Below, in pieces: positions 1 to 64,000 of a stretch of 64,000 nucleotides of DNA (the first letter of the stretch is position 1; each line of letters opens with the position of its first letter). Below the pieces are notes generated by a model. The model worked only from the letters and a program-made list of their open reading frames with translations. It had not been told where the DNA came from and ran no database searches. Source of the stretch: Eubacteriales bacterium (GTDB taxonomy: Bacteria; Bacillota; Clostridia; UBA1381). The position numbers were made by a program, and so were the translations under genes. The DNA is taken from the NCBI GenBank assembly GCA_018384175.1, contig JAHAZB010000114.1, positions 1 through 64,000 of the forward strand, given 5' to 3'.

Positions 1-57
1 GAGAAATATTGTATAATTTATATAATAATAAAAATACACTCCAAAGGAGATGAAAAA

Positions 58-420
58 ATGAAACTCAGCGAGGTCAAGGAAATTCTTGATGCAAAGGTAC
101 TTGCGGGAGAGGATTTGCTCGAACACGAGGTTAATTCTGCTTGTGGCTCTGATTTGATGAGCGATGTGCTTGCTTTTGTCAAGGACAGGGCATTGCTTTT
201 GACAGGCCTTATGAATCCGCAGGTAATACGTACTGCAGAAATGATGGATATAACAGCCATTGTGTTTGTGCGCGGAAAAGAGCCGGATGAGGCGCTTATC
301 AATATGGCGGCGGCGAAGGATATGGTTCTTATGTCAACAGAATATCCCTTATATATTGCTGCCGGTGAGCTATACATAAACGGTCTTGTGGGCAAGAAAA
401 GAGGTACTCAAAATGGCTGA
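58..420 (+). CDS. DRTGG-domain protein (small, HPr-kinase-N-like/regulatory)
   Basis: 120 aa ORF; resembles the second small protein at 2151-2483 (MK(L/V)xE/DxxxxLxxKVLAG...); RBS aaaggag upstream; start of hydrogenase cluster. Confidence 0.7.
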   Translation: MKLSEVKEILDAKVLAGEDLLEHEVNSACGSDLMSDVLAFVKDRALLLTGLMNPQVIRTAEMMDITAIVFVRGKEPDEALINMAAAKDMVLMSTEYPLYIAAGELYINGLVGKKRGTQNG

Positions 421-835
421 TGGACTGAAACTGCATTTTGACGTGGACGGCACGGATTTTACCGTTGCAGGTGAGTGCTCGTCAAAGGTTAAGAAAACCC
501 TTAAGCAGTTAGGCTTTGACCCTGAGCTTATAAGAAGGGTTGCCATTGCGATGTACGAGGGTGAGATAAATATGGTAATTCACGCTAACGGTGGTACGAT
601 TGACGTAGAAATTTCGCCGGAGAGCGTTGTTGTAATATTAAAGGATACCGGCCCTGGAATACCTGATTTAGATAAGGCGATGCAGGAGGGATTTTCTACT
701 GCGTCCAATACTGTCAGAGAGCTTGGCTTTGGCGCAGGTATGGGTCTGCCGAATATGAAAAAGTATACCGATAAAATGGAGGTTGATACTGTTCCGGGAG
801 TTGGAACGACGGTAACGTTATCGGTGATAGTATAG
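413..835 (+). CDS. ATP-binding protein, RsbW/anti-sigma-like HATPase
   Basis: ORF with HATPase motifs (NMVIHANGG, DTGPGIPD, GFGAGMGLPNMKKYTD); ATG at 413 overlaps the upstream stop. Confidence 0.75.
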   Translation: MADGLKLHFDVDGTDFTVAGECSSKVKKTLKQLGFDPELIRRVAIAMYEGEINMVIHANGGTIDVEISPESVVVILKDTGPGIPDLDKAMQEGFSTASNTVRELGFGAGMGLPNMKKYTDKMEVDTVPGVGTTVTLSVIV

Positions 836-841
836 CAGAAA

Positions 842-2161
842 GTGAGGGTAATACTGATGGGCGAAAAGAAAGAGTGGCATTCGGTAACACTTGACCAGGA
901 TATATGTAAAGGTTGTACCAATTGCCTGAAGAACTGTCCCACTCAGGCTATTCGCATACAAAACTCTAAGGCGAAAATATTAAAGGAACGCTGTATCGAC
1001 TGCGGTGTGTGCATAAGGGTGTGTCCGTATCACGCGAAAAAGGCAGTAACAGACAGCCTTGATATACCCGATACATACAAATATAAAGTGGCTCTTATTG
1101 CGCCTGCTTTTTACGGACAGTTTTCACGTGCGGAAAATATCGGAATGATACTTTCGGCGGTTAGAAAAATGGGTTTTGATGACGTGTTTGAGGTTGCAAG
1201 AGGTGCTCAGGCTATAAGTGAGCGCACACGTGAGCTTTTAGAGTCCGGCGAGCTTCTCAAACCGACAATATCATCTGCTTGTCCGGCTGTGGTTAAGCTT
1301 ATTACAATTCGTTTCCCGAATCTTATCAGCCATATAATTCCGCTAAAAGCACCTATGGAAATTGCTGCGGCTATGGCAAGACGTGAAGCTGTAAAGAAGA
1401 CAGGACTTAAGCCGGAGGAAATTGCGATAATCTTTGTAAGCCCATGTGCGGCTAAAGCTACCGAGGTGCGTCTTGCAAAAACTGACGGCAAATCGGATGT
1501 TGATTTTGTGGTGTCCATGAAAGAGGTTTATCTAAAAATGGCACAGCAGATAGGCAAGATGACGGAGGAGGATATCGACAGAGGAAGTGTTTCCGGTAAG
1601 GAAAGTATTCTCTGGGCAGTTTCGGGCGGCGAGGCAAATGCGACACATACCGAACGCAATATTTCGGTTGACGGCATTGATAATGTCATCAGAGTTCTGG
1701 AGGATATGGACGACGAAAAGCTTAAGGATATAGATTATATCGAGGCACTTGCATGCCCAGGTGGTTGTGTGGGTGGTCCGCTTACTGCAGAGAATAACTT
1801 TGTTGCAAGGTCGAGACTGAGTGCTTTGGTTAAATCTATTGCAGATGTCGGAGAGAGTGTAGACAGTGATATTGGAGCGGCTTGGGACAGACCGATAGTT
1901 TACAGACCGGTTATGAAGCTGAACACTGATATGAAGCGTGCGATGGAAATGATAATGAAAATAGATGAGTTCTGCGAGAATTTGCCGGGACTTGACTGTG
2001 GCTCGTGCGGTTCGCCAAGCTGTCGTTGCTTTGCGGAAGATGTTGTTAAGGGTTATGCAAATCCCGACGATTGTGTATTCCGTTTGAAGGAACGAATGCT
2101 TGACTTTAAGGAAAAATATGAAAAGCTTATGGAGGAAAGGAGCGAACAAGATGAAGGTTAA
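842..2161 (+). CDS. [Fe-Fe] hydrogenase-like protein: 2x[4Fe-4S] ferredoxin + hydrogenase large-subunit C-terminal domain + C-terminal CxxCxxxxC FeS domain (putative sensory type)
   Basis: CKGCTNCLKNCP, CIDCGVCIRVCP; altered H-cluster motifs SSACPAVVKL / SPCAAKATE / ALACPGGCVGGP; C-terminal LDCGSCGSPSCRCFAEDVVKG. Confidence 0.8.
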   Translation: MRVILMGEKKEWHSVTLDQDICKGCTNCLKNCPTQAIRIQNSKAKILKERCIDCGVCIRVCPYHAKKAVTDSLDIPDTYKYKVALIAPAFYGQFSRAENIGMILSAVRKMGFDDVFEVARGAQAISERTRELLESGELLKPTISSACPAVVKLITIRFPNLISHIIPLKAPMEIAAAMARREAVKKTGLKPEEIAIIFVSPCAAKATEVRLAKTDGKSDVDFVVSMKEVYLKMAQQIGKMTEEDIDRGSVSGKESILWAVSGGEANATHTERNISVDGIDNVIRVLEDMDDEKLKDIDYIEALACPGGCVGGPLTAENNFVARSRLSALVKSIADVGESVDSDIGAAWDRPIVYRPVMKLNTDMKRAMEMIMKIDEFCENLPGLDCGSCGSPSCRCFAEDVVKGYANPDDCVFRLKERMLDFKEKYEKLMEERSEQDEG

Positions 2162-2483
2162 GGACATAATTGATGCGCTGAATTTGAAAGTTTCGGCAGG
2201 TGCAACGGGGGTTGACGGTGAGGTTAGCGGCTGCTACATAGGAGACCTTTTAAGCCTTGCAATGAGCAGTCTTAAAGAGAACAATGTGTGGGTAACTATA
2301 CAGACTAATGTAAATATTGTTGCTGTATCGGTGCTTGTTGAGGGTGCGTGCGTTATACTCTGTGATGGGCAGGAGCCTGATGATGCGGCTAAGAAGAAGG
2401 CAGACAATGAAGGCGTGCCAATCCTTTCTACCGAAAAAACTGCATATGAGGTTGCGGCAGAGCTGAGCAGGCTCGGTGTATAG
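2151..2483 (+). CDS. DRTGG-domain protein
   Basis: ORF starting MKVKDIIDALNLKVSAG; paralogue of 58-420 product. Confidence 0.7.
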   Translation: MKVKDIIDALNLKVSAGATGVDGEVSGCYIGDLLSLAMSSLKENNVWVTIQTNVNIVAVSVLVEGACVILCDGQEPDDAAKKKADNEGVPILSTEKTAYEVAAELSRLGV

Positions 2484-2495
2484 GGGGCGAAGAGG

Positions 2496-3203
2496 ATAAA
2501 ACTTTACTATGATATGCATATCCACTCGGCTCTCTCGCCATGCGGTGATAATGATATGACACCTAACAATATTGTGAATATGTCTATTATCAAGGGGCTT
2601 GATATGATTGCTGTAACCGACCATAATTCCTGCGGTAATGTAGCGGCTGTTATGGCGGCGGCAGGTGAAAATCTGCTTGTTGTACCGGGAATGGAGGTAG
2701 AAACCTCAGAGGAAGTACATATTGTATGTTATTTTCCGACACTTGAGCAGGCAATCAGAATGGAGGAGGTTATAAAAAACAGTATGACTCCTGTACAAAA
2801 TCGACCTGAAATATTCGGAAGGCAGTTCTATATAAACGAATTGGATGAGATTATTGGCGAGGAGGAAAATCTTCTTGTGAGTGCATCCGGACTGGATATC
2901 TATGAGGTTGTGGCATATGCTGAAAAATTTGGCGGAGTGGCAGTTCCTGCGCATATCGACCGCACGAGCTATTCCGTTTTGTCAAATCTTGGTTTTATGC
3001 CACCTGATTTGCGTGTGTCGGCACTTGAAATTACTGCCAAAAACCGTGCAAGATTTGAAAATGACTACAAGAATTTTCAAATTCTTACAAATTCCGATGC
3101 ACATTATCTCGAAAATATAGCGGAAAGGGAGTATAGTGTCGAATTAGAGGGCAAAAATGCACAATCATTCATTGAGTTTTTGTGCAAAAACAACCAAATT
3201 TGA
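2496..3203 (+). CDS. PHP-domain metal-dependent phosphoesterase
   Basis: DMHIHSALSPCGD, AVTDHNSCGN, AVPAHIDR, NSDAHY motifs. First in-frame ATG is 2514; the reading frame plus likely N-terminus MKLYYDMHIHS points to ATA at 2496. Confidence 0.8.
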   Translation: MKLYYDMHIHSALSPCGDNDMTPNNIVNMSIIKGLDMIAVTDHNSCGNVAAVMAAAGENLLVVPGMEVETSEEVHIVCYFPTLEQAIRMEEVIKNSMTPVQNRPEIFGRQFYINELDEIIGEEENLLVSASGLDIYEVVAYAEKFGGVAVPAHIDRTSYSVLSNLGFMPPDLRVSALEITAKNRARFENDYKNFQILTNSDAHYLENIAEREYSVELEGKNAQSFIEFLCKNNQI

Positions 3204-3303
3204 TTGTTTAAAAAAAATGATAGAAATTTCACAAATAGTATGATATAATATTTTAGATATAGTTATGTAATAAAATACATAAGTAATGACAGGAGGTCTA
3301 TAA

Positions 3304-3792
3304 ATGGAAAAAACTGCAACATTGCCATTTAAGGGCACAAAGGAGCAGGAGGCAAAGCTGATGGAGGTTATTGCCGAACACAAGGGTCAGAAGGGCGCAA
3401 CAATTCCCGTGCTTCATAAGGCACAGGAAATCTACGGCTATCTTCCCATTGAGGTTCAGACCATGATTGCAGAGGGACTTGATGTACCCCTTGCAGAGAT
3501 TTATGGCGTTGTAACCTTTTACACACAGTTCTCTCTTAATCCGAAGGGTGAGTATCAGATTGGCGTATGCCTTGGAACTGCTTGCTATGTTAAGGGCTCG
3601 GGAGATATTCTCGAGGAGATTAAGGAAATTTTGAAGATTGATGTTGGTGAGTGCACACCGGACGGTAAGTTCTCTTTGGAGGCTACCCGTTGTGTAGGTG
3701 CGTGCGGTCTTGCTCCAGTTGTAACCATCAATGATGATGTTTACGGTCGTCTTAACAAGGGCGAAATCGGCGCAATTTTAGCTAAGTATTGA
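3304..3792 (+). CDS. hydC: NADH-dependent hydrogenase subunit, NuoE/HydC-like [2Fe-2S] thioredoxin-fold protein
   Basis: 162 aa; GVCLGTACYVKGS, CVGACGLAPVV; upstream of NuoF- and HydA-like genes. Confidence 0.88.
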   Translation: MEKTATLPFKGTKEQEAKLMEVIAEHKGQKGATIPVLHKAQEIYGYLPIEVQTMIAEGLDVPLAEIYGVVTFYTQFSLNPKGEYQIGVCLGTACYVKGSGDILEEIKEILKIDVGECTPDGKFSLEATRCVGACGLAPVVTINDDVYGRLNKGEIGAILAKY

Positions 3793-3793
3793 T

Positions 3794-4351
3794 ATGGAAG
3801 AGCTGTCGCTGCATATTCTTGACATAGTGCAGAATTCCGTTGCGGCAAAGGCTGAGCTTATTGAGGTAGAAATAGTTGAGGACATTGAGGCGGACACATT
3901 AACCATTACCATTACCGACAACGGATGCGGAATGTCGGAGGAAATGGTTAAAAAGGTAGTAGACCCGTTTACTACCGGCAGAAAAACACGCCGTGTCGGA
4001 CTTGGAATACCGCTATTTAAGCTTGCAGCTGAGCTGACAGGGGGAGATTTTGAAATAGAGTCGGAGTTGGGAAAGGGAACACGCATTTTGGCAAGGTTCG
4101 GACATTCTCATATCGACCGTCAGCCTCTTGGGGATATTGCGTCAACTATGCATCAGCTTATAGTAATGAACGAGAATACGGATTTTCTCTATGTTCACAA
4201 GGTAAATGGAAACGAATTCAAGCTTGATACCAGAGAAGTAAAAGAAATCCTCGGCGGTGTATCTCTTGCAGAATACGAGGTTATGGTATGGCTTTTGGAA
4301 TATCTTAAGGAAAATGAAGATTCGCTCTATAAAACAGTCGGAAAGGAATGA
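3794..4351 (+). CDS. HATPase domain protein (histidine-kinase-like ATP-binding)
   Basis: ITDNGCGMSEE, TTGRKTRRVGLGIPLFK, GKGTRILARF. Confidence 0.8.
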   Translation: MEELSLHILDIVQNSVAAKAELIEVEIVEDIEADTLTITITDNGCGMSEEMVKKVVDPFTTGRKTRRVGLGIPLFKLAAELTGGDFEIESELGKGTRILARFGHSHIDRQPLGDIASTMHQLIVMNENTDFLYVHKVNGNEFKLDTREVKEILGGVSLAEYEVMVWLLEYLKENEDSLYKTVGKE

Positions 4352-4358
4352 TTAAGTA

Positions 4359-4727
4359 ATGAAGAGTCTTGCTGAATTGCAGGAAATCAGAAACAGAACA
4401 ATTGGCAATCTCACAATGCGTAAAGAGGAAGATGACGCAGTAAGAGTAGTAGTTGGTATGGCTACTTGCGGTATTGCTGCAGGCGCACGTCCTGTTATGA
4501 GCGCTTTTGTTGAGGAGATTGCAAAACGTAACCTGGCAAATGTTACAGTTGCTCAGACAGGTTGTATCGGTGTTTGCCGCTTAGAACCGATTGTTGAGGT
4601 TACACTCCCGGGTCAGGATAAGGTTACTTATGTAAAGATGTCTCCTGAAAAGGTTGCCAGAGTTGTGGCAGAGCACATTGTAAACAAGCAGGTTGTTACC
4701 GAGTACACTATCGGCGCAGCCGAATAA
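4359..4727 (+). CDS. (2Fe-2S) ferredoxin domain protein (hydrogenase accessory subunit)
   Basis: 122 aa; MATCGIAAGA...AQTGCIGVCRLEP; thioredoxin-like ferredoxin. Confidence 0.8.
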   Translation: MKSLAELQEIRNRTIGNLTMRKEEDDAVRVVVGMATCGIAAGARPVMSAFVEEIAKRNLANVTVAQTGCIGVCRLEPIVEVTLPGQDKVTYVKMSPEKVARVVAEHIVNKQVVTEYTIGAAE

Positions 4728-4761
4728 TCTAATATAAATTAAAGAAAGGACAGCATTTACA

Positions 4762-6555
4762 ATGGATATGGTAAGAGCTCACGTCCTTTGCTGCGGCGGT
4801 ACAGGTTGTACTTCTTCAGGTTGTGAAGCCATCATCAAAGAGATGGAAACACAGCTCGCTGCAAACGGACTTGAAAAGGAAATCAAAGTTATCAAAACAG
4901 GTTGTTTCGGTCTTTGTGCACTTGGCCCTGTTATGATTGTTTACCCCGAAGGTTGCTTCTACAGCAGAGTTCAGGTTGGGGATGTTAAGGAAATCGTAGA
5001 GGAGCATCTTTTGAAGGGACGTATTGTAAAACGTCTTCTTTATCAGGAAACTATCGAAGAGGACAACATTAAGAGTCTTAACGAGGTTGACTTCTATAAA
5101 AAGCAGATGCGTATAGCACTTCGTAACTGTGGTGTTATTGACCCTGAAAATATTGATGAATACATAGCTTTTGATGGCTATAAAGCTCTTGGTAAGTGTC
5201 TTACTGAGATGACAAGTGAGGAAGTTATCGAGGAGATTAAAAAATCAGGACTTCGTGGCCGTGGAGGCGGCGGATTCCCGACAGGTCTTAAGTGGCAGTT
5301 CGCTGCTGCTCAGGTTAATGAGCAGAAGTACGTCTGCTGTAACGCCGACGAGGGCGACCCCGGTGCGTTCATGGACCGTTCAATTCTTGAGGGCGACCCC
5401 CATGCAGTAATCGAGGCAATGGCTATTGCAGGGTATGCAATTGGTGCTAATCAGGGTTATGTATATATCCGTGCTGAGTACCCGATTGCTGTTAAGAGAT
5501 TGCAGATTGCTATTGATCAGGCTAAAGAATACGGTTTGCTCGGTAATAATATTTTCGGTACAGACTTCAGCTTCGACCTCGAAATCCGTCTTGGTGCGGG
5601 TGCGTTTGTCTGTGGTGAGGAAACAGCACTTATGACATCTATCGAGGGTAAGAGAGGCGAGCCCAGACCCCGTCCGCCGTTCCCGGCAGTTAAGGGACTT
5701 TGGGAAAGACCGACAATCCTTAATAACGTAGAAACCTATGCAAATATTCCGCAGATTATCAATAACGGTGCTGACTGGTTCACAACTATCGGTACAGAGA
5801 AATCAAAGGGAACAAAGGTATTTGCTCTTGGCGGTAAGATTAACAATACAGGTCTTGTTGAGGTTCCGATGGGAACAACACTTCGTGAGATTGTAGAGGA
5901 AATCGGTGGCGGTATCCCGAACGGCAAGAAGTTCAAGGCTGCTCAGACAGGTGGTCCTTCAGGTGGTTGTATCCCTGCACATCTTATGGATACTCCGATT
6001 GATTACGATTCGCTTATGGCAATCGGCTCAATGATGGGTTCTGGCGGACTTATCGTTATGGACGAGGACAACTGTATGGTTGACATCGCTAAGTTCTTCC
6101 TTGAGTTCACTGTTGATGAGTCATGCGGTAAATGTACACCATGCCGTATCGGTACAAGAAGACTTCTTGAGCTTCTTACAAAGATTACCGACGGTAAGGG
6201 CACAATGGAAGATATTGACAAGCTTGAAGAGCTTTGCTACTCAATTAAAGAGTCATCACTTTGCGGTCTCGGACAGACAGCTCCGAACCCCGTACTTTCA
6301 ACACTTAAGTACTTCCGTGAGGAGTACGAGGCACACGTACGCGATAAGGTCTGTCCTGCAGGTGTATGTAAGGCTTTGTCAAAGTACATTATCGATCCCG
6401 AGAAGTGTAAGGGTTGTAGCCTTTGTGCAAGACAGTGTCCTGTTAATGCAATTTCAGGTGAAATTCGTTCACCGTTTGTCATCGACCAGGATAAGTGTAT
6501 CAAGTGTGGCGCTTGTATGAGCGGTTGTAAGTTCGGTGCTATTTATAAGAAGTAA
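4762..6555 (+). CDS. hydB: NADH-quinone oxidoreductase NuoF-like subunit of hydrogenase (HydB)
   Basis: 597 aa; GLRGRGGGGFPTGLKW, NADEGDPGAFMDRS, CGKCTPCRIGT, C-terminal 2x[4Fe-4S]. Confidence 0.92.
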   Translation: MDMVRAHVLCCGGTGCTSSGCEAIIKEMETQLAANGLEKEIKVIKTGCFGLCALGPVMIVYPEGCFYSRVQVGDVKEIVEEHLLKGRIVKRLLYQETIEEDNIKSLNEVDFYKKQMRIALRNCGVIDPENIDEYIAFDGYKALGKCLTEMTSEEVIEEIKKSGLRGRGGGGFPTGLKWQFAAAQVNEQKYVCCNADEGDPGAFMDRSILEGDPHAVIEAMAIAGYAIGANQGYVYIRAEYPIAVKRLQIAIDQAKEYGLLGNNIFGTDFSFDLEIRLGAGAFVCGEETALMTSIEGKRGEPRPRPPFPAVKGLWERPTILNNVETYANIPQIINNGADWFTTIGTEKSKGTKVFALGGKINNTGLVEVPMGTTLREIVEEIGGGIPNGKKFKAAQTGGPSGGCIPAHLMDTPIDYDSLMAIGSMMGSGGLIVMDEDNCMVDIAKFFLEFTVDESCGKCTPCRIGTRRLLELLTKITDGKGTMEDIDKLEELCYSIKESSLCGLGQTAPNPVLSTLKYFREEYEAHVRDKVCPAGVCKALSKYIIDPEKCKGCSLCARQCPVNAISGEIRSPFVIDQDKCIKCGACMSGCKFGAIYKK

Positions 6556-6572
6556 AGGGAGGCTTAAGCAAG

Positions 6573-8306
6573 ATGGTAAATTTGAAGATAAACGGCATGG
6601 ACGTATCTGTACCTGAGGGTTACACGGTACTCCAGGCAGCAAGAGAAGCCGGAATTGATATTCCTACCCTTTGCTATTTGAAGGACGTATCACAAACCGG
6701 CTCATGCAGAATGTGTGTAGTTGAAATCAAGGGTGCAAGAGCACTTCAGGCAGCGTGTGTATATCCCGTTGCAGAAGGTATTGAGGTTCTGACACATTCT
6801 CCGAGAGTTAAAAAGGCAAGAAAGGCTACGTTGGAGCTGATTTTGTCCAACCACGACAGAAAGTGCTTGACTTGTACAAGAAATCAGAAATGTGAGCTTC
6901 AGACACTTTGTGATGAGCTCGGAGTTAATGATATTCCGTACCTCGGTGTAAGAAATGAATATGACATTGACGACCTTTCAACGTCAATCGTTCGTGATAA
7001 TAATAAGTGCGTACTTTGCCGCCGTTGTGTAAGCGCATGTAAGAACGTACAGACTGTTTCAGTTATTGATACAATGGAACGTGGATTTATCACAAAGGTT
7101 GGCTGTGCTTTTGATAAGTCGCTTTCATCAACTGCTTGTGTAAACTGTGGACAGTGTATCGTAGCTTGTCCTGTTGGTGCACTTCGCGAGAAGGAATCAA
7201 CAGACGTGGTTTGGGACGCAATCGCAGACGAGGATAAGTATGTAATAGTCCAGACGGCTCCTGCAGTAAGAGCGGCTTTGGGCGAGGAGTTCGGCTATGA
7301 AATCGGTACACCTGTAACAGGTAAGATGGTAGCCGCACTCAAGAGACTCGGCTTTGATAAGGCATTTGACACCGATACAGGTGCAGATTTTACAATTATG
7401 GAAGAGGGAACAGAGCTTTTAGACCGTTTGCAGAACGGCGGTAAGCTTCCGCTTATCACGTCTTGCTCACCCGGTTGGATTAAGTTCTGTGAGCATAATT
7501 TCCCTGATTTCCTTGACAATCTTTCAAGCTGTAAATCACCGCATCAGATGTTCGGTGCAATTTTGAAGAGCTACTATGCTAAGAAGGAGGGCATTGACCC
7601 GAAGAAGATGTTTGTCGTTTCGGTTATGCCTTGCGTGGCTAAGAAGTTCGAGTCTTCAAGAGAAGAGATGGAGGCAGATGGTATTCGTGATGTTGATGCA
7701 GTTATCACTACAAGAGAGCTTGCTAAGATGATTAAGCAGTCAGGTATCAAGTTTACAGAGCTTCCTGATGAGGAATTTGACAATCCATTTGAAGAAGCAA
7801 CAGGTGCAGGTGTAATCTTCGGTACAACAGGCGGTGTTACCGAGGCAGCTCTCAGAACTGTATATGAACTTGTTGAGAATAAGACCTTGGACAAGGTTGA
7901 ATTTGAGGCAGTTCGCGGTACAGAGGGTATTAAGGAAGCAACTGTTACACTCGGCGGTAAAGATGTCAGGGTTGCAATCGCTCACGGACTTGGTAATGCA
8001 AGAAAGCTTCTCGATTCGATAAGAAGCGGTGAGAAGAACTACGAATTCATCGAGGTTATGGCCTGTCCTGGTGGCTGTGTAACAGGCGGTGGTCAGCCGA
8101 TTTGCTCGGCTAAGACACATATGGATATAGATGTTAAGGCGACAAGAGCAAAGGCACTTTATAGCGAGGATGAACGTCTTACAATCCGTAAGAGCCACGA
8201 GAACCCCGACGTTAAGAAGATCTATGATGAGTTCCTTGAAAAGCCGGGTTCACACATTGCTCACGAGTTGTTGCACACTCATTATAAAGCACGTCCTAAA
8301 TATTGA
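6573..8306 (+). CDS. hydA: [FeFe] hydrogenase catalytic subunit HydA
   Basis: N-terminal 2Fe-2S; TSCSPGWIKF (L1), VMPCVAKKFE (L2), EVMACPGGCVTGGGQP (L3). Confidence 0.93.
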   Translation: MVNLKINGMDVSVPEGYTVLQAAREAGIDIPTLCYLKDVSQTGSCRMCVVEIKGARALQAACVYPVAEGIEVLTHSPRVKKARKATLELILSNHDRKCLTCTRNQKCELQTLCDELGVNDIPYLGVRNEYDIDDLSTSIVRDNNKCVLCRRCVSACKNVQTVSVIDTMERGFITKVGCAFDKSLSSTACVNCGQCIVACPVGALREKESTDVVWDAIADEDKYVIVQTAPAVRAALGEEFGYEIGTPVTGKMVAALKRLGFDKAFDTDTGADFTIMEEGTELLDRLQNGGKLPLITSCSPGWIKFCEHNFPDFLDNLSSCKSPHQMFGAILKSYYAKKEGIDPKKMFVVSVMPCVAKKFESSREEMEADGIRDVDAVITTRELAKMIKQSGIKFTELPDEEFDNPFEEATGAGVIFGTTGGVTEAALRTVYELVENKTLDKVEFEAVRGTEGIKEATVTLGGKDVRVAIAHGLGNARKLLDSIRSGEKNYEFIEVMACPGGCVTGGGQPICSAKTHMDIDVKATRAKALYSEDERLTIRKSHENPDVKKIYDEFLEKPGSHIAHELLHTHYKARPKY

Positions 8307-8318
8307 TTTTAATTCTAC

Positions 8319-8352
8319 AATCCGCAAGATAGATTCTATCTTGCGGATTTTT
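8319..8352 (+). terminator. Rho-independent terminator after hydA
   Basis: AATCCGCAAGATAGA-TC-TATCTTGCGGATT hairpin followed by T-run. Confidence 0.8.
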
Positions 8353-8449
8353 ATGCCATTGTTTTAATAATAGACAAAAAAGTACCTTGACTACATAGAT
8401 TAAACTTGGTAAAACAAGTTATATAAATTTGATTTGCCGGGGTGGAAAA

Positions 8450-8652
8450 ATGAATTTTAAGAATGTACCAAAAAAATACAGACCAATACCATTCTGGTCA
8501 TGGAATGAAAAGATGAATACAGAAGAAACTAAGTGGCAGATAGAAAAGATGGACGAGCAGGGAATAGGCGGCTTTTTATGCATGCAAGAGGTGGCTTGCA
8601 GACCGAGTATATGGGCGAAGAATGGTGCTTTGCAGAAGTATCGGTTAAGTAA
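8450..8652 (+). pseudogene. Truncated, frameshifted N-terminal remnant of a glycosyl hydrolase (GH106-related, PFWSWN...MHARGG)
   Basis: MNFKNVPKKYRPIPFWSWNEKMNTEETKWQIEKMDEQGIGGF, then a shift at the T5 run (8573-8577) restores MHARGGLQTEYMGEEW; stop shortly after. Confidence 0.75.
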
Positions 8653-8656
8653 ACAA

Positions 8657-8692
8657 AAAAGTGTGTGTTTCGTTTGAACACACACTTTTATT
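8657..8692. terminator. Bidirectional terminator-like hairpin
   Basis: AAAGTGTGTGTT-tcgtttg-AACACACACTTT between convergent remnant and AraC gene. Confidence 0.65.
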
Positions 8693-9545
8693 CGTTATCA
8701 ATGTTTCGGAACATCAAAGGAGACATACCAACCAATCTCTTAAATGTTTTACAGAAATGATTGCTTGAACGGAATCCACATTCAAATGCGATTGCCTCTA
8801 CCGTAGAGCTTGAGCTTTTTAATAGCTGAGTGGCTTTTGTAATTCTTAATTTAAGCAGATATTCCTTGAAGGTAAATCCAAAGTTTTTCTTAAAAAGTGA
8901 AGATATATAAACAGGATTCATATTAACCTGTTCGGCGAGTGAAGCTAACGTAATATCCTCTGCATAGTGCGTATTTATATACGAAATTAAAAGGTTTAGG
9001 CTGTAGCTTGTATTGTCCTCTGAACCTGATTGATTGCCTTTGCTGTCTCTCGTATTGCGCTCGTACATTCTTTTAAGATGTACCAACAAAGAAAGCAGTA
9101 ACCCCTTGATTACTTCACCTGACATAGCTGCTTCTTCTGTAAAATACTCCTCGAGCAAAAGGTTTGAAAACTTTCTGAATAACTTGACATCTCGTGTGGT
9201 AGTTCTAATAACTCTGTAATGGTGATAAAAGTCAGATAATTCCTTGTTGTCCTTCAAGCAATCCTCGAGATAATGCGGAATAATCCAAAATAACAAACGT
9301 TTGTGCCGCTCGGTATTATTTGGCTGAGTTTTGTGGTCAATGTATGGAGGAATCCATACTATATCCCCTTCTTCGATTTCATATGGGTTATTCTCAATTA
9401 TATATTTTGTACTGCCTGAAAATAGAAAATACAACTCATATCCATTATGAAAATGAGGATCGGAACTTGGCGGATAAACAGGCCATTTTGTGTAGTTGGT
9501 AATTTGTGCATCAAACTCTTTTTCAAACTTATCGAATATAGACAT
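8688..9545 (-). CDS. AraC-family transcriptional regulator (cupin + HTH)
   Basis: N-terminal FHNGYELYFLFSGS..., C-terminal NPVYISSLFKKNFGFTFKEYLLKLRITKATQLL...CGFRSSNHFCKTFKRLVGMSP. Confidence 0.9.
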   Translation of the reverse strand: MSIFDKFEKEFDAQITNYTKWPVYPPSSDPHFHNGYELYFLFSGSTKYIIENNPYEIEEGDIVWIPPYIDHKTQPNNTERHKRLLFWIIPHYLEDCLKDNKELSDFYHHYRVIRTTTRDVKLFRKFSNLLLEEYFTEEAAMSGEVIKGLLLSLLVHLKRMYERNTRDSKGNQSGSEDNTSYSLNLLISYINTHYAEDITLASLAEQVNMNPVYISSLFKKNFGFTFKEYLLKLRITKATQLLKSSSSTVEAIAFECGFRSSNHFCKTFKRLVGMSPLMFRNIDNE

Positions 9546-9685
9546 AGTAGTGCACCTCCTTACTAAAACTTATTATATTTATTCATCTTAAAAATGTCAA
9601 GAGAAATAATAAACTTCTTAGGGAAAAAAAGTGCCTCAAATCTAAAGAAATGAATATACATATAAAAAGTTCTAAAGTTATGCAC

Positions 9686-9714
9686 TTGTCAAAAAATATA
9701 AGGTAAAGTAAAAT
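9686..9714 (+). promoter_or_regulatory. Sigma-A-like promoter upstream of 9760 CDS
   Basis: TTGTCA - 17 nt - TAAAAT. Confidence 0.5.
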
Positions 9715-9759
9715 ATGATTGAATAGAGGTATTTTCGACTAAATAAAAGGTGGTGTCTT

Positions 9760-11619
9760 ATGAAAAGGAGATTATTAGCATTGCTTGCTGCACTTTCTAT
9801 GGTATCTATACCGGGGATGGTAATAGCAGAAGATGTCTACGAAACAACGTACATAACGAACGGTGATTTTGATCAAGGACTTTCCGGATGGAACTCTACA
9901 TGGCAATCGGGAAAGGGTACTATGACAGTTGTTAAGCACGATGGTGAAAATGTTGTGCATATGAAGACCGACACGGGCAGATGTTATCTTAGTCAGGATA
10001 TTCAGAATATTACTGAGGGAGATAAGCTTACGCTCTCATTCAGACTCAAGGTAGTAAGTCTTGCAGAAGGCGGTATGGCGAGTATAACCTTTGGTTTCCG
10101 TGATAAAGCAGGAGGATATATAACACAAAGCGGTTGGAACACTCAAATAGTAACCGGGGATAAGTGGACTTATAAAGGAATAGACTTTATTGTACCACCG
10201 GGTACAGGCTCTATGTATCTTCTGATTCGTCTATATAACGGCGGTGAGCTTTACTATGATGATGTTGATATCACAGATTTTGAGAATCAGACACATCTAA
10301 CTATTACAAACAAGGAAATGGAACTTCACACTTTGCCGGACGGACTTGACGAGGTAACTGCTAATCTTCACTATGTGCCAGAATATGTTGGAGAAAGCGG
10401 AAGTGTTGTTTTTGCTGCATACGAGGGTGAAAAGCTTGTTGCAACGAAAATCAAACCATTTACTGCACAAAAAACTACATATGTTAAGTCAACAATGAAG
10501 CTTCCGGAAAAATCAAAAGACATTACAGTTAAGGCGTATGTATGGAAGAATGGACAGACTTCTGACCCGATAGTAAAGAGTGTTGAACTTCCAAAGAAGG
10601 AAAGAAGCGAGGTTTTTGACATCTTTGTTAAGGACAAGATGCGCGGTGTATATGATTCTGTAGGTCTGTTTTATGATACAGCACGACAGAAGAAGCTTGA
10701 AGATATGGGAGTAAATACTTTCATATATAACATAATCGGCAACTTCAAGGGTGGAGATATAAATAAGAGTCCTCAGGCGCTTGATGAGGTTTGTGAGGAT
10801 ATGGAAAAGTACGTTGAAGAAACAGGAATACGTATTTTTATGAAGGCAAGCTATGGTGCTGATTCGGTTGTCGGCAACACCTCATGTGGTGAATATCATC
10901 CGGGTAAGGAAAATTCGCTTGATTTGCCTTGTCCGCTTTCTCAGGAGTATTGGGAAAAGGAAATGATGAGCAGACTAGAGGTTGTTGCAAAGCATCCCAA
11001 GATTGTCGGTGTAGTATTCGATATGGAGATGTACTCCGGCGGAAGCACGTACTATCCCGGCAAATGCCTTTGTGATAGCTGTGTTGAAAAATACTATAGC
11101 GAGCATAAAGATGATATGGCTATAAAGCTCAGCAACACAGATATTAACGAAAGAGCAGCGTTCCTCATTGAAAATGATTTATTTGATGATTATAACAAAT
11201 GGTTTGAAGAAAAGGTTGCAGAGGTTACATCAATAATGCGTGAAAGACTTCATGCAATAAATCCTAATCTCATAATCGGTGTTATGCCGCAGCTGGAATG
11301 GCCGGGAGGAATATCCAAAGGTCTCGGAACAGAGGAAATGCCGCTCGTGGTATTTGAGGAAAGGACTTATAAAGGTATAATAGGAATCAAGGATACTGCA
11401 AAGGCAGAAGCAGAACTTAATGATGACCCTGTAATCTTTGCAGTAGGTTTGTGGCCGAATATGGAATCTGCAATCAAAATAATTAACTTCGCATTTAAGA
11501 TTAAAGAAGCATATCCAAAGGATTTGGGCTACTGGATTTATTCAGGTGATCAGCTTGAAAACGAACCTAAGTATTATACCGAGCTTGAAAAGGCGAATAA
11601 TGAGATACTTGGCAGATAA
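9760..11619 (+). CDS. Secreted CBM4/9-like + putative novel catalytic domain protein (paralogue A)
   Basis: Signal peptide; ITNGDFDQGLSGWNSTW CBM-like region; MRGVYDSVG..., VVFDMEMYSGG, KCLCDSC, MPQLEWPGGISKGLGT, LGYWIYSG shared with 11676 and 31796 CDSs. Confidence 0.7.
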   Translation: MKRRLLALLAALSMVSIPGMVIAEDVYETTYITNGDFDQGLSGWNSTWQSGKGTMTVVKHDGENVVHMKTDTGRCYLSQDIQNITEGDKLTLSFRLKVVSLAEGGMASITFGFRDKAGGYITQSGWNTQIVTGDKWTYKGIDFIVPPGTGSMYLLIRLYNGGELYYDDVDITDFENQTHLTITNKEMELHTLPDGLDEVTANLHYVPEYVGESGSVVFAAYEGEKLVATKIKPFTAQKTTYVKSTMKLPEKSKDITVKAYVWKNGQTSDPIVKSVELPKKERSEVFDIFVKDKMRGVYDSVGLFYDTARQKKLEDMGVNTFIYNIIGNFKGGDINKSPQALDEVCEDMEKYVEETGIRIFMKASYGADSVVGNTSCGEYHPGKENSLDLPCPLSQEYWEKEMMSRLEVVAKHPKIVGVVFDMEMYSGGSTYYPGKCLCDSCVEKYYSEHKDDMAIKLSNTDINERAAFLIENDLFDDYNKWFEEKVAEVTSIMRERLHAINPNLIIGVMPQLEWPGGISKGLGTEEMPLVVFEERTYKGIIGIKDTAKAEAELNDDPVIFAVGLWPNMESAIKIINFAFKIKEAYPKDLGYWIYSGDQLENEPKYYTELEKANNEILGR

Positions 11620-11675
11620 CAAACGTAAGCTTTCAATCGTTTCAGATTGATGAACATAGAAAGGAGAAACACACT

Positions 11676-13931
11676 ATGAAAACAAAAATACTAAGCTTGA
11701 TTTTGGCAGCGTCAACAGCACTTGCAGGACTGGCAATGCCTGTATCGGCAGAGAAATTTTCCGATATTTCGGGCAGCCCTTATGAAGAAGCAGTAAATTC
11801 GCTTGCAGAACAGGATATCGTAAGCGGCAGAGGAGATGGAAGGTACGCACCTGATGAGGAGCTTTCAAGAGCGGAAATGGTTTCAATAATCTTAAGAGCA
11901 TACGGTTCAAGAGAGATTGAGGATATTGAGAAGTTTATTGACGTACCGACTACACACTGGGCATATATGCAGGTAGAAACTGCATATCAGATGGGAATTA
12001 TTGCAGGTACAACAGAAGTAACATTCGAGCCTGACGCAAAGGTTACATTTGAACAGGCAGTAAAGATGCTTGTTTGTGCAATGAAAAAGGAAAGCAAAGC
12101 TAAAAAGCTTGGCGGCTGGCCTGATGGTTACATTGCAGTAGCTGAGGAGGAAGAGGTTTTAGGTGGAGTAAACAGTTCAAAGGGCAACACCATCAACCGT
12201 GGTTCAATGGCACAGCTTGTGTATAACTGTCTTTCTAAAGACTCCAAGGACGGTTATATGATTGACTGGGATGGCATAGCAGATCATTATGACTGGATAA
12301 GAGATGAGAAAATCCGTGGCGCATACGGCTCAATAAACTATTATGATAAGGCGGACTCGGCGGATAATATACTCAACAAGCTTGAATCGACAGGTGTTAA
12401 TACTATTATTATGAATCTTTTGGGCGGTCCGGAAGGCGAACCCTATGATGACAGCACATGGGAAGGCCAAGTACAGATGATGGATTTTGCTGCTAAGTGG
12501 GATAATGAATGGGATTACCACACTTTTATAAAGATTAACTTTGGTGATAATGGCTTGGTAGATAATACCAAATACGGACAGTTCCATCCTGGTATCCCCT
12601 TGGATAGCTACTTCACAATTCCCTGTACACTTTCTGACGAGTATTGGGAAGAACAGCTTATAAAGCGTTCAGAAATGATTGCAGGCTATGATTTTGTTGA
12701 GGGTATCGTACTTGACTTTGAGATGTATTCGGGCGGTAAATCACAGTACACATCAAAGTGTATGTGCGACCGTTGCTGGAACAAGTATCTTACAGAAAAG
12801 AAATTGAAGGGCGAATGGGAAACAATCGCTCCTGAAAATCGTAATGCATATCTTATTAACAATGGCAAGATTGACGAGTATAATAAATGGTTTGAGGGTA
12901 AGGTTACAGAAAGATTTACCGAGATTCGTGAAAGAATCCATGCTGTAAATCCTGAAATGCTGATTGCCTATTTCCCTGCATACGAGTGGATTCCAGGTAT
13001 GACAAAGGGTCTCGGAACACCTGAAAAGCCTGTAATCGTATTCTCAGAGAATGAGTATTGGGGTTCATTGGCAGACACAGCTTCAAGAATGCAGGAGATT
13101 AAGGAAAATGATATTCCGGCAATATACTGTCCGGGACTTTACCCAGGAGCAGGTGCTTTAAGTCCTGAATTAACAACACTCAAAATCAGTCAGGCTGCAC
13201 CAACTACAACAGGATTCTGGATGTATTCAATGGAGCATATAAACCAGAATGATGCATACTATGGTGCTATTACCGAGGGTATCAAGAGCCTCGATGAAGA
13301 CCTTGCATCAGGCCAGCTTACTCCGCTCCCAGAGTATGAGATTAACACCTACACAGCATCAAAGATTAAGGGTGATACTCCGACAGAAGAAGAGTGGGAA
13401 ACGGCTCCTTTCACAAGTGATTTCGTGCAGTATCAGACAGGTGAACCGGTAGAACCTAAGACACAGTGTAAGGTTCTTTACAGTGATGATAACTTCTTTG
13501 TAAAGATTATAGCATATGACGATATGAGTAACGTATCTATGGGTGAGCTTCAGCAAAGAGATGCTAACCCGTGGGCAGGAGACTGTGTTGAGTTCTTCTG
13601 GGGATTTGACGGTGCATCAGACTGTGCACAGCTTGTTTCCGACCTTAACGGCTCAATCTGGGATGCATACTCAACAGGTGCAGGCTCAAAGAACACAGTT
13701 GTAGACTTTGAAGGCTTTACAACAGAAACAAGCTTCTATGACGACAGATGGGAAATGAGTCTCACAGTTCCAGGAACACTCGACGGTATCACCAAGATAA
13801 AGAAGGGTGATGTACTCCGCCTTGAAATCGGAAGATATCATAGGAATAACGGAACAAATATGTGCTGGGCACCGACCTACGGTTCATATCTTGGTGCTAA
13901 ATCACTCTTTGGTTATGTAACACTTAAATAA
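11676..13931 (+). CDS. SLH-domain protein + putative novel catalytic domain (paralogue B) + C-terminal CBM9-like/DOMON-type domain
   Basis: SLH repeats (FSDISGSPYEEAVNSLAEQDIVSGRGDGRYAPDEELSRAEM); IVLDFEMYSGG, KCMCDRC, GLGTPEKPVIVF; C-terminal WETAPFTSDFVQY...DDNFFVKIIAYDD... Confidence 0.7.
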   Translation: MKTKILSLILAASTALAGLAMPVSAEKFSDISGSPYEEAVNSLAEQDIVSGRGDGRYAPDEELSRAEMVSIILRAYGSREIEDIEKFIDVPTTHWAYMQVETAYQMGIIAGTTEVTFEPDAKVTFEQAVKMLVCAMKKESKAKKLGGWPDGYIAVAEEEEVLGGVNSSKGNTINRGSMAQLVYNCLSKDSKDGYMIDWDGIADHYDWIRDEKIRGAYGSINYYDKADSADNILNKLESTGVNTIIMNLLGGPEGEPYDDSTWEGQVQMMDFAAKWDNEWDYHTFIKINFGDNGLVDNTKYGQFHPGIPLDSYFTIPCTLSDEYWEEQLIKRSEMIAGYDFVEGIVLDFEMYSGGKSQYTSKCMCDRCWNKYLTEKKLKGEWETIAPENRNAYLINNGKIDEYNKWFEGKVTERFTEIRERIHAVNPEMLIAYFPAYEWIPGMTKGLGTPEKPVIVFSENEYWGSLADTASRMQEIKENDIPAIYCPGLYPGAGALSPELTTLKISQAAPTTTGFWMYSMEHINQNDAYYGAITEGIKSLDEDLASGQLTPLPEYEINTYTASKIKGDTPTEEEWETAPFTSDFVQYQTGEPVEPKTQCKVLYSDDNFFVKIIAYDDMSNVSMGELQQRDANPWAGDCVEFFWGFDGASDCAQLVSDLNGSIWDAYSTGAGSKNTVVDFEGFTTETSFYDDRWEMSLTVPGTLDGITKIKKGDVLRLEIGRYHRNNGTNMCWAPTYGSYLGAKSLFGYVTLK

Positions 13932-13962
13932 CTGGTATAGCGTAATACTACGATAATAACTT

Positions 13963-13993
13963 GTGTCAGGGGTGGATTATCCATGCCTGACAC
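13963..13993. other. Strong intergenic hairpin
   Basis: GTGTCAGG gg TGGAT t ATCCA tg CCTGACAC. Confidence 0.6.
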
Positions 13994-14100
13994 TTGTAAA
14001 TTATCGGTGTAAGAATATTTATGCAAAGTAGTCAGGTAGGTATTACTTATACAAGTATAGCCTGCATTTGTGTGAATAGGATAAAGAAAGGGACATATAA

Positions 14101-14991
14101 ATGAAAAAACTTATAGTATCGGTAGTATTATGTTTGATTTCACTTACTTTAACAGCTTCGGCAGATTTTAATGATGCTGCTGGAAGAGTGGCTGAAATAG
14201 CAGCGGAGGTTTCGTCTTCGGAGAATATTGAAATGCTGACAGGTGAAGCAGCAATTATAATGATAGAAAATGATGTTTTGAAAGCTCTTGAGAGTAAAGG
14301 ACAGACTGCAACAATGACATCATTAAAGGAAAAAGCAGATGAGGCTATTAAAATATCAGCTTATGATGATATTGATAATGCCCGTAAATCTGCAACAGAA
14401 TTTTTGGCAGAGCTTCAAAATGCGTTTGCGGTTTTGGGTGGAAATGCAGAGATTGCAATTTTTTCGGATATAAAGACAAATGCATGGTACTATAAGGCGG
14501 TAAAATATACTGCTGAAAACGGAATATTTGCAGGAACGGGCAATAATCGTTTTGAGCCTGAAATGGAGATAACAAGGTCCATGTTCCTTGCGCTTATGGG
14601 CAGAATGTATATTGATACAAATGCAGGAGCACCTGTAGCCTTTACAGATGTCCCCGAAAACAGCTACTATGCGGCAGCAGTAAATGCTGCGGCAGCAAAG
14701 GGAATACTTACATTTATCGATGGCGATAAGTTCTATCCTGATAAGCCAATTACAAGAGAAGAGCTTGTAACAGTGCTTAAGGGAAGTATGGCACAAAACG
14801 GCATAGATACGTCATTTACAGCTTCGTCAGCATTTATAGATAATGATACTATTTCTTCTTGGGCAAATGATGCAGTTTCGTGGGCAGCAGAGAAAAAGAT
14901 TGTAGCAGGAATGGGCGACGGTTCATTCGCACCGCAAAATACTGCGACACGTTCACAGGTAGCACAGATTCTTTATGGTGTTTGCAAATAA
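14101..14991 (+). CDS. Secreted SLH-domain protein (three SLH repeats)
   Basis: Signal peptide; FSDIKTNAWYYKAVKYTAENGIFAGTGNNRFEPEMEITRSM and two further SLH repeats. Confidence 0.85.
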   Translation: MKKLIVSVVLCLISLTLTASADFNDAAGRVAEIAAEVSSSENIEMLTGEAAIIMIENDVLKALESKGQTATMTSLKEKADEAIKISAYDDIDNARKSATEFLAELQNAFAVLGGNAEIAIFSDIKTNAWYYKAVKYTAENGIFAGTGNNRFEPEMEITRSMFLALMGRMYIDTNAGAPVAFTDVPENSYYAAAVNAAAAKGILTFIDGDKFYPDKPITREELVTVLKGSMAQNGIDTSFTASSAFIDNDTISSWANDAVSWAAEKKIVAGMGDGSFAPQNTATRSQVAQILYGVCK

Positions 14992-15005
14992 AAAGGTGGA
15001 TAGCA

Positions 15006-15382
15006 ATGTGAAAACTGATAAAGCATAACGGAAGTATGGCAATCAGCCATAACGGCAAAATCTACCCGCCGATGATGGCAACAATAGCTAATGTCAGTAA
15101 CGGAAAGTATCGGATTGACAGAAGAATAGTTCTTAATTCACTCAGCTGTCTTGACTGGGAAATAGGTAATTATGAACCGGGCTATCTTGCACCGAGTTTT
15201 TCGGCAAAAGAGGGCGATGGCGAGGTTGTAGGCAGATTTGGTGAAACGGGAAAGCCTGCAATAGCGGTAAAGAAGCTTGATGGCTATACATCTGTATTCT
15301 AAAGAAGAACTACGGCGAGAATACCGATGTAATCAAATGTAAAATGCGTTTTGGAGAAACCAAGATGTTCAGATTGAAGTAG
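15006..15382 (+). pseudogene. Internally deleted tandem copy of the downstream 15406-17700 glycosidase gene
   Basis: ATG-TGA AAACTGATAAAGCATAACGGAAGTATGGCAATCAGCCATAACGGC matches ATG-GGA AAACTTGTAAAGCATAATGGAAGTATGG...; retained WEIGNYEPGYLAPSFSAKEGDGEV and KKNYGENTDVIKCKMRFGETKMFRLK; centre missing. Confidence 0.85.
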
Positions 15383-15405
15383 CAGATAAAAAGGAGACGA
15401 AAACA

Positions 15406-17700
15406 ATGGGAAAACTTGTAAAGCATAATGGAAGTATGGCGATCAGCCACGGCGATAAGATTTATCCGCCGATGATGGCAACAATCGCAAATGTTGATAA
15501 TGGAAAATATAAGATTGACCGTGATTATTTAAGAAATCTTGGCGCAAACGGAATAAAGATATATTTCTTAATCTGTGATACCGAATGGATAAGACCTGAT
15601 GCCTTTGATAAGCTTGACGAAGAGGTTAAAATCCTTCTTGAGGAAGTGCCCGACGCACTTATCATGCTCAGAATCGGACTCCATCCGTCAAATGAGTGGG
15701 TAATGGAGAATTTGGATGAGTGCCTTACAATGCAGGACGGCTCACATCCGGGTGCATATCTTGCAACAGAATCGTATTATAAGGATATGCCTGCTTGTTA
15801 TACGCTATATTCAGACAAATGGCGCAAAAAAGCCGGTGAGTACTTGAAGGATACATATGACCGACTGATGCAAAAGCCGTATGCTGATAGAATTACCGGT
15901 GTGTTTATTGCAGCAGGTAATACATCAGAGTGGCGACAGTTAGGGCCTATAACAGACCCATTAAACGGTGTTTACGGCGACTTCTCCGAGGCATTAAGAC
16001 GTGAATATTCACTCTATCTTCGTGAAAAATACGGTACAGAGGAAAATCTCAGAAAGGCATGGGACGACCCTGAGGCAACATTTGATAATCCGAGAATACC
16101 GAATATGGAAGAGCGCTACTATGCTATGGATGCAAGATATGACTTGGCGGGCATAGACTATGATGTAAATAAAAGATGGAAGAATCCGAACCACGAGGTA
16201 TTGCCATCCTTCTATGAGGACGATACACATATCGGCTCGTTCCTGAATGTTGATAAGTATATGTCTGTATATGACTTCTACCGCGCGCGTTCAAACGGAG
16301 CGGCACGTTCGTTGATTTATTTCGGTGAGCTGGTAAAAGAAATGTCTGATAACAATTTGCTTGTCGGTGCATTTTACGGTAACTACGGAGCGTGTCATTT
16401 TACACAGTACGTTTCTATTTCATGTGTTTACGATGTGCTTAAATCAGGCGTTGTGGATATCTTCTCAGCGCCCGGTACATATCAGAACAGACAGCGTGGC
16501 GGCTTTGAGGGTCAGAGATGTATGTATGACTCAATGCGCATAAACGGCTCGATGTTCGTAGTTGAGGACGACACAAGAACCCATGCCGACCCAACCGAAT
16601 ACTGCCATGTGTATGACCTGTTCGGTATTGAGGACGACATAGATGTACTAAAGAGAAACTTCGGCAGAAATATCTGCGACGACTTGCAGGGCTGGTGGTT
16701 TGACCAGCTATGGGGCGGCGGAAGATATAAGTTTGACGAAACATATGCATTATTTAATGAGCAGTCAAAGATAGCGGAGGAAGCATATTCCTTAGACCGA
16801 GCTAAAAAGCACGAGATTGCGTTTATCTATGACGAGGAAAGTGTGCATATGATAGCACCGAAATCACTCCACGATACAGTAGAGTATATGCGTAACTATG
16901 AGGTTGCAAGAATCGGCGCAGGTGTAGACCAGTATTATCATAATGATATGTCAAACCCTGATATGCCTGATTATAAGCTGTATGTGTTCTTTAACGTTTA
17001 TTCGCTAAGTAACGAGGAACGTGAGGCTATCAAGGCAAAGCTCAGAAAAAATAACGCAACAGCAATGTTTATGTACGGTAACGGCGTAATAAATTTTGAT
17101 GCAGAACAAAGATTCTCAACAGCGAATATGACCGACCTTATGGGTATGGAAATAGAGATGGAGAATAACGTGAGAGTGCCGCTTTTTAGAAAGGAAGGCG
17201 ACCACGAGGCTGCAAAGGATATGGAAAAGGGCAGAAGCTACGGCGATTTGGACCGCCATATCCGCCTGTCCGCAGTTGGTATGAATGACTGGGAAATCGG
17301 AAACTACGAAAGAGGCTACTTAGCACCATGCTTCTCTACCAAAGAGGGCGAAGGCGAGGTTATTGCAAGATTCAGAGAAACCGGTAAGCCTGCTATGACC
17401 ATAAACGAATGTGATGGATATAAAGCGGTATTCTGCGGTACAAAGGTAGTAAGAGCGGCAGTAATACGTTCAATTGCACGTTATGCAGGATGTCATATCT
17501 GGGAGGATGGTGATGATGTATTGTTCCAGAACGATAACTACGTAACAATCCATGCATCAAGTGCAGGAGAGAAGACAATCCATCTTCCGAGAAAATGCAC
17601 ACCGTATGAAGTGTATGAGAAGAAGAACTACGGCGAGAATACAGACACAATTAAGGTTGATATGTATTTCGGCGAGACAAAGATGTTCAGATTAAAGTAA
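15406..17700 (+). CDS. Putative glycoside hydrolase (clan GH-A/GH42-like, cytosolic)
   Basis: 764 aa; YLRNLGANGIKIYFLICDTEW, GVFIAAGNTSEWRQLG, YSLYLREKYGTEENLRKAW; no signal peptide; family assignment tentative. Confidence 0.55.
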   Translation: MGKLVKHNGSMAISHGDKIYPPMMATIANVDNGKYKIDRDYLRNLGANGIKIYFLICDTEWIRPDAFDKLDEEVKILLEEVPDALIMLRIGLHPSNEWVMENLDECLTMQDGSHPGAYLATESYYKDMPACYTLYSDKWRKKAGEYLKDTYDRLMQKPYADRITGVFIAAGNTSEWRQLGPITDPLNGVYGDFSEALRREYSLYLREKYGTEENLRKAWDDPEATFDNPRIPNMEERYYAMDARYDLAGIDYDVNKRWKNPNHEVLPSFYEDDTHIGSFLNVDKYMSVYDFYRARSNGAARSLIYFGELVKEMSDNNLLVGAFYGNYGACHFTQYVSISCVYDVLKSGVVDIFSAPGTYQNRQRGGFEGQRCMYDSMRINGSMFVVEDDTRTHADPTEYCHVYDLFGIEDDIDVLKRNFGRNICDDLQGWWFDQLWGGGRYKFDETYALFNEQSKIAEEAYSLDRAKKHEIAFIYDEESVHMIAPKSLHDTVEYMRNYEVARIGAGVDQYYHNDMSNPDMPDYKLYVFFNVYSLSNEEREAIKAKLRKNNATAMFMYGNGVINFDAEQRFSTANMTDLMGMEIEMENNVRVPLFRKEGDHEAAKDMEKGRSYGDLDRHIRLSAVGMNDWEIGNYERGYLAPCFSTKEGEGEVIARFRETGKPAMTINECDGYKAVFCGTKVVRAAVIRSIARYAGCHIWEDGDDVLFQNDNYVTIHASSAGEKTIHLPRKCTPYEVYEKKNYGENTDTIKVDMYFGETKMFRLK

Positions 17701-17746
17701 ATCAATGAAACAGACTGTTGGGGATGTCGTATAGCGCTAATCAATC

Positions 17747-17773
17747 GTAGGGGCCGGCGTCCCCGACGGTCCG
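17747..17773. repeat. Dispersed repeat arm (GTAGGGGCCGGCGTCCCCGACGGTCCG)
   Basis: Same core seen at 18446, 21961, 23414, 50690, 53501. Confidence 0.8.
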
Positions 17774-17795
17774 TAATCAAATAAGGAGAATACTA

Positions 17796-18425
17796 ATGGA
17801 CAGAGAAATTTGTAAATACAAAAAATTTGAATACATATTAAAGAAACCGCAAAAATTTTCGCCGGATGAGAAATATCCTTTGATAATACTTCTGCACGGA
17901 GCAGGGGCGAGAGGAAATGATATATCGCTGCATATGAACTATCCGCTCTTCAAGCTTGGTGAGCCGTATATCAGAAATGCAGTAGTGGTAATGCCACAAT
18001 GCTTTGCAGACTCGTGGTTTGAGATATTCGAACAGCTCAAGGACTTTATAAACTATGCTATAGATAACCTTTGGGCAGATAAAACGAGAGTGTATGTAAT
18101 GGGTGCAAGTATGGGTGCATATGCCACATGGCAGGTGGGGATGAGTATGCCGGAAAAATTAGCGGCAATGGTTCCCATTTGCGGCGGTGGAATGTACTGG
18201 AACGCATTAAGACTTAAGGATGTGCCGATTTGGGCAGTGCATGGCGCTGATGATCCGATAGTTTTCTGTGAGGAAAGTAAGAAAATGACCGAGGCGGTTA
18301 ATAATAAGGGCGGAAACGCAAAGCTTACGATATTAAAAGGTGTAGGACATAATGCGTGGGATTACGCATATGCAGATAAAGAGCTATTTGACTGGATGTT
18401 TTCGCAGAGTAAAGAGGGGATGTAA
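17796..18425 (+). CDS. Alpha/beta hydrolase (esterase/prolyl-oligopeptidase-like)
   Basis: LIILLHGAGARG, GASMGAYATWQ (GxSxG nucleophile elbow), HGADDPI, GVGHNAW. Confidence 0.8.
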   Translation: MDREICKYKKFEYILKKPQKFSPDEKYPLIILLHGAGARGNDISLHMNYPLFKLGEPYIRNAVVVMPQCFADSWFEIFEQLKDFINYAIDNLWADKTRVYVMGASMGAYATWQVGMSMPEKLAAMVPICGGGMYWNALRLKDVPIWAVHGADDPIVFCEESKKMTEAVNNKGGNAKLTILKGVGHNAWDYAYADKELFDWMFSQSKEGM

Positions 18426-18444
18426 TTTTACATCCCCTCTTTAC
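18411..18444 (+). terminator. Terminator overlapping 3' end of esterase CDS
   Basis: TAAAGAGGGGATGTAA-TTT-TACATCCCCTCTTTA. Confidence 0.6.
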
Positions 18445-18445
18445 T

Positions 18446-18518
18446 GTAGGGGCCGTCGTCCCCGACGGTCTGCAAATAACAACAAAACTGACGGACTGTG
18501 CGGGATGCCGGTCCCTAC
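18446..18518. repeat. Complete dispersed palindromic repeat element (two inverted arms)
   Basis: GTAGGGGCCGTCGTCCCCGACGGTCTG ... CGGACTGTGCGGGATGCCGGTCCCTAC. Confidence 0.8.
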
Positions 18519-18794
18519 AAAATCAATTAGACAACACCTTTGCTGGTGCATACCCATATCTCGCCACAAAATGTGTCCTCGACGTTCCGTTTTTATTGCC
18601 ATATTTATAAAAATTAGACCATAAATTTCATAAAAAGTATAAAATTTATCCAAAAAAACTTAAAAAAAGAATATAAACCCTTAAACCTCTAAAGAAAACC
18701 TATGGTACAGCAATGTTACAAATGTTATAATAGTGTTACAATGATAAGTGTGCAGATGGCATACTAAAAATAAATTAAATGGAGGTACAATTTT

Positions 18795-21700
18795 ATGAAA
18801 ACCCTATTTTCGTTAAAAGTGAAAATCGGCGCGATTTTCACAGCTGCAGCGCTTGTGTCAACAGCATTGCCAATGACAGGTTTTGCAGCAACAGCATCAA
18901 CAGCTCCCGAGCTTTTGGTAAACGGAGCATTCAGTAGTTGTACAAACGAAGCATTTACAGTTGGCGAAGTACATAAGGTATCAATCGGAGCAAATACTAT
19001 CCCAGATAACTGGGAGCTTCACTACAACGAGGCAGAGTACGATACAACAAGCGGTACATCTCAAACATTTGTATTTACAGGTAAGACGGTGTTGGCTATG
19101 TGTGGTGATGCATTCTCTTTCACACAGAAGGTAAAGAACATTGAGCCTCTTACAAGATACACACTTTCATTCGGTGCGAAAACATTTCAGTATGCGGTTG
19201 CAAAAGTAAACTTCCTTAACTATGATGCGACTACAGATACATATAAGACGATTGGTGAGTATGTAGCTGACTATAACGCTGCAAATGAAGACCAGATTTC
19301 ACTTGTATCAGCTTGTATTGATGCTGTTTCTTCAGCGAAAGACTATACGGGTGTTGAGGTATACATACATGGCGGTTCTATGCCAAACAATGTGCCTCAA
19401 GAAAGAAGATTAAACTTCATCACACCGCCTTATACTAATGCGGTAGAGGTTGTGCTTGCAGCAGATGGTGACAATGCTCATCCTAACCAGATTATATACT
19501 ATGATAATATTTCACTTAAGCGTTCTGCTGAGGTTGTAAATAATGGTAAATTTGAAGACCTTCAGAATAGTGGGTATGATACAGGTTGGAGCAAGATTCA
19601 TCAATCTGAAACACTTGCAGACGGAACTCAAAACGGCTTGTTTGTAGTAGAAGGCCCGGGTTCTACCATTTATCCGCAGAATCAGCTCTTAAAAGTTGGA
19701 CAGAGATACAGAGTAACATTCAAGTATAAGCATACATTAGGCGAGACAATCGCTAACAAAGATCCGAATTTTGCTATTGTAGGCGCAGGTGCTGATTATA
19801 CTGGTATTCCATTTGATCCTGTAGCTATCGGAACAGACGGCGACTGGACAATTTACGAGGGTTACTTCACAGCTCCTGAAGGTAAGGCTAACCCTGGTTC
19901 AGGTCTCTTTAACCTCAATATGCTCTGCCGTTCAAGAACACTTGAAGCAGGTGAAGTTTGGACAACTGGAGACGGACAGACAATGTGCTATGACAATATT
20001 TCAATCGTAGAAGCGCCTGAAATGGGTGTTACATCAGCAGGTGGTGCAGAGATTGTTTATTCACCTGCATATGACGGCGAAACAGTTGAGCTTATCGTAG
20101 CAAAGTATGAGCCGGGAACAACAAACCTTGTTGACATCGACCGTGAAACAATCGGCGCAGATGCAAAGGCAGGCTATGTTACTAAATATGTTGCATCATT
20201 GGCTGCATCATACGATGTAAAGGCATTCCTTTGGGATGGTCTTGGTACAATGAGACCTATAACTTCAACCATAACACGTGAATCTTTGGTAAGAGAAGTT
20301 CCTTACAGCAACGATTTCAGTTCGGCTGATGACGTAGCACGTGTTTCATACCAGGATATTTCTATCAGAGAAATTGGTGGAAGCGTTGACAGTAACGCAT
20401 TCAGAACAGGTACTATAGGTATCGAGGATGGCATGCTTGTTCAGAGAAATGTAACCGGTTACTGGTTCCCGACAACTCCGGCATTCCCACAATATCTCCC
20501 CAGAAGTGTTTGTGGTAATGGTCAGCTTACAATAGACTTTGAGCCACAGAGCACAGGTACACTTGTTCTTGAAGTATACAGAGGTTATACAGCAGACGTT
20601 GCTCAAGACAATAGAAACATGAGTGGATATGATGGTGTGTTTGGTGTTTATGCTTCTGACGGCACAAGAATTGCTGATATTCAGGCAGATGGTCGAGGAG
20701 ACTTCGGTTCACCATGGGAAAAGACCGGTTGGGTTGCTGGTACACTCGATGGTAACAACTGGATGTATGCAAGAACAATCAAATACGAGATTGACTTTAC
20801 TGCAAAGAAGTATAAGGTATTCTTCGATGACGTACAGAAGACGGCAGGTACACAGACTGAGTTTGAATTTACTCAGAGTGATGCGTCAAAACTTGTTTAC
20901 AACTTCTCACAGAACGGCGAAGCAATAGACAACATCAGAATCTACAAGAAGATTACAGCTGAGCAGGCTGCCACAGCTTTCGAGCTTAAAGTTGGTGAAA
21001 CAGCAACAGCTGCTATCACATACACACCGGCAACAGAGTCTATGCCAGATATGACCTTCACATCAAGCAGTCCTGCAGTTGCTGACGTTACAGCTAACGG
21101 ACTTATCACTGCAAGACGTGCAGGTACAGCTACTATTACAGCTACAAGTGCTCTTTATGGCAAAACTCTTACATGGACTGTAACAGTAATAGACGGCAGA
21201 GTTGTTACTCCGGTAGCGCTTCCTTATGACAGTGCAAATGCTTTTGCAACAGACGGTAAGGAAATTGCTGATTTGGAAGGTTGGTCAGTACTCAATCGTT
21301 TAGGTTCTGCAGTGCTTGAAACAGCAGGCGGCAAGCTTGTAGCATCAGGTGTTACAGAAAAGAATGGTGCGACAGGCGCTGTTCAGGCTAAGCTTGCATT
21401 TGAGCCGGTGCCGGTTGTTAGCGGTAAGCTTGTAATCGAGGTTGATTATAACGGCTTAACCCGTGATTCAAACGGTTATACAATAGACGGTGTAGCTGCT
21501 TCAGAGGGTATTTTGAACTTGTATTCAGAAGCCGGTGTAAAAATGGCAGGTATCAGAGCTAACGGCAGAGGCGACTTCAGTGTATATGACAGCGGTAAAG
21601 ATTTGGTAGCCTTTGGCGGTATGGGATGGCAGCATGGTGCTTCTTTGAAACTTGTTCTTGACATGGAAGCAGCTACATACAAGGTATACAGAAACGGCTC

Positions 21701-21839
21701 AGAGGTTGTATATGAGAAAGGCGACTTCTTCATAGGCTCTGGTGATGATATCTCAAGTCTTGAGTTTACCTTCACTAATAGTAATGACTTTATTGAAAAA
21801 GTAAAGGTTTACGTTCCCGAAGAAAACCCAATAGCATAA
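18795..21839 (+). CDS. Large secreted multi-domain surface protein (CBM-like domains, two GRG-motif LamG-like domains, Big_2 Ig-like)
   Basis: Signal peptide; LVNGAFSSCTNEAF; IADIQADGRGDFGSPW and MAGIRANGRGDFSVYD; MTFTSSSPAVADVTANGLITARRAGTATITATS (Big_2). Confidence 0.7.
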   Translation: MKTLFSLKVKIGAIFTAAALVSTALPMTGFAATASTAPELLVNGAFSSCTNEAFTVGEVHKVSIGANTIPDNWELHYNEAEYDTTSGTSQTFVFTGKTVLAMCGDAFSFTQKVKNIEPLTRYTLSFGAKTFQYAVAKVNFLNYDATTDTYKTIGEYVADYNAANEDQISLVSACIDAVSSAKDYTGVEVYIHGGSMPNNVPQERRLNFITPPYTNAVEVVLAADGDNAHPNQIIYYDNISLKRSAEVVNNGKFEDLQNSGYDTGWSKIHQSETLADGTQNGLFVVEGPGSTIYPQNQLLKVGQRYRVTFKYKHTLGETIANKDPNFAIVGAGADYTGIPFDPVAIGTDGDWTIYEGYFTAPEGKANPGSGLFNLNMLCRSRTLEAGEVWTTGDGQTMCYDNISIVEAPEMGVTSAGGAEIVYSPAYDGETVELIVAKYEPGTTNLVDIDRETIGADAKAGYVTKYVASLAASYDVKAFLWDGLGTMRPITSTITRESLVREVPYSNDFSSADDVARVSYQDISIREIGGSVDSNAFRTGTIGIEDGMLVQRNVTGYWFPTTPAFPQYLPRSVCGNGQLTIDFEPQSTGTLVLEVYRGYTADVAQDNRNMSGYDGVFGVYASDGTRIADIQADGRGDFGSPWEKTGWVAGTLDGNNWMYARTIKYEIDFTAKKYKVFFDDVQKTAGTQTEFEFTQSDASKLVYNFSQNGEAIDNIRIYKKITAEQAATAFELKVGETATAAITYTPATESMPDMTFTSSSPAVADVTANGLITARRAGTATITATSALYGKTLTWTVTVIDGRVVTPVALPYDSANAFATDGKEIADLEGWSVLNRLGSAVLETAGGKLVASGVTEKNGATGAVQAKLAFEPVPVVSGKLVIEVDYNGLTRDSNGYTIDGVAASEGILNLYSEAGVKMAGIRANGRGDFSVYDSGKDLVAFGGMGWQHGASLKLVLDMEAATYKVYRNGSEVVYEKGDFFIGSGDDISSLEFTFTNSNDFIEKVKVYVPEENPIA

Positions 21840-21880
21840 TTTATGAAATCCCTTTTTAACAAATTGTAATTACACACCTT

Positions 21881-21921
21881 TATGCAGCAGGCGGCTTTGC
21901 GCCGGCTGCTGCATAGGTCTT
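21881..21921 (+). terminator. Rho-independent terminator
   Basis: TATGCAGCAGGCGG-ctttgcg-CCGGCTGCTGCATA followed by a T-rich tract. Confidence 0.75.
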
Positions 21922-21960
21922 TTATAGGGAAAAGAGTTTTGGCAATAAACTCCATGTAAT

Positions 21961-22075
21961 GTAGGGACCGGCATCCCGGACGGTCCGTTGTCGTACATTA
22001 TCACAAATAAAACGGGACGTTCGTGAACGTCCCATACAACGTAGGGAACGACCTATGTGTCGTTCCGCAAATAAA
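21961..22075. repeat. Cluster of dispersed repeats upstream of the ABC SBP gene
   Basis: GTAGGGACCGGCATCCCGGACGGTCCG; AACGGGACGTTCGTGAACGTCCCATAC; GTAGGGAACGACCTATGTGTCGTTCCGCAAATAAA. Confidence 0.75.
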
Positions 22076-22092
22076 CCGAAAGGCGGAAAACT

Positions 22093-23376
22093 ATGAAATT
22101 CAAAAAGATTCTTGCAACAGCATTGGCATCAATAATGGCAGTATCACTTGCAGCTTGCGGCGGCAACGGTGATGTGGATGGTAAGGTAACACTTAAAATT
22201 GGTGTTCCCAACGGTGATACACTTACACCGTTTTCAATTATTGAAGAATTTAAGGCGGCTAACCCCGACATTAACGTAGAGCTTGACGAAGCACCATGGG
22301 GCGACTTTGCAACCAAGCTTACAACACAGATTGCAGGTGGCACAGCTCCTGATGTATTCATCCACGATTCAGGTGCGACAGCATCCTTCGGCGCAAACGG
22401 TGCAGCGATGGATTTATCAGAGAAGATTGCAGCAGATATAAATGCTGACGACTACATCAGTGCACTTTATGCTGCAAAGGATGCAGATGGTAAGGTTTGG
22501 GGTGTTCCTCACGGACTTAACGTTGTAGGTCTTTACTACAATGAAACACTCTTTGACGAAGCTGGTCTTTCATACCCTGACGAAACATGGACTATGCAGG
22601 ATGTGTTAGATGCTGCTAAAAAGCTTACACCTCCGGCGGATGCAACAGGTGCATCACCTGTTTACGGCTTTGGTCTTCAGTATTCAATCACAGTAGGCTG
22701 GTTGCCATTCATTATGTCAACAGGCGGCGCTCCGCTTAATGAAGCAAAAACTGAGTCTAACTTCAATGACCCGAAGGTATTAGAGGGTGTTAAGCTTATG
22801 AACGAGTTTGTTGAGGCTGGTGTTACACCTCCTGTTGCTTGGTACTCAACACAGGGCGGTCTTGAGTCTGCATTCGCCAATGGTAAAATTGCTATGGCAT
22901 TTATGAACAGCGCTGCTATGAAGGTTATTAATACAAACGGTGGTGATGCTCTTAAGTACAATGTAACTGCAATGCCTTTGGGCGCAGACGGTAGCAGAGA
23001 TACGGTTTACGTTCCTAACTGCTGGATTATCAACAAGGCATCAGCTCCTGAAAAACAGGAAGCTGCTTGGAAGTGGCTCAAGTTCTACTTAAGCGAAGAA
23101 ACACAGCTTAAGCTTGCAGAGGAAATCAGAGGTGGTTTCCCGATTCACAAGAAGGCAATTGAAGCTTGCCAGAAGGTTGAAACAAAGCCTGCTGACAGAG
23201 CTTTGATGCTCAAGTATCTCGACACAACAGGTACAACTCTTTGGGAGAACCCGTCGTGGTCAGAGTGGAGAGAAAAGATGGATAAGGCTTGCTTGGAAAT
23301 GGTAGAAGGCAGAATGGAGCCTGAACAGGTTGTTGAAACAGTACACAAAGAGGTATCTGAGGTATTGGCAGACTAA
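22093..23376 (+). CDS. ABC sugar transporter substrate-binding lipoprotein
   Basis: Lipobox AVSLAACGG; extracellular solute-binding family 1 pattern; followed by two permeases. Confidence 0.92.
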   Translation: MKFKKILATALASIMAVSLAACGGNGDVDGKVTLKIGVPNGDTLTPFSIIEEFKAANPDINVELDEAPWGDFATKLTTQIAGGTAPDVFIHDSGATASFGANGAAMDLSEKIAADINADDYISALYAAKDADGKVWGVPHGLNVVGLYYNETLFDEAGLSYPDETWTMQDVLDAAKKLTPPADATGASPVYGFGLQYSITVGWLPFIMSTGGAPLNEAKTESNFNDPKVLEGVKLMNEFVEAGVTPPVAWYSTQGGLESAFANGKIAMAFMNSAAMKVINTNGGDALKYNVTAMPLGADGSRDTVYVPNCWIINKASAPEKQEAAWKWLKFYLSEETQLKLAEEIRGGFPIHKKAIEACQKVETKPADRALMLKYLDTTGTTLWENPSWSEWREKMDKACLEMVEGRMEPEQVVETVHKEVSEVLAD

Positions 23377-23413
23377 TAGAGTTTAGCTAATCATTCCGAT
23401 AAGACCCAAATCC

Positions 23414-23482
23414 GTAGGGACCTGCCTCCCGGACGGTCCGCAAGTAATACTAAAACGGACTGTCGAGGACGCCGGTCCCTAC
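23414..23482. repeat. Complete dispersed palindromic repeat element
   Basis: GTAGGGACCTGCCTCCCGGACGGTCCG ... CGGACTGTCGAGGACGCCGGTCCCTAC. Confidence 0.85.
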
Positions 23483-23569
23483 GAATAAGCTTTATAGTAA
23501 ACCATTGTGGGGGACGGTCTCCGTGCCGCTCCGAAAATAATAATTGTGTTTCAAATGTATTATAAAAAA

Positions 23570-23690
23570 GCCTCCCTTGTGTAAAGGGAGGTGCCCCGAT
23601 GGGGCGGAGGGATTGTTAATAAACGCTATTTAATTTGCAAACCCCTCAGTCATTGCTGCGCAATGCCGGCTCCATTGCACAGGGGAGCCT
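23570..23690. repeat. Second repeat family (GCCTCCCTTGTGTAAAGGGAGGTGCC...CCATTGCACAGGGGAGCC), inverted-repeat ends
   Basis: Ends GGCTCCCCTGTG/CCTCCCTTGTGTAAAGGGAGG; partial relative at 58816-58863. Confidence 0.6.
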
Positions 23691-23720
23691 AATAACATTT
23701 ATAAATTGCCCAATGGTGGA

Positions 23721-24608
23721 ATGGAGGAGAAGCTCTTGCTTAAGAGAGACAGAAAATGGGGCTGGCTGTTTGTTAGCCCATATATACTGGGACTATTGAT
23801 GTTCTTCTTAGTGCCAGTAGTAACATCATTCTATTACTCATTCACAGAGTATAATATGATAAGTGCTCCAAAGTGGGTCGGACTTAAAAACTACATAGAT
23901 GTATTTACCGAACCTGACATATTGGAGGCTTACAGAAACACCTTCGCATTTGTAATAGCATACCTTCCGATAGAAATATTCTTATCGTGTGTGCTTGCAG
24001 TTGCGCTAAATCAGAAAATGAAGAGTATAGCCCTTTTCAGAGGCATATACTTTGTACCGGTCGTTGCTCCGATGGTTGCAGTAGTAGCTATCTGGGTAAT
24101 GCTATATAACCCGTTCGGCGGTATCTTTAACCAATTCTTCGGACTGTTCGGAATGGGTCCCTTTAAGTACGTATTCAGTGATAAATGGTATGTAATAATA
24201 ATTTGTATTGCAGTACTGTGTATCTGGAAGGGCGTAGGCTCACAGGCGATTTATCTTCTTGCCGCACTTCAGGGTGTAAGCGAAGATATATACGAAGCTG
24301 CAGACATTGACGGTGCAGGTACGGTTACTAGATTCTTCAAAATTACAATGCCGATGCTTTCACCGACAATCTTCTATCTTGTAATGACAGAAATGATTGG
24401 TACATTCAACTCCTTCGAGATATTCAAAATGATGACGCAAGAGGGAGCAGATTTACCTGTTATTGCAACATATGTTTACTCTGCAGCATTCGGAACAACA
24501 GCTAAGATAGGAATAGCGACTGCAATTGGTTGGGTAACCTTCGTAATAGTAGGCTTGCTCACAATTGCGCAGAAAAAGGCAGAAAAGAGGTGGGTATATT
24601 ATGAGTAA
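23721..24608 (+). CDS. ABC sugar transporter permease (MalF/UgpA-like)
   Basis: EAADIDGAGTVTRFFKITMPMLSPTIFY (EAA loop). Confidence 0.92.
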   Translation: MEEKLLLKRDRKWGWLFVSPYILGLLMFFLVPVVTSFYYSFTEYNMISAPKWVGLKNYIDVFTEPDILEAYRNTFAFVIAYLPIEIFLSCVLAVALNQKMKSIALFRGIYFVPVVAPMVAVVAIWVMLYNPFGGIFNQFFGLFGMGPFKYVFSDKWYVIIICIAVLCIWKGVGSQAIYLLAALQGVSEDIYEAADIDGAGTVTRFFKITMPMLSPTIFYLVMTEMIGTFNSFEIFKMMTQEGADLPVIATYVYSAAFGTTAKIGIATAIGWVTFVIVGLLTIAQKKAEKRWVYYE

Positions 24609-25434
24609 TACAAGCAAGAAAATGCGTGTAGTACAGTACGTAATATTTATCCTTGTAGCAATAACGATGATAGCCCCCTTTATATACGCATTGGCAATAT
24701 CCTTGCAGGGACCGGGTCTTGCATATAAATCACCCCCGGTATTATTTAAGCCGCCATTTATGTGGAGTAACTACACAACGATACTTACTAAATATGACTT
24801 TGTAAGATATTTTGGTAATACATTGCTTATAACTGCAATTTGTATGATTGGTGGAGTAATATCCAACTCAATGATTGGATTTGGTTTTGCAAAGTACGAC
24901 AGTTCAAAGGGAATAAATGCACTCTTTAATATCGGACTTTGCACAATGTATGTACCGAGTGTTGCAATGATGATTCCGATGTATGTAATCTGGGCAAAGG
25001 TAGGAGCACTTGATACATATATCCCACTTACATTAGCTGCATATTTCGGTGCAATAAGCTGGATATTCTTAATCAGACAGAACTACAAGAATCTGCCTAA
25101 CTCATTCTTTGAGGCAGCGTACATAGACGGAGCGAATCCGTTTTATATCTGGTGGAAAATATATATGCCGCTTATAAAACCGATAATCGCGACGGTAATG
25201 CTAAGAATCTTTATGCAGGAGTGGAATAACTTGCAGGCTCCGCTTTTGTATATTACAACAAAGAGTAAATACACTGTTTCACTTGCAATGGCTGCAATTT
25301 CGGGAGACGCAGTAGGCAGACCGGAGATACAGATGGCAGGTGCGGTAATTATGATAATCCCTGTTATAATCGTATATATGTTTGCACAAAGACAGTTTAT
25401 TGGCGGTCTCGCTGCAGGCGGAGACAAGGGTTAA
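24601..25434 (+). CDS. ABC sugar transporter permease (MalG/UgpE-like)
   Basis: EAAYIDGANPFYIWWKIYMPLIKPIIATV (EAA loop); overlaps upstream permease. Confidence 0.92.
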   Translation: MSNTSKKMRVVQYVIFILVAITMIAPFIYALAISLQGPGLAYKSPPVLFKPPFMWSNYTTILTKYDFVRYFGNTLLITAICMIGGVISNSMIGFGFAKYDSSKGINALFNIGLCTMYVPSVAMMIPMYVIWAKVGALDTYIPLTLAAYFGAISWIFLIRQNYKNLPNSFFEAAYIDGANPFYIWWKIYMPLIKPIIATVMLRIFMQEWNNLQAPLLYITTKSKYTVSLAMAAISGDAVGRPEIQMAGAVIMIIPVIIVYMFAQRQFIGGLAAGGDKG

Positions 25435-25454
25435 TGGAAAGAAAGGAAGGTTTT

Positions 25455-27554
25455 ATGATGAAGTTTACTAAAATTTTGTCCGGTATGCTTGCAGCAACAC
25501 TTGTAGCATCCGCATTCGGTGGATTGACCGTTGCAAATGCAGCAGTTAATACCACATTGCCTTACACTAATGATTTCAGTACGGCAGCAGATGCTTCGCG
25601 TGTTTTTTATCAGGATATTTCCACGAAAAGAAAAGCTGCAGATGGCACTGTTGAAGAGGTTGGATCGGCTGCGGCTACAGGTACGGTTTCGATTGAGGAG
25701 GGTATGCTTGTTCAGAGAAATGTAACAGGCTGGGCATCTCCGTCGGCTTTTCCGTCAAGAGCAAAGGGTAACGGTTTGCTTACCTTTGAGTTTGCTCCGG
25801 TTAATTCTGGTATTCTTGTTGTTGAGCTTAGAAGAGCGTTTGCGTCGGAGGTTGTCGATGCAGATAGAAATATTACCGGCTTTGATGGAACATTGAGAGT
25901 GTTCGCATCAAACGGTACAAAGATTGCAGATATTCAGGCTGATGGTCGTGGTGATTTCGGAAAACCATGGGTAAATACGGCTTTTATTTCAGATGTACTC
26001 GATGGTAACAACTGGATGTACGCCAGAACAATTAAATATGAAATTAACTTTGACACCGATAAGTATAAGATATACTTTGACAATGTGCTTAAAACAGCAG
26101 GAACAGGAGCAACAGCAAAGAATGAATTCGAGTTCTCTGCGTCTAATGTCGCAAAGGTTGAGTATCAGTATTCACAGAACGGAGAAGCTGTTGACGATAT
26201 CAAAATCTACAAAAAGGTTGCAGCTACTCAGACTGTATCGGAAATTGATATGTTCGTAAACGACAGACTTGCTCTTCCGTCAAATGGACTCAATATTACG
26301 GCAGGTAATGTCAGAGATTTCACATTTGAATCTGACAATACATCGGTTGCTACTGTTGCAGCAAACGGACTGATTAGAGCGAGAGCTGTTGGTACCGCAA
26401 ATATTACCGTTAAGAACGAAATTAGTGGCATTAATTTCAAATATAAGGTAAATGTTTGTACAGAAGCTACTTCTATTACTATTGACGGAGATTCGCACAA
26501 TGTTGTAATCGGTACAACAAAGACTCTTACATATACAACTCCTGAAGGTACAGCAGCAGATGCTGTTGTTTGGTCAAGCAGCAACCCGAGTATCGTCTCG
26601 GTAAATTCTGCTACCGGCGAGGTTACAGGTATTGCAAAGGGTACTGCAACAATCACTGCTTCGTGCTTTGGCGGTACTGTTTCCGATACATGCACAGTTA
26701 ATGTTGTTGTTCCTGTTTCGGGTCTTACGATTACGGGAACTACTGATACACTCGAGGATGGTGAGAGTACTGTACTCGGATATGCTGTTACACCTTTTGA
26801 TGCAAATATTACTGATATGAAATGGAGAAGCGGAAACCATTATGTCGCAACTGTAAACAACAGCGGTGTTGTTACTGCAGTTGGTGTAGGTCATACTGAA
26901 ATTTATCTCTCAATGGGTAATCTTTTTGCAAGTTATCCGATTACTGTAAATGGTACAGAAAGCGAACGCAGAACACCGCTTATCTCATTTGCAGATGTAA
27001 AGGGCAGCTTCTCGGATATCGCTGATATTTCATGGGCACAGTCTGCTATTCAGAGTGTTGCAGCAAGCGGCATTATGACTCCTGACAGCGAATATGTTTT
27101 TGGTGCTAAGAGAAATATTACCAGAGACGAGCTTGTAAGTGTTGTTATCAAAACTCTTGCTCTTGAAAACGAAACTGCTGATGAGCCTGTTGAAAAGACA
27201 TTTGATGACGTAGACGAGAGTAATCCATACTATGCTGAGATTATGAAGGCAGTTGAACTTGGTATTATTGCGGGTATCAACGAAACAAGCTTTGCTCCTA
27301 AGGATGATATTACACGTCAGGATTTGGCACTGGTTGTTTTCAAAGCACTTGAAGTTGCAGATGTTGATACTGTCGAGGGAAGACTTGATTTTAACGACAA
27401 GGATTCTATTGCAACATATGCTCAGAAGGCTGTACGTGTTCTTTCTAAGATGAACGTTATGGTTGGTAAGAATAACAGTAACTTTGACCCGTTTGCAAAC
27501 ACTACACGTGCAGAAGTGGCTGTTATCTCTGAGAAGATTACAGCAATTCGCTAA
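25455..27554 (+). CDS. Secreted protein: GRG-motif LamG-like domain, Big_2 Ig-like repeats, C-terminal SLH domains
   Basis: Signal peptide; IADIQADGRGDFGKPW, GNNWMYARTIKYEINFDTDKYKIYFDN; AVVWSSSNPSIVSVNSATGEVTGIAKGTATITA; SLH repeats FDDVDESNPYYAEIMKAVELGIIAG. Confidence 0.75.
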   Translation: MMKFTKILSGMLAATLVASAFGGLTVANAAVNTTLPYTNDFSTAADASRVFYQDISTKRKAADGTVEEVGSAAATGTVSIEEGMLVQRNVTGWASPSAFPSRAKGNGLLTFEFAPVNSGILVVELRRAFASEVVDADRNITGFDGTLRVFASNGTKIADIQADGRGDFGKPWVNTAFISDVLDGNNWMYARTIKYEINFDTDKYKIYFDNVLKTAGTGATAKNEFEFSASNVAKVEYQYSQNGEAVDDIKIYKKVAATQTVSEIDMFVNDRLALPSNGLNITAGNVRDFTFESDNTSVATVAANGLIRARAVGTANITVKNEISGINFKYKVNVCTEATSITIDGDSHNVVIGTTKTLTYTTPEGTAADAVVWSSSNPSIVSVNSATGEVTGIAKGTATITASCFGGTVSDTCTVNVVVPVSGLTITGTTDTLEDGESTVLGYAVTPFDANITDMKWRSGNHYVATVNNSGVVTAVGVGHTEIYLSMGNLFASYPITVNGTESERRTPLISFADVKGSFSDIADISWAQSAIQSVAASGIMTPDSEYVFGAKRNITRDELVSVVIKTLALENETADEPVEKTFDDVDESNPYYAEIMKAVELGIIAGINETSFAPKDDITRQDLALVVFKALEVADVDTVEGRLDFNDKDSIATYAQKAVRVLSKMNVMVGKNNSNFDPFANTTRAEVAVISEKITAIR

Positions 27555-27574
27555 GAGATAGGAGGAGATAAATA

Positions 27575-30256
27575 ATGAAAAATACTAAAAGGCTTATTGT
27601 AACGCTTCTTGCGTTAGTGCTCCTTTCCCTTAATATTACAGGTTTTGCTTACTATACAGGCGATGTAGCAGAAAGTGAATATCCTGCTAAGTTTGAAACG
27701 GCAGTACAGACACTTTATGATTTGGGAATTCTTCCGGGGAATGGTACTTCTGGATATGAAAACACAGTTTCGCGTGAAGCTTTTGCAGGCTTTGTAAATG
27801 CTTTTGGTGGTACACAGGTTACAGCACCAACACCTGTTGAAGAAGACGTAACAATGGGTGAGGCTATCAGAATGCTTGTTGAAATGAGTGATAACGTTAC
27901 TCTTGCTGAGTATTATGGCGAATATCCGACAGGATATTTTGTAATCGGCGACCGAATGGGTATTACTCACGGCTTGGCAGCTGTACAGGAATATGACAAG
28001 ATTACATATGCGATGGCTGTTCAGATGCTTTACAATGCTTTGCGTATCACACCGGGTATTGTAAACACAGTAACATCAGGCGGTAAGATGGAATATGAGT
28101 ATGATGCAAGCTGCACCGTACTTACAGAATATCTTGATGTAACATTAAAGCAGGGCTTTGTTACAGCAGACGGCTTCTGGAGCCTAAACCCTGTAACACT
28201 TCCCGGCGACGATGGTATTATAATTGATGGTCAGGTTTACAGACTTAAGAATGATTTGACAGACGATTATGTCGGCTTCGAAGTAAACTACTATTATCAT
28301 GCTGAGGATGACCTTGTTGTTGCAATTGAAAAGACAAATAAGGCTAATAAGGTAGTTTTAAGAGGCTCAAATATCACTAAATTTACTTCGGACACTTATT
28401 TCTATGAGGTAGATGGCAAAGAAACAAAGTATCAGCTTGATGAAAACGTATATGTTGTTTCTAACTATCAGGCTAATATGGCAATTGGCATTGATATGTG
28501 GCCTGCCAATGCGGACGTAGTTCTGGTTGACTCTGATGGTAACAAGAAGTATGAAACTGTTTTAATTAAAACATATACAGAAATCGAAGTTCAGGTATTT
28601 GATGTTGAAAAAGAACAGTTGGTTTCAAAATCAGGTGCTATCTATAATGTACCGGAAGATGTGCCTGTAAGAATATATTCTGACGGCGAGCTTGTTGAAG
28701 CGGTAAATGTAAAATCAGGTAGCTATGCTACTATCGTAGTAGATGCAAATAATGACGTTCGTGAAATATATCTTTCTACAACTAAGATTAAAGGCGCTGT
28801 AACCACTTATGCTTCTGACACAAGAATAAGTACTGTTTCAGTTGATGGAGTAGAGTATAGAGTTTCAAACTCTATGGCAAACAGAAGTAATTTGGGAGTT
28901 GGTGTTTCGGGCACATTTGTTTTGAACTTCAAGGGTGAGATTGCAAACCTTGTTATCGGTGATGTTAAGACACCAGGCTCAATAAGCACACAGCTTGGAT
29001 ACCTTATCAAGATGCGTAAGGTTATGGGCGATACAGGCGATGTTTATAAAGCTAAAATTCTTACTACTAAGGGTACAATTGAAAATATCGAGCTTATTGA
29101 AACGGTTAAGGTTAATAAGGCGCGTGTTATAGGCGATGTTAGAGCATTGTTTGGTGCAACACTTTCAAACCCGGTAACAGGCGACTACACCAATGTAAAA
29201 AGACAGGTTATTGAGTATACAACCAATGAAGAAGGTAAGATTACCAAGATTGGTACTGCACTTGTGTACGATACACAAAACAATAGAATTTCTTCACAGG
29301 TACAGTACGGCGATTACAAACTCCATGAAAGTATGGTAGGTTCGGTGCTGTATGGCGGCGGTTCATTCAATCAGCAGCTTCTTATTGGTGCTAATACGAT
29401 TGTATTCTGCGTCCCGGCTGATGAGACAAATGAGGACGAATATAACTTTGCTATTAACAGAGGCTTGGAAAATCAAGCAACTAACGACATTATTGCATAC
29501 AACTATGAACGTAACGCACCTATAGCAGATGCTGTTGTTGTTAAGCAAGCGAGAGCAAGCGGTGTTACAGGTATGTGTGGCGGTCCTGGAGGCTCAGTTG
29601 ATACAGCTAATGACCCGATGATGATGGTAACAAAGGTTACTCATGAGTATCATGAGGACTATGGTGTTGGCTTTGATGTGATTGAATATGTAAATATCAA
29701 GACAGGTGCTGTTTCTAAGAAAATTCTTGCAGATAATGCTGATTGGGTTGTATCAAGTGGTAAATTAGGAAGCTTTACGCCAGGTAAGGGTTCTAAAGAC
29801 CTTAAACCTGGAGACCTCTTCCATATGTCAGAGAACGGACTTGGTGAAATAGGTACGGTTATGAAACATTATGATGCATCAGATGATTGTCTGGTAGAGG
29901 GAACAAATACTTCTGGCGCTGCATTCCATGGTAATGGTGCTGTGGGTTCTGTTGCACCTAATTTCTACTCGAGTGGAAAGTTGTTTGAGGGTTATCCTAT
30001 GTCTACTGCGGCTGATAATATTATAATTTCAAGCTTGGCAACTGATACATTTGTAACTGCAGACAGAGCAAACCTGAAATATTTTAAGAAGCATGATTCT
30101 CATACGGTGGTTTATAAGATTAAGGTAAACGGTAATACATCTGAGTACGAAAAGAGTACACTTGATGCTATTGCTCCGTCAGTAAACGGTAGCAGTAAAG
30201 CAGTTATCTACACTTCATGGGTACAGCTAATGGCAGTAATAGTATACGAACGGTAA
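27575..30256 (+). CDS. Large secreted SLH-containing surface protein of unknown function
   Basis: Signal peptide; N-terminal SLH-like repeats (EYPAKFETAVQTLYDLGILPGNGTSGYENTVSREAFAGFV). Confidence 0.7.
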   Translation: MKNTKRLIVTLLALVLLSLNITGFAYYTGDVAESEYPAKFETAVQTLYDLGILPGNGTSGYENTVSREAFAGFVNAFGGTQVTAPTPVEEDVTMGEAIRMLVEMSDNVTLAEYYGEYPTGYFVIGDRMGITHGLAAVQEYDKITYAMAVQMLYNALRITPGIVNTVTSGGKMEYEYDASCTVLTEYLDVTLKQGFVTADGFWSLNPVTLPGDDGIIIDGQVYRLKNDLTDDYVGFEVNYYYHAEDDLVVAIEKTNKANKVVLRGSNITKFTSDTYFYEVDGKETKYQLDENVYVVSNYQANMAIGIDMWPANADVVLVDSDGNKKYETVLIKTYTEIEVQVFDVEKEQLVSKSGAIYNVPEDVPVRIYSDGELVEAVNVKSGSYATIVVDANNDVREIYLSTTKIKGAVTTYASDTRISTVSVDGVEYRVSNSMANRSNLGVGVSGTFVLNFKGEIANLVIGDVKTPGSISTQLGYLIKMRKVMGDTGDVYKAKILTTKGTIENIELIETVKVNKARVIGDVRALFGATLSNPVTGDYTNVKRQVIEYTTNEEGKITKIGTALVYDTQNNRISSQVQYGDYKLHESMVGSVLYGGGSFNQQLLIGANTIVFCVPADETNEDEYNFAINRGLENQATNDIIAYNYERNAPIADAVVVKQARASGVTGMCGGPGGSVDTANDPMMMVTKVTHEYHEDYGVGFDVIEYVNIKTGAVSKKILADNADWVVSSGKLGSFTPGKGSKDLKPGDLFHMSENGLGEIGTVMKHYDASDDCLVEGTNTSGAAFHGNGAVGSVAPNFYSSGKLFEGYPMSTAADNIIISSLATDTFVTADRANLKYFKKHDSHTVVYKIKVNGNTSEYEKSTLDAIAPSVNGSSKAVIYTSWVQLMAVIVYER

Positions 30257-30270
30257 GTATTGACATTATA

Positions 30271-30300
30271 AGCAGACGGTGCGAAAAAAGCACCGTCTGC
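30271..30300 (+). other. Intergenic hairpin (possible processing/attenuation site)
   Basis: GCAGACGGTGC-gaaaaaa-GCACCGTCTGC, no obvious U-tract. Confidence 0.55.
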
Positions 30301-30332
30301 AAAGTGCTTATATAAAAAGGATGGAGACAATT

Positions 30333-31724
30333 ATGATAGACACAAATAACAAGGCAGAGAATGTCAAAATTGCATATATCGGCGGAGGTTCAAGAGGCTG
30401 GGCGTGGAAGCTTATGAGCGACCTTGCAAGAGAGGAACAGTTATCCGGCGAAATAAGACTGTATGATATTGACTTTGACGCTGCAAAAAAGAATGAAATA
30501 GTATGGCAAAAGGTAGAAAAGCTTGATGATTGCAAAGCGAAGTGGAGCTGTAAGGCAGTTGAAACATTAAAGGAAGCCTTGACAGACGTAAACTTTGTAG
30601 TAATATCAATTCTTCCGGGAACATTCGATGAGATGGAAAGTGATGTACATCTTCCTGAGAAGTATGGTATATATCAGTCTGTTGGTGATACAACAGGCCC
30701 TGGAGGAATAGTAAGAGCACTGCGTACAATGCCGATGTTTGAGGAGATAGCCCTTGCGGTTAAGGAATATTCACCTGATGCATGGGTAATCAACTATACA
30801 AACCCGATGGCACTTTGCTTAAAGGCTCTTTATATGACATTCCCCAAGATTAAAGCTTATGGTTGCTGCCATGAGGTATTCGGAACACAGAAGCTATTGA
30901 GTAAAGCATTAGCTGATATAGAGGGAATAAAGGATGTACACTTTAAGGATGTAAAGGTAAATGTAGTTGGAGTAAACCACTTCACATGGCTAACCGAAGC
31001 ATACTATAAGGATATGGATTTGTTCCCGGTATATAGACGTTTCTGTAATAAGTATGGAGAAACAGGCTTTGAGCTTAAGGATGATGAGAACTGGATGAAT
31101 AAGTTCTTCCAGACAGGCGAAAGAGTCAAGATGGATTTGTTCAAACGTTTTGGTTATATAGCAGCAGCGGGAGACAGACACTTAGCAGAGTTCTGTCCAT
31201 CCTACTGGTACATATCTGACCCTGACAGAGTAGAGGAGTGGGGCTTCGGCTTAACACCGGTATCGTGGAGAAAGGACAATCAGAAGAAGCTCTTGGATGA
31301 GAGTGAGAGATTGGTAAGCGGAGAGCAGGAGTTTGAGATAAAGGATTCAGGCGAAGAAGGAGTAAAGCAGATGAAAGCCCTTCTTGGACTTGGAGACTTT
31401 ACAACAAACGTAAATATGCCAAACGTAGGACAGATACCGAATCTTCCATTAGGAACGATAGTTGAGACAAATGCATCGCTTACATCAGGAATGATGAAGC
31501 CGGTATTTGCAGGCGAGATACCGGAGGAGATACTGCCATTGATAAGCAGAGTAGCAGCAGAACAAGAAACAGTTGCAAAGGCAGTAAAGGAGAGAAATCT
31601 TGACCTTGCATTTGATGCATTCGTAAGCGATCCGCTTGTTACAATTCCGCAGGAGCAGGCGAAGGAGCTCTTTGATGATATGATAGATAATACTAAAAAA
31701 TATCTTTCGATGTACAATCTGTAA
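30333..31724 (+). CDS. Glycoside hydrolase family 4 (alpha-glucosidase/alpha-galactosidase-like, NAD-dependent)
   Basis: IAYIGGGSRGWAWKLMSDLA; VGDTTGPGGIVRALRTMP; NYTNPM; CCHEVFG; VVGVNHFTW. Confidence 0.9.
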   Translation: MIDTNNKAENVKIAYIGGGSRGWAWKLMSDLAREEQLSGEIRLYDIDFDAAKKNEIVWQKVEKLDDCKAKWSCKAVETLKEALTDVNFVVISILPGTFDEMESDVHLPEKYGIYQSVGDTTGPGGIVRALRTMPMFEEIALAVKEYSPDAWVINYTNPMALCLKALYMTFPKIKAYGCCHEVFGTQKLLSKALADIEGIKDVHFKDVKVNVVGVNHFTWLTEAYYKDMDLFPVYRRFCNKYGETGFELKDDENWMNKFFQTGERVKMDLFKRFGYIAAAGDRHLAEFCPSYWYISDPDRVEEWGFGLTPVSWRKDNQKKLLDESERLVSGEQEFEIKDSGEEGVKQMKALLGLGDFTTNVNMPNVGQIPNLPLGTIVETNASLTSGMMKPVFAGEIPEEILPLISRVAAEQETVAKAVKERNLDLAFDAFVSDPLVTIPQEQAKELFDDMIDNTKKYLSMYNL

Positions 31725-31735
31725 TAAAGCATCTG

Positions 31736-31766
31736 CGGAGAAGACGGTTGTCGTCTTCTCCGTTTT
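31736..31766 (+). terminator. Rho-independent terminator after GH4
   Basis: CGGAGAAGACG-gttgt-CGTCTTCTCCG-TTTT. Confidence 0.8.
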
Positions 31767-31795
31767 GCAATATTTATGAAAGGATATAGTTGTTT

Positions 31796-34700
31796 ATGAA
31801 ACATATATCGAAATTTATATCTGTTCTGATTTCTATGATACTCATAGTATCAGCATTTTCAGGACTTTGTGTAAATGCCGCAGCGACAGCACAGAGTACC
31901 CCTTACTTCAATGATTTTGATACAGAAGGTTATAAACCTTTAGAATCGGACGGTTTTACTGTAACAGGCCTTGCAGAAGGAGCTACTGTTGCTGTATCCG
32001 ACGGAAAGCTTGCAGTGTCCGGCATAGCTGACGTAACTAACCCAGATGGCACAACTACAAATGGATTGGTCCAAAATCAGTTTGCAGAGCTTTCTGTGAA
32101 CCCCGTGAGTACAGGTTTTATTGTTATTGAAGCAGAACTTCATGTAACAAATACTACTAGTGTTAATCCGAATTTTAATGCATCCAATGGTTTGATTAAT
32201 GTTCTTGACTCAAATGGGAATATGGTAGCAAACACATATCTGAGCGGTCGAGGAGCAACAAGACTTACTTCAAATGGTGGAGCTGTTGATGTAACATCGA
32301 CTTGGTCGGGGACAGCACGCTCGTGGGGACATGAAGCGAGTACATACGGCATAAAGTATGAAATTGATTTTTCGACCAGGAAGTGGAAGGGATATCGTGC
32401 TTCAGGTGGAGTTACAGGCACATATATGCAGTATACCACAACTGATGGGGTTAATGAATTTTCATTTGCAAACGCTAATGCTACTGATATTGCAAAAATA
32501 CAGTTTTTGCTCGGCGTAAACGGAATGAGTGTTGACAAAATCAAAGTATACAGTATCGTAGAAGCTGTACAGACTGAATCGGGTTATAATATGACAGTCG
32601 GAAGCACACAGCAAGCAGGAATTTCCTACACACCATCTACAGAAACAATGGGCGATATGGTATGGACAAGCACTAATACAAATGTTGCAACTGTAAGTAA
32701 TACAGGCCTTATTTCTGCGGTTGGTTATGGAAAGAGTGTTATTTCTGCGAAGAGTGCTTTCTATGGCATTGACTTCGAATATGCAGTATGTGTAGATTCT
32801 TCGACGGTTACAGCACAGGCGCTACCGTATATCAATTATTTTGATGATGAAACAAAATTTCCTGCCGGATACAGACCGATGAAAAAGGATGGTTTCACTA
32901 CATCGAATATGGTTTCCGGAGCATACATAGAGTCTGATGGTACAAGACTTGTTATGCACAGTGATTCGGAAATGGGCAGTACAGGAATGGGTAGAATAGA
33001 ACTTGAATTTTCGCCTATTTCATCTGGAATATATGCAGTTGAGCTAAATTATGGGAATGTAAGTGGCGAAGTTGATGCTACTGCCGGAGATCAAGGTATG
33101 TTCGGAATTTATTCCTCTGACGGAACCAGAGTTGCTGATATCCGTGCAGCCGGACGAGGCCCCAATGGCGACCAGATGCTGGTGAACGGTCAATGGCAAA
33201 ATGTTGTAGATAATAACAACTGGATGTATGGTGGAACAATCAGATACGAGATAGACTTTACAAGCAAAACTTACAGAATATATCAACAGGGAAGACTACT
33301 TTCAGATACGAGCACCGGACAAACTGATTTTGCATTTACCGGGAATAATATATCGAAGCTAATTTTTGTTCTTTCAAATGACGGCGACTTTGTTGATAAT
33401 ATCAAGGTTATGAAATGTGTGTCAGCAACTCAGCTTAAGACAGAATACAAGCTACAGCCGGGAGAAAGAACAGCGCTGACAAGCGATGGTATGAAAATTA
33501 CCGCAGGCTCAGTTCGTGATTTTACCTTTGTATCCAGCAATCCGAGTGTTGCTACAGTTGCGAGTAACGGAAGAGTATTAGCAGTTGATTACGGAACAGC
33601 GATAATTACAGTAACTAATGAAATCAATAGAATAAGATTTGTGTTTGTAGTTACTGTTGAAGCTCCGGCAACAGAGATTACTATTGACCAGTCGGACAGA
33701 GTTATATACACAGGCGAAAGCTTCCGTCTTACATATACTGTGCCTGTATCTCAGGATGAGGGTACTGTAACGTGGTCAAGTAGTAACAAGAATGTTGCCA
33801 CAGTCGGAGCAGATGGTGTCATAAATGGTATAAGTTCCGGAACTGCGGTTATTACTGTAACGAGTGAGAATGGTGTATCAGCAGACTATGTTATTGAAGT
33901 AGTAGATTTTGATGACAGCGCACCGGCAATAGAAATCAATAATGCAGATTTTGAAAAATCGCTTAGTCGTTGGGTATACGATTCCTATAATACCGCAAAG
34001 GCGGTATGGTCATCGGGCGGTGCAAATAATTCTTCGGGTTGTGCTAAGTTTACAGAACAATCTTATATATCCCAATCTTTTACAAACCCAGAGCCTGGGG
34101 CAATCTATACAATTAGCTTTATGCTGAAGATAGTATCACTTGAAGAAGATTCATATGCATCAGTAGAGGTTGAAAGCTACGGTTATGATAATGTTGCGGG
34201 TGCGAGCTATTCAAAGGTAACTAATGGTTGGGAAAAGAAATATATAGAATTTGTGGCACCAAAGGGATGTGTAGGTCCTGTGATTCTTTTAAGATTTGAC
34301 GGCAATGGCGAAGCATATTTCGACGAAGTAAGAATTACAAGACAAAAGGATGCGACAGAGGTTAGACTCTTCAGTGATGGTCTTGCACTTAATTCTCTTG
34401 TTAAAAATGCACCGCTTACGACAGCCGAGGTGTATTATGTTCCCAAAACAAGTGGAACATCTGAAATCATATCAGCGGTATATGAGAACGGTGAATATAA
34501 AACAAAGACAAGCAAGCCAGTTTCTTCTGATAACGGAATTCAAAGAATAGATGATTTAATTGACATAGATGCGCTTAATGAAAATTCAACAGTAAGCATT
34601 ATGAACTGGAATGCTACCGAAGAAATGAAAGCACTTGATACAAAAAAGACATTCCTTGAAAAAACACAAAGAAGCGATGTATATAATTTCTTTGAAATTA

Positions 34701-35743
34701 ACAGAATGCGCGGTGTTTACGGTGGAATTGGAGATATTTATAATCCTGAAATCAAAAAGCTGATAACTGAAAAGGGAATCAATACATTGATTCTGAATAT
34801 AATCGGTACATATCATAATGGAGATGTTTGCCGTGATATGTATGCACTAAGCAAGGTGATGGATGATGCCCAAGCACTTTCAGAAGAAACCGGAGTTAAA
34901 ATCATTCCGAAAATTTCATATGGTGCAAATGCAACTGTATCAAATACTGCATATGGTGAGTTTCATTCAGGCGGTATTATGAAGAATGGAGCAGGTGTTG
35001 TAGTTGCAAGCTCCAATGCTCCGTGTCCGAGGTCAAGAGAATACTGGAAGAAACAGGTAACAGACGTTCTTTCTACTGTTGCATTACACAAGGGAATTTA
35101 TGGCGGAGTAGTCGATTTGGAGATGTATAGCAGTTACCGCACAAGCTATGGCGACACCTGTAAGTGCGACACTTGTGCTGCTGATTTTGACAGTGCGTAT
35201 GGTACAAAGGTTGCTCAGCAGGAAATTACTACCAGACATAAGTATCTGGCGGATAATAATATGCTGACAACATATAATGCATGGCAAAAAAACGAAATTA
35301 TCGACATTACAGATGAGGTAAGAGAAGCAATACAGACAGTAAATCCTGATTTTGTGCTTGGATATATGCCTCAGCTTGAGTGGATTGCCGGTATAACAGA
35401 AGGTCTCGGTACACATAAAATGCCGGTTATGGTATTTAACGAACAGGAGTACAAGGGCAATCTTGGTGCAATGTATATGAATCAGGGTAGAATAAAGTAT
35501 AACGATTTGCCGGCTGTTTATGCAACAGGCTTGTGGTCGACAAAAAATACAGGCACCTATTCATATCTGGCATCTGACGTGTTTGCCTCTAAAGCTGTTG
35601 AGGCAGCTGAAAACTCAATGGGATATTGGATATATTCAAGTTTATATCTTGTCGGAACAGGAAATACAGCAGAAGAGAATGCAGCATATATCGCAGCAAT
35701 AAAATCAGCAAATGACACTATTAATACAAAATACGGATTATAA
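31796..35743 (+). CDS. Very large secreted protein: two GRG-motif LamG-like domains, Ig-like domains, CBM-like domain and putative novel catalytic domain (paralogue C)
   Basis: VADIRAAGRGPNGDQ; TVTWSSSNKNVATVGADGVINGISSGTAVITV; INNADFEKSLSRWVYD; MRGVYGGIG, VVDLEMYSS, TCKCDTC, YMPQLEWIAGITEGLGT, MGYWIYSS. C-terminal half co-linear with the 9760 CDS. Confidence 0.7.
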   Translation: MKHISKFISVLISMILIVSAFSGLCVNAAATAQSTPYFNDFDTEGYKPLESDGFTVTGLAEGATVAVSDGKLAVSGIADVTNPDGTTTNGLVQNQFAELSVNPVSTGFIVIEAELHVTNTTSVNPNFNASNGLINVLDSNGNMVANTYLSGRGATRLTSNGGAVDVTSTWSGTARSWGHEASTYGIKYEIDFSTRKWKGYRASGGVTGTYMQYTTTDGVNEFSFANANATDIAKIQFLLGVNGMSVDKIKVYSIVEAVQTESGYNMTVGSTQQAGISYTPSTETMGDMVWTSTNTNVATVSNTGLISAVGYGKSVISAKSAFYGIDFEYAVCVDSSTVTAQALPYINYFDDETKFPAGYRPMKKDGFTTSNMVSGAYIESDGTRLVMHSDSEMGSTGMGRIELEFSPISSGIYAVELNYGNVSGEVDATAGDQGMFGIYSSDGTRVADIRAAGRGPNGDQMLVNGQWQNVVDNNNWMYGGTIRYEIDFTSKTYRIYQQGRLLSDTSTGQTDFAFTGNNISKLIFVLSNDGDFVDNIKVMKCVSATQLKTEYKLQPGERTALTSDGMKITAGSVRDFTFVSSNPSVATVASNGRVLAVDYGTAIITVTNEINRIRFVFVVTVEAPATEITIDQSDRVIYTGESFRLTYTVPVSQDEGTVTWSSSNKNVATVGADGVINGISSGTAVITVTSENGVSADYVIEVVDFDDSAPAIEINNADFEKSLSRWVYDSYNTAKAVWSSGGANNSSGCAKFTEQSYISQSFTNPEPGAIYTISFMLKIVSLEEDSYASVEVESYGYDNVAGASYSKVTNGWEKKYIEFVAPKGCVGPVILLRFDGNGEAYFDEVRITRQKDATEVRLFSDGLALNSLVKNAPLTTAEVYYVPKTSGTSEIISAVYENGEYKTKTSKPVSSDNGIQRIDDLIDIDALNENSTVSIMNWNATEEMKALDTKKTFLEKTQRSDVYNFFEINRMRGVYGGIGDIYNPEIKKLITEKGINTLILNIIGTYHNGDVCRDMYALSKVMDDAQALSEETGVKIIPKISYGANATVSNTAYGEFHSGGIMKNGAGVVVASSNAPCPRSREYWKKQVTDVLSTVALHKGIYGGVVDLEMYSSYRTSYGDTCKCDTCAADFDSAYGTKVAQQEITTRHKYLADNNMLTTYNAWQKNEIIDITDEVREAIQTVNPDFVLGYMPQLEWIAGITEGLGTHKMPVMVFNEQEYKGNLGAMYMNQGRIKYNDLPAVYATGLWSTKNTGTYSYLASDVFASKAVEAAENSMGYWIYSSLYLVGTGNTAEENAAYIAAIKSANDTINTKYGL

Positions 35744-35749
35744 TAATGT

Positions 35750-35787
35750 GGTACAGGAAGCAACAGTTTGTTGCTTTCTGTATTCAT
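35750..35787 (+). terminator. Terminator-like hairpin
   Basis: TACAGGAAGCAAC-agttt-GTTGCTTTCTGTA. Confidence 0.6.
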
Positions 35788-35820
35788 ATTCTATGAAAAA
35801 ATATGAATGGATGTGGTAAA

Positions 35821-36963
35821 ATGATTATCAAAAACGGAAGTGTTTTGAATGAAAATTTTGAGTTCAAAAATATTGACATATTGACGGATGGTGCAATAAT
35901 TAAAAGGATGACGGAAAATATAGAGGGGGACAATGTTTTAGATGCAGAAGACCTTCTCGTGCTTCCGGGGTTTATTGACACGCATTTTCACGGAGCAGTT
36001 GGTAAAGACTTTTTTATGAGCGGAAATGAAGCTTATGAGGATATTTCGGCATTTGAAGCAAAAAATGGCACTACTGCAATAATGCCGACACTTTCATCAA
36101 CACCGTACGAGAAGACATTAGAAGCAATAAGACATTATGTTGAAACTAAAAATAATGCACCGGGAGCAAGATATATAGGATTGCACCTTGAAGGTCCGTT
36201 TTTAAGCTCTGCAAGACTTGGAGCTATGGTGGGCGAAAATGTGCGTAAGCCATCGATAGATGAGCTTAACGAGTATGTAAAAGCAGGCGAAGGGAGCATA
36301 AAAGTAATTACCATTGCGCCTGAAATTGAGGATGCAGAAGAAACGATTGCTTTTGCACTGGAAAACGGTATCACGGTTTCTATGGGACATACAGATGCAA
36401 GCTATGACCAAGCGGAGAAAGCTGTTTTATGGGGAGTTACAAGAAGCACACATACATATAATGCAATGAGTCCACTTAATCACAGAGAACCGAATGCGGT
36501 TGGCTGTGCTCTTACAAATGATAATATAGATTGTGAATTGATATGTGATTTCTTTCATATTCACCCGAAGGTTTGTAAGCTGACTTTTGATGTAAAAGGC
36601 AGCGACAGAATTATTATGATAACAGATTCTGAAGTTGGGGCAGGATTACCCGATGGTGAATTTGTTTCAGCAGAAGGAAATAAGCTTATAATTAAAGACA
36701 GACAGACAAGACTTCCTGACGGAACAATTTCGGGTGGCTCAAGCTGTCTTATTGACGGAATAAAGAATATGGTAAGTGTTGGAGTGAGGATAGAAGATGC
36801 AGTTAAAGCGGCGACTATCAATCCTGCAAGGTCTGTTGGCTTGGACAATGAAATTGGAAGTCTTAAAGAAGGAAAATTTGCAGATATCGTAATATGCGAT
36901 GCCGAGTTAAATATAAAATACGTCATAGTAGACGGAAAAATTGTATATGGAGGAGAAATGTAA
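35821..36963 (+). CDS. nagA: N-acetylglucosamine-6-phosphate deacetylase
   Basis: VLPGFIDTHFHGAVGKDF; GLHLEGPFLS; SMGHTDASYDQA; THTYNAMSPLNHREP; LPDGTISGGSSCLIDG; alternative upstream start 35803. Confidence 0.9.
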   Translation: MIIKNGSVLNENFEFKNIDILTDGAIIKRMTENIEGDNVLDAEDLLVLPGFIDTHFHGAVGKDFFMSGNEAYEDISAFEAKNGTTAIMPTLSSTPYEKTLEAIRHYVETKNNAPGARYIGLHLEGPFLSSARLGAMVGENVRKPSIDELNEYVKAGEGSIKVITIAPEIEDAEETIAFALENGITVSMGHTDASYDQAEKAVLWGVTRSTHTYNAMSPLNHREPNAVGCALTNDNIDCELICDFFHIHPKVCKLTFDVKGSDRIIMITDSEVGAGLPDGEFVSAEGNKLIIKDRQTRLPDGTISGGSSCLIDGIKNMVSVGVRIEDAVKAATINPARSVGLDNEIGSLKEGKFADIVICDAELNIKYVIVDGKIVYGGEM

Positions 36964-37188
36964 AAGGCAATACCTGTACCAAAGAAATATGTAGCGGAAT
37001 TTGAAAAGTTTGCTTTCTGACTCTTTGTTCACTGGGGACTTTATTCCCAGATTGGAAAAGGTGAATGGATTTTGGACCTTGGTAAGCTTGACCCGAAGGA
37101 GTATGAAAAGCTTGCAGACACTTTTATGCCTGACGAGAACTATGCTGAGGATATTGTACTTACAGCAAAAGAGGCAGAAATTGAATAA
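36964..37188 (+). pseudogene. Truncated alpha-L-fucosidase (GH29) N-terminal remnant with in-frame stop
   Basis: KAIPVPKKYVAEFEKFAF*LFVHWGLYSQIGKGEWILDLGKLDPKEYEKLADTFMPDENYAEDIVLTAKEAEIE*; TGA at 37018-37020 where Gly is usual. Confidence 0.8.
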
Positions 37189-37212
37189 GTCTAATTATTA
37201 CAGGAGAAAAAT

Positions 37213-38223
37213 ATGAATTATAGAGAAGAAATAAACGTATCAAAGAAGAATAAAGAAGAATACTTGTCAACACTTCAGGACCTGATTGCTAAAAAACAGA
37301 AGGATGCTTTTGAGGCAAGAAAAGAATATGCAAAGGACATAATTGCAAACGGAGATAAGTACAGAGATGAGTTTAAGAAAATGCTCGGTTGGCCGTTGGT
37401 TAATGAAACAAACAACAAGATAGAGCTTATCTCAAAGGAAAAGCTTGCTGATGAAGACGGTTATTCTGTTTGGCGTATGCAGTTTGAGGTTTTGGGTTGT
37501 TTGAGAGTTAGCGGACTTTTCTTCAAGCAGGAATGTGAAGAAAAGAAACCGTTCGTAATAGTACAGCACGGAGGAGAAGGTACACCTGAACTGATTTCGG
37601 GAATCTACAACGGCGACAGTTCAAACTATAATGATATGCTCGAACGTACAGTTAAATACGGTGTACACGCATTTGCTCCGCAGGTTTTGCTTTGGAATAT
37701 AGAACAGTTTGGTGTTGAGTATGACCGCAAGAATATAGATGGTCAGTTAAAGAGTATTGGTGGCTCAATTACCGCTGTTGAAATCTTTGCAATACAGAGA
37801 ATACTCGATTACTTTGAGAAAGAAGACTATGTATCGAATTTTGGTATGCTTGGTCTTTCATACGGTGGATTCTATACACTATTTACAACGGCTGTTGAAA
37901 AGAGAATTAAGTCTGCCGTTTCCTGCTCATTCTTTAATAAACGTGATGCAGTTGGCTGGTCTGATTGGGTGTGGCAAAATTCTGCTAAGATGTTTGATGA
38001 TGCAGAAACTGCCTGCCTTGTGTACCCGAGAAAGCTTTGTATAAGAGTAGGGGATAAGGACGATTTGTTTAATTATAAAAAGTCGGAGGAATCCTTTGAA
38101 AGAGTGAAGGAACTATGCGCTGATGTTGGTATGGACTGGGTAGACTTTGAGGTGTTCGAAGGTACTCACGAGTTCTTCTATGATGATATGCCTATTGAAA
38201 GGCTTGTTAATGATTTGAAATAA
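37213..38223 (+). CDS. Alpha/beta hydrolase family esterase (acetyl-esterase/dienelactone-hydrolase-like)
   Basis: FVIVQHGGEGTPELI; MLGLSYGGFYTLF (GxSxG-type); VFEGTHEFFYDD. Confidence 0.75.
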   Translation: MNYREEINVSKKNKEEYLSTLQDLIAKKQKDAFEARKEYAKDIIANGDKYRDEFKKMLGWPLVNETNNKIELISKEKLADEDGYSVWRMQFEVLGCLRVSGLFFKQECEEKKPFVIVQHGGEGTPELISGIYNGDSSNYNDMLERTVKYGVHAFAPQVLLWNIEQFGVEYDRKNIDGQLKSIGGSITAVEIFAIQRILDYFEKEDYVSNFGMLGLSYGGFYTLFTTAVEKRIKSAVSCSFFNKRDAVGWSDWVWQNSAKMFDDAETACLVYPRKLCIRVGDKDDLFNYKKSEESFERVKELCADVGMDWVDFEVFEGTHEFFYDDMPIERLVNDLK

Positions 38224-38228
38224 ATTAA

Positions 38229-38363
38229 GAGAGAAAAAATGATGTTTTTAATGAGGATTGGGTACATTTCATCTGGTCAAGACACAGCAAGAGCATAGAT
38301 GTAACAGAGGATTATTATCAGCCAAGACTCAGGAATGTTTTATATACCTGTTTGGATTCATAA
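38229..38363 (+). pseudogene. C-terminal gene fragment without start codon
   Basis: Open frame after TAA: ERKNDVFNEDWVHFIWSRHSKSIDVTEDYYQPRLRNVLYTCLDS*; protein-like composition, no initiation site. Confidence 0.45.
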
Positions 38364-38386
38364 CGATTTGGGAGGATTTTTTTTTC

Positions 38387-39562
38387 GTGAAATTTACATA
38401 CAAAACAACAATGATTTCCTGCTTTGTAGGAAGCATGGTTCAGGCAATAATAGTAAACTTTGTTCCTCTTTTGTTTATAACATTTCAGAACACATATAAT
38501 ATACCTCTTGGTAAGATTACTGCACTTGTAACTATCAATTTCTTTATGCAGCTTATGACTGATATGGTTGCGGTAAAATATGCGGACAAAATCGGGTACA
38601 GGGCATCGCTGATTATTGCGCATACAGTAGCTGCGATAGGGCTTATTCTGCTGACCTTTTTGCCTGAAATAATTGACCCGTTCTTCGGTATTATGATTTC
38701 GGTTATTATATATGCGGTAGGTGGGGGATTGTTAGAGGTTGTTGTAAGCCCTGTGGTGGAAAGCTGTCCGTCAGAAAATAAGGAAAAGGCAATGAGTCTT
38801 TTGCACTCCTTCTACTGTTGGGGACATGTTGGCGTAATTGTGCTCTCGACTGTATTTTTCAGGATTGCAGGGATAGATAACTGGCGTATTCTGACACTTT
38901 TGTGGTCTGTGGTTCCTATTGTAAATAACTTCGTGTTATTGAAAACTCCGATTGCACCGCTTGTTCCGTCAGGAAAACAAGGTATGACGGCAAAAGAACT
39001 GTTTACAAATAAGATATTCTTACTTATGCTTATTATGATGCTTTGCTCAGGTGCAAGTGAGCAAGCTGTAGCACAATGGGCATCGGCTTTTGCGGAAAAG
39101 GGACTCGGTATAAGTAAGACGTTGGGAGACCTTGCAGGACCGATGATGTTCGCGATGCTAATGGGTACGGCAAGAGCATTTTACGGTAAATACGGAGACA
39201 GAATAAATCTTGACAGATTTATGATTTACAGCGCATTGTTATGCATAGTGTCCTACCTTGTAATAAGTCTTGTGCCGTATCCGATGCTAAGCTTGGTTGG
39301 CTGTGCGTTGTGCGGTGCATCAGTAGGAATAATGTGGCCGGGAACACTGAGTAAATCGGCTTCCATACTCCGAAATGGTGGAACTGCGATGTTTGCATTG
39401 CTCGCCTTAGCCGGTGATGTGGGCTGTTCGGTAGGTCCAACTATTGTAGGAACAGTTACAGAGTTAGCCGGTGGAAATATGAAGGTGGGTGTTTTTGCCG
39501 CTATTATTTTTCCGGTTGTGTTAGCTTTGTGTTTGTTAAGAAAGAAGAATAGAAGTAAATAA
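38387..39562 (+). CDS. MFS transporter
   Basis: 12-TM-like hydrophobic protein; GTG start at 38387 preceded by GGGAGG; tracked 38258 start has no RBS. Confidence 0.8.
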   Translation: MKFTYKTTMISCFVGSMVQAIIVNFVPLLFITFQNTYNIPLGKITALVTINFFMQLMTDMVAVKYADKIGYRASLIIAHTVAAIGLILLTFLPEIIDPFFGIMISVIIYAVGGGLLEVVVSPVVESCPSENKEKAMSLLHSFYCWGHVGVIVLSTVFFRIAGIDNWRILTLLWSVVPIVNNFVLLKTPIAPLVPSGKQGMTAKELFTNKIFLLMLIMMLCSGASEQAVAQWASAFAEKGLGISKTLGDLAGPMMFAMLMGTARAFYGKYGDRINLDRFMIYSALLCIVSYLVISLVPYPMLSLVGCALCGASVGIMWPGTLSKSASILRNGGTAMFALLALAGDVGCSVGPTIVGTVTELAGGNMKVGVFAAIIFPVVLALCLLRKKNRSK

Positions 39563-39565
39563 AGC

Positions 39566-39796
39566 ATGAAAAAGGGAATAAGGGCACATGATGTCAGAGC
39601 AGATGGACTAAAAGAGATATGTGAATGTTGTAGAAAGAATAGTATTGAATATATACAGCTCGTGTTAGAAAAAAGTATAGACGGATTTGAGTTTGGTGGT
39701 TTTCTGAGGAATACGCAAAAACAATCAAGAATGAAATTGGGGGACATAAAAATTGCTGTTCTCGGCAGCTATATAATGACTGCTGAACCATTATGA
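39566..39796 (+). pseudogene. Truncated sugar-phosphate isomerase/epimerase N-terminal remnant with two compensating frameshifts
   Basis: MKKGIRAHDVRADGLKEICECCRKNSIEYIQLVLEKSIDGFEFGGF then frame +1 SEEYAKTIKNEIG then back to DIKIAVLGSYI; ends abruptly. Confidence 0.65.
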
Positions 39797-39996
39797 AACG
39801 CAGCCTCATGGCGGCTTACAAGCGTTTCATAATTGTTTGGGTGCAAGGGTTTTGTGTGTTTTTGCAAAAAAACCTTGCACTATGAAATAAATATTTTGTT
39901 CCCAAAATATTTATTTTTGCAGACTTTATCAATGCGAACTGTGTAAAATCGAAGATTTTACACGAAAAATTTTGACACTAGTCATAATTTTTTCAA
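39791..39996. repeat. Array of consecutive hairpins (four near-perfect inverted repeats plus one imperfect)
   Basis: TTATGAAACGC/GCGTTTCATAA; GTGCAAGG/CCTTGCAC; AAATAAATATTTTG/CAAAATATTTATTT; GTGTAAAATC/GATTTTACAC; GAAAAATTTTGAC/GTCATAATTTTTTC (imperfect). Confidence 0.85.
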
Positions 39997-40044
39997 AACC
40001 GATTGAAAATCGCATTTATTCAGTGAGCATTATATAATAAAAAT

Positions 40045-40073
40045 AAATGGCTGTCTTTATTAGACAGCCATTT
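40045..40073 (-). terminator. Terminator of serS
   Basis: AAATGGCTGTCT-ttatt-AGACAGCCATTT. Confidence 0.8.
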
Positions 40074-40086
40074 TGATATAACAAGA

Positions 40087-41361
40087 TTATTTTTTCTCAA
40101 TTTTATCTACGCCCATGTAGCACTTAAGAGCATCGGGGATAGTAACACTTCCGTCAGCATTCTGGTAATTTTCGAGTATTGCTGCAACTGTTCTGCCTAC
40201 TGCAAGACCTGAGCCGTTTAGAGTATGCACAAATTCAGGCTTATCCTTCGGTGTACGGCGGAACTTGATATTTGCACGTCTTGCCTGATAGTCCTCAAAG
40301 TTAGAGCATGAGGAAATCTCAACGTATCTGTTATAGCTTGGCATCCAGACTTCGATATCATATGTCTTAGCTGATGAGAAGCCGAGGTCGCCTGTTGAGA
40401 GAGTTACTACTCTGTAAGGGATATTAAGTCCCTGCAAAAGCTTTTCTGCATCATTGGTAAGTGATTCAAGCTCGTCATAGCTCTTTTCAGGGTCAGCAAA
40501 TTTAACAAGCTCAACTTTATTAAACTGATGCTGTCTGATAAGACCTCTTGTATCTCTGCCAGCTGAGCCTGCTTCTGCTCTGAAGCATGCAGAGTATGCA
40601 CAATACTTAATTGGAAGGCTTTCACCGTCTAAAATTTCGTCTCTGTGAAGGTTTGTAACAGGAACCTCTGCAGTCGGGATAAGGAAGTAGCCGTTATTTG
40701 TAACCTTAAATGCATCCTCTTCAAACTTTGGAAGCTGACCTGTACCTGTCATAGATGCTCTGTTTACCATATAGGGCGGGAAAATCTCAGTATAGCCCGA
40801 TTGTTCAGAATGAGTGTTAAGGAAATACTGTATAACAGCACGCTCCAATCTTGCACCCATACCCTTGTAAACGGTGAAACGTGTACCGGCAATTTTTGCA
40901 CCACGGTCGAAATCAAGAATATCAAGGTCTGTGCCTATATCCCAATGTGCCTTCTGTTCAAAATCAACCTTCTTAGGCTCACCCCAACGTCTTACTTCAA
41001 TGTTGTCGCTGTCGTCTATACCAACAGGAACAGAGCTATTTGGGATATTCGGAATTCTGAGCATAAAATTACGAAGCTCTTCGTCAATTGCAGTTACCTT
41101 GTTATCAAGCTCCTTAATCTCATTAGAAAGCTCTTTCATTTCAGCAAAAACTGCATCTGTGTTCTCCCCTGCTTTCTTCATTGCAGGAATCTTTTTTGTA
41201 ATTTCGTTCTGCTTAGCCTTCATCTGTTCAACGGTATAAAGGATTTCACGACGCTGTTTGTCAAGCTCGATTGCAGGTGTGATATCCAAATCGTTGTTTC
41301 TGTTTTTGAGAGCCTCAATAATCTTTTCCGGCTCGTTTCTTAAAATTTTAATGTCTAACAT
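40087..41361 (-). CDS. serS: Seryl-tRNA synthetase
   Basis: [74 protein letters not shown]. Confidence 0.97.
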
Positions 41362-41379
41362 TTTATGTCCCCCTCTATA

Positions 41380-41814
41380 CTAATTACATTTTTTTACTAA
41401 TATATCATAAAAATCTTTTTGACCGGGCGTTAAATCCTCGGTAAAAATTTCTTTTAACAGTTTTTTTGCATTTGTGCGACCTGAGTTATTGAGTGTAATA
41501 TATACTTTGTATAGCTTGTCGGCATTTTCTCTCTCTTTTGCAAGAGCATCATTCTGCTCAGTGAGCAGCTTGTTTTCTTCCTCAAGCTCTGCTATATTAC
41601 TTGAAAGCTTTTGATTAACCTCCATCAATATTCTGTTCTCTTCACTAAGTTGTGAAGCACGTTCAGAAATACCACGTGCGGTTTCTGTTTGGCGGAATTG
41701 AGTGTTTTCAAGGTGCTTTTGACCGAAGAATGCCACAATAACCATAACAATAGCTATAATAAATATCAGAGATGTATATATCATAAGAGGTCTGTTACTT
41801 TTCTTTCGTGCCAT
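41380..41814 (-). CDS. Small membrane-anchored coiled-coil protein
   Basis: 144 aa; N-terminal TM followed by E/L/N-rich coiled coil. Confidence 0.6.
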   Translation of the reverse strand: MARKKSNRPLMIYTSLIFIIAIVMVIVAFFGQKHLENTQFRQTETARGISERASQLSEENRILMEVNQKLSSNIAELEEENKLLTEQNDALAKERENADKLYKVYITLNNSGRTNAKKLLKEIFTEDLTPGQKDFYDILVKKCN

Positions 41815-41826
41815 AACAATTCCTCC

Positions 41827-42687
41827 TTAATTAAGACCAAGCAGGTCTAAAAGCCTGTCCAAATCTCTGTTTCCGTAGTATTCAATCTCAATCTTACCTT
41901 TCTTTGGCTTGTGATTGATGGTAACCTTTGTTCCGAGTCTTTCTTCCATAGACTTGCGTATTCTCTCTATCTGGAAATCGGTCTCATCAGGTCGTTTTTC
42001 TTTCTTCTGCTTGGTTGTAGCAGTTGATAGGTCCTTTGCAAGCTTCTCAGTTTGTCTTACGCTAAGTCCTTCGTCAATAATTCTGTTTATAAGAAATTCA
42101 CGAAGAACAGTTCCCTGCAGAGTAAGTACGCATCTTGCATGTCCCTCTGATATCTGTCCTGAAATAACATATTGCTGAAGCTCTGGTTCAAGGGACAGTA
42201 ATCTTAGTGAATTGGCAATTGCACTTCTGCTTTTACCAAGCTTTGCACTAATTTCTTCCTGTGTGAGATTAAACTCGTCCATCAGAGAACGGTAAGCGCT
42301 GGCTTCTTCTATTGGGTTTAAGTCCTCTCGCTGAATATTCTCAATCAGTGCAATTTCTGTAATTGCCTGATGCGTGTATTCTCTTACAATAGCAGGTATT
42401 TCCTTTAATCCTGCAAGCCTTGCGGCACGCCATCTTCTTTCACCGGCAACTATCTCGTAGCCAAGCGGAGTTTCAGTAAGTACAATTGGTTGAATTATAC
42501 CGTGTTCCTTGATTGATTCTGCCAAAAGTTCTAACTGTTCTTTGTCAAAGTGCTTTCTTGGTTGGTTTTTGTTAGGTTCAATATCAGATATCTTTATGCT
42601 GCGGACACCCTCGCTTGTCTCTACGACTGCAAGACTGCTTTCATCAAGAAATGCTGACATTCCTTTTCCGAGTCCTCTTTTAGCCAT
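41827..42687 (-). CDS. parB: ParB/Spo0J chromosome partitioning protein
   Basis: EPNKNQPRKHFDKEQLELLAESIKEHGIIQPIVL; GERRWRAARLAGL; ALIENIQREDLNPIEEA; GHARCVL. Confidence 0.95.
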   Translation of the reverse strand: MAKRGLGKGMSAFLDESSLAVVETSEGVRSIKISDIEPNKNQPRKHFDKEQLELLAESIKEHGIIQPIVLTETPLGYEIVAGERRWRAARLAGLKEIPAIVREYTHQAITEIALIENIQREDLNPIEEASAYRSLMDEFNLTQEEISAKLGKSRSAIANSLRLLSLEPELQQYVISGQISEGHARCVLTLQGTVLREFLINRIIDEGLSVRQTEKLAKDLSTATTKQKKEKRPDETDFQIERIRKSMEERLGTKVTINHKPKKGKIEIEYYGNRDLDRLLDLLGLN

Positions 42688-42692
42688 TTACT

Positions 42693-43457
42693 TCACCTCT
42701 CGTTATTTGCAACAACCTCACGTGCAAGGTCAAAGTATGCCTTAGCACCGCTTGAAGTGATGTCGTATTTTATAATAGGTTCGCCAAAGCTTGGTGCTTC
42801 GGAAAGCCTTACATTACGTGGTATATATGTTTTATAAACCTTGTCCTTAAAATGCTTCTTAACCTCGTCAAGCACCTGTTCGGAAAGATTTGTACGTTTA
42901 TCGTACATTGTTCCGAGAATTCCTTCTATTTTAATAGAAGGGTTACTTCGCTCTTTTATCATTTTAATAGTATTTACAATCTGTGCAAGTCCTTCAAGAG
43001 CGTAATATTCACATTGAATTGGTATAATAACTGAATCAGCTGCAGTCATTATATTGATAGAAAGCATTCCAAGAGCAGGAGGAGAGTCAATGATTATGTA
43101 ATCGTATTCCTCCTTGATGCTTGAAATAGCATTTTTAAGGAAGTATTCTCTCTTCTCCTCTGTTGCAAGCTCTATTTCTGCAGCAGAAAGATTGTTTTCT
43201 GATGGAATTACCGATAAATTACGGTATTTTGTTTTAATGATTGCATCATTTATCTTCTTTGGCTCTGCAAGACAGTCATAAAGAGTTAAATCAAACTCAT
43301 TTCTGTCGAGGCCAACACCGGAAGATGTGTTCCCCTGAGGGTCAGCATCAATAAGCAACACCTTTTTTCCTTTATAAGCAAGCGCTGCAGAAAGGTTTAC
43401 AGATGTAGTAGTTTTACCAACGCCACCCTTTTGGTTGGTTACAGCAATAATTTTCAT
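42693..43457 (-). CDS. parA: ParA/Soj ATPase
   Basis: AVTNQKGGVGKTTTSVNLSAALA; LLIDADPQGN; YIIIDSPPALG. Confidence 0.96.
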   Translation of the reverse strand: MKIIAVTNQKGGVGKTTTSVNLSAALAYKGKKVLLIDADPQGNTSSGVGLDRNEFDLTLYDCLAEPKKINDAIIKTKYRNLSVIPSENNLSAAEIELATEEKREYFLKNAISSIKEEYDYIIIDSPPALGMLSINIMTAADSVIIPIQCEYYALEGLAQIVNTIKMIKERSNPSIKIEGILGTMYDKRTNLSEQVLDEVKKHFKDKVYKTYIPRNVRLSEAPSFGEPIIKYDITSSGAKAYFDLAREVVANNER

Positions 43458-43519
43458 ATGCTTATCCCCTATTGAATTTATTTATACTACTATTATACCA
43501 CAAATTTTTCAGTTGTAAA

Positions 43520-43535
43520 TGTTTCACGTGAAACA
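43520..43535. promoter_or_regulatory. parS site
   Basis: Perfect palindrome TGTTTCACGTGAAACA, matching B. subtilis consensus TGTTNCACGTGAAACA; adjacent to parA. Confidence 0.95.
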
Positions 43536-43621
43536 TTTTGAAATTTTTATTAAAAAAGTACATAAAATTTCACATTATAGCAAAAATAACAGTAAAATGA
43601 CAGTATCAGGGGGACTAAGAG

Positions 43622-45256
43622 TTGAGTATCATATCATTTTTGAAAAAAATATTTGTTTACGATGCTTCGGACAACTATGAAGCAGCTGTTATAGAGAATA
43701 CAAATTATAATGTGCAATTTGATTCAAGAAAGGTAGAAAAACCGATAAGCAAAAAAGTAAGTTCATCACTTAATGAAAATTTTCTTGAAATCAGAGAAAT
43801 GTTTAGTGTCCCTACAAATAATGATGTAATTATTAAGGAGTTTTCTCTAAAAGGGGACATAAAAGGCTTCCTTTTCTTCTACGAAGGTATGGTAAACGTA
43901 CAGATTATAGATGATTTTGTTATAAGAGGCTTGTTAGAGCTACCTTTTTCGGAGGAAGACTCTGTTGAAACACTTGCGCGTGAGATAAAGGATAAATTTA
44001 TTATTCACGCGCAGGTAAATTTGACAGATAGTATTGATTTAATTGCAGAAGAAGTAAATTTCGGCGGATGCGGACTGTTTATAGATGGCTTAAATCAGGC
44101 TTTTGCGCTTGATGTAAGAACTTGGGAGCACAGAAGTATTACAAAACCTGAGAATGAGCAGTCTATATATGGTCCACAGGAAGCATTTGCTGAAATGCTC
44201 AGAACTAATACAATTCTTATTCGTAAAATACTTAAAACTGAAAAATTGATAGCTGAAGGCGTGAAAGTTGGTAATATATCCAAGACGAGAGGTGTTATAC
44301 TTTATATAAATGATATAGCTAACGAAAATCTTGTAAAGGAGGTCAGAAACCGCATAAATGCTATATCTATTGATTATATAATTTCAATTGAGGAAGTTGA
44401 GCAACTGATTGAAACCGGAGGATTTCTTGCTCCTACACAGACGATGTCTACCGAAAGACCGGACAGAACTGCGCGTGCATTAAGTGAGGGCAGAGTTGTT
44501 ATGTTATTAAACGGAAGTCCGCGTGCGTTGGTTTTCCCGACGAACGCATATGAACTGACGCACGCGGCATCTGACGCATTTTTACGTGCTCCGTATGCAA
44601 ATATGTCAAGAATTGTGCGCTTGATAGGAATGTTTGTGTCTGTTCTGTTGCCTGCATTATATCTTGCAGTAACATTATTTCATCAGGAGATGCTGCCGAC
44701 ATATCTTTTGTACGCAATTAGCGCCGCAAGAGCAAACGTGCCGTTTCCGAGCGTTGTTGAGCTGTTGCTTATGGACTTTTCTTTTGAAATGATAAGAGAA
44801 GCTGGTATAAGAATGCCCGGCCCTGTTGGTCAGACGCTTGGCATAGTCGGTGGTCTTATACTTGGTCAGTCTGCTGTAAGCGCAAAGATAGTAAGCCCTA
44901 TAATGATTGTCATTATCGCAATTACAGGAATAGGCTCATTTGCAACTGCAGATTACTCTCTTAGTTGGAATTTTAGGATTTTACGCTTGATTTTTATTCT
45001 TCTTGCCGCGTTTGCCGGATTATTTGGCATAGGAGTAGGATTATTCCTTTACACAGTCTATGTTTCATCAATAAATAATTTTGGTATTCCATTTCTTTCG
45101 CCTTTCCCTGGCAGTGATAACGGAAGCTTCTTTTCTGCCTTGTTTGTAAGACATATATGGAAAAGAGAACACAGACCATCCTTCCTGTCTACAAAACGAA
45201 CCGAACAGGAGCCTCAAATCAGCCGTATGTGGAAGAACGGAAGAAATAGAAAGTAA
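43622..45256 (+). CDS. Spore germination protein GerA/GerKA family
   Basis: 544 aa; MSTERPDRTARALSEGRVVMLLNGSP; RMPGPVGQTLGIVGGLILGQSAV; TTG start likely near 43622. Confidence 0.93.
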   Translation: MSIISFLKKIFVYDASDNYEAAVIENTNYNVQFDSRKVEKPISKKVSSSLNENFLEIREMFSVPTNNDVIIKEFSLKGDIKGFLFFYEGMVNVQIIDDFVIRGLLELPFSEEDSVETLAREIKDKFIIHAQVNLTDSIDLIAEEVNFGGCGLFIDGLNQAFALDVRTWEHRSITKPENEQSIYGPQEAFAEMLRTNTILIRKILKTEKLIAEGVKVGNISKTRGVILYINDIANENLVKEVRNRINAISIDYIISIEEVEQLIETGGFLAPTQTMSTERPDRTARALSEGRVVMLLNGSPRALVFPTNAYELTHAASDAFLRAPYANMSRIVRLIGMFVSVLLPALYLAVTLFHQEMLPTYLLYAISAARANVPFPSVVELLLMDFSFEMIREAGIRMPGPVGQTLGIVGGLILGQSAVSAKIVSPIMIVIIAITGIGSFATADYSLSWNFRILRLIFILLAAFAGLFGIGVGLFLYTVYVSSINNFGIPFLSPFPGSDNGSFFSALFVRHIWKREHRPSFLSTKRTEQEPQISRMWKNGRNRK

Positions 45257-45258
45257 AT

Positions 45259-45274
45259 TGTTTCACGTGAAACA
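45259..45274. promoter_or_regulatory. Second parS site
   Basis: Perfect palindrome TGTTTCACGTGAAACA in the gerA-gerB intergenic gap. Confidence 0.95.
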
Positions 45275-45289
45275 TTTAAGGAGAACAGA

Positions 45290-46366
45290 ATGAAATATAG
45301 GTTAAAGAGCAGGGAACTGACATCTATTCTAATAAATCTGATAGTTGTAAAAATGCTTTTCACTTACCCAAGATATATTGTTGAACGGTGTTTGAATGGT
45401 GCATGGCTGTCAGTTACTATATACCTTGTTGTAACACTCGGTATATTCTGGCTTACACAGCTTTTGTACCTGAAAACAGGGAAATTATCAATTCTCAGTC
45501 AGGCGGAAGTCATAGGAGGTAAAGTATTTCGGATAATTACAGGTCTATTTGTGATTACACTCCTGATGCTGAATATTGCACCAATGGTAAGAGCATTTCC
45601 TGAAGCAATCAAGACAGCACTGCTCCAAAACACACCAATGCTCATAATCGTAGCAATACTTGCAATAGGTGTGGCGTTTGGTGCAAGTATGGGAATAGAG
45701 GCTCTCGGGAGAACCGCATCAGTATTTATACCTATCGCAGGGACATTTATAGCATTGTTCTATGTTCTGCTCCTCCCGCATTACGAAGTTACAAATATAT
45801 TTCCATTTTCAATCAAGGATGTTGTTATCAGAGGTGCATCATCTATGTCTGTGTTCGCAGATATATTTGTTCTAAGCCTTCTATTGCAATACACAGATAA
45901 TATAAATACAGTAAAAAAATCTGGATTTACGGCACTATGTTTAGGTGGAGTTACCGGAATACTCATAGTTCTTGCATACTGCTTTGTTTACCAGTATCCC
46001 GTCAGCGCAAGATTTATTGTCCCCATGTATCAACTAACAAGACTCGTTAAAATAGGGACGTATTTTCAACGACTTGAAGCTATATTTGAATTTGTCTGGT
46101 CTATTTCTATACTGATATATACTTCAATATATCTGTTTATAATGTGTGATACTTTTAAGCAGAGCTTTGGATTAAGGCATCATAAGCCATTTGTGTTTCC
46201 TCTTTTGATAATTCTTCTCCGGCTTGTCTTCTGGGAAGAGAGCTATACAGAGGCACTCAGGTCAAATTATGTAAATTCGGCGGTAATTTATCCAATTCTT
46301 TATATTTTACCGCTTCTATACGGAATTTTATATATTACAAAGACAAAAAGGAGTGAAAAGAGGTGA
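45290..46366 (+). CDS. GerAB/GerKB-type spore germination permease
   Basis: 10-TM-like; position between GerA- and GerC-like genes. Confidence 0.9.
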   Translation: MKYRLKSRELTSILINLIVVKMLFTYPRYIVERCLNGAWLSVTIYLVVTLGIFWLTQLLYLKTGKLSILSQAEVIGGKVFRIITGLFVITLLMLNIAPMVRAFPEAIKTALLQNTPMLIIVAILAIGVAFGASMGIEALGRTASVFIPIAGTFIALFYVLLLPHYEVTNIFPFSIKDVVIRGASSMSVFADIFVLSLLLQYTDNINTVKKSGFTALCLGGVTGILIVLAYCFVYQYPVSARFIVPMYQLTRLVKIGTYFQRLEAIFEFVWSISILIYTSIYLFIMCDTFKQSFGLRHHKPFVFPLLIILLRLVFWEESYTEALRSNYVNSAVIYPILYILPLLYGILYITKTKRSEKR

Positions 46367-47595
46367 AAATATCTGCACTTATTCTTGCTGTAATGCTATT
46401 AACATCATGTAGCAGAGCATCAGAACCTAACGAGCTTGCATATATTGTTGCAATAGGAATTGATAAAGGGGAAGAAGGGCAAAAGTATAATGTAACACTT
46501 CAGATAGCAAATCCGATGGCAATAAGCGGCGGCTCAAAGGAAGAGGGGGGAGAAGGCGGGAAAAAGACAATATCGAATATTTCTGTCGGAGCACCTACAA
46601 TATTTTCAGCAGTAAATATTGCTAATCACCTCTACTCAAAAGAGCTATCTCTTGCACATACAAAGTTAATTCTGTTCGGCGAAGAAATCGCAAAGAATGA
46701 AGGGTTGACAGAATTCAGTGAAGCGATTGCAAGAAGTGAAGAAATAAGACCAAATACCTTTCTTTCTGTGGTAAAAGGCGAAGCGAAAGAGTATCTTAAT
46801 GAGATAAAGCCAACAAACGAAGTTAATCCGGTGCAATATTATGAAGTGATTTATGAATCGGACGATAACGGTTTTATAGCAAATAATCCGTGTCAGGACT
46901 TTTATGCATATGAAATGAGTCCTGAACGTGAAAATGTTCTTCCGCTTTCTGCGGTGATGAAAGAGGGAAGTGGAGAAGGGACACAAAACAATGAATATAA
47001 CGGCTTTGAATATAGGTTGAATGATTACAAAGCAGGCGAAATAAAGATAGAAGGTGATATTAAAACACAGACTGTGGGTATGGCAGTGTTTAAGAACGGC
47101 AAGATGATAGAAGAGGCAGGAGCAGTTGAAACCGAAATATACAATATCCTCACAGGAAACTATATCAAAAGCGAAATTACCTACTATGATAAGAATGACC
47201 CTAATAAACCGGTAGCGCTCGTTCAGACGCAGCAGAGAAAGCCTGATATCAAGGTTAATATAAGTAGTGATGTTCCAAAAATCAAGATTAAGCTGTATCT
47301 TGAGGCAGATTTAAGAACAGTTTCGCAAAGCTATATAGTAGAGCAGGAGATGGACTCCTTTGAAGAACAGGTAACTAAGGAAATTGAACAAAGTTGTATA
47401 GCTTTTCTTGAAAAGACTGCACGAGAATACAAGAGCGATATTGTAGGCTTTGGCAGGTTTATCAAGCATAAGTTCAAGAGCTTTGACGACTTTGAGCTTT
47501 ATAACTGGCAGGATAGGTATACGCTTTCTGAATTTGAAGTTGATGTGGATTTTCATTTAAGGCGAAGCGGACTTATTAACAGACGTAGAGGATAG
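46363..47595 (+). CDS. Ger(x)C family germination lipoprotein
   Basis: Lipobox LLTSCSR; ELAYIVAIGIDKGE; HTKLILFGEEIAKN. Confidence 0.92.
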   Translation: MKISALILAVMLLTSCSRASEPNELAYIVAIGIDKGEEGQKYNVTLQIANPMAISGGSKEEGGEGGKKTISNISVGAPTIFSAVNIANHLYSKELSLAHTKLILFGEEIAKNEGLTEFSEAIARSEEIRPNTFLSVVKGEAKEYLNEIKPTNEVNPVQYYEVIYESDDNGFIANNPCQDFYAYEMSPERENVLPLSAVMKEGSGEGTQNNEYNGFEYRLNDYKAGEIKIEGDIKTQTVGMAVFKNGKMIEEAGAVETEIYNILTGNYIKSEITYYDKNDPNKPVALVQTQQRKPDIKVNISSDVPKIKIKLYLEADLRTVSQSYIVEQEMDSFEEQVTKEIEQSCIAFLEKTAREYKSDIVGFGRFIKHKFKSFDDFELYNWQDRYTLSEFEVDVDFHLRRSGLINRRRG

Positions 47596-47604
47596 GGACA
47601 TAAA

Positions 47605-47760
47605 ATGGAAATAGTATCGTTTGCGGTGATAGTAATAATGGCAGTAAGATGTATCAGCTATGGAGTAAGTGCATTTACAGATAAGAATATAGTCGGCGGA
47701 ATTGCTTCTGTTGCACTTGCAATTGGGTCGGTAGTGTGTGGAACAGCAGTTTTTTATTGA
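47605..47760 (+). CDS. Small hydrophobic membrane protein (51 aa)
   Basis: MEIVSFAVIVIMAVRCISYGVSAFTDKNIVGGIASVALAIGSVVCGTAVFY; 9 nt after the gerC stop, below the ORF-track size cutoff. Confidence 0.55.
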   Translation: MEIVSFAVIVIMAVRCISYGVSAFTDKNIVGGIASVALAIGSVVCGTAVFY

Positions 47761-47790
47761 CAAAAATTAGTTACTGTGATAAAATCGTAA

Positions 47791-48127
47791 GTGAGTAGGT
47801 CAGACAATCGCGGGCAAAGAGATTTGCGTGAGGAAAGTCCGGGCTCCATAGAGCAAGGATGCCGGCTAACGGCCGGTGAGGGCGACCTTAAGGATAGTGC
47901 AACAGAAAATAAATGCCTCGTTTTCGGGGCGATTGTGGAAATGTGTGGTAAGAGCGCACAGGGGATATGGTAACTGACTCTCCGTGTAAACCCCATCCGG
48001 AGCAACATTTGACAGCACAATTAAGCCTGCTCGGCACTGTGCGACGAAATGGCTTGAGCAACGCAGCAATGCGTTGCCACAGATAGATGATTGTCTAATA
48101 CAGAACCCGGCTTACAGACCTGCTCTT
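47791..48127 (+). ncRNA. rnpB: RNase P RNA component
   Basis: GAGGAAAGTCCGGGCTCC, GGTGAGGGCGACCTTAAGG, ACAGAAAATA, AGATAGATGATTGTCTAATACAGAACCCGGCTTACAGACC; P1 pairing GAGTAGGTC/GACCTGCTC. Confidence 0.95.
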
Positions 48128-48252
48128 TTGCTTGAAACTTTAATATCTTATTCTGCCACCGGGTAGAGAAATGCTTTGCATTCGGACGCATATCGTTAGG
48201 TCTTTGAAGATATGCCTTCGGATGCTTTTTTAGATAATAGGGGGGACATATA

Positions 48253-48930
48253 ATGATAAAATCACTAAAAAATCTTACATTGTTTGAGTGGATACTGTGG
48301 TTCTGCTCGTTGTCAGTAATTGCAGGAACATTCCTTGCTACAAAAGCAGGCGATACTTTGACAGTATTTTCGTCGCTTTTGGGAGTTACAGCATTGATTT
48401 TTATTGCCAAAGGCGATGTTTTAGGACAGATATTGACAATTATTTTCAGTATATTGTATGCTGTTATATCGTATAAATACCGCTATTTCAGCGAGATTTT
48501 AACATATCTCGGAATGACAGCACCGATAGCGGGAGCGACAGTGGTCGAGTGGATAAAAAATCCGTACAGTGAAAGACAGGTCAGAATAAGTACACTCTCA
48601 CCTAAAAAAGCTATCTTACTGGCTGTCGGTGCGATATCGGTAACGGTTCTGTTTTTCTTTATAATGCGTGCTCTTAAAACACCAAATCTCTATTTCAGCA
48701 CCGTTTCCATTACCACAAGCTTCCTTGCATCAGGTCTGATGCTTTTAAGGAGCCCATACTATGCAATCGCATATGCTTTGAATGATGTAGTACTTGTTGT
48801 GCTGTGGGTTCTTGCCACAAAGACAGATAGCTCTTTTATGCCGATGGTTGTGTGCTTTTTGATGTTCTTTGTGAATGATGTATATGGGTTTGTAAACTGG
48901 AAGGTTATGGCGAGGAAACAGCAAACTTAA
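48253..48930 (+). CDS. pnuC: PnuC-type nicotinamide mononucleotide/vitamin transporter
   Basis: FEWILWFCSLS; AIAYALNDVVLVVLWVLA; FFVNDVYGFVNW. Confidence 0.85.
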   Translation: MIKSLKNLTLFEWILWFCSLSVIAGTFLATKAGDTLTVFSSLLGVTALIFIAKGDVLGQILTIIFSILYAVISYKYRYFSEILTYLGMTAPIAGATVVEWIKNPYSERQVRISTLSPKKAILLAVGAISVTVLFFFIMRALKTPNLYFSTVSITTSFLASGLMLLRSPYYAIAYALNDVVLVVLWVLATKTDSSFMPMVVCFLMFFVNDVYGFVNWKVMARKQQT

Positions 48931-48937
48931 TGAAATA

Positions 48938-48978
48938 ACGGAGCAGTCTTTATATCAAGACAACTCCGTTTTATTTTA
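48938..48978. terminator. Bidirectional terminator
   Basis: ACGGAG..GTCTT-tatatc-AAGAC..CTCCGT followed by TTTATTTT. Confidence 0.6.
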
Positions 48979-49920
48979 CCTGAATGATGAAATTACTGTG
49001 GTTTTATTATTGTAAGTGTACCAGAAATATTTTGATGTTCTGGTGTCTACGTGCACAAAGGTGGAATAGCGACCAATGCCCTTTACGCCTATGCTTTGTG
49101 CATACTGTGCAAGCTGAAGCGGTGTTACACCGCTTATTTTTATGTCGGCAGCTTGTCCGTACAAGTGTAATGAGTTAGAATTACCGCCTTGTGCAGCGTT
49201 GTGAGCCTTGGTGCGATATGCGGAATTTATCGTAACAGCCCTGCCAAAATGGTCTCTAATGCCTTGCAGTAGTGCCGCAAGCTTATGGTCAATTAAAATG
49301 GTGTCCGAGCCATCATTACACTTAAACTCCTTTACCTGAAAGTTCTTTGTGATGTATTTATTACCGTCAGCCTTTAGTGAGTATTTAACAACCTTAGATG
49401 GTGTTTGCTGATACGTAGTCTTTATAATAGCCGAGCCGGACGATGATTGTCCCATACCTGATTTTAAGACAGATATTTTGCTAAGCGTTTTGCCTCCGGC
49501 AAGTCCATCTGCCACAAGACCGTTTGCCGATTGAAATTTCATTACGGCATTCTTTGTGTTTGTGCCGTAAATTCCGTCTGCTGCACCTGTTGTATAGCCG
49601 AGTAATGCCAAGTCATTCTGTAAAGCTTTCACTGTTGAGTCTATCTTGCTGAGAGTGTTTTCTCCTGCAATCCCATCCACAACAAGACCATTTGCAGACT
49701 GAAAGATTTTTACTGCAGAAACAGTGTTCTCACTGTAAATCCCATCCGTTGCTGTTTTTGCGTATCCAAGACCATTGAGATTCATTTGTAGAATTTTTAC
49801 CTTTGTGCCTGTACTGCCGGCTTTAAGCAACTGAGCTGATGCTGTATAAGATGCAAAAGTACAGAGAATAAGAGCTGTTAAGACTAACGATAATAAGGGT
49901 TTGATTTTTTTTATGTACAT
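48976..49920 (-). CDS. Secreted peptidoglycan-binding (2x PG_binding_1) + M15-family peptidase domain protein
   Basis: LQMNLNGLGYAKTATDGIYSENTVSAVKIFQSANGLVVDGIAGENTL; AYRTKAHNAAQGGNSNSLHLYGQAADIKISG. Confidence 0.88.
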   Translation of the reverse strand: MYIKKIKPLLSLVLTALILCTFASYTASAQLLKAGSTGTKVKILQMNLNGLGYAKTATDGIYSENTVSAVKIFQSANGLVVDGIAGENTLSKIDSTVKALQNDLALLGYTTGAADGIYGTNTKNAVMKFQSANGLVADGLAGGKTLSKISVLKSGMGQSSSGSAIIKTTYQQTPSKVVKYSLKADGNKYITKNFQVKEFKCNDGSDTILIDHKLAALLQGIRDHFGRAVTINSAYRTKAHNAAQGGNSNSLHLYGQAADIKISGVTPLQLAQYAQSIGVKGIGRYSTFVHVDTRTSKYFWYTYNNKTTVISSFR

Positions 49921-50011
49921 AGTACGCCTCCTTTTGTTTTATGTCCCTTATTTAGTATAACAGAGAATATAACGTTAGTCAATTAAATACAGTATGTAAT
50001 GATTACCAGTT

Positions 50012-50043
50012 AAAAAAGGTGTGAAACACGCTCACACCTTTTT
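50012..50043 (-). terminator. Terminator downstream of spoIIID
   Basis: AAAAAAGGTGTGA-aacacgc-TCACACCTTTTT. Confidence 0.75.
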
Positions 50044-50045
50044 GC

Positions 50046-50303
50046 TTATCTTAACTGTTCACGAAGATATTTCTCTCTTGTTGCCATACCGCCTCTTATG
50101 TGCCGCTCTGCTTTGTTTTCTGCTAAGACCTTTTGCACTTTAATCTGCAGTCGACCGTCTATATGTGATAAACGTTCGGTTATATCTTTATGTACAGTTG
50201 ATTTTGAAACATTAAATTTTTTAGCAGCGGCGCGGACGGTGGAGCGGGTTTCGATAATATATACCGCGAGGTCAACGGCGCGCTGCTCAATGTATTCCTT
50301 CAT
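50046..50303 (-). CDS. spoIIID: Sporulation transcriptional regulator SpoIIID
   Basis: MKEYIEQRAVDLAVYIIETRSTVRAAAKKFNVSKSTVHKDITERL. Confidence 0.95.
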   Translation of the reverse strand: MKEYIEQRAVDLAVYIIETRSTVRAAAKKFNVSKSTVHKDITERLSHIDGRLQIKVQKVLAENKAERHIRGGMATREKYLREQLR

Positions 50304-50428
50304 ACATCCACCTCTCAATCAGTGCTTATTACAAATATATGACAATAAAGTCAGGAATATGAAAAACACTTGAAAAAGGTCGATATATTTTATATATTCT
50401 ACTATATGGTGGTGATAGGGAATGATAG

Positions 50429-50590
50429 GGCGGAATCCGTATTATCATAGACGGTACAGAGGTTGAATGTGATGTTGAGCCGATAGTAGAGAATGAGAGA
50501 GTGCTTGTGCCGTTAAGAGCAATATTGGAGAAGCTGGGTGATGAGGTAGTCTGGGACGAAACGGAAAATACAGTTACAATTGACCGATAG
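50429..50590 (+). pseudogene. Isolated copper-amine-oxidase-N-like domain remnant, frameshifted just after its likely ATG (50422)
   Basis: GIRIIIDGTEVECDVEPIVENERVLVPLRAILEKLGDEVVWDETENTVTIDR*; removing one G from GGG after ATG-ATA restores MIGGIRIIIDGTE. Confidence 0.6.
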
Positions 50591-50617
50591 GGTCAAAAGA
50601 AACCTTTCTAAATAGTG

Positions 50618-50642
50618 AAAGCCACCCTTTTGGGTGGCTTTT
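50618..50642 (+). terminator. Rho-independent terminator
   Basis: AAAGCCACCC-tttt-GGGTGGCTTT-T. Confidence 0.8.
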
Positions 50643-50689
50643 GCTATTGCTGTATATTACAAAGGCATTACCTTGAGTAAATAACATTT

Positions 50690-50748
50690 GTAGGGACCGG
50701 CCTCCCGGATGGTCCGTTTGGCGGGTTGTCGAGGATGCCAGCCTCTAC
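50690..50748. repeat. Dispersed palindromic repeat element (short version)
   Basis: GTAGGGACCGGCCTCCCGGATGGTCCG ... GTTGTCGAGGATGCCAGCCTCTAC. Confidence 0.8.
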
Positions 50749-50789
50749 AAGCTTGAATAAATCAGAAAGCTTGCAGAAAACAAACTATT

Positions 50790-52688
50790 TTATTTCACGA
50801 AGCCGAGCTTATGATAGTAATATATCGGAATTGCGCTCCAACCGTGGCACAGACTTCCTGCATTGTCAAAGGCATCCTTTCCGTCTATTGTCTCCCACGT
50901 TGTAGTAGCGCCTGCATCGAGCATAATTTTGTACTGTTTTCTTATCTCGTCCAAAACGACAGGCAGATATTTTTCCTTGTCCATCTTTAAGAGTGCATCA
51001 TACTTAAACGGCTTCATACTGAGCGTACACTCGTCAAGCTCGCCTGCTGCAAGCTTTTCACAAAGCAGCTCTGCAGCATCGCCGTCAACAATATCCAAAA
51101 GGATTGCGAGGCTGTTTCCAAGCTCGTTTGCAACCTCTGATTTTGCATCAGCAATAAAGAATGTACCGCTTTGTTTATCGTAGAACTTATCCAAAAGCTT
51201 TTCCTTTAAGCCGATTGTAGCATTTTTGAATTTATTTTCTCTGCCGAGCCTTGTGCAAATGCTGTCAAATGCGTTAAGGCTTAGCATAAATATTGCATTA
51301 ACAAGAAAATCGGGCTTTCTCGGAGTATCGAGCCACGGTTCGCTTTGTGCAAACTCTGTCCAGTCGTAGAAGTTCCAGTGATTAGCACCCGAAAATGTAT
51401 GAACAAGTCCGTCTGTCATATTATCATAAAAAGCACCGAGCATTGACTCCATCTTTGCAAACACCGCATCTGCCAAACCCAAATCGCCTGTATGCTCAAT
51501 ATACTCTTTTACTGCAAGAACATAGTAAAGAGAGAAGCTTGGTATTGTCAAATCCTCACCGCTTGGGAAGCAGATGGAAAGCAACTTGTCCTTGCGGTCG
51601 TCCATTGCCATCAGCAGAAGATTTGCCTTTACATAATCAGCATTTCCGTTTTGGAAGGCATAATAGCCGGCAAGCATCTGATTTCTGGAATCGTAGGCAT
51701 ACATACACTGCTCACGCCATGGGCAATCGACATAATGTTCCATCATACAAAGCTTAAGACTATTCAAGCAAAGCTCGTAAATTCGTTGGTCAAGCTCATT
51801 TTCAAGAGTGAATTTCTTTTCAGAAACGGAATAAAACTGCGGAATAATTCCGATATAATCCAGAGCTATATTATCCACTGCTTCAACCTCGACATATCTT
51901 GCGGCGATGCGGAACATATAGTTGACATAACGGTTTTCGCCCTCTTTTGAGATATAATCAAAGCTGAAATCTCTGTCGCCGATAATACGTTTAACCCTGC
52001 CGTTTTCAAGGCACTCGCCGTAGGCAACGTTTATATTCTGCTTTTTGGCGGAAACAAAGGACAAACTGCATAATCCAACAATTTCCCTGCCGAAATCGAG
52101 CAGAATACGGTTGTTTTCCTGCGAGATAACAGTACCTTTAACCATAGTACCGAGCATCTGTTTTGCGATGGGACGTGGATAAAAATCCTTCTTTTCCTGA
52201 ATAACGCAGGACGGTGTAAAGGCGGTATCATCTTTTGTCGAATCGTATGTAAAGCTGTAACTGAGCTGTTGCGAAATTTTCTTCTGGGAGCCGCTTAGGT
52301 AGAAGGGACTCTTTCGAGATAATACGTCCTCGTTGCTTGTGCGCAAAATGCCGCTTTCATCAAAAATCTCATAAATAAGTCCGGGCTTCGGAGTAAGATA
52401 TCTCATACCCGACTTACCAAAATACCAGACGAGGATTTTTATATCATTTTCGCCATTTTTCAGCAACGGTGTTATGTCAAACTCGTCATAAACCTTGTGA
52501 TACTCAAAGTCGGCGTACTGGTTCGACTGTGCATATGCGCCGTTTATAAACAACGTGTAATCGCCGCATACGGAGATTCTGATACCGGTTTTGCTACCGT
52601 TCCACATAATCGTTTCCACAAATTCGGCATATTCATTTTCGACGAAGGTTGTGCTTGTCCAAATCCATTTTGCATTAGTAAATACCAT
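50790..52688 (-). CDS. Alpha-L-rhamnosidase-like (GH78-type six-hairpin) glycosidase
   Basis: GDYTLFINGAYAQ; YVDCPWREQCMYAYDSRNQML; HTFSGANHWNFYDWTEF; LCHGWSAIPIYYYH. Confidence 0.8.
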   Translation of the reverse strand: MVFTNAKWIWTSTTFVENEYAEFVETIMWNGSKTGIRISVCGDYTLFINGAYAQSNQYADFEYHKVYDEFDITPLLKNGENDIKILVWYFGKSGMRYLTPKPGLIYEIFDESGILRTSNEDVLSRKSPFYLSGSQKKISQQLSYSFTYDSTKDDTAFTPSCVIQEKKDFYPRPIAKQMLGTMVKGTVISQENNRILLDFGREIVGLCSLSFVSAKKQNINVAYGECLENGRVKRIIGDRDFSFDYISKEGENRYVNYMFRIAARYVEVEAVDNIALDYIGIIPQFYSVSEKKFTLENELDQRIYELCLNSLKLCMMEHYVDCPWREQCMYAYDSRNQMLAGYYAFQNGNADYVKANLLLMAMDDRKDKLLSICFPSGEDLTIPSFSLYYVLAVKEYIEHTGDLGLADAVFAKMESMLGAFYDNMTDGLVHTFSGANHWNFYDWTEFAQSEPWLDTPRKPDFLVNAIFMLSLNAFDSICTRLGRENKFKNATIGLKEKLLDKFYDKQSGTFFIADAKSEVANELGNSLAILLDIVDGDAAELLCEKLAAGELDECTLSMKPFKYDALLKMDKEKYLPVVLDEIRKQYKIMLDAGATTTWETIDGKDAFDNAGSLCHGWSAIPIYYYHKLGFVK

Positions 52689-52693
52689 TTATA

Positions 52694-53470
52694 TTACCTC
52701 TTTTTACATTTTTTGCTCTGAATAGAATAGACTGTGCGTGCGAGCATTTTGTCCGGACAAATTCTTCTGAGGAATGCAGCAATCCGCATAACTGCACCGG
52801 GGATAATAACCTGCTTACCCTTAAACATCTGTTTTATAGCATATTTCGACACATCCACAGAGGAAAGCACCAGTTTTTTAGCAGCCTTTTCATCACCTCT
52901 GCCAAAGCTAACTTTTGCCACTTCGCCAAACTCTGTGTGGACAGGACCGGGGCATAATACGCTTATCTGAACATTACTGTTTTCACGTCTTAATTCCTCT
53001 GCCAATGCCTGCGACAGCCTCAAAACGTAGGACTTTGATGCGTAATATGCACCAAAGAGCGGGCCGGGGAAGAATGCAGCTAACGATGCAACGTTAAGAA
53101 TATAACCGCTGTTTTTCTCGCGGAACTTCTGCGCAAAAAGCTTTGTAAGAATATGCACCGCGCGGATATTCGTGTCAATCATAGCAAGCTCGGAGTCGAG
53201 GTCATTTTCGCACAATTCGCCGAATACACCAAAGCCTGCGTTATTTATAAGAATATCAACATCGCCTGCTTTTTCTGCGAGCGCCTTGCACGCATTGACG
53301 TCGGTAACGTCGCAGGAAATTATCTCGACGTTGGTCTTTAGTGTGTCTCTTAGCATCTCAAGCCTGCCCAATCGTCTTGCAACTGCAATAATATCATATC
53401 CCATATCCGATAGAATGTGCGCCATATCCCAGCCGAGACCTGAGCTCGCTCCTGTAATTAAAGCCTTCAT
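52694..53470 (-). CDS. Short-chain dehydrogenase/reductase
   Basis: MKALITGASSGLGWDMAHIL; NNAGFG; YYASKSYVLRLSQAL. Confidence 0.9.
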   Translation of the reverse strand: MKALITGASSGLGWDMAHILSDMGYDIIAVARRLGRLEMLRDTLKTNVEIISCDVTDVNACKALAEKAGDVDILINNAGFGVFGELCENDLDSELAMIDTNIRAVHILTKLFAQKFREKNSGYILNVASLAAFFPGPLFGAYYASKSYVLRLSQALAEELRRENSNVQISVLCPGPVHTEFGEVAKVSFGRGDEKAAKKLVLSSVDVSKYAIKQMFKGKQVIIPGAVMRIAAFLRRICPDKMLARTVYSIQSKKCKKR

Positions 53471-53500
53471 AAATGTATTCACTCCCCATATATCATATTT

Positions 53501-53527
53501 GTAGAGACCGGCGTCCCCGACGGTCCG
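53501..53527. repeat. Dispersed repeat single arm
   Basis: GTAGAGACCGGCGTCCCCGACGGTCCG. Confidence 0.8.
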
Positions 53528-53536
53528 CAACAAGAA

Positions 53537-54181
53537 TTATCCCTTATACAAAAACTCGACTAATGTTTTTGAAAGCGGGGGAATTCCGGGTGAAAGTGTA
53601 AGTGCAGATATAGCACTTTTTGCAACTGCTTCAAGAACAGCCGCATTCTTAACAACCTCATCAATTGTATGTCCCCAAATGTACGGCTCATGTCCGGAAA
53701 CGATTACAGCAGGTATTTCGTCAGGTGCTTTTGCTGTTTCTGTGATAACTTTGCCGAGGTTGGAATAGTAACCGTTTTCGATTTCCTCTTTGGTTAAAAG
53801 CCTTGTCGCAGGGATATCGCCCTTAAAGAAACGAGCGTGCGTTGCACTGAAAACGGGAACGGGTCTGTTTGCTGCCGCAAAGCCCATTGCCGCCTCGGAG
53901 AATGAGTGTACGACTGTATTTACGTCCATGTTTTTGTAAATCTCCAAATGTGTCTGCCAGTCGGAAGATGGGCGGTCGCCCTCGATAATATTTCCGTTTG
54001 AATCAATTACAGTAAAGTTTTCCGGTACAAGCTCGTCAAAGTCAATTCCGTCAGGCTTTATAACCATCATTTTAGTGTCCCTGTCAAAATAGGACACACT
54101 GCCCCAATCAAATTTTGCAAGACCTGATTTGGCTAAACGTCGGTTTGCTTCCCAAACCTTGTATTTCAAATTTTCTAACAT
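53537..54181 (-). CDS. Class II aldolase, L-ribulose-5-phosphate 4-epimerase-like
   Basis: GNIIEGDRPSSDWQTHLEIYKNMDVNTVVHSFSEAAMGFAA; VSGHEPYIWGHTIDEVVKNA. Confidence 0.85.
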   Translation of the reverse strand: MLENLKYKVWEANRRLAKSGLAKFDWGSVSYFDRDTKMMVIKPDGIDFDELVPENFTVIDSNGNIIEGDRPSSDWQTHLEIYKNMDVNTVVHSFSEAAMGFAAANRPVPVFSATHARFFKGDIPATRLLTKEEIENGYYSNLGKVITETAKAPDEIPAVIVSGHEPYIWGHTIDEVVKNAAVLEAVAKSAISALTLSPGIPPLSKTLVEFLYKG

Positions 54182-54294
54182 AAAATATCAATCCTTTCCT
54201 TATTTATATATTATACTTATATTTGCCATAAATTGCAATACCCAAACATAACATCTTGCAAAAGACCGCAATAATGTGTATAATGTTTGTATAT

Positions 54295-54319
54295 GTAGGG
54301 GACGTTCACGAACGTCCCG
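54295..54319. repeat. Dispersed palindrome GTAGGGGACGTTCACGAACGTCCCG
   Basis: Related to AACGGGACGTTCGTGAACGTCCCATAC at 22011-22037. Confidence 0.7.
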
Positions 54320-54382
54320 AGAAGGAATAAGGGTTTGTTCCTGATAGATTATGGATTGCAGAAATCACAAAGGAGAATGCAT

Positions 54383-55030
54383 ATGCCAAAATATTATGCA
54401 GTAAAAAACGGCAGAGCCGTAGGAATATATACAACATGGAAGGATTGCCAGGCACAGGTAGACGGATATTCCGGTGCAGAGTATAAGTCGTTTTCGAAAA
54501 AGAGTGAAGCTATGGAGTATTTAGGCTTGGAGCCGGCAAGAAAACCAAAGCCAAAACCGCCTGAACCGAATACAAGAGAGGGTACACCGGCAGTTGCACC
54601 ATATGAGACGGAGTGCGAGGCGGCATTTTATGTAGATGGAAGCTATAATATCAAGACAGGTGAGTATGCATTTGGTGCAGTAATGCTAAAAGACGGCGAA
54701 ATGTTCGCATTCTCGCATAAATATGACGATAATGAAGCGGCATCCATGCGAAATGTTGCAGGCGAGATAGCAGGAGCATTATTCGCAATGCGTTATGCGG
54801 TAAAGTACGGAATAAAGTCAATAGAGATATTCTATGACTACGAGGGCATAGAGAAGTGGGCTTTGGGAAAATGGAAAACAAATCTTGAGAAGACGAAAGA
54901 GTATGCACAATTATATAGGAAGCTTTCCGGATATGTGTCGGTTAAATTCACGAAGGTAAAGGGACATTCGGGCGACTGCTATAACGATATGGCTGACCGC
55001 TTGGCTAAGGACGCAGTCGGGATTGTGTAG
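54383..55030 (+). CDS. Ribonuclease H (caulimovirus viroplasmin-type N-terminus + RNase H)
   Basis: MPKYYAVKNGRAVGIYTTWKDCQAQVDGYSGAEYKSF; YVDGSYNIKTGEYAFG; KVKGHSGDCYNDMADRLAKDA; RBS AAAGGAG before 54383. Confidence 0.92.
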   Translation: MPKYYAVKNGRAVGIYTTWKDCQAQVDGYSGAEYKSFSKKSEAMEYLGLEPARKPKPKPPEPNTREGTPAVAPYETECEAAFYVDGSYNIKTGEYAFGAVMLKDGEMFAFSHKYDDNEAASMRNVAGEIAGALFAMRYAVKYGIKSIEIFYDYEGIEKWALGKWKTNLEKTKEYAQLYRKLSGYVSVKFTKVKGHSGDCYNDMADRLAKDAVGIV

Positions 55031-55110
55031 GCCACCTCATCAGTCTCACTACGTTAGGCAGCTTCTCCTTTAAGGGGAAGGTGTCAGCCAAAGGCTAACG
55101 GATGAGTTGT
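55031..55110. repeat. Intergenic repeat-like sequence (CCACCTCATCAGTCTC...AAGGTGTCAGCCAAAGGCTAACGGATGAGTTG)
   Basis: Composition and ends (CTCATC...GATGAG) like dispersed clostridial intergenic repeats; only one copy in window. Confidence 0.5.
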
Positions 55111-55234
55111 AGTACAAACAATGGAACAAAACCGAAAAAATCACGTCTAACCTAACGTAACTCGCAAAAACAACTAACAAGTCAAGCGAAAACAAGTGAA
55201 AATACCCAAAATTAGAAAAATTTGCAAAAAAAAC

Positions 55235-55263
55235 TTGACACATTAGCTTTTCGCGAGTAAAAT
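55235..55263 (+). promoter_or_regulatory. Sigma-A-like promoter P1 of S-layer gene
   Basis: TTGACA - 17 nt - TAAAAT. Confidence 0.6.
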
Positions 55264-55391
55264 ACTATATGATGTTGTACAATGCACATAAGTATTGCTA
55301 AATAGAGAAAATGTTGATGTTAATGTCAGATTACAAAGATTTCGTAATCGACCGAAAAAATTACAGTTGTATTACATCTGTACAAATTGCA

Positions 55392-55421
55392 TTGACACTT
55401 CTCATATCTTGGTGATATAAT
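55392..55421 (+). promoter_or_regulatory. Consensus sigma-A promoter P2 of S-layer gene
   Basis: TTGACA - 18 nt - TATAAT, both hexamers perfect. Confidence 0.75.
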
Positions 55422-55545
55422 TTGTGCATAGTCAAGATATCCCGAGTTTCTTGACGCAACAATTCAGGTGTGTAAAATGAAAGGGTGCGCACTTGAAGCA
55501 GTAAGTGCCCTTTCACACAAAAAAAATAAGGGAGGATTTGAGAGA

Positions 55546-58500
55546 ATGAAAAAGAATCTCAAAAAAGTAATTTCCGCTGTTCTTGCTCTTGCTCTCGCTA
55601 TGAGCAGCTTCGTTGCAATGACAACAAGCGCAGCTACATTTGCAGACGTAGCAGACACAGCAAGCTATGCAGAAGCAGTTAATGCTCTCGCAGCATTAGG
55701 CGCTATCGCAGGCACAGGCGACGGCACATTCAAGCCGGACGACAATATCACAAGAGCAGAAGCTGCTACAATGGTAGTTGCAGCTCAGAACTTATCTGCA
55801 GACGCACAGAATGCAGGTTCAACTTCACAGTTCGCAGACGTTAATGAACAGGCTAAATGGGCTACTGGTTACGTAAACGTTGGTGTTGCTCAGGGCTATA
55901 TCTCGGGTACAAGCGCAACAACATTCAATCCTTTGGATAACGTAACTTACGCACAGCTCCTTACAATGCTTACAAGAATTCTTGGCTACGGTGATTTCGC
56001 TGTATCAAGAGGCGGTTACCCCAACGGTTACCTTACAGCTGCTTCAACAGCAGGTATCTTGACAGGTGTATCAGCAGCTGCTGAAGAGCCTATCACAAGA
56101 GCACAGGCTGCACAGCTCATCTGGAACGCAGTTCAGGCTCCGATGCTCGACATCACTACTTTCACAGGTAGCGTAAACGATACAGAGCTCCAGAAGATGG
56201 ATGGCCGTGGCACAAGAGACTTCAAGACAGTTCTTTCAGAGAAGTTCAACGCATACGTTCTTGACGTAACAGTTGAAGAGACTTCAAAGCAGGGAACACT
56301 TGAAATCGGTACAATCGCTATGAGACTTACAAGCTCAACTCAGTATGATCCTGAGAACGAAGTAATCGGTTCAAAGGCTTACAAGAACGAAGTTGCAGTT
56401 GGTAAGACAGATGCTGAGGAATATGTATTCGCATCAGCTAAGGTTGTTGCTGAGTACAATGAGGATGACGAATGGAAACTTATCTACTTCGCTCCTACAG
56501 GCAAGGTTGCTACAAAGACAATCGACGGTACTTTGGTAAATGACAACGCATATGTTTCTGGTACACCAAACGCATATAACGGTGTTGCTGTAACAACAAC
56601 AATGGTTGACCCGGACGGTACTCCTGCTTCAGGTGATGAGTATGCTTCATCAACTGGTAAATTGAGAATCAAGAAGTCAGCTACAGCAAGCCGTTCAAGT
56701 GCTACAGAGTATAATCTCCAGGATGCTTCACTTTATGTAAACGGTGTATTCTTCTGTGATGTAGATGCTACAAATGCTGATGCAGTTGCTGCTATGCTCG
56801 CTGAGTCAACAGGTGATGTAACACTCGTTCAGAACGAGAACATCGCTGGTAGAGTTTACAACAAAATTATGATGGACTACTATGTAGTTGCAAGCGTAAA
56901 CCAGGTTAAGACTTCTGCTAAGGATACAGAAATCAGAATTTCAGGTCTCGCTCCGCTTCCTTCAGGTGCAAGCTCAATCTGGGCAACTCCTGGCACAAGC
57001 CTTACTGTAGATGCTGATGAGCTCGCTGAGGGCGAAGTTATCGTAAATGTAACTAAGGCTGGCGCAGCAGCTGACCTTTCAGCTCTTGCTAAGAACGATG
57101 TAGTAGCTCTTAAGTATAACATTAAGCAGGCTCTTACAGGCTTCGGTGTAAACTTCAACAGAATCGACATCCTTGCTACAACTGATGTTGTTTCAGGTCA
57201 GTATGGTTCATTCGATACAGACGAAGACAAGTATATCGTTGGTGGCGTAGCATATGATTATGCTAAGTCTCAGTCTGTTACACTTGGTAACACTTACACA
57301 TTCAGACTTGATCCGTTCGGCAGACTCTTTGATGCTGAGGAAGAAGCTACAAATGCTAACTATGCTATCCTCGAAAGATACGTAAATGCATCACATGCTT
57401 CTAACTACAGTGCAGAGTACGCATACATGGACGTTGTAACTCTTGACGGTCAGTCAAAGAGACTTTATATCGACACAGGTTATGCTACAACAGCTGACAG
57501 TGTTATGACTACAGCTTTTGGTTCTAATGTAAGCACAAAGTACTTGGGTAAGGCAATAGCTAACGGTGGTCTTGGCGTAGCTATGGGTTCAAGAATCATT
57601 GAATACAAGGTTAAGACTTCAACAGGTAGAGTAAACAATGTTGCTGTTTCAACAAACGTTGACACATTTACTGGTCAGCAGTATAACGCATCTACAAACA
57701 AGCTTTCAAAGGTACTTGCTTCTTCAGCAGTAGTTCTTGATGCTACAAAGTATGATGTAACTAATCCTTCAGTAACAGACTACAAGGCATCTTCATTGTC
57801 ATCACTCGTTGGTAGCGTAGATTATGATGGTGTACTTGTTCACAAGAGCACAAGCAACAATGAATGGGCTTACCTCATCATTACTGTTGCAGGTTCAACT
57901 TACTCAACAACATCTGACTTCGTAGTAGTTGCAGCTAATGCTTCTTCTGCTAACGCAGCAATCGTTGATGATGAGGACGTTTACCAGCTTTCAGTAATGC
58001 AGAACGGCGACAACGCTGCTTCAAAGCTTAACATTTCTACAAATGCTAAGATTTATGCACCTGTAACAGTTGGTGGCACTAACTTTGCAGCTGGTCAGCC
58101 TTATAGCACAAACTGTGCAGCTATCCTTAAGGAAGGCGCTGTATTCTTCTACACAACAGACTCTTATGGTCTTGTAGACAGAATTGACGTTGTACTCTTG
58201 GGTGGTTACAACTACGATGCACTTATCGACACTGTAACAGGTTACGATGCTAACAGCAACGGTACAATTGAGTCAGGCGATATCGCTACAACAATGGGTA
58301 CACTTGTTAAGTTGCCTGCATCTTCAGAGATTAAGTCATCAGATTGGTTCGTAAATGTTAACGAAAAGGCATGTGTAGGTTCAGCTGATAACGTAATCCA
58401 GCTCTTCGTAGCTCCGGTTATGACTGTTGGTTCAAACTCAGTTTCATTCGGTTCTATGGAAGGAACTACAGGTTCTATGTATATGAACGTTGACCGTGAT

Positions 58501-58746
58501 TACAGCTTCTCACTCTCAAGCGATGCTAAGATTTATGAGTACAATCTTGACGAAGCTGGTACAGGCAACGCTATGCAGGGCGGTGCATTCGCTGGTATCA
58601 CAGTTGCAGATGCTGAGGCTGATGGTAAGGCTTGGGTAACAGGCGTTCCTTCAAATGCTAAGACAAACTTCAACGGTATGCTCCAGTATGCATTCGTAAT
58701 GACAGTTGATGGCGTTATCACAAACGCACTTGTAATCAACAAGTAA
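55546..58746 (+). CDS. Major SLH-domain S-layer-like protein
   Basis: Signal peptide; three N-terminal SLH repeats (FADVADTASYAEAVNALAALGAIAGTGDGTFKPDDNITRAEAATM...); strong RBS GGGAGG; biased codon choice. Confidence 0.85.
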   Translation: MKKNLKKVISAVLALALAMSSFVAMTTSAATFADVADTASYAEAVNALAALGAIAGTGDGTFKPDDNITRAEAATMVVAAQNLSADAQNAGSTSQFADVNEQAKWATGYVNVGVAQGYISGTSATTFNPLDNVTYAQLLTMLTRILGYGDFAVSRGGYPNGYLTAASTAGILTGVSAAAEEPITRAQAAQLIWNAVQAPMLDITTFTGSVNDTELQKMDGRGTRDFKTVLSEKFNAYVLDVTVEETSKQGTLEIGTIAMRLTSSTQYDPENEVIGSKAYKNEVAVGKTDAEEYVFASAKVVAEYNEDDEWKLIYFAPTGKVATKTIDGTLVNDNAYVSGTPNAYNGVAVTTTMVDPDGTPASGDEYASSTGKLRIKKSATASRSSATEYNLQDASLYVNGVFFCDVDATNADAVAAMLAESTGDVTLVQNENIAGRVYNKIMMDYYVVASVNQVKTSAKDTEIRISGLAPLPSGASSIWATPGTSLTVDADELAEGEVIVNVTKAGAAADLSALAKNDVVALKYNIKQALTGFGVNFNRIDILATTDVVSGQYGSFDTDEDKYIVGGVAYDYAKSQSVTLGNTYTFRLDPFGRLFDAEEEATNANYAILERYVNASHASNYSAEYAYMDVVTLDGQSKRLYIDTGYATTADSVMTTAFGSNVSTKYLGKAIANGGLGVAMGSRIIEYKVKTSTGRVNNVAVSTNVDTFTGQQYNASTNKLSKVLASSAVVLDATKYDVTNPSVTDYKASSLSSLVGSVDYDGVLVHKSTSNNEWAYLIITVAGSTYSTTSDFVVVAANASSANAAIVDDEDVYQLSVMQNGDNAASKLNISTNAKIYAPVTVGGTNFAAGQPYSTNCAAILKEGAVFFYTTDSYGLVDRIDVVLLGGYNYDALIDTVTGYDANSNGTIESGDIATTMGTLVKLPASSEIKSSDWFVNVNEKACVGSADNVIQLFVAPVMTVGSNSVSFGSMEGTTGSMYMNVDRDYSFSLSSDAKIYEYNLDEAGTGNAMQGGAFAGITVADAEADGKAWVTGVPSNAKTNFNGMLQYAFVMTVDGVITNALVINK

Positions 58747-58782
58747 TCAGAACGATACTATAACAGTATAAACTGATAAATT

Positions 58783-58815
58783 AAGAAGACGGTCTTTTGA
58801 CCGTCTTCTTTTTTT
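58783..58815 (+). terminator. Rho-independent terminator of S-layer gene
   Basis: AAGAAGACGGTC-ttttga-CCGTCTTCTTTTTTT. Confidence 0.85.
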
Positions 58816-58915
58816 GGCTGCCTTGTGTAAAGGGAGCTGTCTCGTAGCGACTGAGGGATTGTTTTGTTCGCCATTGGCACATACTAAACGGGACGATGTA
58901 GGCATCGTCCCCTAC
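58816..58915. repeat. Dispersed repeat fragments (GGCTGCCTTGTGTAAAGGGAGCTGTC...; ACGGGACGATGTAGGCATCGTCCCCTAC)
   Basis: First part resembles 23570-23600; second part 58889-58915 is a palindrome of the GTAGGGGACG family. Confidence 0.6.
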
Positions 58916-58968
58916 ATATATTACATATTCATCACTTTGGGAATAAACTGTGCTTAGCGCCGTATAAC

Positions 58969-59811
58969 TCATCCCTCAACCAACCATATTCCGAGAGCAA
59001 TAAACACACACCCAATTCCGCCCGCTAACGTTATACTCTCACCAAAAAGTATCAATCCTGACATAACACTGACTACCGGCTCTGCCATCGATATTATCCC
59101 TGCCTCTGTTGCTCCCTCAAGCTCTACGCCACGTTGAAAAAAAGGAATTGCAACCAGTGTAGTAAGCAAAGATACCAAAAACGCCGAAAGCCAGCCGTGT
59201 AAATTATTCGGCAAATTTACTCCCTCGCCGCCGATACACATAATGTATGCAGCCAAACTCATTCCAAAGGAAATAAAAAAGGTCAGCCGCCAATAATTCA
59301 TTTCATCAACGCCTGACTTGTCCATATATATTACAAAGAACGCATAGAATACACCTGACAAAATTGCAAGAATTGCGCCGATTGTGTCTGTATGCATATC
59401 AAGTGAAAATATTATACCTGCTGCTGATACAACAATTCCGAGCCATTTTCTTTTACTTAGCTTTTCTCTAAAGAAAATAGCCGTTACGGCAACAATCAGA
59501 AAAGGATAACAAAAATGCAGCATCGTTGATGCGCCCACAGTACCTCTTGAATAAGCAGCATACAAAAACACCATTGACGGTGCTGAACCGAAGAAGGATA
59601 CAACTATGCTGTCTAATAGCTCTTTTTTCGATAAATTTAATCCAATTTTCTTGTACAAAATTATTGCCAACAATAAAGGCAGCGATAGAGCAGACCTTAA
59701 TAAGACTAAGGTTACACCGTCGCCGCCGCTTTTATAAACCTGATTTGCTAAAACAGGTACTAATCCGTATATAATTGCTGATGTCAGAAGAAATATCCTG
59801 CCCTTTCTCAA
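58969..59811 (-). CDS. EamA/DMT-family transporter
   Basis: 10-TM-like; MAEPVVSVMSGLILFGESITLAGGIGCVFIALGIWL. Confidence 0.88.
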   Translation of the reverse strand: MRKGRIFLLTSAIIYGLVPVLANQVYKSGGDGVTLVLLRSALSLPLLLAIILYKKIGLNLSKKELLDSIVVSFFGSAPSMVFLYAAYSRGTVGASTMLHFCYPFLIVAVTAIFFREKLSKRKWLGIVVSAAGIIFSLDMHTDTIGAILAILSGVFYAFFVIYMDKSGVDEMNYWRLTFFISFGMSLAAYIMCIGGEGVNLPNNLHGWLSAFLVSLLTTLVAIPFFQRGVELEGATEAGIISMAEPVVSVMSGLILFGESITLAGGIGCVFIALGIWLVEG

Positions 59812-59909
59812 GTTCCTTTTATCTCCTTTGGTACAAATATCATGTATCTATTTTCTCTAAATATGTAATATTTATACCATAATAAGATTACATTATGTGA
59901 TTAAGGAAG

Positions 59910-60200
59910 TCAATCGAGTAATTCGTTTCCGTCAGCATCTTTTTCTACCTTACCGGAAAGAATCATTACACCATCAATAAAGCCCCAAACAGTGCCTGCT
60001 ATACCGCAGGAGAAAATAGTTGCTACAATCTGCAAAGTACCAATATTGTTGTATCCGAGATAAAACCGTCCGAGACCGAGTGAACCTGTCAAGATTTGTA
60101 GCAAACCGGCTGTAAGTCTGGATTTACCTCTGTTATCAGCACTGCAGTATGGGCATATCTTTAAGCTTCCGATTTCTTTGCCGCATTCTCTGCAATACAT
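59910..60200 (-). CDS. TM2-domain protein with N-terminal zinc ribbon
   Basis: MYCRECGKEIGSLKICPYC; GSLGLGRFYLGYNNIGTLQIV. Confidence 0.85.
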   Translation of the reverse strand: MYCRECGKEIGSLKICPYCSADNRGKSRLTAGLLQILTGSLGLGRFYLGYNNIGTLQIVATIFSCGIAGTVWGFIDGVMILSGKVEKDADGNELLD

Positions 60201-61480
60201 CAGTCCTCGTCCTCCTTTATCTTCTGCCAATAGCTTTTAGCAGCTTGTTCTGCCTTGTTATCGCCGTATTCGTAGTAGGTTTTGTCTTTAATCTTATCAG
60301 GCAAATACTGTTGCTCTACCCAATGATTAGGGAACGGGTGGGGGTACACATACCCACCTCTGCCAAGATTTGTAGCACCGCTGTAATGAGTATCCTTTAA
60401 GGTTAGAGGTATATCTCCCGTATCAAAATTTGCAATATCCGCCATTGCGGCATCAATTGCCATAACAACAGAATTGGATTTTGGTGCAGTAGCAAGAAGC
60501 AGAGCCGCTTGTGTAAGCGGTAGCTTAGCCTCCGGCATACCCAGTTGCATAGCCGAATCACAGCAGGATTTTACTATTGTAACCGCCTGAGGATATGCAA
60601 GTCCCACATCTTCCGAGGCAATTGCAAGAAGTCTTCGCATTGCCCCCTGCATATCACCGCCTGAAAGAAGTCTTGCTAAGTAATATACGGCGGCATCGGG
60701 GTCAGAACCTCGTATCGACTTGTGAAAAGCGCTCAAAAGGTCATAATGACTGTCTCCGTCTCTGTCATGGCGGATGGATTTCTTCTGTGTTGCCTGTTCT
60801 GCCAATTCCAAATCTACGGTAAGAGTTCCGTTTTTGTCGGGAATTGCGCCCATTAAGCTGATTTCGAGTGAATTAAGCGCCTTTCGCACATCACCTGCAG
60901 CGCTTTCGGATATATGCGTTAACGCATCGGGTGTAATGTTAAGTGTAAGTCCCTGATATTCCGTTTCCGAAAGCTTGCGTACTGCATTTTCGAGAGCTTC
61001 TTTTATATCCTCTGCATCAAGCGGGAGAAATTCGAAGACAACAGAACGTGATAAAACAGCATTGTACACGTAAAAATACGGATTTTCTGTTGTGCTTGCA
61101 ATCAAAGTAATCCTGCCGTTTTCCATAAACTCCAGAAGTGATTGCTGCTGCTTTTTATTAAAATGCTGAATCTCGTCGAGGTACAAAAGCACACCGTCAG
61201 GTGCTAAAAAGCCGTCTAGTGAGCTTATAATATCCTTTACGTCCGATACCGATGCAGTTGTAGCATTAAGACGGTGCAGGGTTTTACCTGTTTTTGCTGC
61301 CAAAATATTGGCTACGGTCGTTTTTCCTACGCCTGACGGGCCGTAGAATATCATATTCGGTATCTCGTCCGAGCCGTCAATAAGCCTGCGTAAAAGCTTT
61401 CCTTCGCCTAAAAGATGCTTCTGACCTGCTACCTCTGATATGACAGATGGACGTATTCTGTCCGCAAGTGGTGATTTCAT
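60200..61480 (-). CDS. rarA: Replication-associated recombination protein A (RarA/MgsA AAA ATPase)
   Basis: PLADRIRPSVISEVAGQKHLLG; YGPSGVGKTTVANILA; LYLDEIQHFNKKQQ; GSDPDAAVYYLARLLSGGD. Confidence 0.95.
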   Translation of the reverse strand: MKSPLADRIRPSVISEVAGQKHLLGEGKLLRRLIDGSDEIPNMIFYGPSGVGKTTVANILAAKTGKTLHRLNATTASVSDVKDIISSLDGFLAPDGVLLYLDEIQHFNKKQQQSLLEFMENGRITLIASTTENPYFYVYNAVLSRSVVFEFLPLDAEDIKEALENAVRKLSETEYQGLTLNITPDALTHISESAAGDVRKALNSLEISLMGAIPDKNGTLTVDLELAEQATQKKSIRHDRDGDSHYDLLSAFHKSIRGSDPDAAVYYLARLLSGGDMQGAMRRLLAIASEDVGLAYPQAVTIVKSCCDSAMQLGMPEAKLPLTQAALLLATAPKSNSVVMAIDAAMADIANFDTGDIPLTLKDTHYSGATNLGRGGYVYPHPFPNHWVEQQYLPDKIKDKTYYEYGDNKAEQAAKSYWQKIKEDED

Positions 61481-61481
61481 A

Positions 61482-61943
61482 TTAATTCTCCTTTTTACAA
61501 GAACAGGAACGGTGGGGTTTGGTTAAATCGAGCTTCATCAGTATATGCTCTGCGCCCTCTTCCAGATAGATATCACCGACCTGCTCGTACCCCTCGAAAG
61601 TATAAAAGCCTTTTGCACCAAGCTGTGATGATACAACCGCCTCTATACCACCTAAGGTTACAATCTTATCCTGCAGAGTCTTCATCATCAAATCGCCGAC
61701 ATATTCTCTGCGATAATCCTTTTTTACAGCCACTCTGCCGATTTTGTATGTTGTATCGGTAAGCTTGTAAACTCTTGCTGTGCCTATTATAAGCTCGCCG
61801 TCATATCCGACTATATGCCATGCCTCGTCATCGTGCTCATCATAGTCAACATTAAAGCCCTGTTCAACCATAAAAACCTCTTGCCTTAGTGCTTTTGCGG
61901 CATTGTAGCCGTCCTTGCCGTAAATCTGTTTGAACATCAGCAT
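61482..61943 (-). CDS. GNAT family N-acetyltransferase
   Basis: ALRQEVFMVEQGF; IGRVAVKKDYRREYVGDLMM; YEQVGDIYLEEG. Confidence 0.85.
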   Translation of the reverse strand: MLMFKQIYGKDGYNAAKALRQEVFMVEQGFNVDYDEHDDEAWHIVGYDGELIIGTARVYKLTDTTYKIGRVAVKKDYRREYVGDLMMKTLQDKIVTLGGIEAVVSSQLGAKGFYTFEGYEQVGDIYLEEGAEHILMKLDLTKPHRSCSCKKEN

Positions 61944-61944
61944 T

Positions 61945-62736
61945 TTATTCTGCCTCCTTTGCCAAAAGCGCAATTTCTTCTTCTGAAACAGTTGTAAGAT
62001 ATGAGCGTCTGCATTCGGGTGTGTGCGCAAGGTGCTTTCTTGCTTCTTCTTTGTTGCCGAGCTTTAATTCAATCATTGCAGAGTGATAAAAAGCTTCAAC
62101 AAAGGAGGGGTGGTTTTCTCTTAATTCCTCAGCAAGCTCAGCAGCTCTTGTAAGCTGGTTGTTTCTGATTAGAGCTACAATCAGATTATCAATTATGTCT
62201 CGGTCGTTGGAGTTGTAGTCATATGCCTCCTCGCAAAGAGCTAAAAGCTCATCGTCGGGAGTATCAACAAGCTGCATGAAATATCCCATAATGCCGTACG
62301 TAATAGTGGTTTTTGCCTCGGCAAACAGTTCCTTCGCCTCGCTCATTGCCTTGTCGGCAAGACCTTGCTTTATGTATGCCATACAACGGTACTGCCTTGC
62401 AGAACGCTTGTCTGCATCTGATGCAGTGCTGCTATTTATTATGCTGTCAAACTCCTCTTCTGCCTTTTCCGGATCGCCTGTTCTTAGAAGAGTCATTGCA
62501 TAGTTGATTTTTATCTGATTTCCGGCGCGATGTGTAGCCAGAGCCTTTCTGTACCAGTTAAGTGCTGTGTGGATGTTGTTGGAGGCATATGCTCTTGTAC
62601 CGAGAAGTGCATAAATTGATGGGAGATTTTTAATAACCAGATATATAATTGCTGCTAAAGTAACTGCAAGACCGAGCCACAGATTTACTAAATAGCAAAC
62701 AAACATTACAACCAATGCTATAATTGTCTTCTTCAA
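61945..62736 (-). CDS. TPR-repeat membrane protein
   Basis: N-terminal TM; tetratricopeptide-like ALNWYRKALATHRAGNQIKINYAMTLLRTGDPEKAEEEF. Confidence 0.8.
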   Translation of the reverse strand: MKKTIIALVVMFVCYLVNLWLGLAVTLAAIIYLVIKNLPSIYALLGTRAYASNNIHTALNWYRKALATHRAGNQIKINYAMTLLRTGDPEKAEEEFDSIINSSTASDADKRSARQYRCMAYIKQGLADKAMSEAKELFAEAKTTITYGIMGYFMQLVDTPDDELLALCEEAYDYNSNDRDIIDNLIVALIRNNQLTRAAELAEELRENHPSFVEAFYHSAMIELKLGNKEEARKHLAHTPECRRSYLTTVSEEEIALLAKEAE

Positions 62737-62897
62737 AAAAATTACCGCCCTTTCGTTTGTGCATAAAAATTGATATACAATGTAAGTATAGCATAAAAAC
62801 TAAATTGTGTAAATGTTTTTTCGCACGTTAATTGACATTGTTCGATGAGTGTAGTATAATGTAATATAGGAAAATAGTGTTATAGTGGGGGTTTTAT

Positions 62898-64000
62898 ATG
62901 GATTTGATTACAAGAAGGGAAATGAGGCGGAAGCAACGCAGACAAAAGCGTATGCGTATTCTGCTTGTTATAGCACTTATTGCAGCATTGATTTTTGTGA
63001 TGTGTATTGCGTTTGGCGGTGGTAAGGACGAGCCTGCGGTAGCTCCGACACCGACTCCGGAAGCAACACCGGTTGTAGAGGAAACTCCAACGCCAACTCC
63101 AGAACCGCAGACTCCGGAGGAGTTTGTTGCTGCAATGTCTTTAGAGAAAAGATTAATGCAACTTTTTGTGCTTGACATAGACGTACTTACCGGTGTGGAG
63201 AATACTACATTGCACGGAAATACAAGCAAGAAGATGATAACGGAGCTGCCGGTAGGCGGTCTTGTGTATGACGGTGGAAATGTTGAGTCGAGAGCGCAGG
63301 TTTCAAGTATGCTTTCCAATCTTCAGGCGCAATATAAAGCGGAGAATGGTTTCCCGGCACTTTTAGGCATATCCGAGGAAGGTGGAGCTGTTTCTCCTGC
63401 AGCAACAGCAGGACTTGGTGCGGCAGTGCCTGAGTTTGCAAGCTTCGCAGAAGGTGAAAATTTTGAGGGTGCTTATAATGCAGGTGAGGCTGTGGGAAAA
63501 TATCTCGCATCGGCTGGCTTTAATATGAATCTTGCACCCAACTGTGCTATTCCGGAAGGTATGGATGCAGAAACAACAAGCTCGATAGTTATTTCTGCCG
63601 GAGACGGTATGTTAAACGGCGGTGTAAAACCGGTTTATAAAGCGTTTCCTGGTAATGTTGTGTCGGGAAGTACAAAAGAGCAGATGGAAATTAACGAGAT
63701 TTTGCCATTCAGTTGTGCAATAAACAGTGGAGCGGAGATGATGATGGTAGCAATCTCACCTGCACCTGTTATTACCGGCGACAGTACGGCATGTGCTTTT
63801 TCAAAAGCTGCCGTTACAGACTATTTAAGAGCATATCTAAGCTTTGACGGCGTAGTTATGACAGCACCTCTTGCAACTTCACCGGCTGATGCGGCGGTAA
63901 AAGCTATTGAAGCAGGCTGTGATTTGTTGCTGATGCCTGCAAATTACAGTGAAAGTATGGCAGCTATACGTGCTGCGATTGAAAGCGGAAGATTGACAGA
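62898..64000 (+). CDS. Membrane-anchored GH3 N-terminal-domain-like protein (truncated by window end)
   Basis: Open frame from ATG 62898 to end; TM then PTPTPEATP linker; MSLEKRLMQLFVLDI, LPVGGLVYDGGNV, LLGISEEGGAVS, FNMNLAPNCAI, YKAFPGNVV. Confidence 0.75.
   Translation, partial: MDLITRREMRRKQRRQKRMRILLVIALIAALIFVMCIAFGGGKDEPAVAPTPTPEATPVVEETPTPTPEPQTPEEFVAAMSLEKRLMQLFVLDIDVLTGVENTTLHGNTSKKMITELPVGGLVYDGGNVESRAQVSSMLSNLQAQYKAENGFPALLGISEEGGAVSPAATAGLGAAVPEFASFAEGENFEGAYNAGEAVGKYLASAGFNMNLAPNCAIPEGMDAETTSSIVISAGDGMLNGGVKPVYKAFPGNVVSGSTKEQMEINEILPFSCAINSGAEMMMVAISPAPVITGDSTACAFSKAAVTDYLRAYLSFDGVVMTAPLATSPADAAVKAIEAGCDLLLMPANYSESMAAIRAAIESGRLT

Follow-up and report, generated by a model that had tools for sequence, protein, structure and literature searches.

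This locus of a gut bacterium raises the question of what is done by a domain that occurs in three of its proteins and matches no family named in the libraries searched. The window, meaning the whole stretch of DNA analysed, comprises 64,000 nt of the Eubacteriales bacterium contig JAHAZB010000114.1, and the three proteins (P1, P2 and P3) were taken from its list of open reading frames.

Three paralogues and their shared domain

A block of about 337 aa was common to the three proteins, with P2 and P3 showing 37-40% identity to P1 in pairwise alignment and with its motifs in co-linear order. In a tblastn-type search of the own genome, the P1 block returned the other two copies with E-values of 4.6e-73 and 7.2e-68, and exactly three copies were present in the 1.98 Mb assembly, so the paralogy is far beyond chance. 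An earlier note on this DNA had described three paralogues with a block of about 330 aa, and this description was borne out (E<=7e-68). The homology between P1 and P3 spans about 590 aa and includes the carbohydrate-binding module (CBM) and the linker, not the barrel alone (618 columns at 32% from the CBM to the C-terminus). P2 has only the barrel in common with them. The features are as follows, where the P1 residue number equals the domain residue number plus 282.

9760..11619 (+): P1, with signal peptide (by eye), CBM_4_9, linker and barrel domain (ORF list, Pfam, own-genome search)
10606..11616 (+): P1 barrel domain as modelled (alignment, AlphaFold model)
10927..10941 (+): P1 PCPLS, Cys391 (domain C109), predicted fourth zinc ligand (conservation; ligand role taken from GH42)
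11020..11037 (+): P1 DMEMYS at the end of strand 4, Asp421 and Glu423 (domain D139 and E141), predicted catalytic pair (model, conservation, profile alignment)
11065..11082 (+): P1 CLCDSC, Cys436, Cys438 and Cys441, predicted zinc ligands (conservation)
11676..13931 (+): P2, with a signal peptide recognised by eye, then two SLH, the barrel domain and a CBM9-like region (ORF list, Pfam)
12270..13310 (+): P2 barrel domain, with PCTLS 12621-12635, DFEMYS 12714-12731 and CMCDRC 12759-12776 (alignment)
31796..35743 (+): P3, with a signal peptide recognised by eye, then Big_2 repeats, a CBM and linker resembling those of P1, and the barrel domain (ORF list, Pfam, P1 alignment)
34640..35740 (+): P3 barrel domain, with PCPRS 35021-35035, DLEMYS 35114-35131 and CKCDTC 35159-35176 (alignment)

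CBM_4_9 in P1 (37.8 bits), two SLH stretches in P2 and three Big_2 stretches in P3 were identified with Pfam, and the CBM of P3 was recognised by its similarity to P1. Among the accessory modules proposed before, the CBM of P1, the SLH of P2 and the Ig-like (Big_2) region plus CBM of P3 were thus retained; the CBM9 of P2 stayed under the cut-off (16.7 vs 23.4 bits), and no Pfam match to LamG was found in P3. The suggestion of secreted polysaccharidases was supported in the form of a likely secreted, glycan-cutting role. In addition, a repeated domain was seen by eye (with ...RGDF...MYARTIKYEIDF...) in 18795-21839, 25434-27554 and residues ~36-545 of P3, and no Pfam model matched it.

Family, superfamily and predicted fold

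The three domains of the window gave only GHL10 in Pfam, at E 0.1, and none of 32 relatives passed any Pfam cut-off. One of these 32 members was touched by PF02449 (GH42, E 0.025), three by PF02638 (GHL10, best E 0.1) and none by PF14871 (GHL6). NCBIfam gave nothing relevant to the barrel domain, sequence searches of the PDB with P1 and with a three-row profile gave nothing convincing, and a literature search on the likely description of the family found nothing. The earlier statement that the block matches no named family therefore holds for the Pfam, NCBIfam and PDB sequence libraries searched.

Of the 42 sequences in the family set, three clostridial genomes supplied nine and a further clostridial genome supplied one; the rest came from Planctomycetota. 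Two further clostridial MAGs carried the same three copies as the window's genome, and one distant clostridial genome carried a relative (L028, 1642-3756, E 6.6e-28), in which D-x-E was retained and three of the four cysteines were lost. Of 398 genomes sampled from the window's phylum, the own genome was the sole match. Relatives were found in 5 of 393 genomes of a sample of the phylum Planctomycetota, the first one found included, and in 28 of 398 genomes of one planctomycete class searched with a better profile. In the tree, the divergence of P1, P2 and P3 predates the split of the three clostridial genomes, and the planctomycete sequence L016 is sister of the clostridial clade (support 99/98). 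Three weak matches were left aside: L030 (G381) is a GHL6 protein, L029 (G384) was counted outside the family and had no Pfam match, and the longest listed ORF at the G067 match was unrelated by eye.

When profiles were compared with hhalign, a 32-row profile of the family matched three targets: GHL6 and GH42, each with a probability of 97.1% and an E-value of 5e-11, and GHL10, with 95.3% and 2e-8. The scores were 68-89, against a maximum of 25.7 among fifty column-shuffled controls per target. After masking of the cysteines, E was 3e-6 for GH42 and 9e-6 for GHL6, and GHL10 was unchanged. A profile search of the PDB gave GH42 chains (E 2.9e-5 and 1.2e-4) and Cwp19 (E 9e-4); in the alignment with 6lvw, E141 was set on the Glu of the N-E pair and CYCDxC on CYCDxC. 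By sequence profile, these comparisons place the family in the GH42/GHL6/GHL10 superfamily, as distant kin of beta-galactosidases. The domain defines a genuine family of glycosidase-like proteins inside a known superfamily, with no name of its own in the libraries searched.

AlphaFold2, with nine sequences as input, predicted a (beta/alpha)8 barrel (pLDDT 92.9) whose eight strands follow in order (domain residues 12-18, 38-42, 76-82, 135-139, 223-227, 247-251, 276-282 and 308-312), which agrees with the TIM barrel predicted in the earlier note, and D139-x-E141 was placed at the end of strand 4. Foldseek, run on this model as that note had proposed, found only remote barrels among solved structures. 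The top one was Cwp19 (E 3e-9, TM 0.53), and the others included beta-amylase, GH50 agarase, GH42 3tts (TM 0.62) and chitinases.

With GH42 (PF02449; 3tts, 6lvw), the family shares the barrel, a Glu in the acid/base position at the strand-4 end and the layout of one Cys plus CxCxxC, but it has no strand-7 nucleophile, D-x-E replaces the N-E of GH42, and the second half is without detected similarity, since the local match covers strands 1-5 and ends after strand 5. GHL6 (PF14871, hypothetical glycosyl hydrolase 6) is likewise close by profile and has CxCxxC after strand 4 and an Asp at the strand 4 end; however, the position of E141 is a gap in the GHL6 alignment, and its Pfam model gave no match. 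GHL6 itself is a largely uncharacterised family. The match to GHL10 (PF02638; Cwp19, DigH) is independent of the cysteines, includes the top Foldseek structure, and has a strand-7 Glu on neither side, whereas GHL10 carries D-D-Y in place of D-x-E, with E141 falling on Tyr, one residue off the catalytic Asp, and the aligned GHL10 sequence lacks the cysteine cluster. GH18 enzymes and GH56 hyaluronidase share with the family an Asp-x-Glu pair where strand 4 ends and the lack of a distinct nucleophile on the enzyme, but this resemblance is functional and descent is not indicated; similarity to a GH18 profile was absent (0.5% probability) in a test of low power, as that profile held two sequences only.

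Gene neighbourhood and likely substrate

One gene order was kept in contigs from three genomes: AraC, P1, P2, SLH, a 764-aa protein, esterase, CBM, ABC genes, SLH/Big, an 893-aa protein, GH4 and P3. Three features of this cluster bear on regulation and sugar use.

8688..9545 (-): AraC-type regulator, recognised by eye, in divergent orientation to P1; position conserved (ORF list, gene-order comparison)
22093..25434 (+): part of the conserved cluster, a sugar ABC transporter made up of a binding protein and two permeases (gene-order comparison)
30279..31724 (+): GH4 protein near the alpha-galacturonidase LplD, immediately upstream of P3 in each of the three genomes (E 1e-150 to 3fef)

UxuA and a D-mannonate oxidoreductase were located upstream of one copy in one genome, and a GH106-type rhamnosidase was located in another. 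Together with the LplD-like GH4, these neighbours suggest uronate-containing, perhaps pectic, glycans as the targets of the clostridial proteins. NagA (35803-36963) was considered as a pointer to N-acetylhexosamine substrates and was set aside, because a 16-pair terminator-like hairpin (35750-35784) lies right behind P3, between P3 and nagA, and no nagA follows P3 in L034, the other genome where this region is visible.

Several other genes of the window are recorded here. The 764-aa protein (15406-17700) has no signal peptide by eye, is 75-78% identical across the three genomes and has no Pfam or NCBIfam match; it showed weak similarity to beta-amylase (E 0.001), its fold prediction gave no confident model (pLDDT 35), and it is possibly another unnamed glycosidase. 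The 893-aa secreted protein of the cluster (27575-30256) has no Pfam match. An alpha-L-rhamnosidase (50790-52688, minus strand, PF17389 and PF05592) was found about 15 kb from P3.

The planctomycete members L043, L044, L045 and L164 were located in polysaccharide-synthesis loci, with L044 and L045 adjoining a nucleotide-sugar dehydrogenase; L171 and L172 adjoin a glycosyltransferase. A general link to exopolysaccharide loci was not upheld, with about six of the inspected planctomycete contexts fitting it.

Conserved residues and the proposed mechanism

In the family alignment, position 139 was acidic in 39/40 sequences (Glu in L042 and two others, Asn in L039) and position 141 was Glu in 38/40. 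No other strand-end column exceeded 36% acidic, and the end of strand 7 (positions 278-282) was acidic in 0/37. The Glu of DxEMYS, which the earlier note had chosen as the first acid of a catalytic pair, therefore stands as a catalytic candidate. In L140 (1486-2637), D-x-E is replaced by ELGD, and this may be a natural inactive paralogue or a misalignment.

The second acid of that pair had been sought in QxEW or VFxExxY, and it is unsupported for the family as a whole because the columns of E231 and E252 were acidic in only 12/40 and 14/39, with Asn, Thr, Ser, Gln and Tyr as substitutes, while D-x-E was kept. Both residues were invariant in the ten clostridial sequences plus L016, and in the model they follow closely on strands 5 and 6; judged from the alignment, they are a property of the clostridial clade and its sister, conserved only there. 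Two carboxylates are usual in clan-type glycosidases, and the clade could thus consist of classical retaining or inverting enzymes using Glu141 with Glu231 or Glu252, a reading that we consider unlikely.

The CxCDxC loop had been taken as unusual, which was not borne out. A four-cysteine zinc cluster occurs in part of GH42. In Bacillus GH42 enzymes, the structural zinc is held by Cys113, Cys153, Cys155 and Cys158 around the acid/base Glu148 (PMC8573354), and the equivalents in the family are C109, C154, C156 and C159 around E141. By analogy, CxCDxC and the Cys of PC[PT] would form the same cluster, of whose four predicted ligands three had been picked out before. All four cysteines were present in 33/40 sequences by sequence pattern; the seven exceptions each lack at least two, which points to joint loss, and are spread over three separate tree groups.

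With moderate confidence, the domain is read as a (beta/alpha)8 glycosidase that represents an unnamed branch of the GH42/GHL6/GHL10 superfamily at family level, with Glu141 as acid/base, attack by a C2 group, a structural zinc and a uronate-glycan substrate. It probably cuts complex sugar chains through two neighbouring acids on one strand; in the usual arrangement, the acid pair lies on opposite strands. Glu141 at the end of strand 4 would serve as general acid/base, because it is aligned on the acid/base Glu of GH42. GH42's strand-7 nucleophile has no counterpart here, from which we infer that its part is taken by the substrate itself, whose acetamido or hydroxyl group at C2 would attack the anomeric carbon. 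D139, two residues before the Glu, would assist this attack in the manner of hyaluronidase and other D-x-E enzymes. In GH99, the 2-hydroxyl is used in a comparable way. Cwp19 of GHL10 also has no strand-7 Glu, with Gly328 there (PMC5765458), and hyaluronidase combines D-x-E with the substrate acetamido as nucleophile (PMC13080975). These three precedents favour Glu141 as acid/base with D139-assisted C2 participation; the uronate context needs no N-acetyl sugar, so the acetamido-assisted route is not specially favoured. The four cysteines would bind a structural zinc next to the active site without contributing to the chemistry. The clostridial enzymes, secreted or held at the S-layer, would probably cut uronate-containing polysaccharide, the fragments of which may be imported by the ABC transporter and then finished by the LplD-like GH4.

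Cwp19, which leads the Foldseek matches and lacks the strand-7 Glu, is a lytic transglycosylase (PMC6016235), and with the GHL10 profile match and the SLH domains of P2 this would suit a peptidoglycan-acting domain in which the leaving group is protonated by a single acid and attack by a hydroxyl within the sugar produces anhydro ends. Such a role is improbable, as the conserved cluster with CBMs, ABC sugar importer and LplD-like GH4 fits nutrient glycans, and a housekeeping wall enzyme would be far more widespread than a family matched only in the own genome among 398 of the window's phylum. A catalytically inactive barrel for carbohydrate binding or structure, which would account for the missing second family-wide carboxylate and the lack of a characterised relative, is very improbable, since sequences of ~20% identity have kept D-x-E almost without exception at the barrel's catalytic end, which is hard to explain without catalysis.

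The substrate-assisted glycosidase reading is preferred. More tentatively, and with somewhat more doubt than confidence, the family may constitute a new GH family, in which a GH42-like scaffold kept the zinc cluster and the acid/base Glu, has no strand-7 nucleophile and uses the strand-4 D-x-E with C2 participation, as a bridge between two-carboxylate and substrate-assisted enzymes. If this mechanism is true, it would give a path from a two-carboxylate barrel to a one-strand, substrate-assisted enzyme. The domain family is new to the Pfam and NCBIfam libraries searched and offers one clear residue to test, and it points to uncharacterised gut enzymes for uronate-containing glycans, with relatives in planctomycete exopolysaccharide loci.
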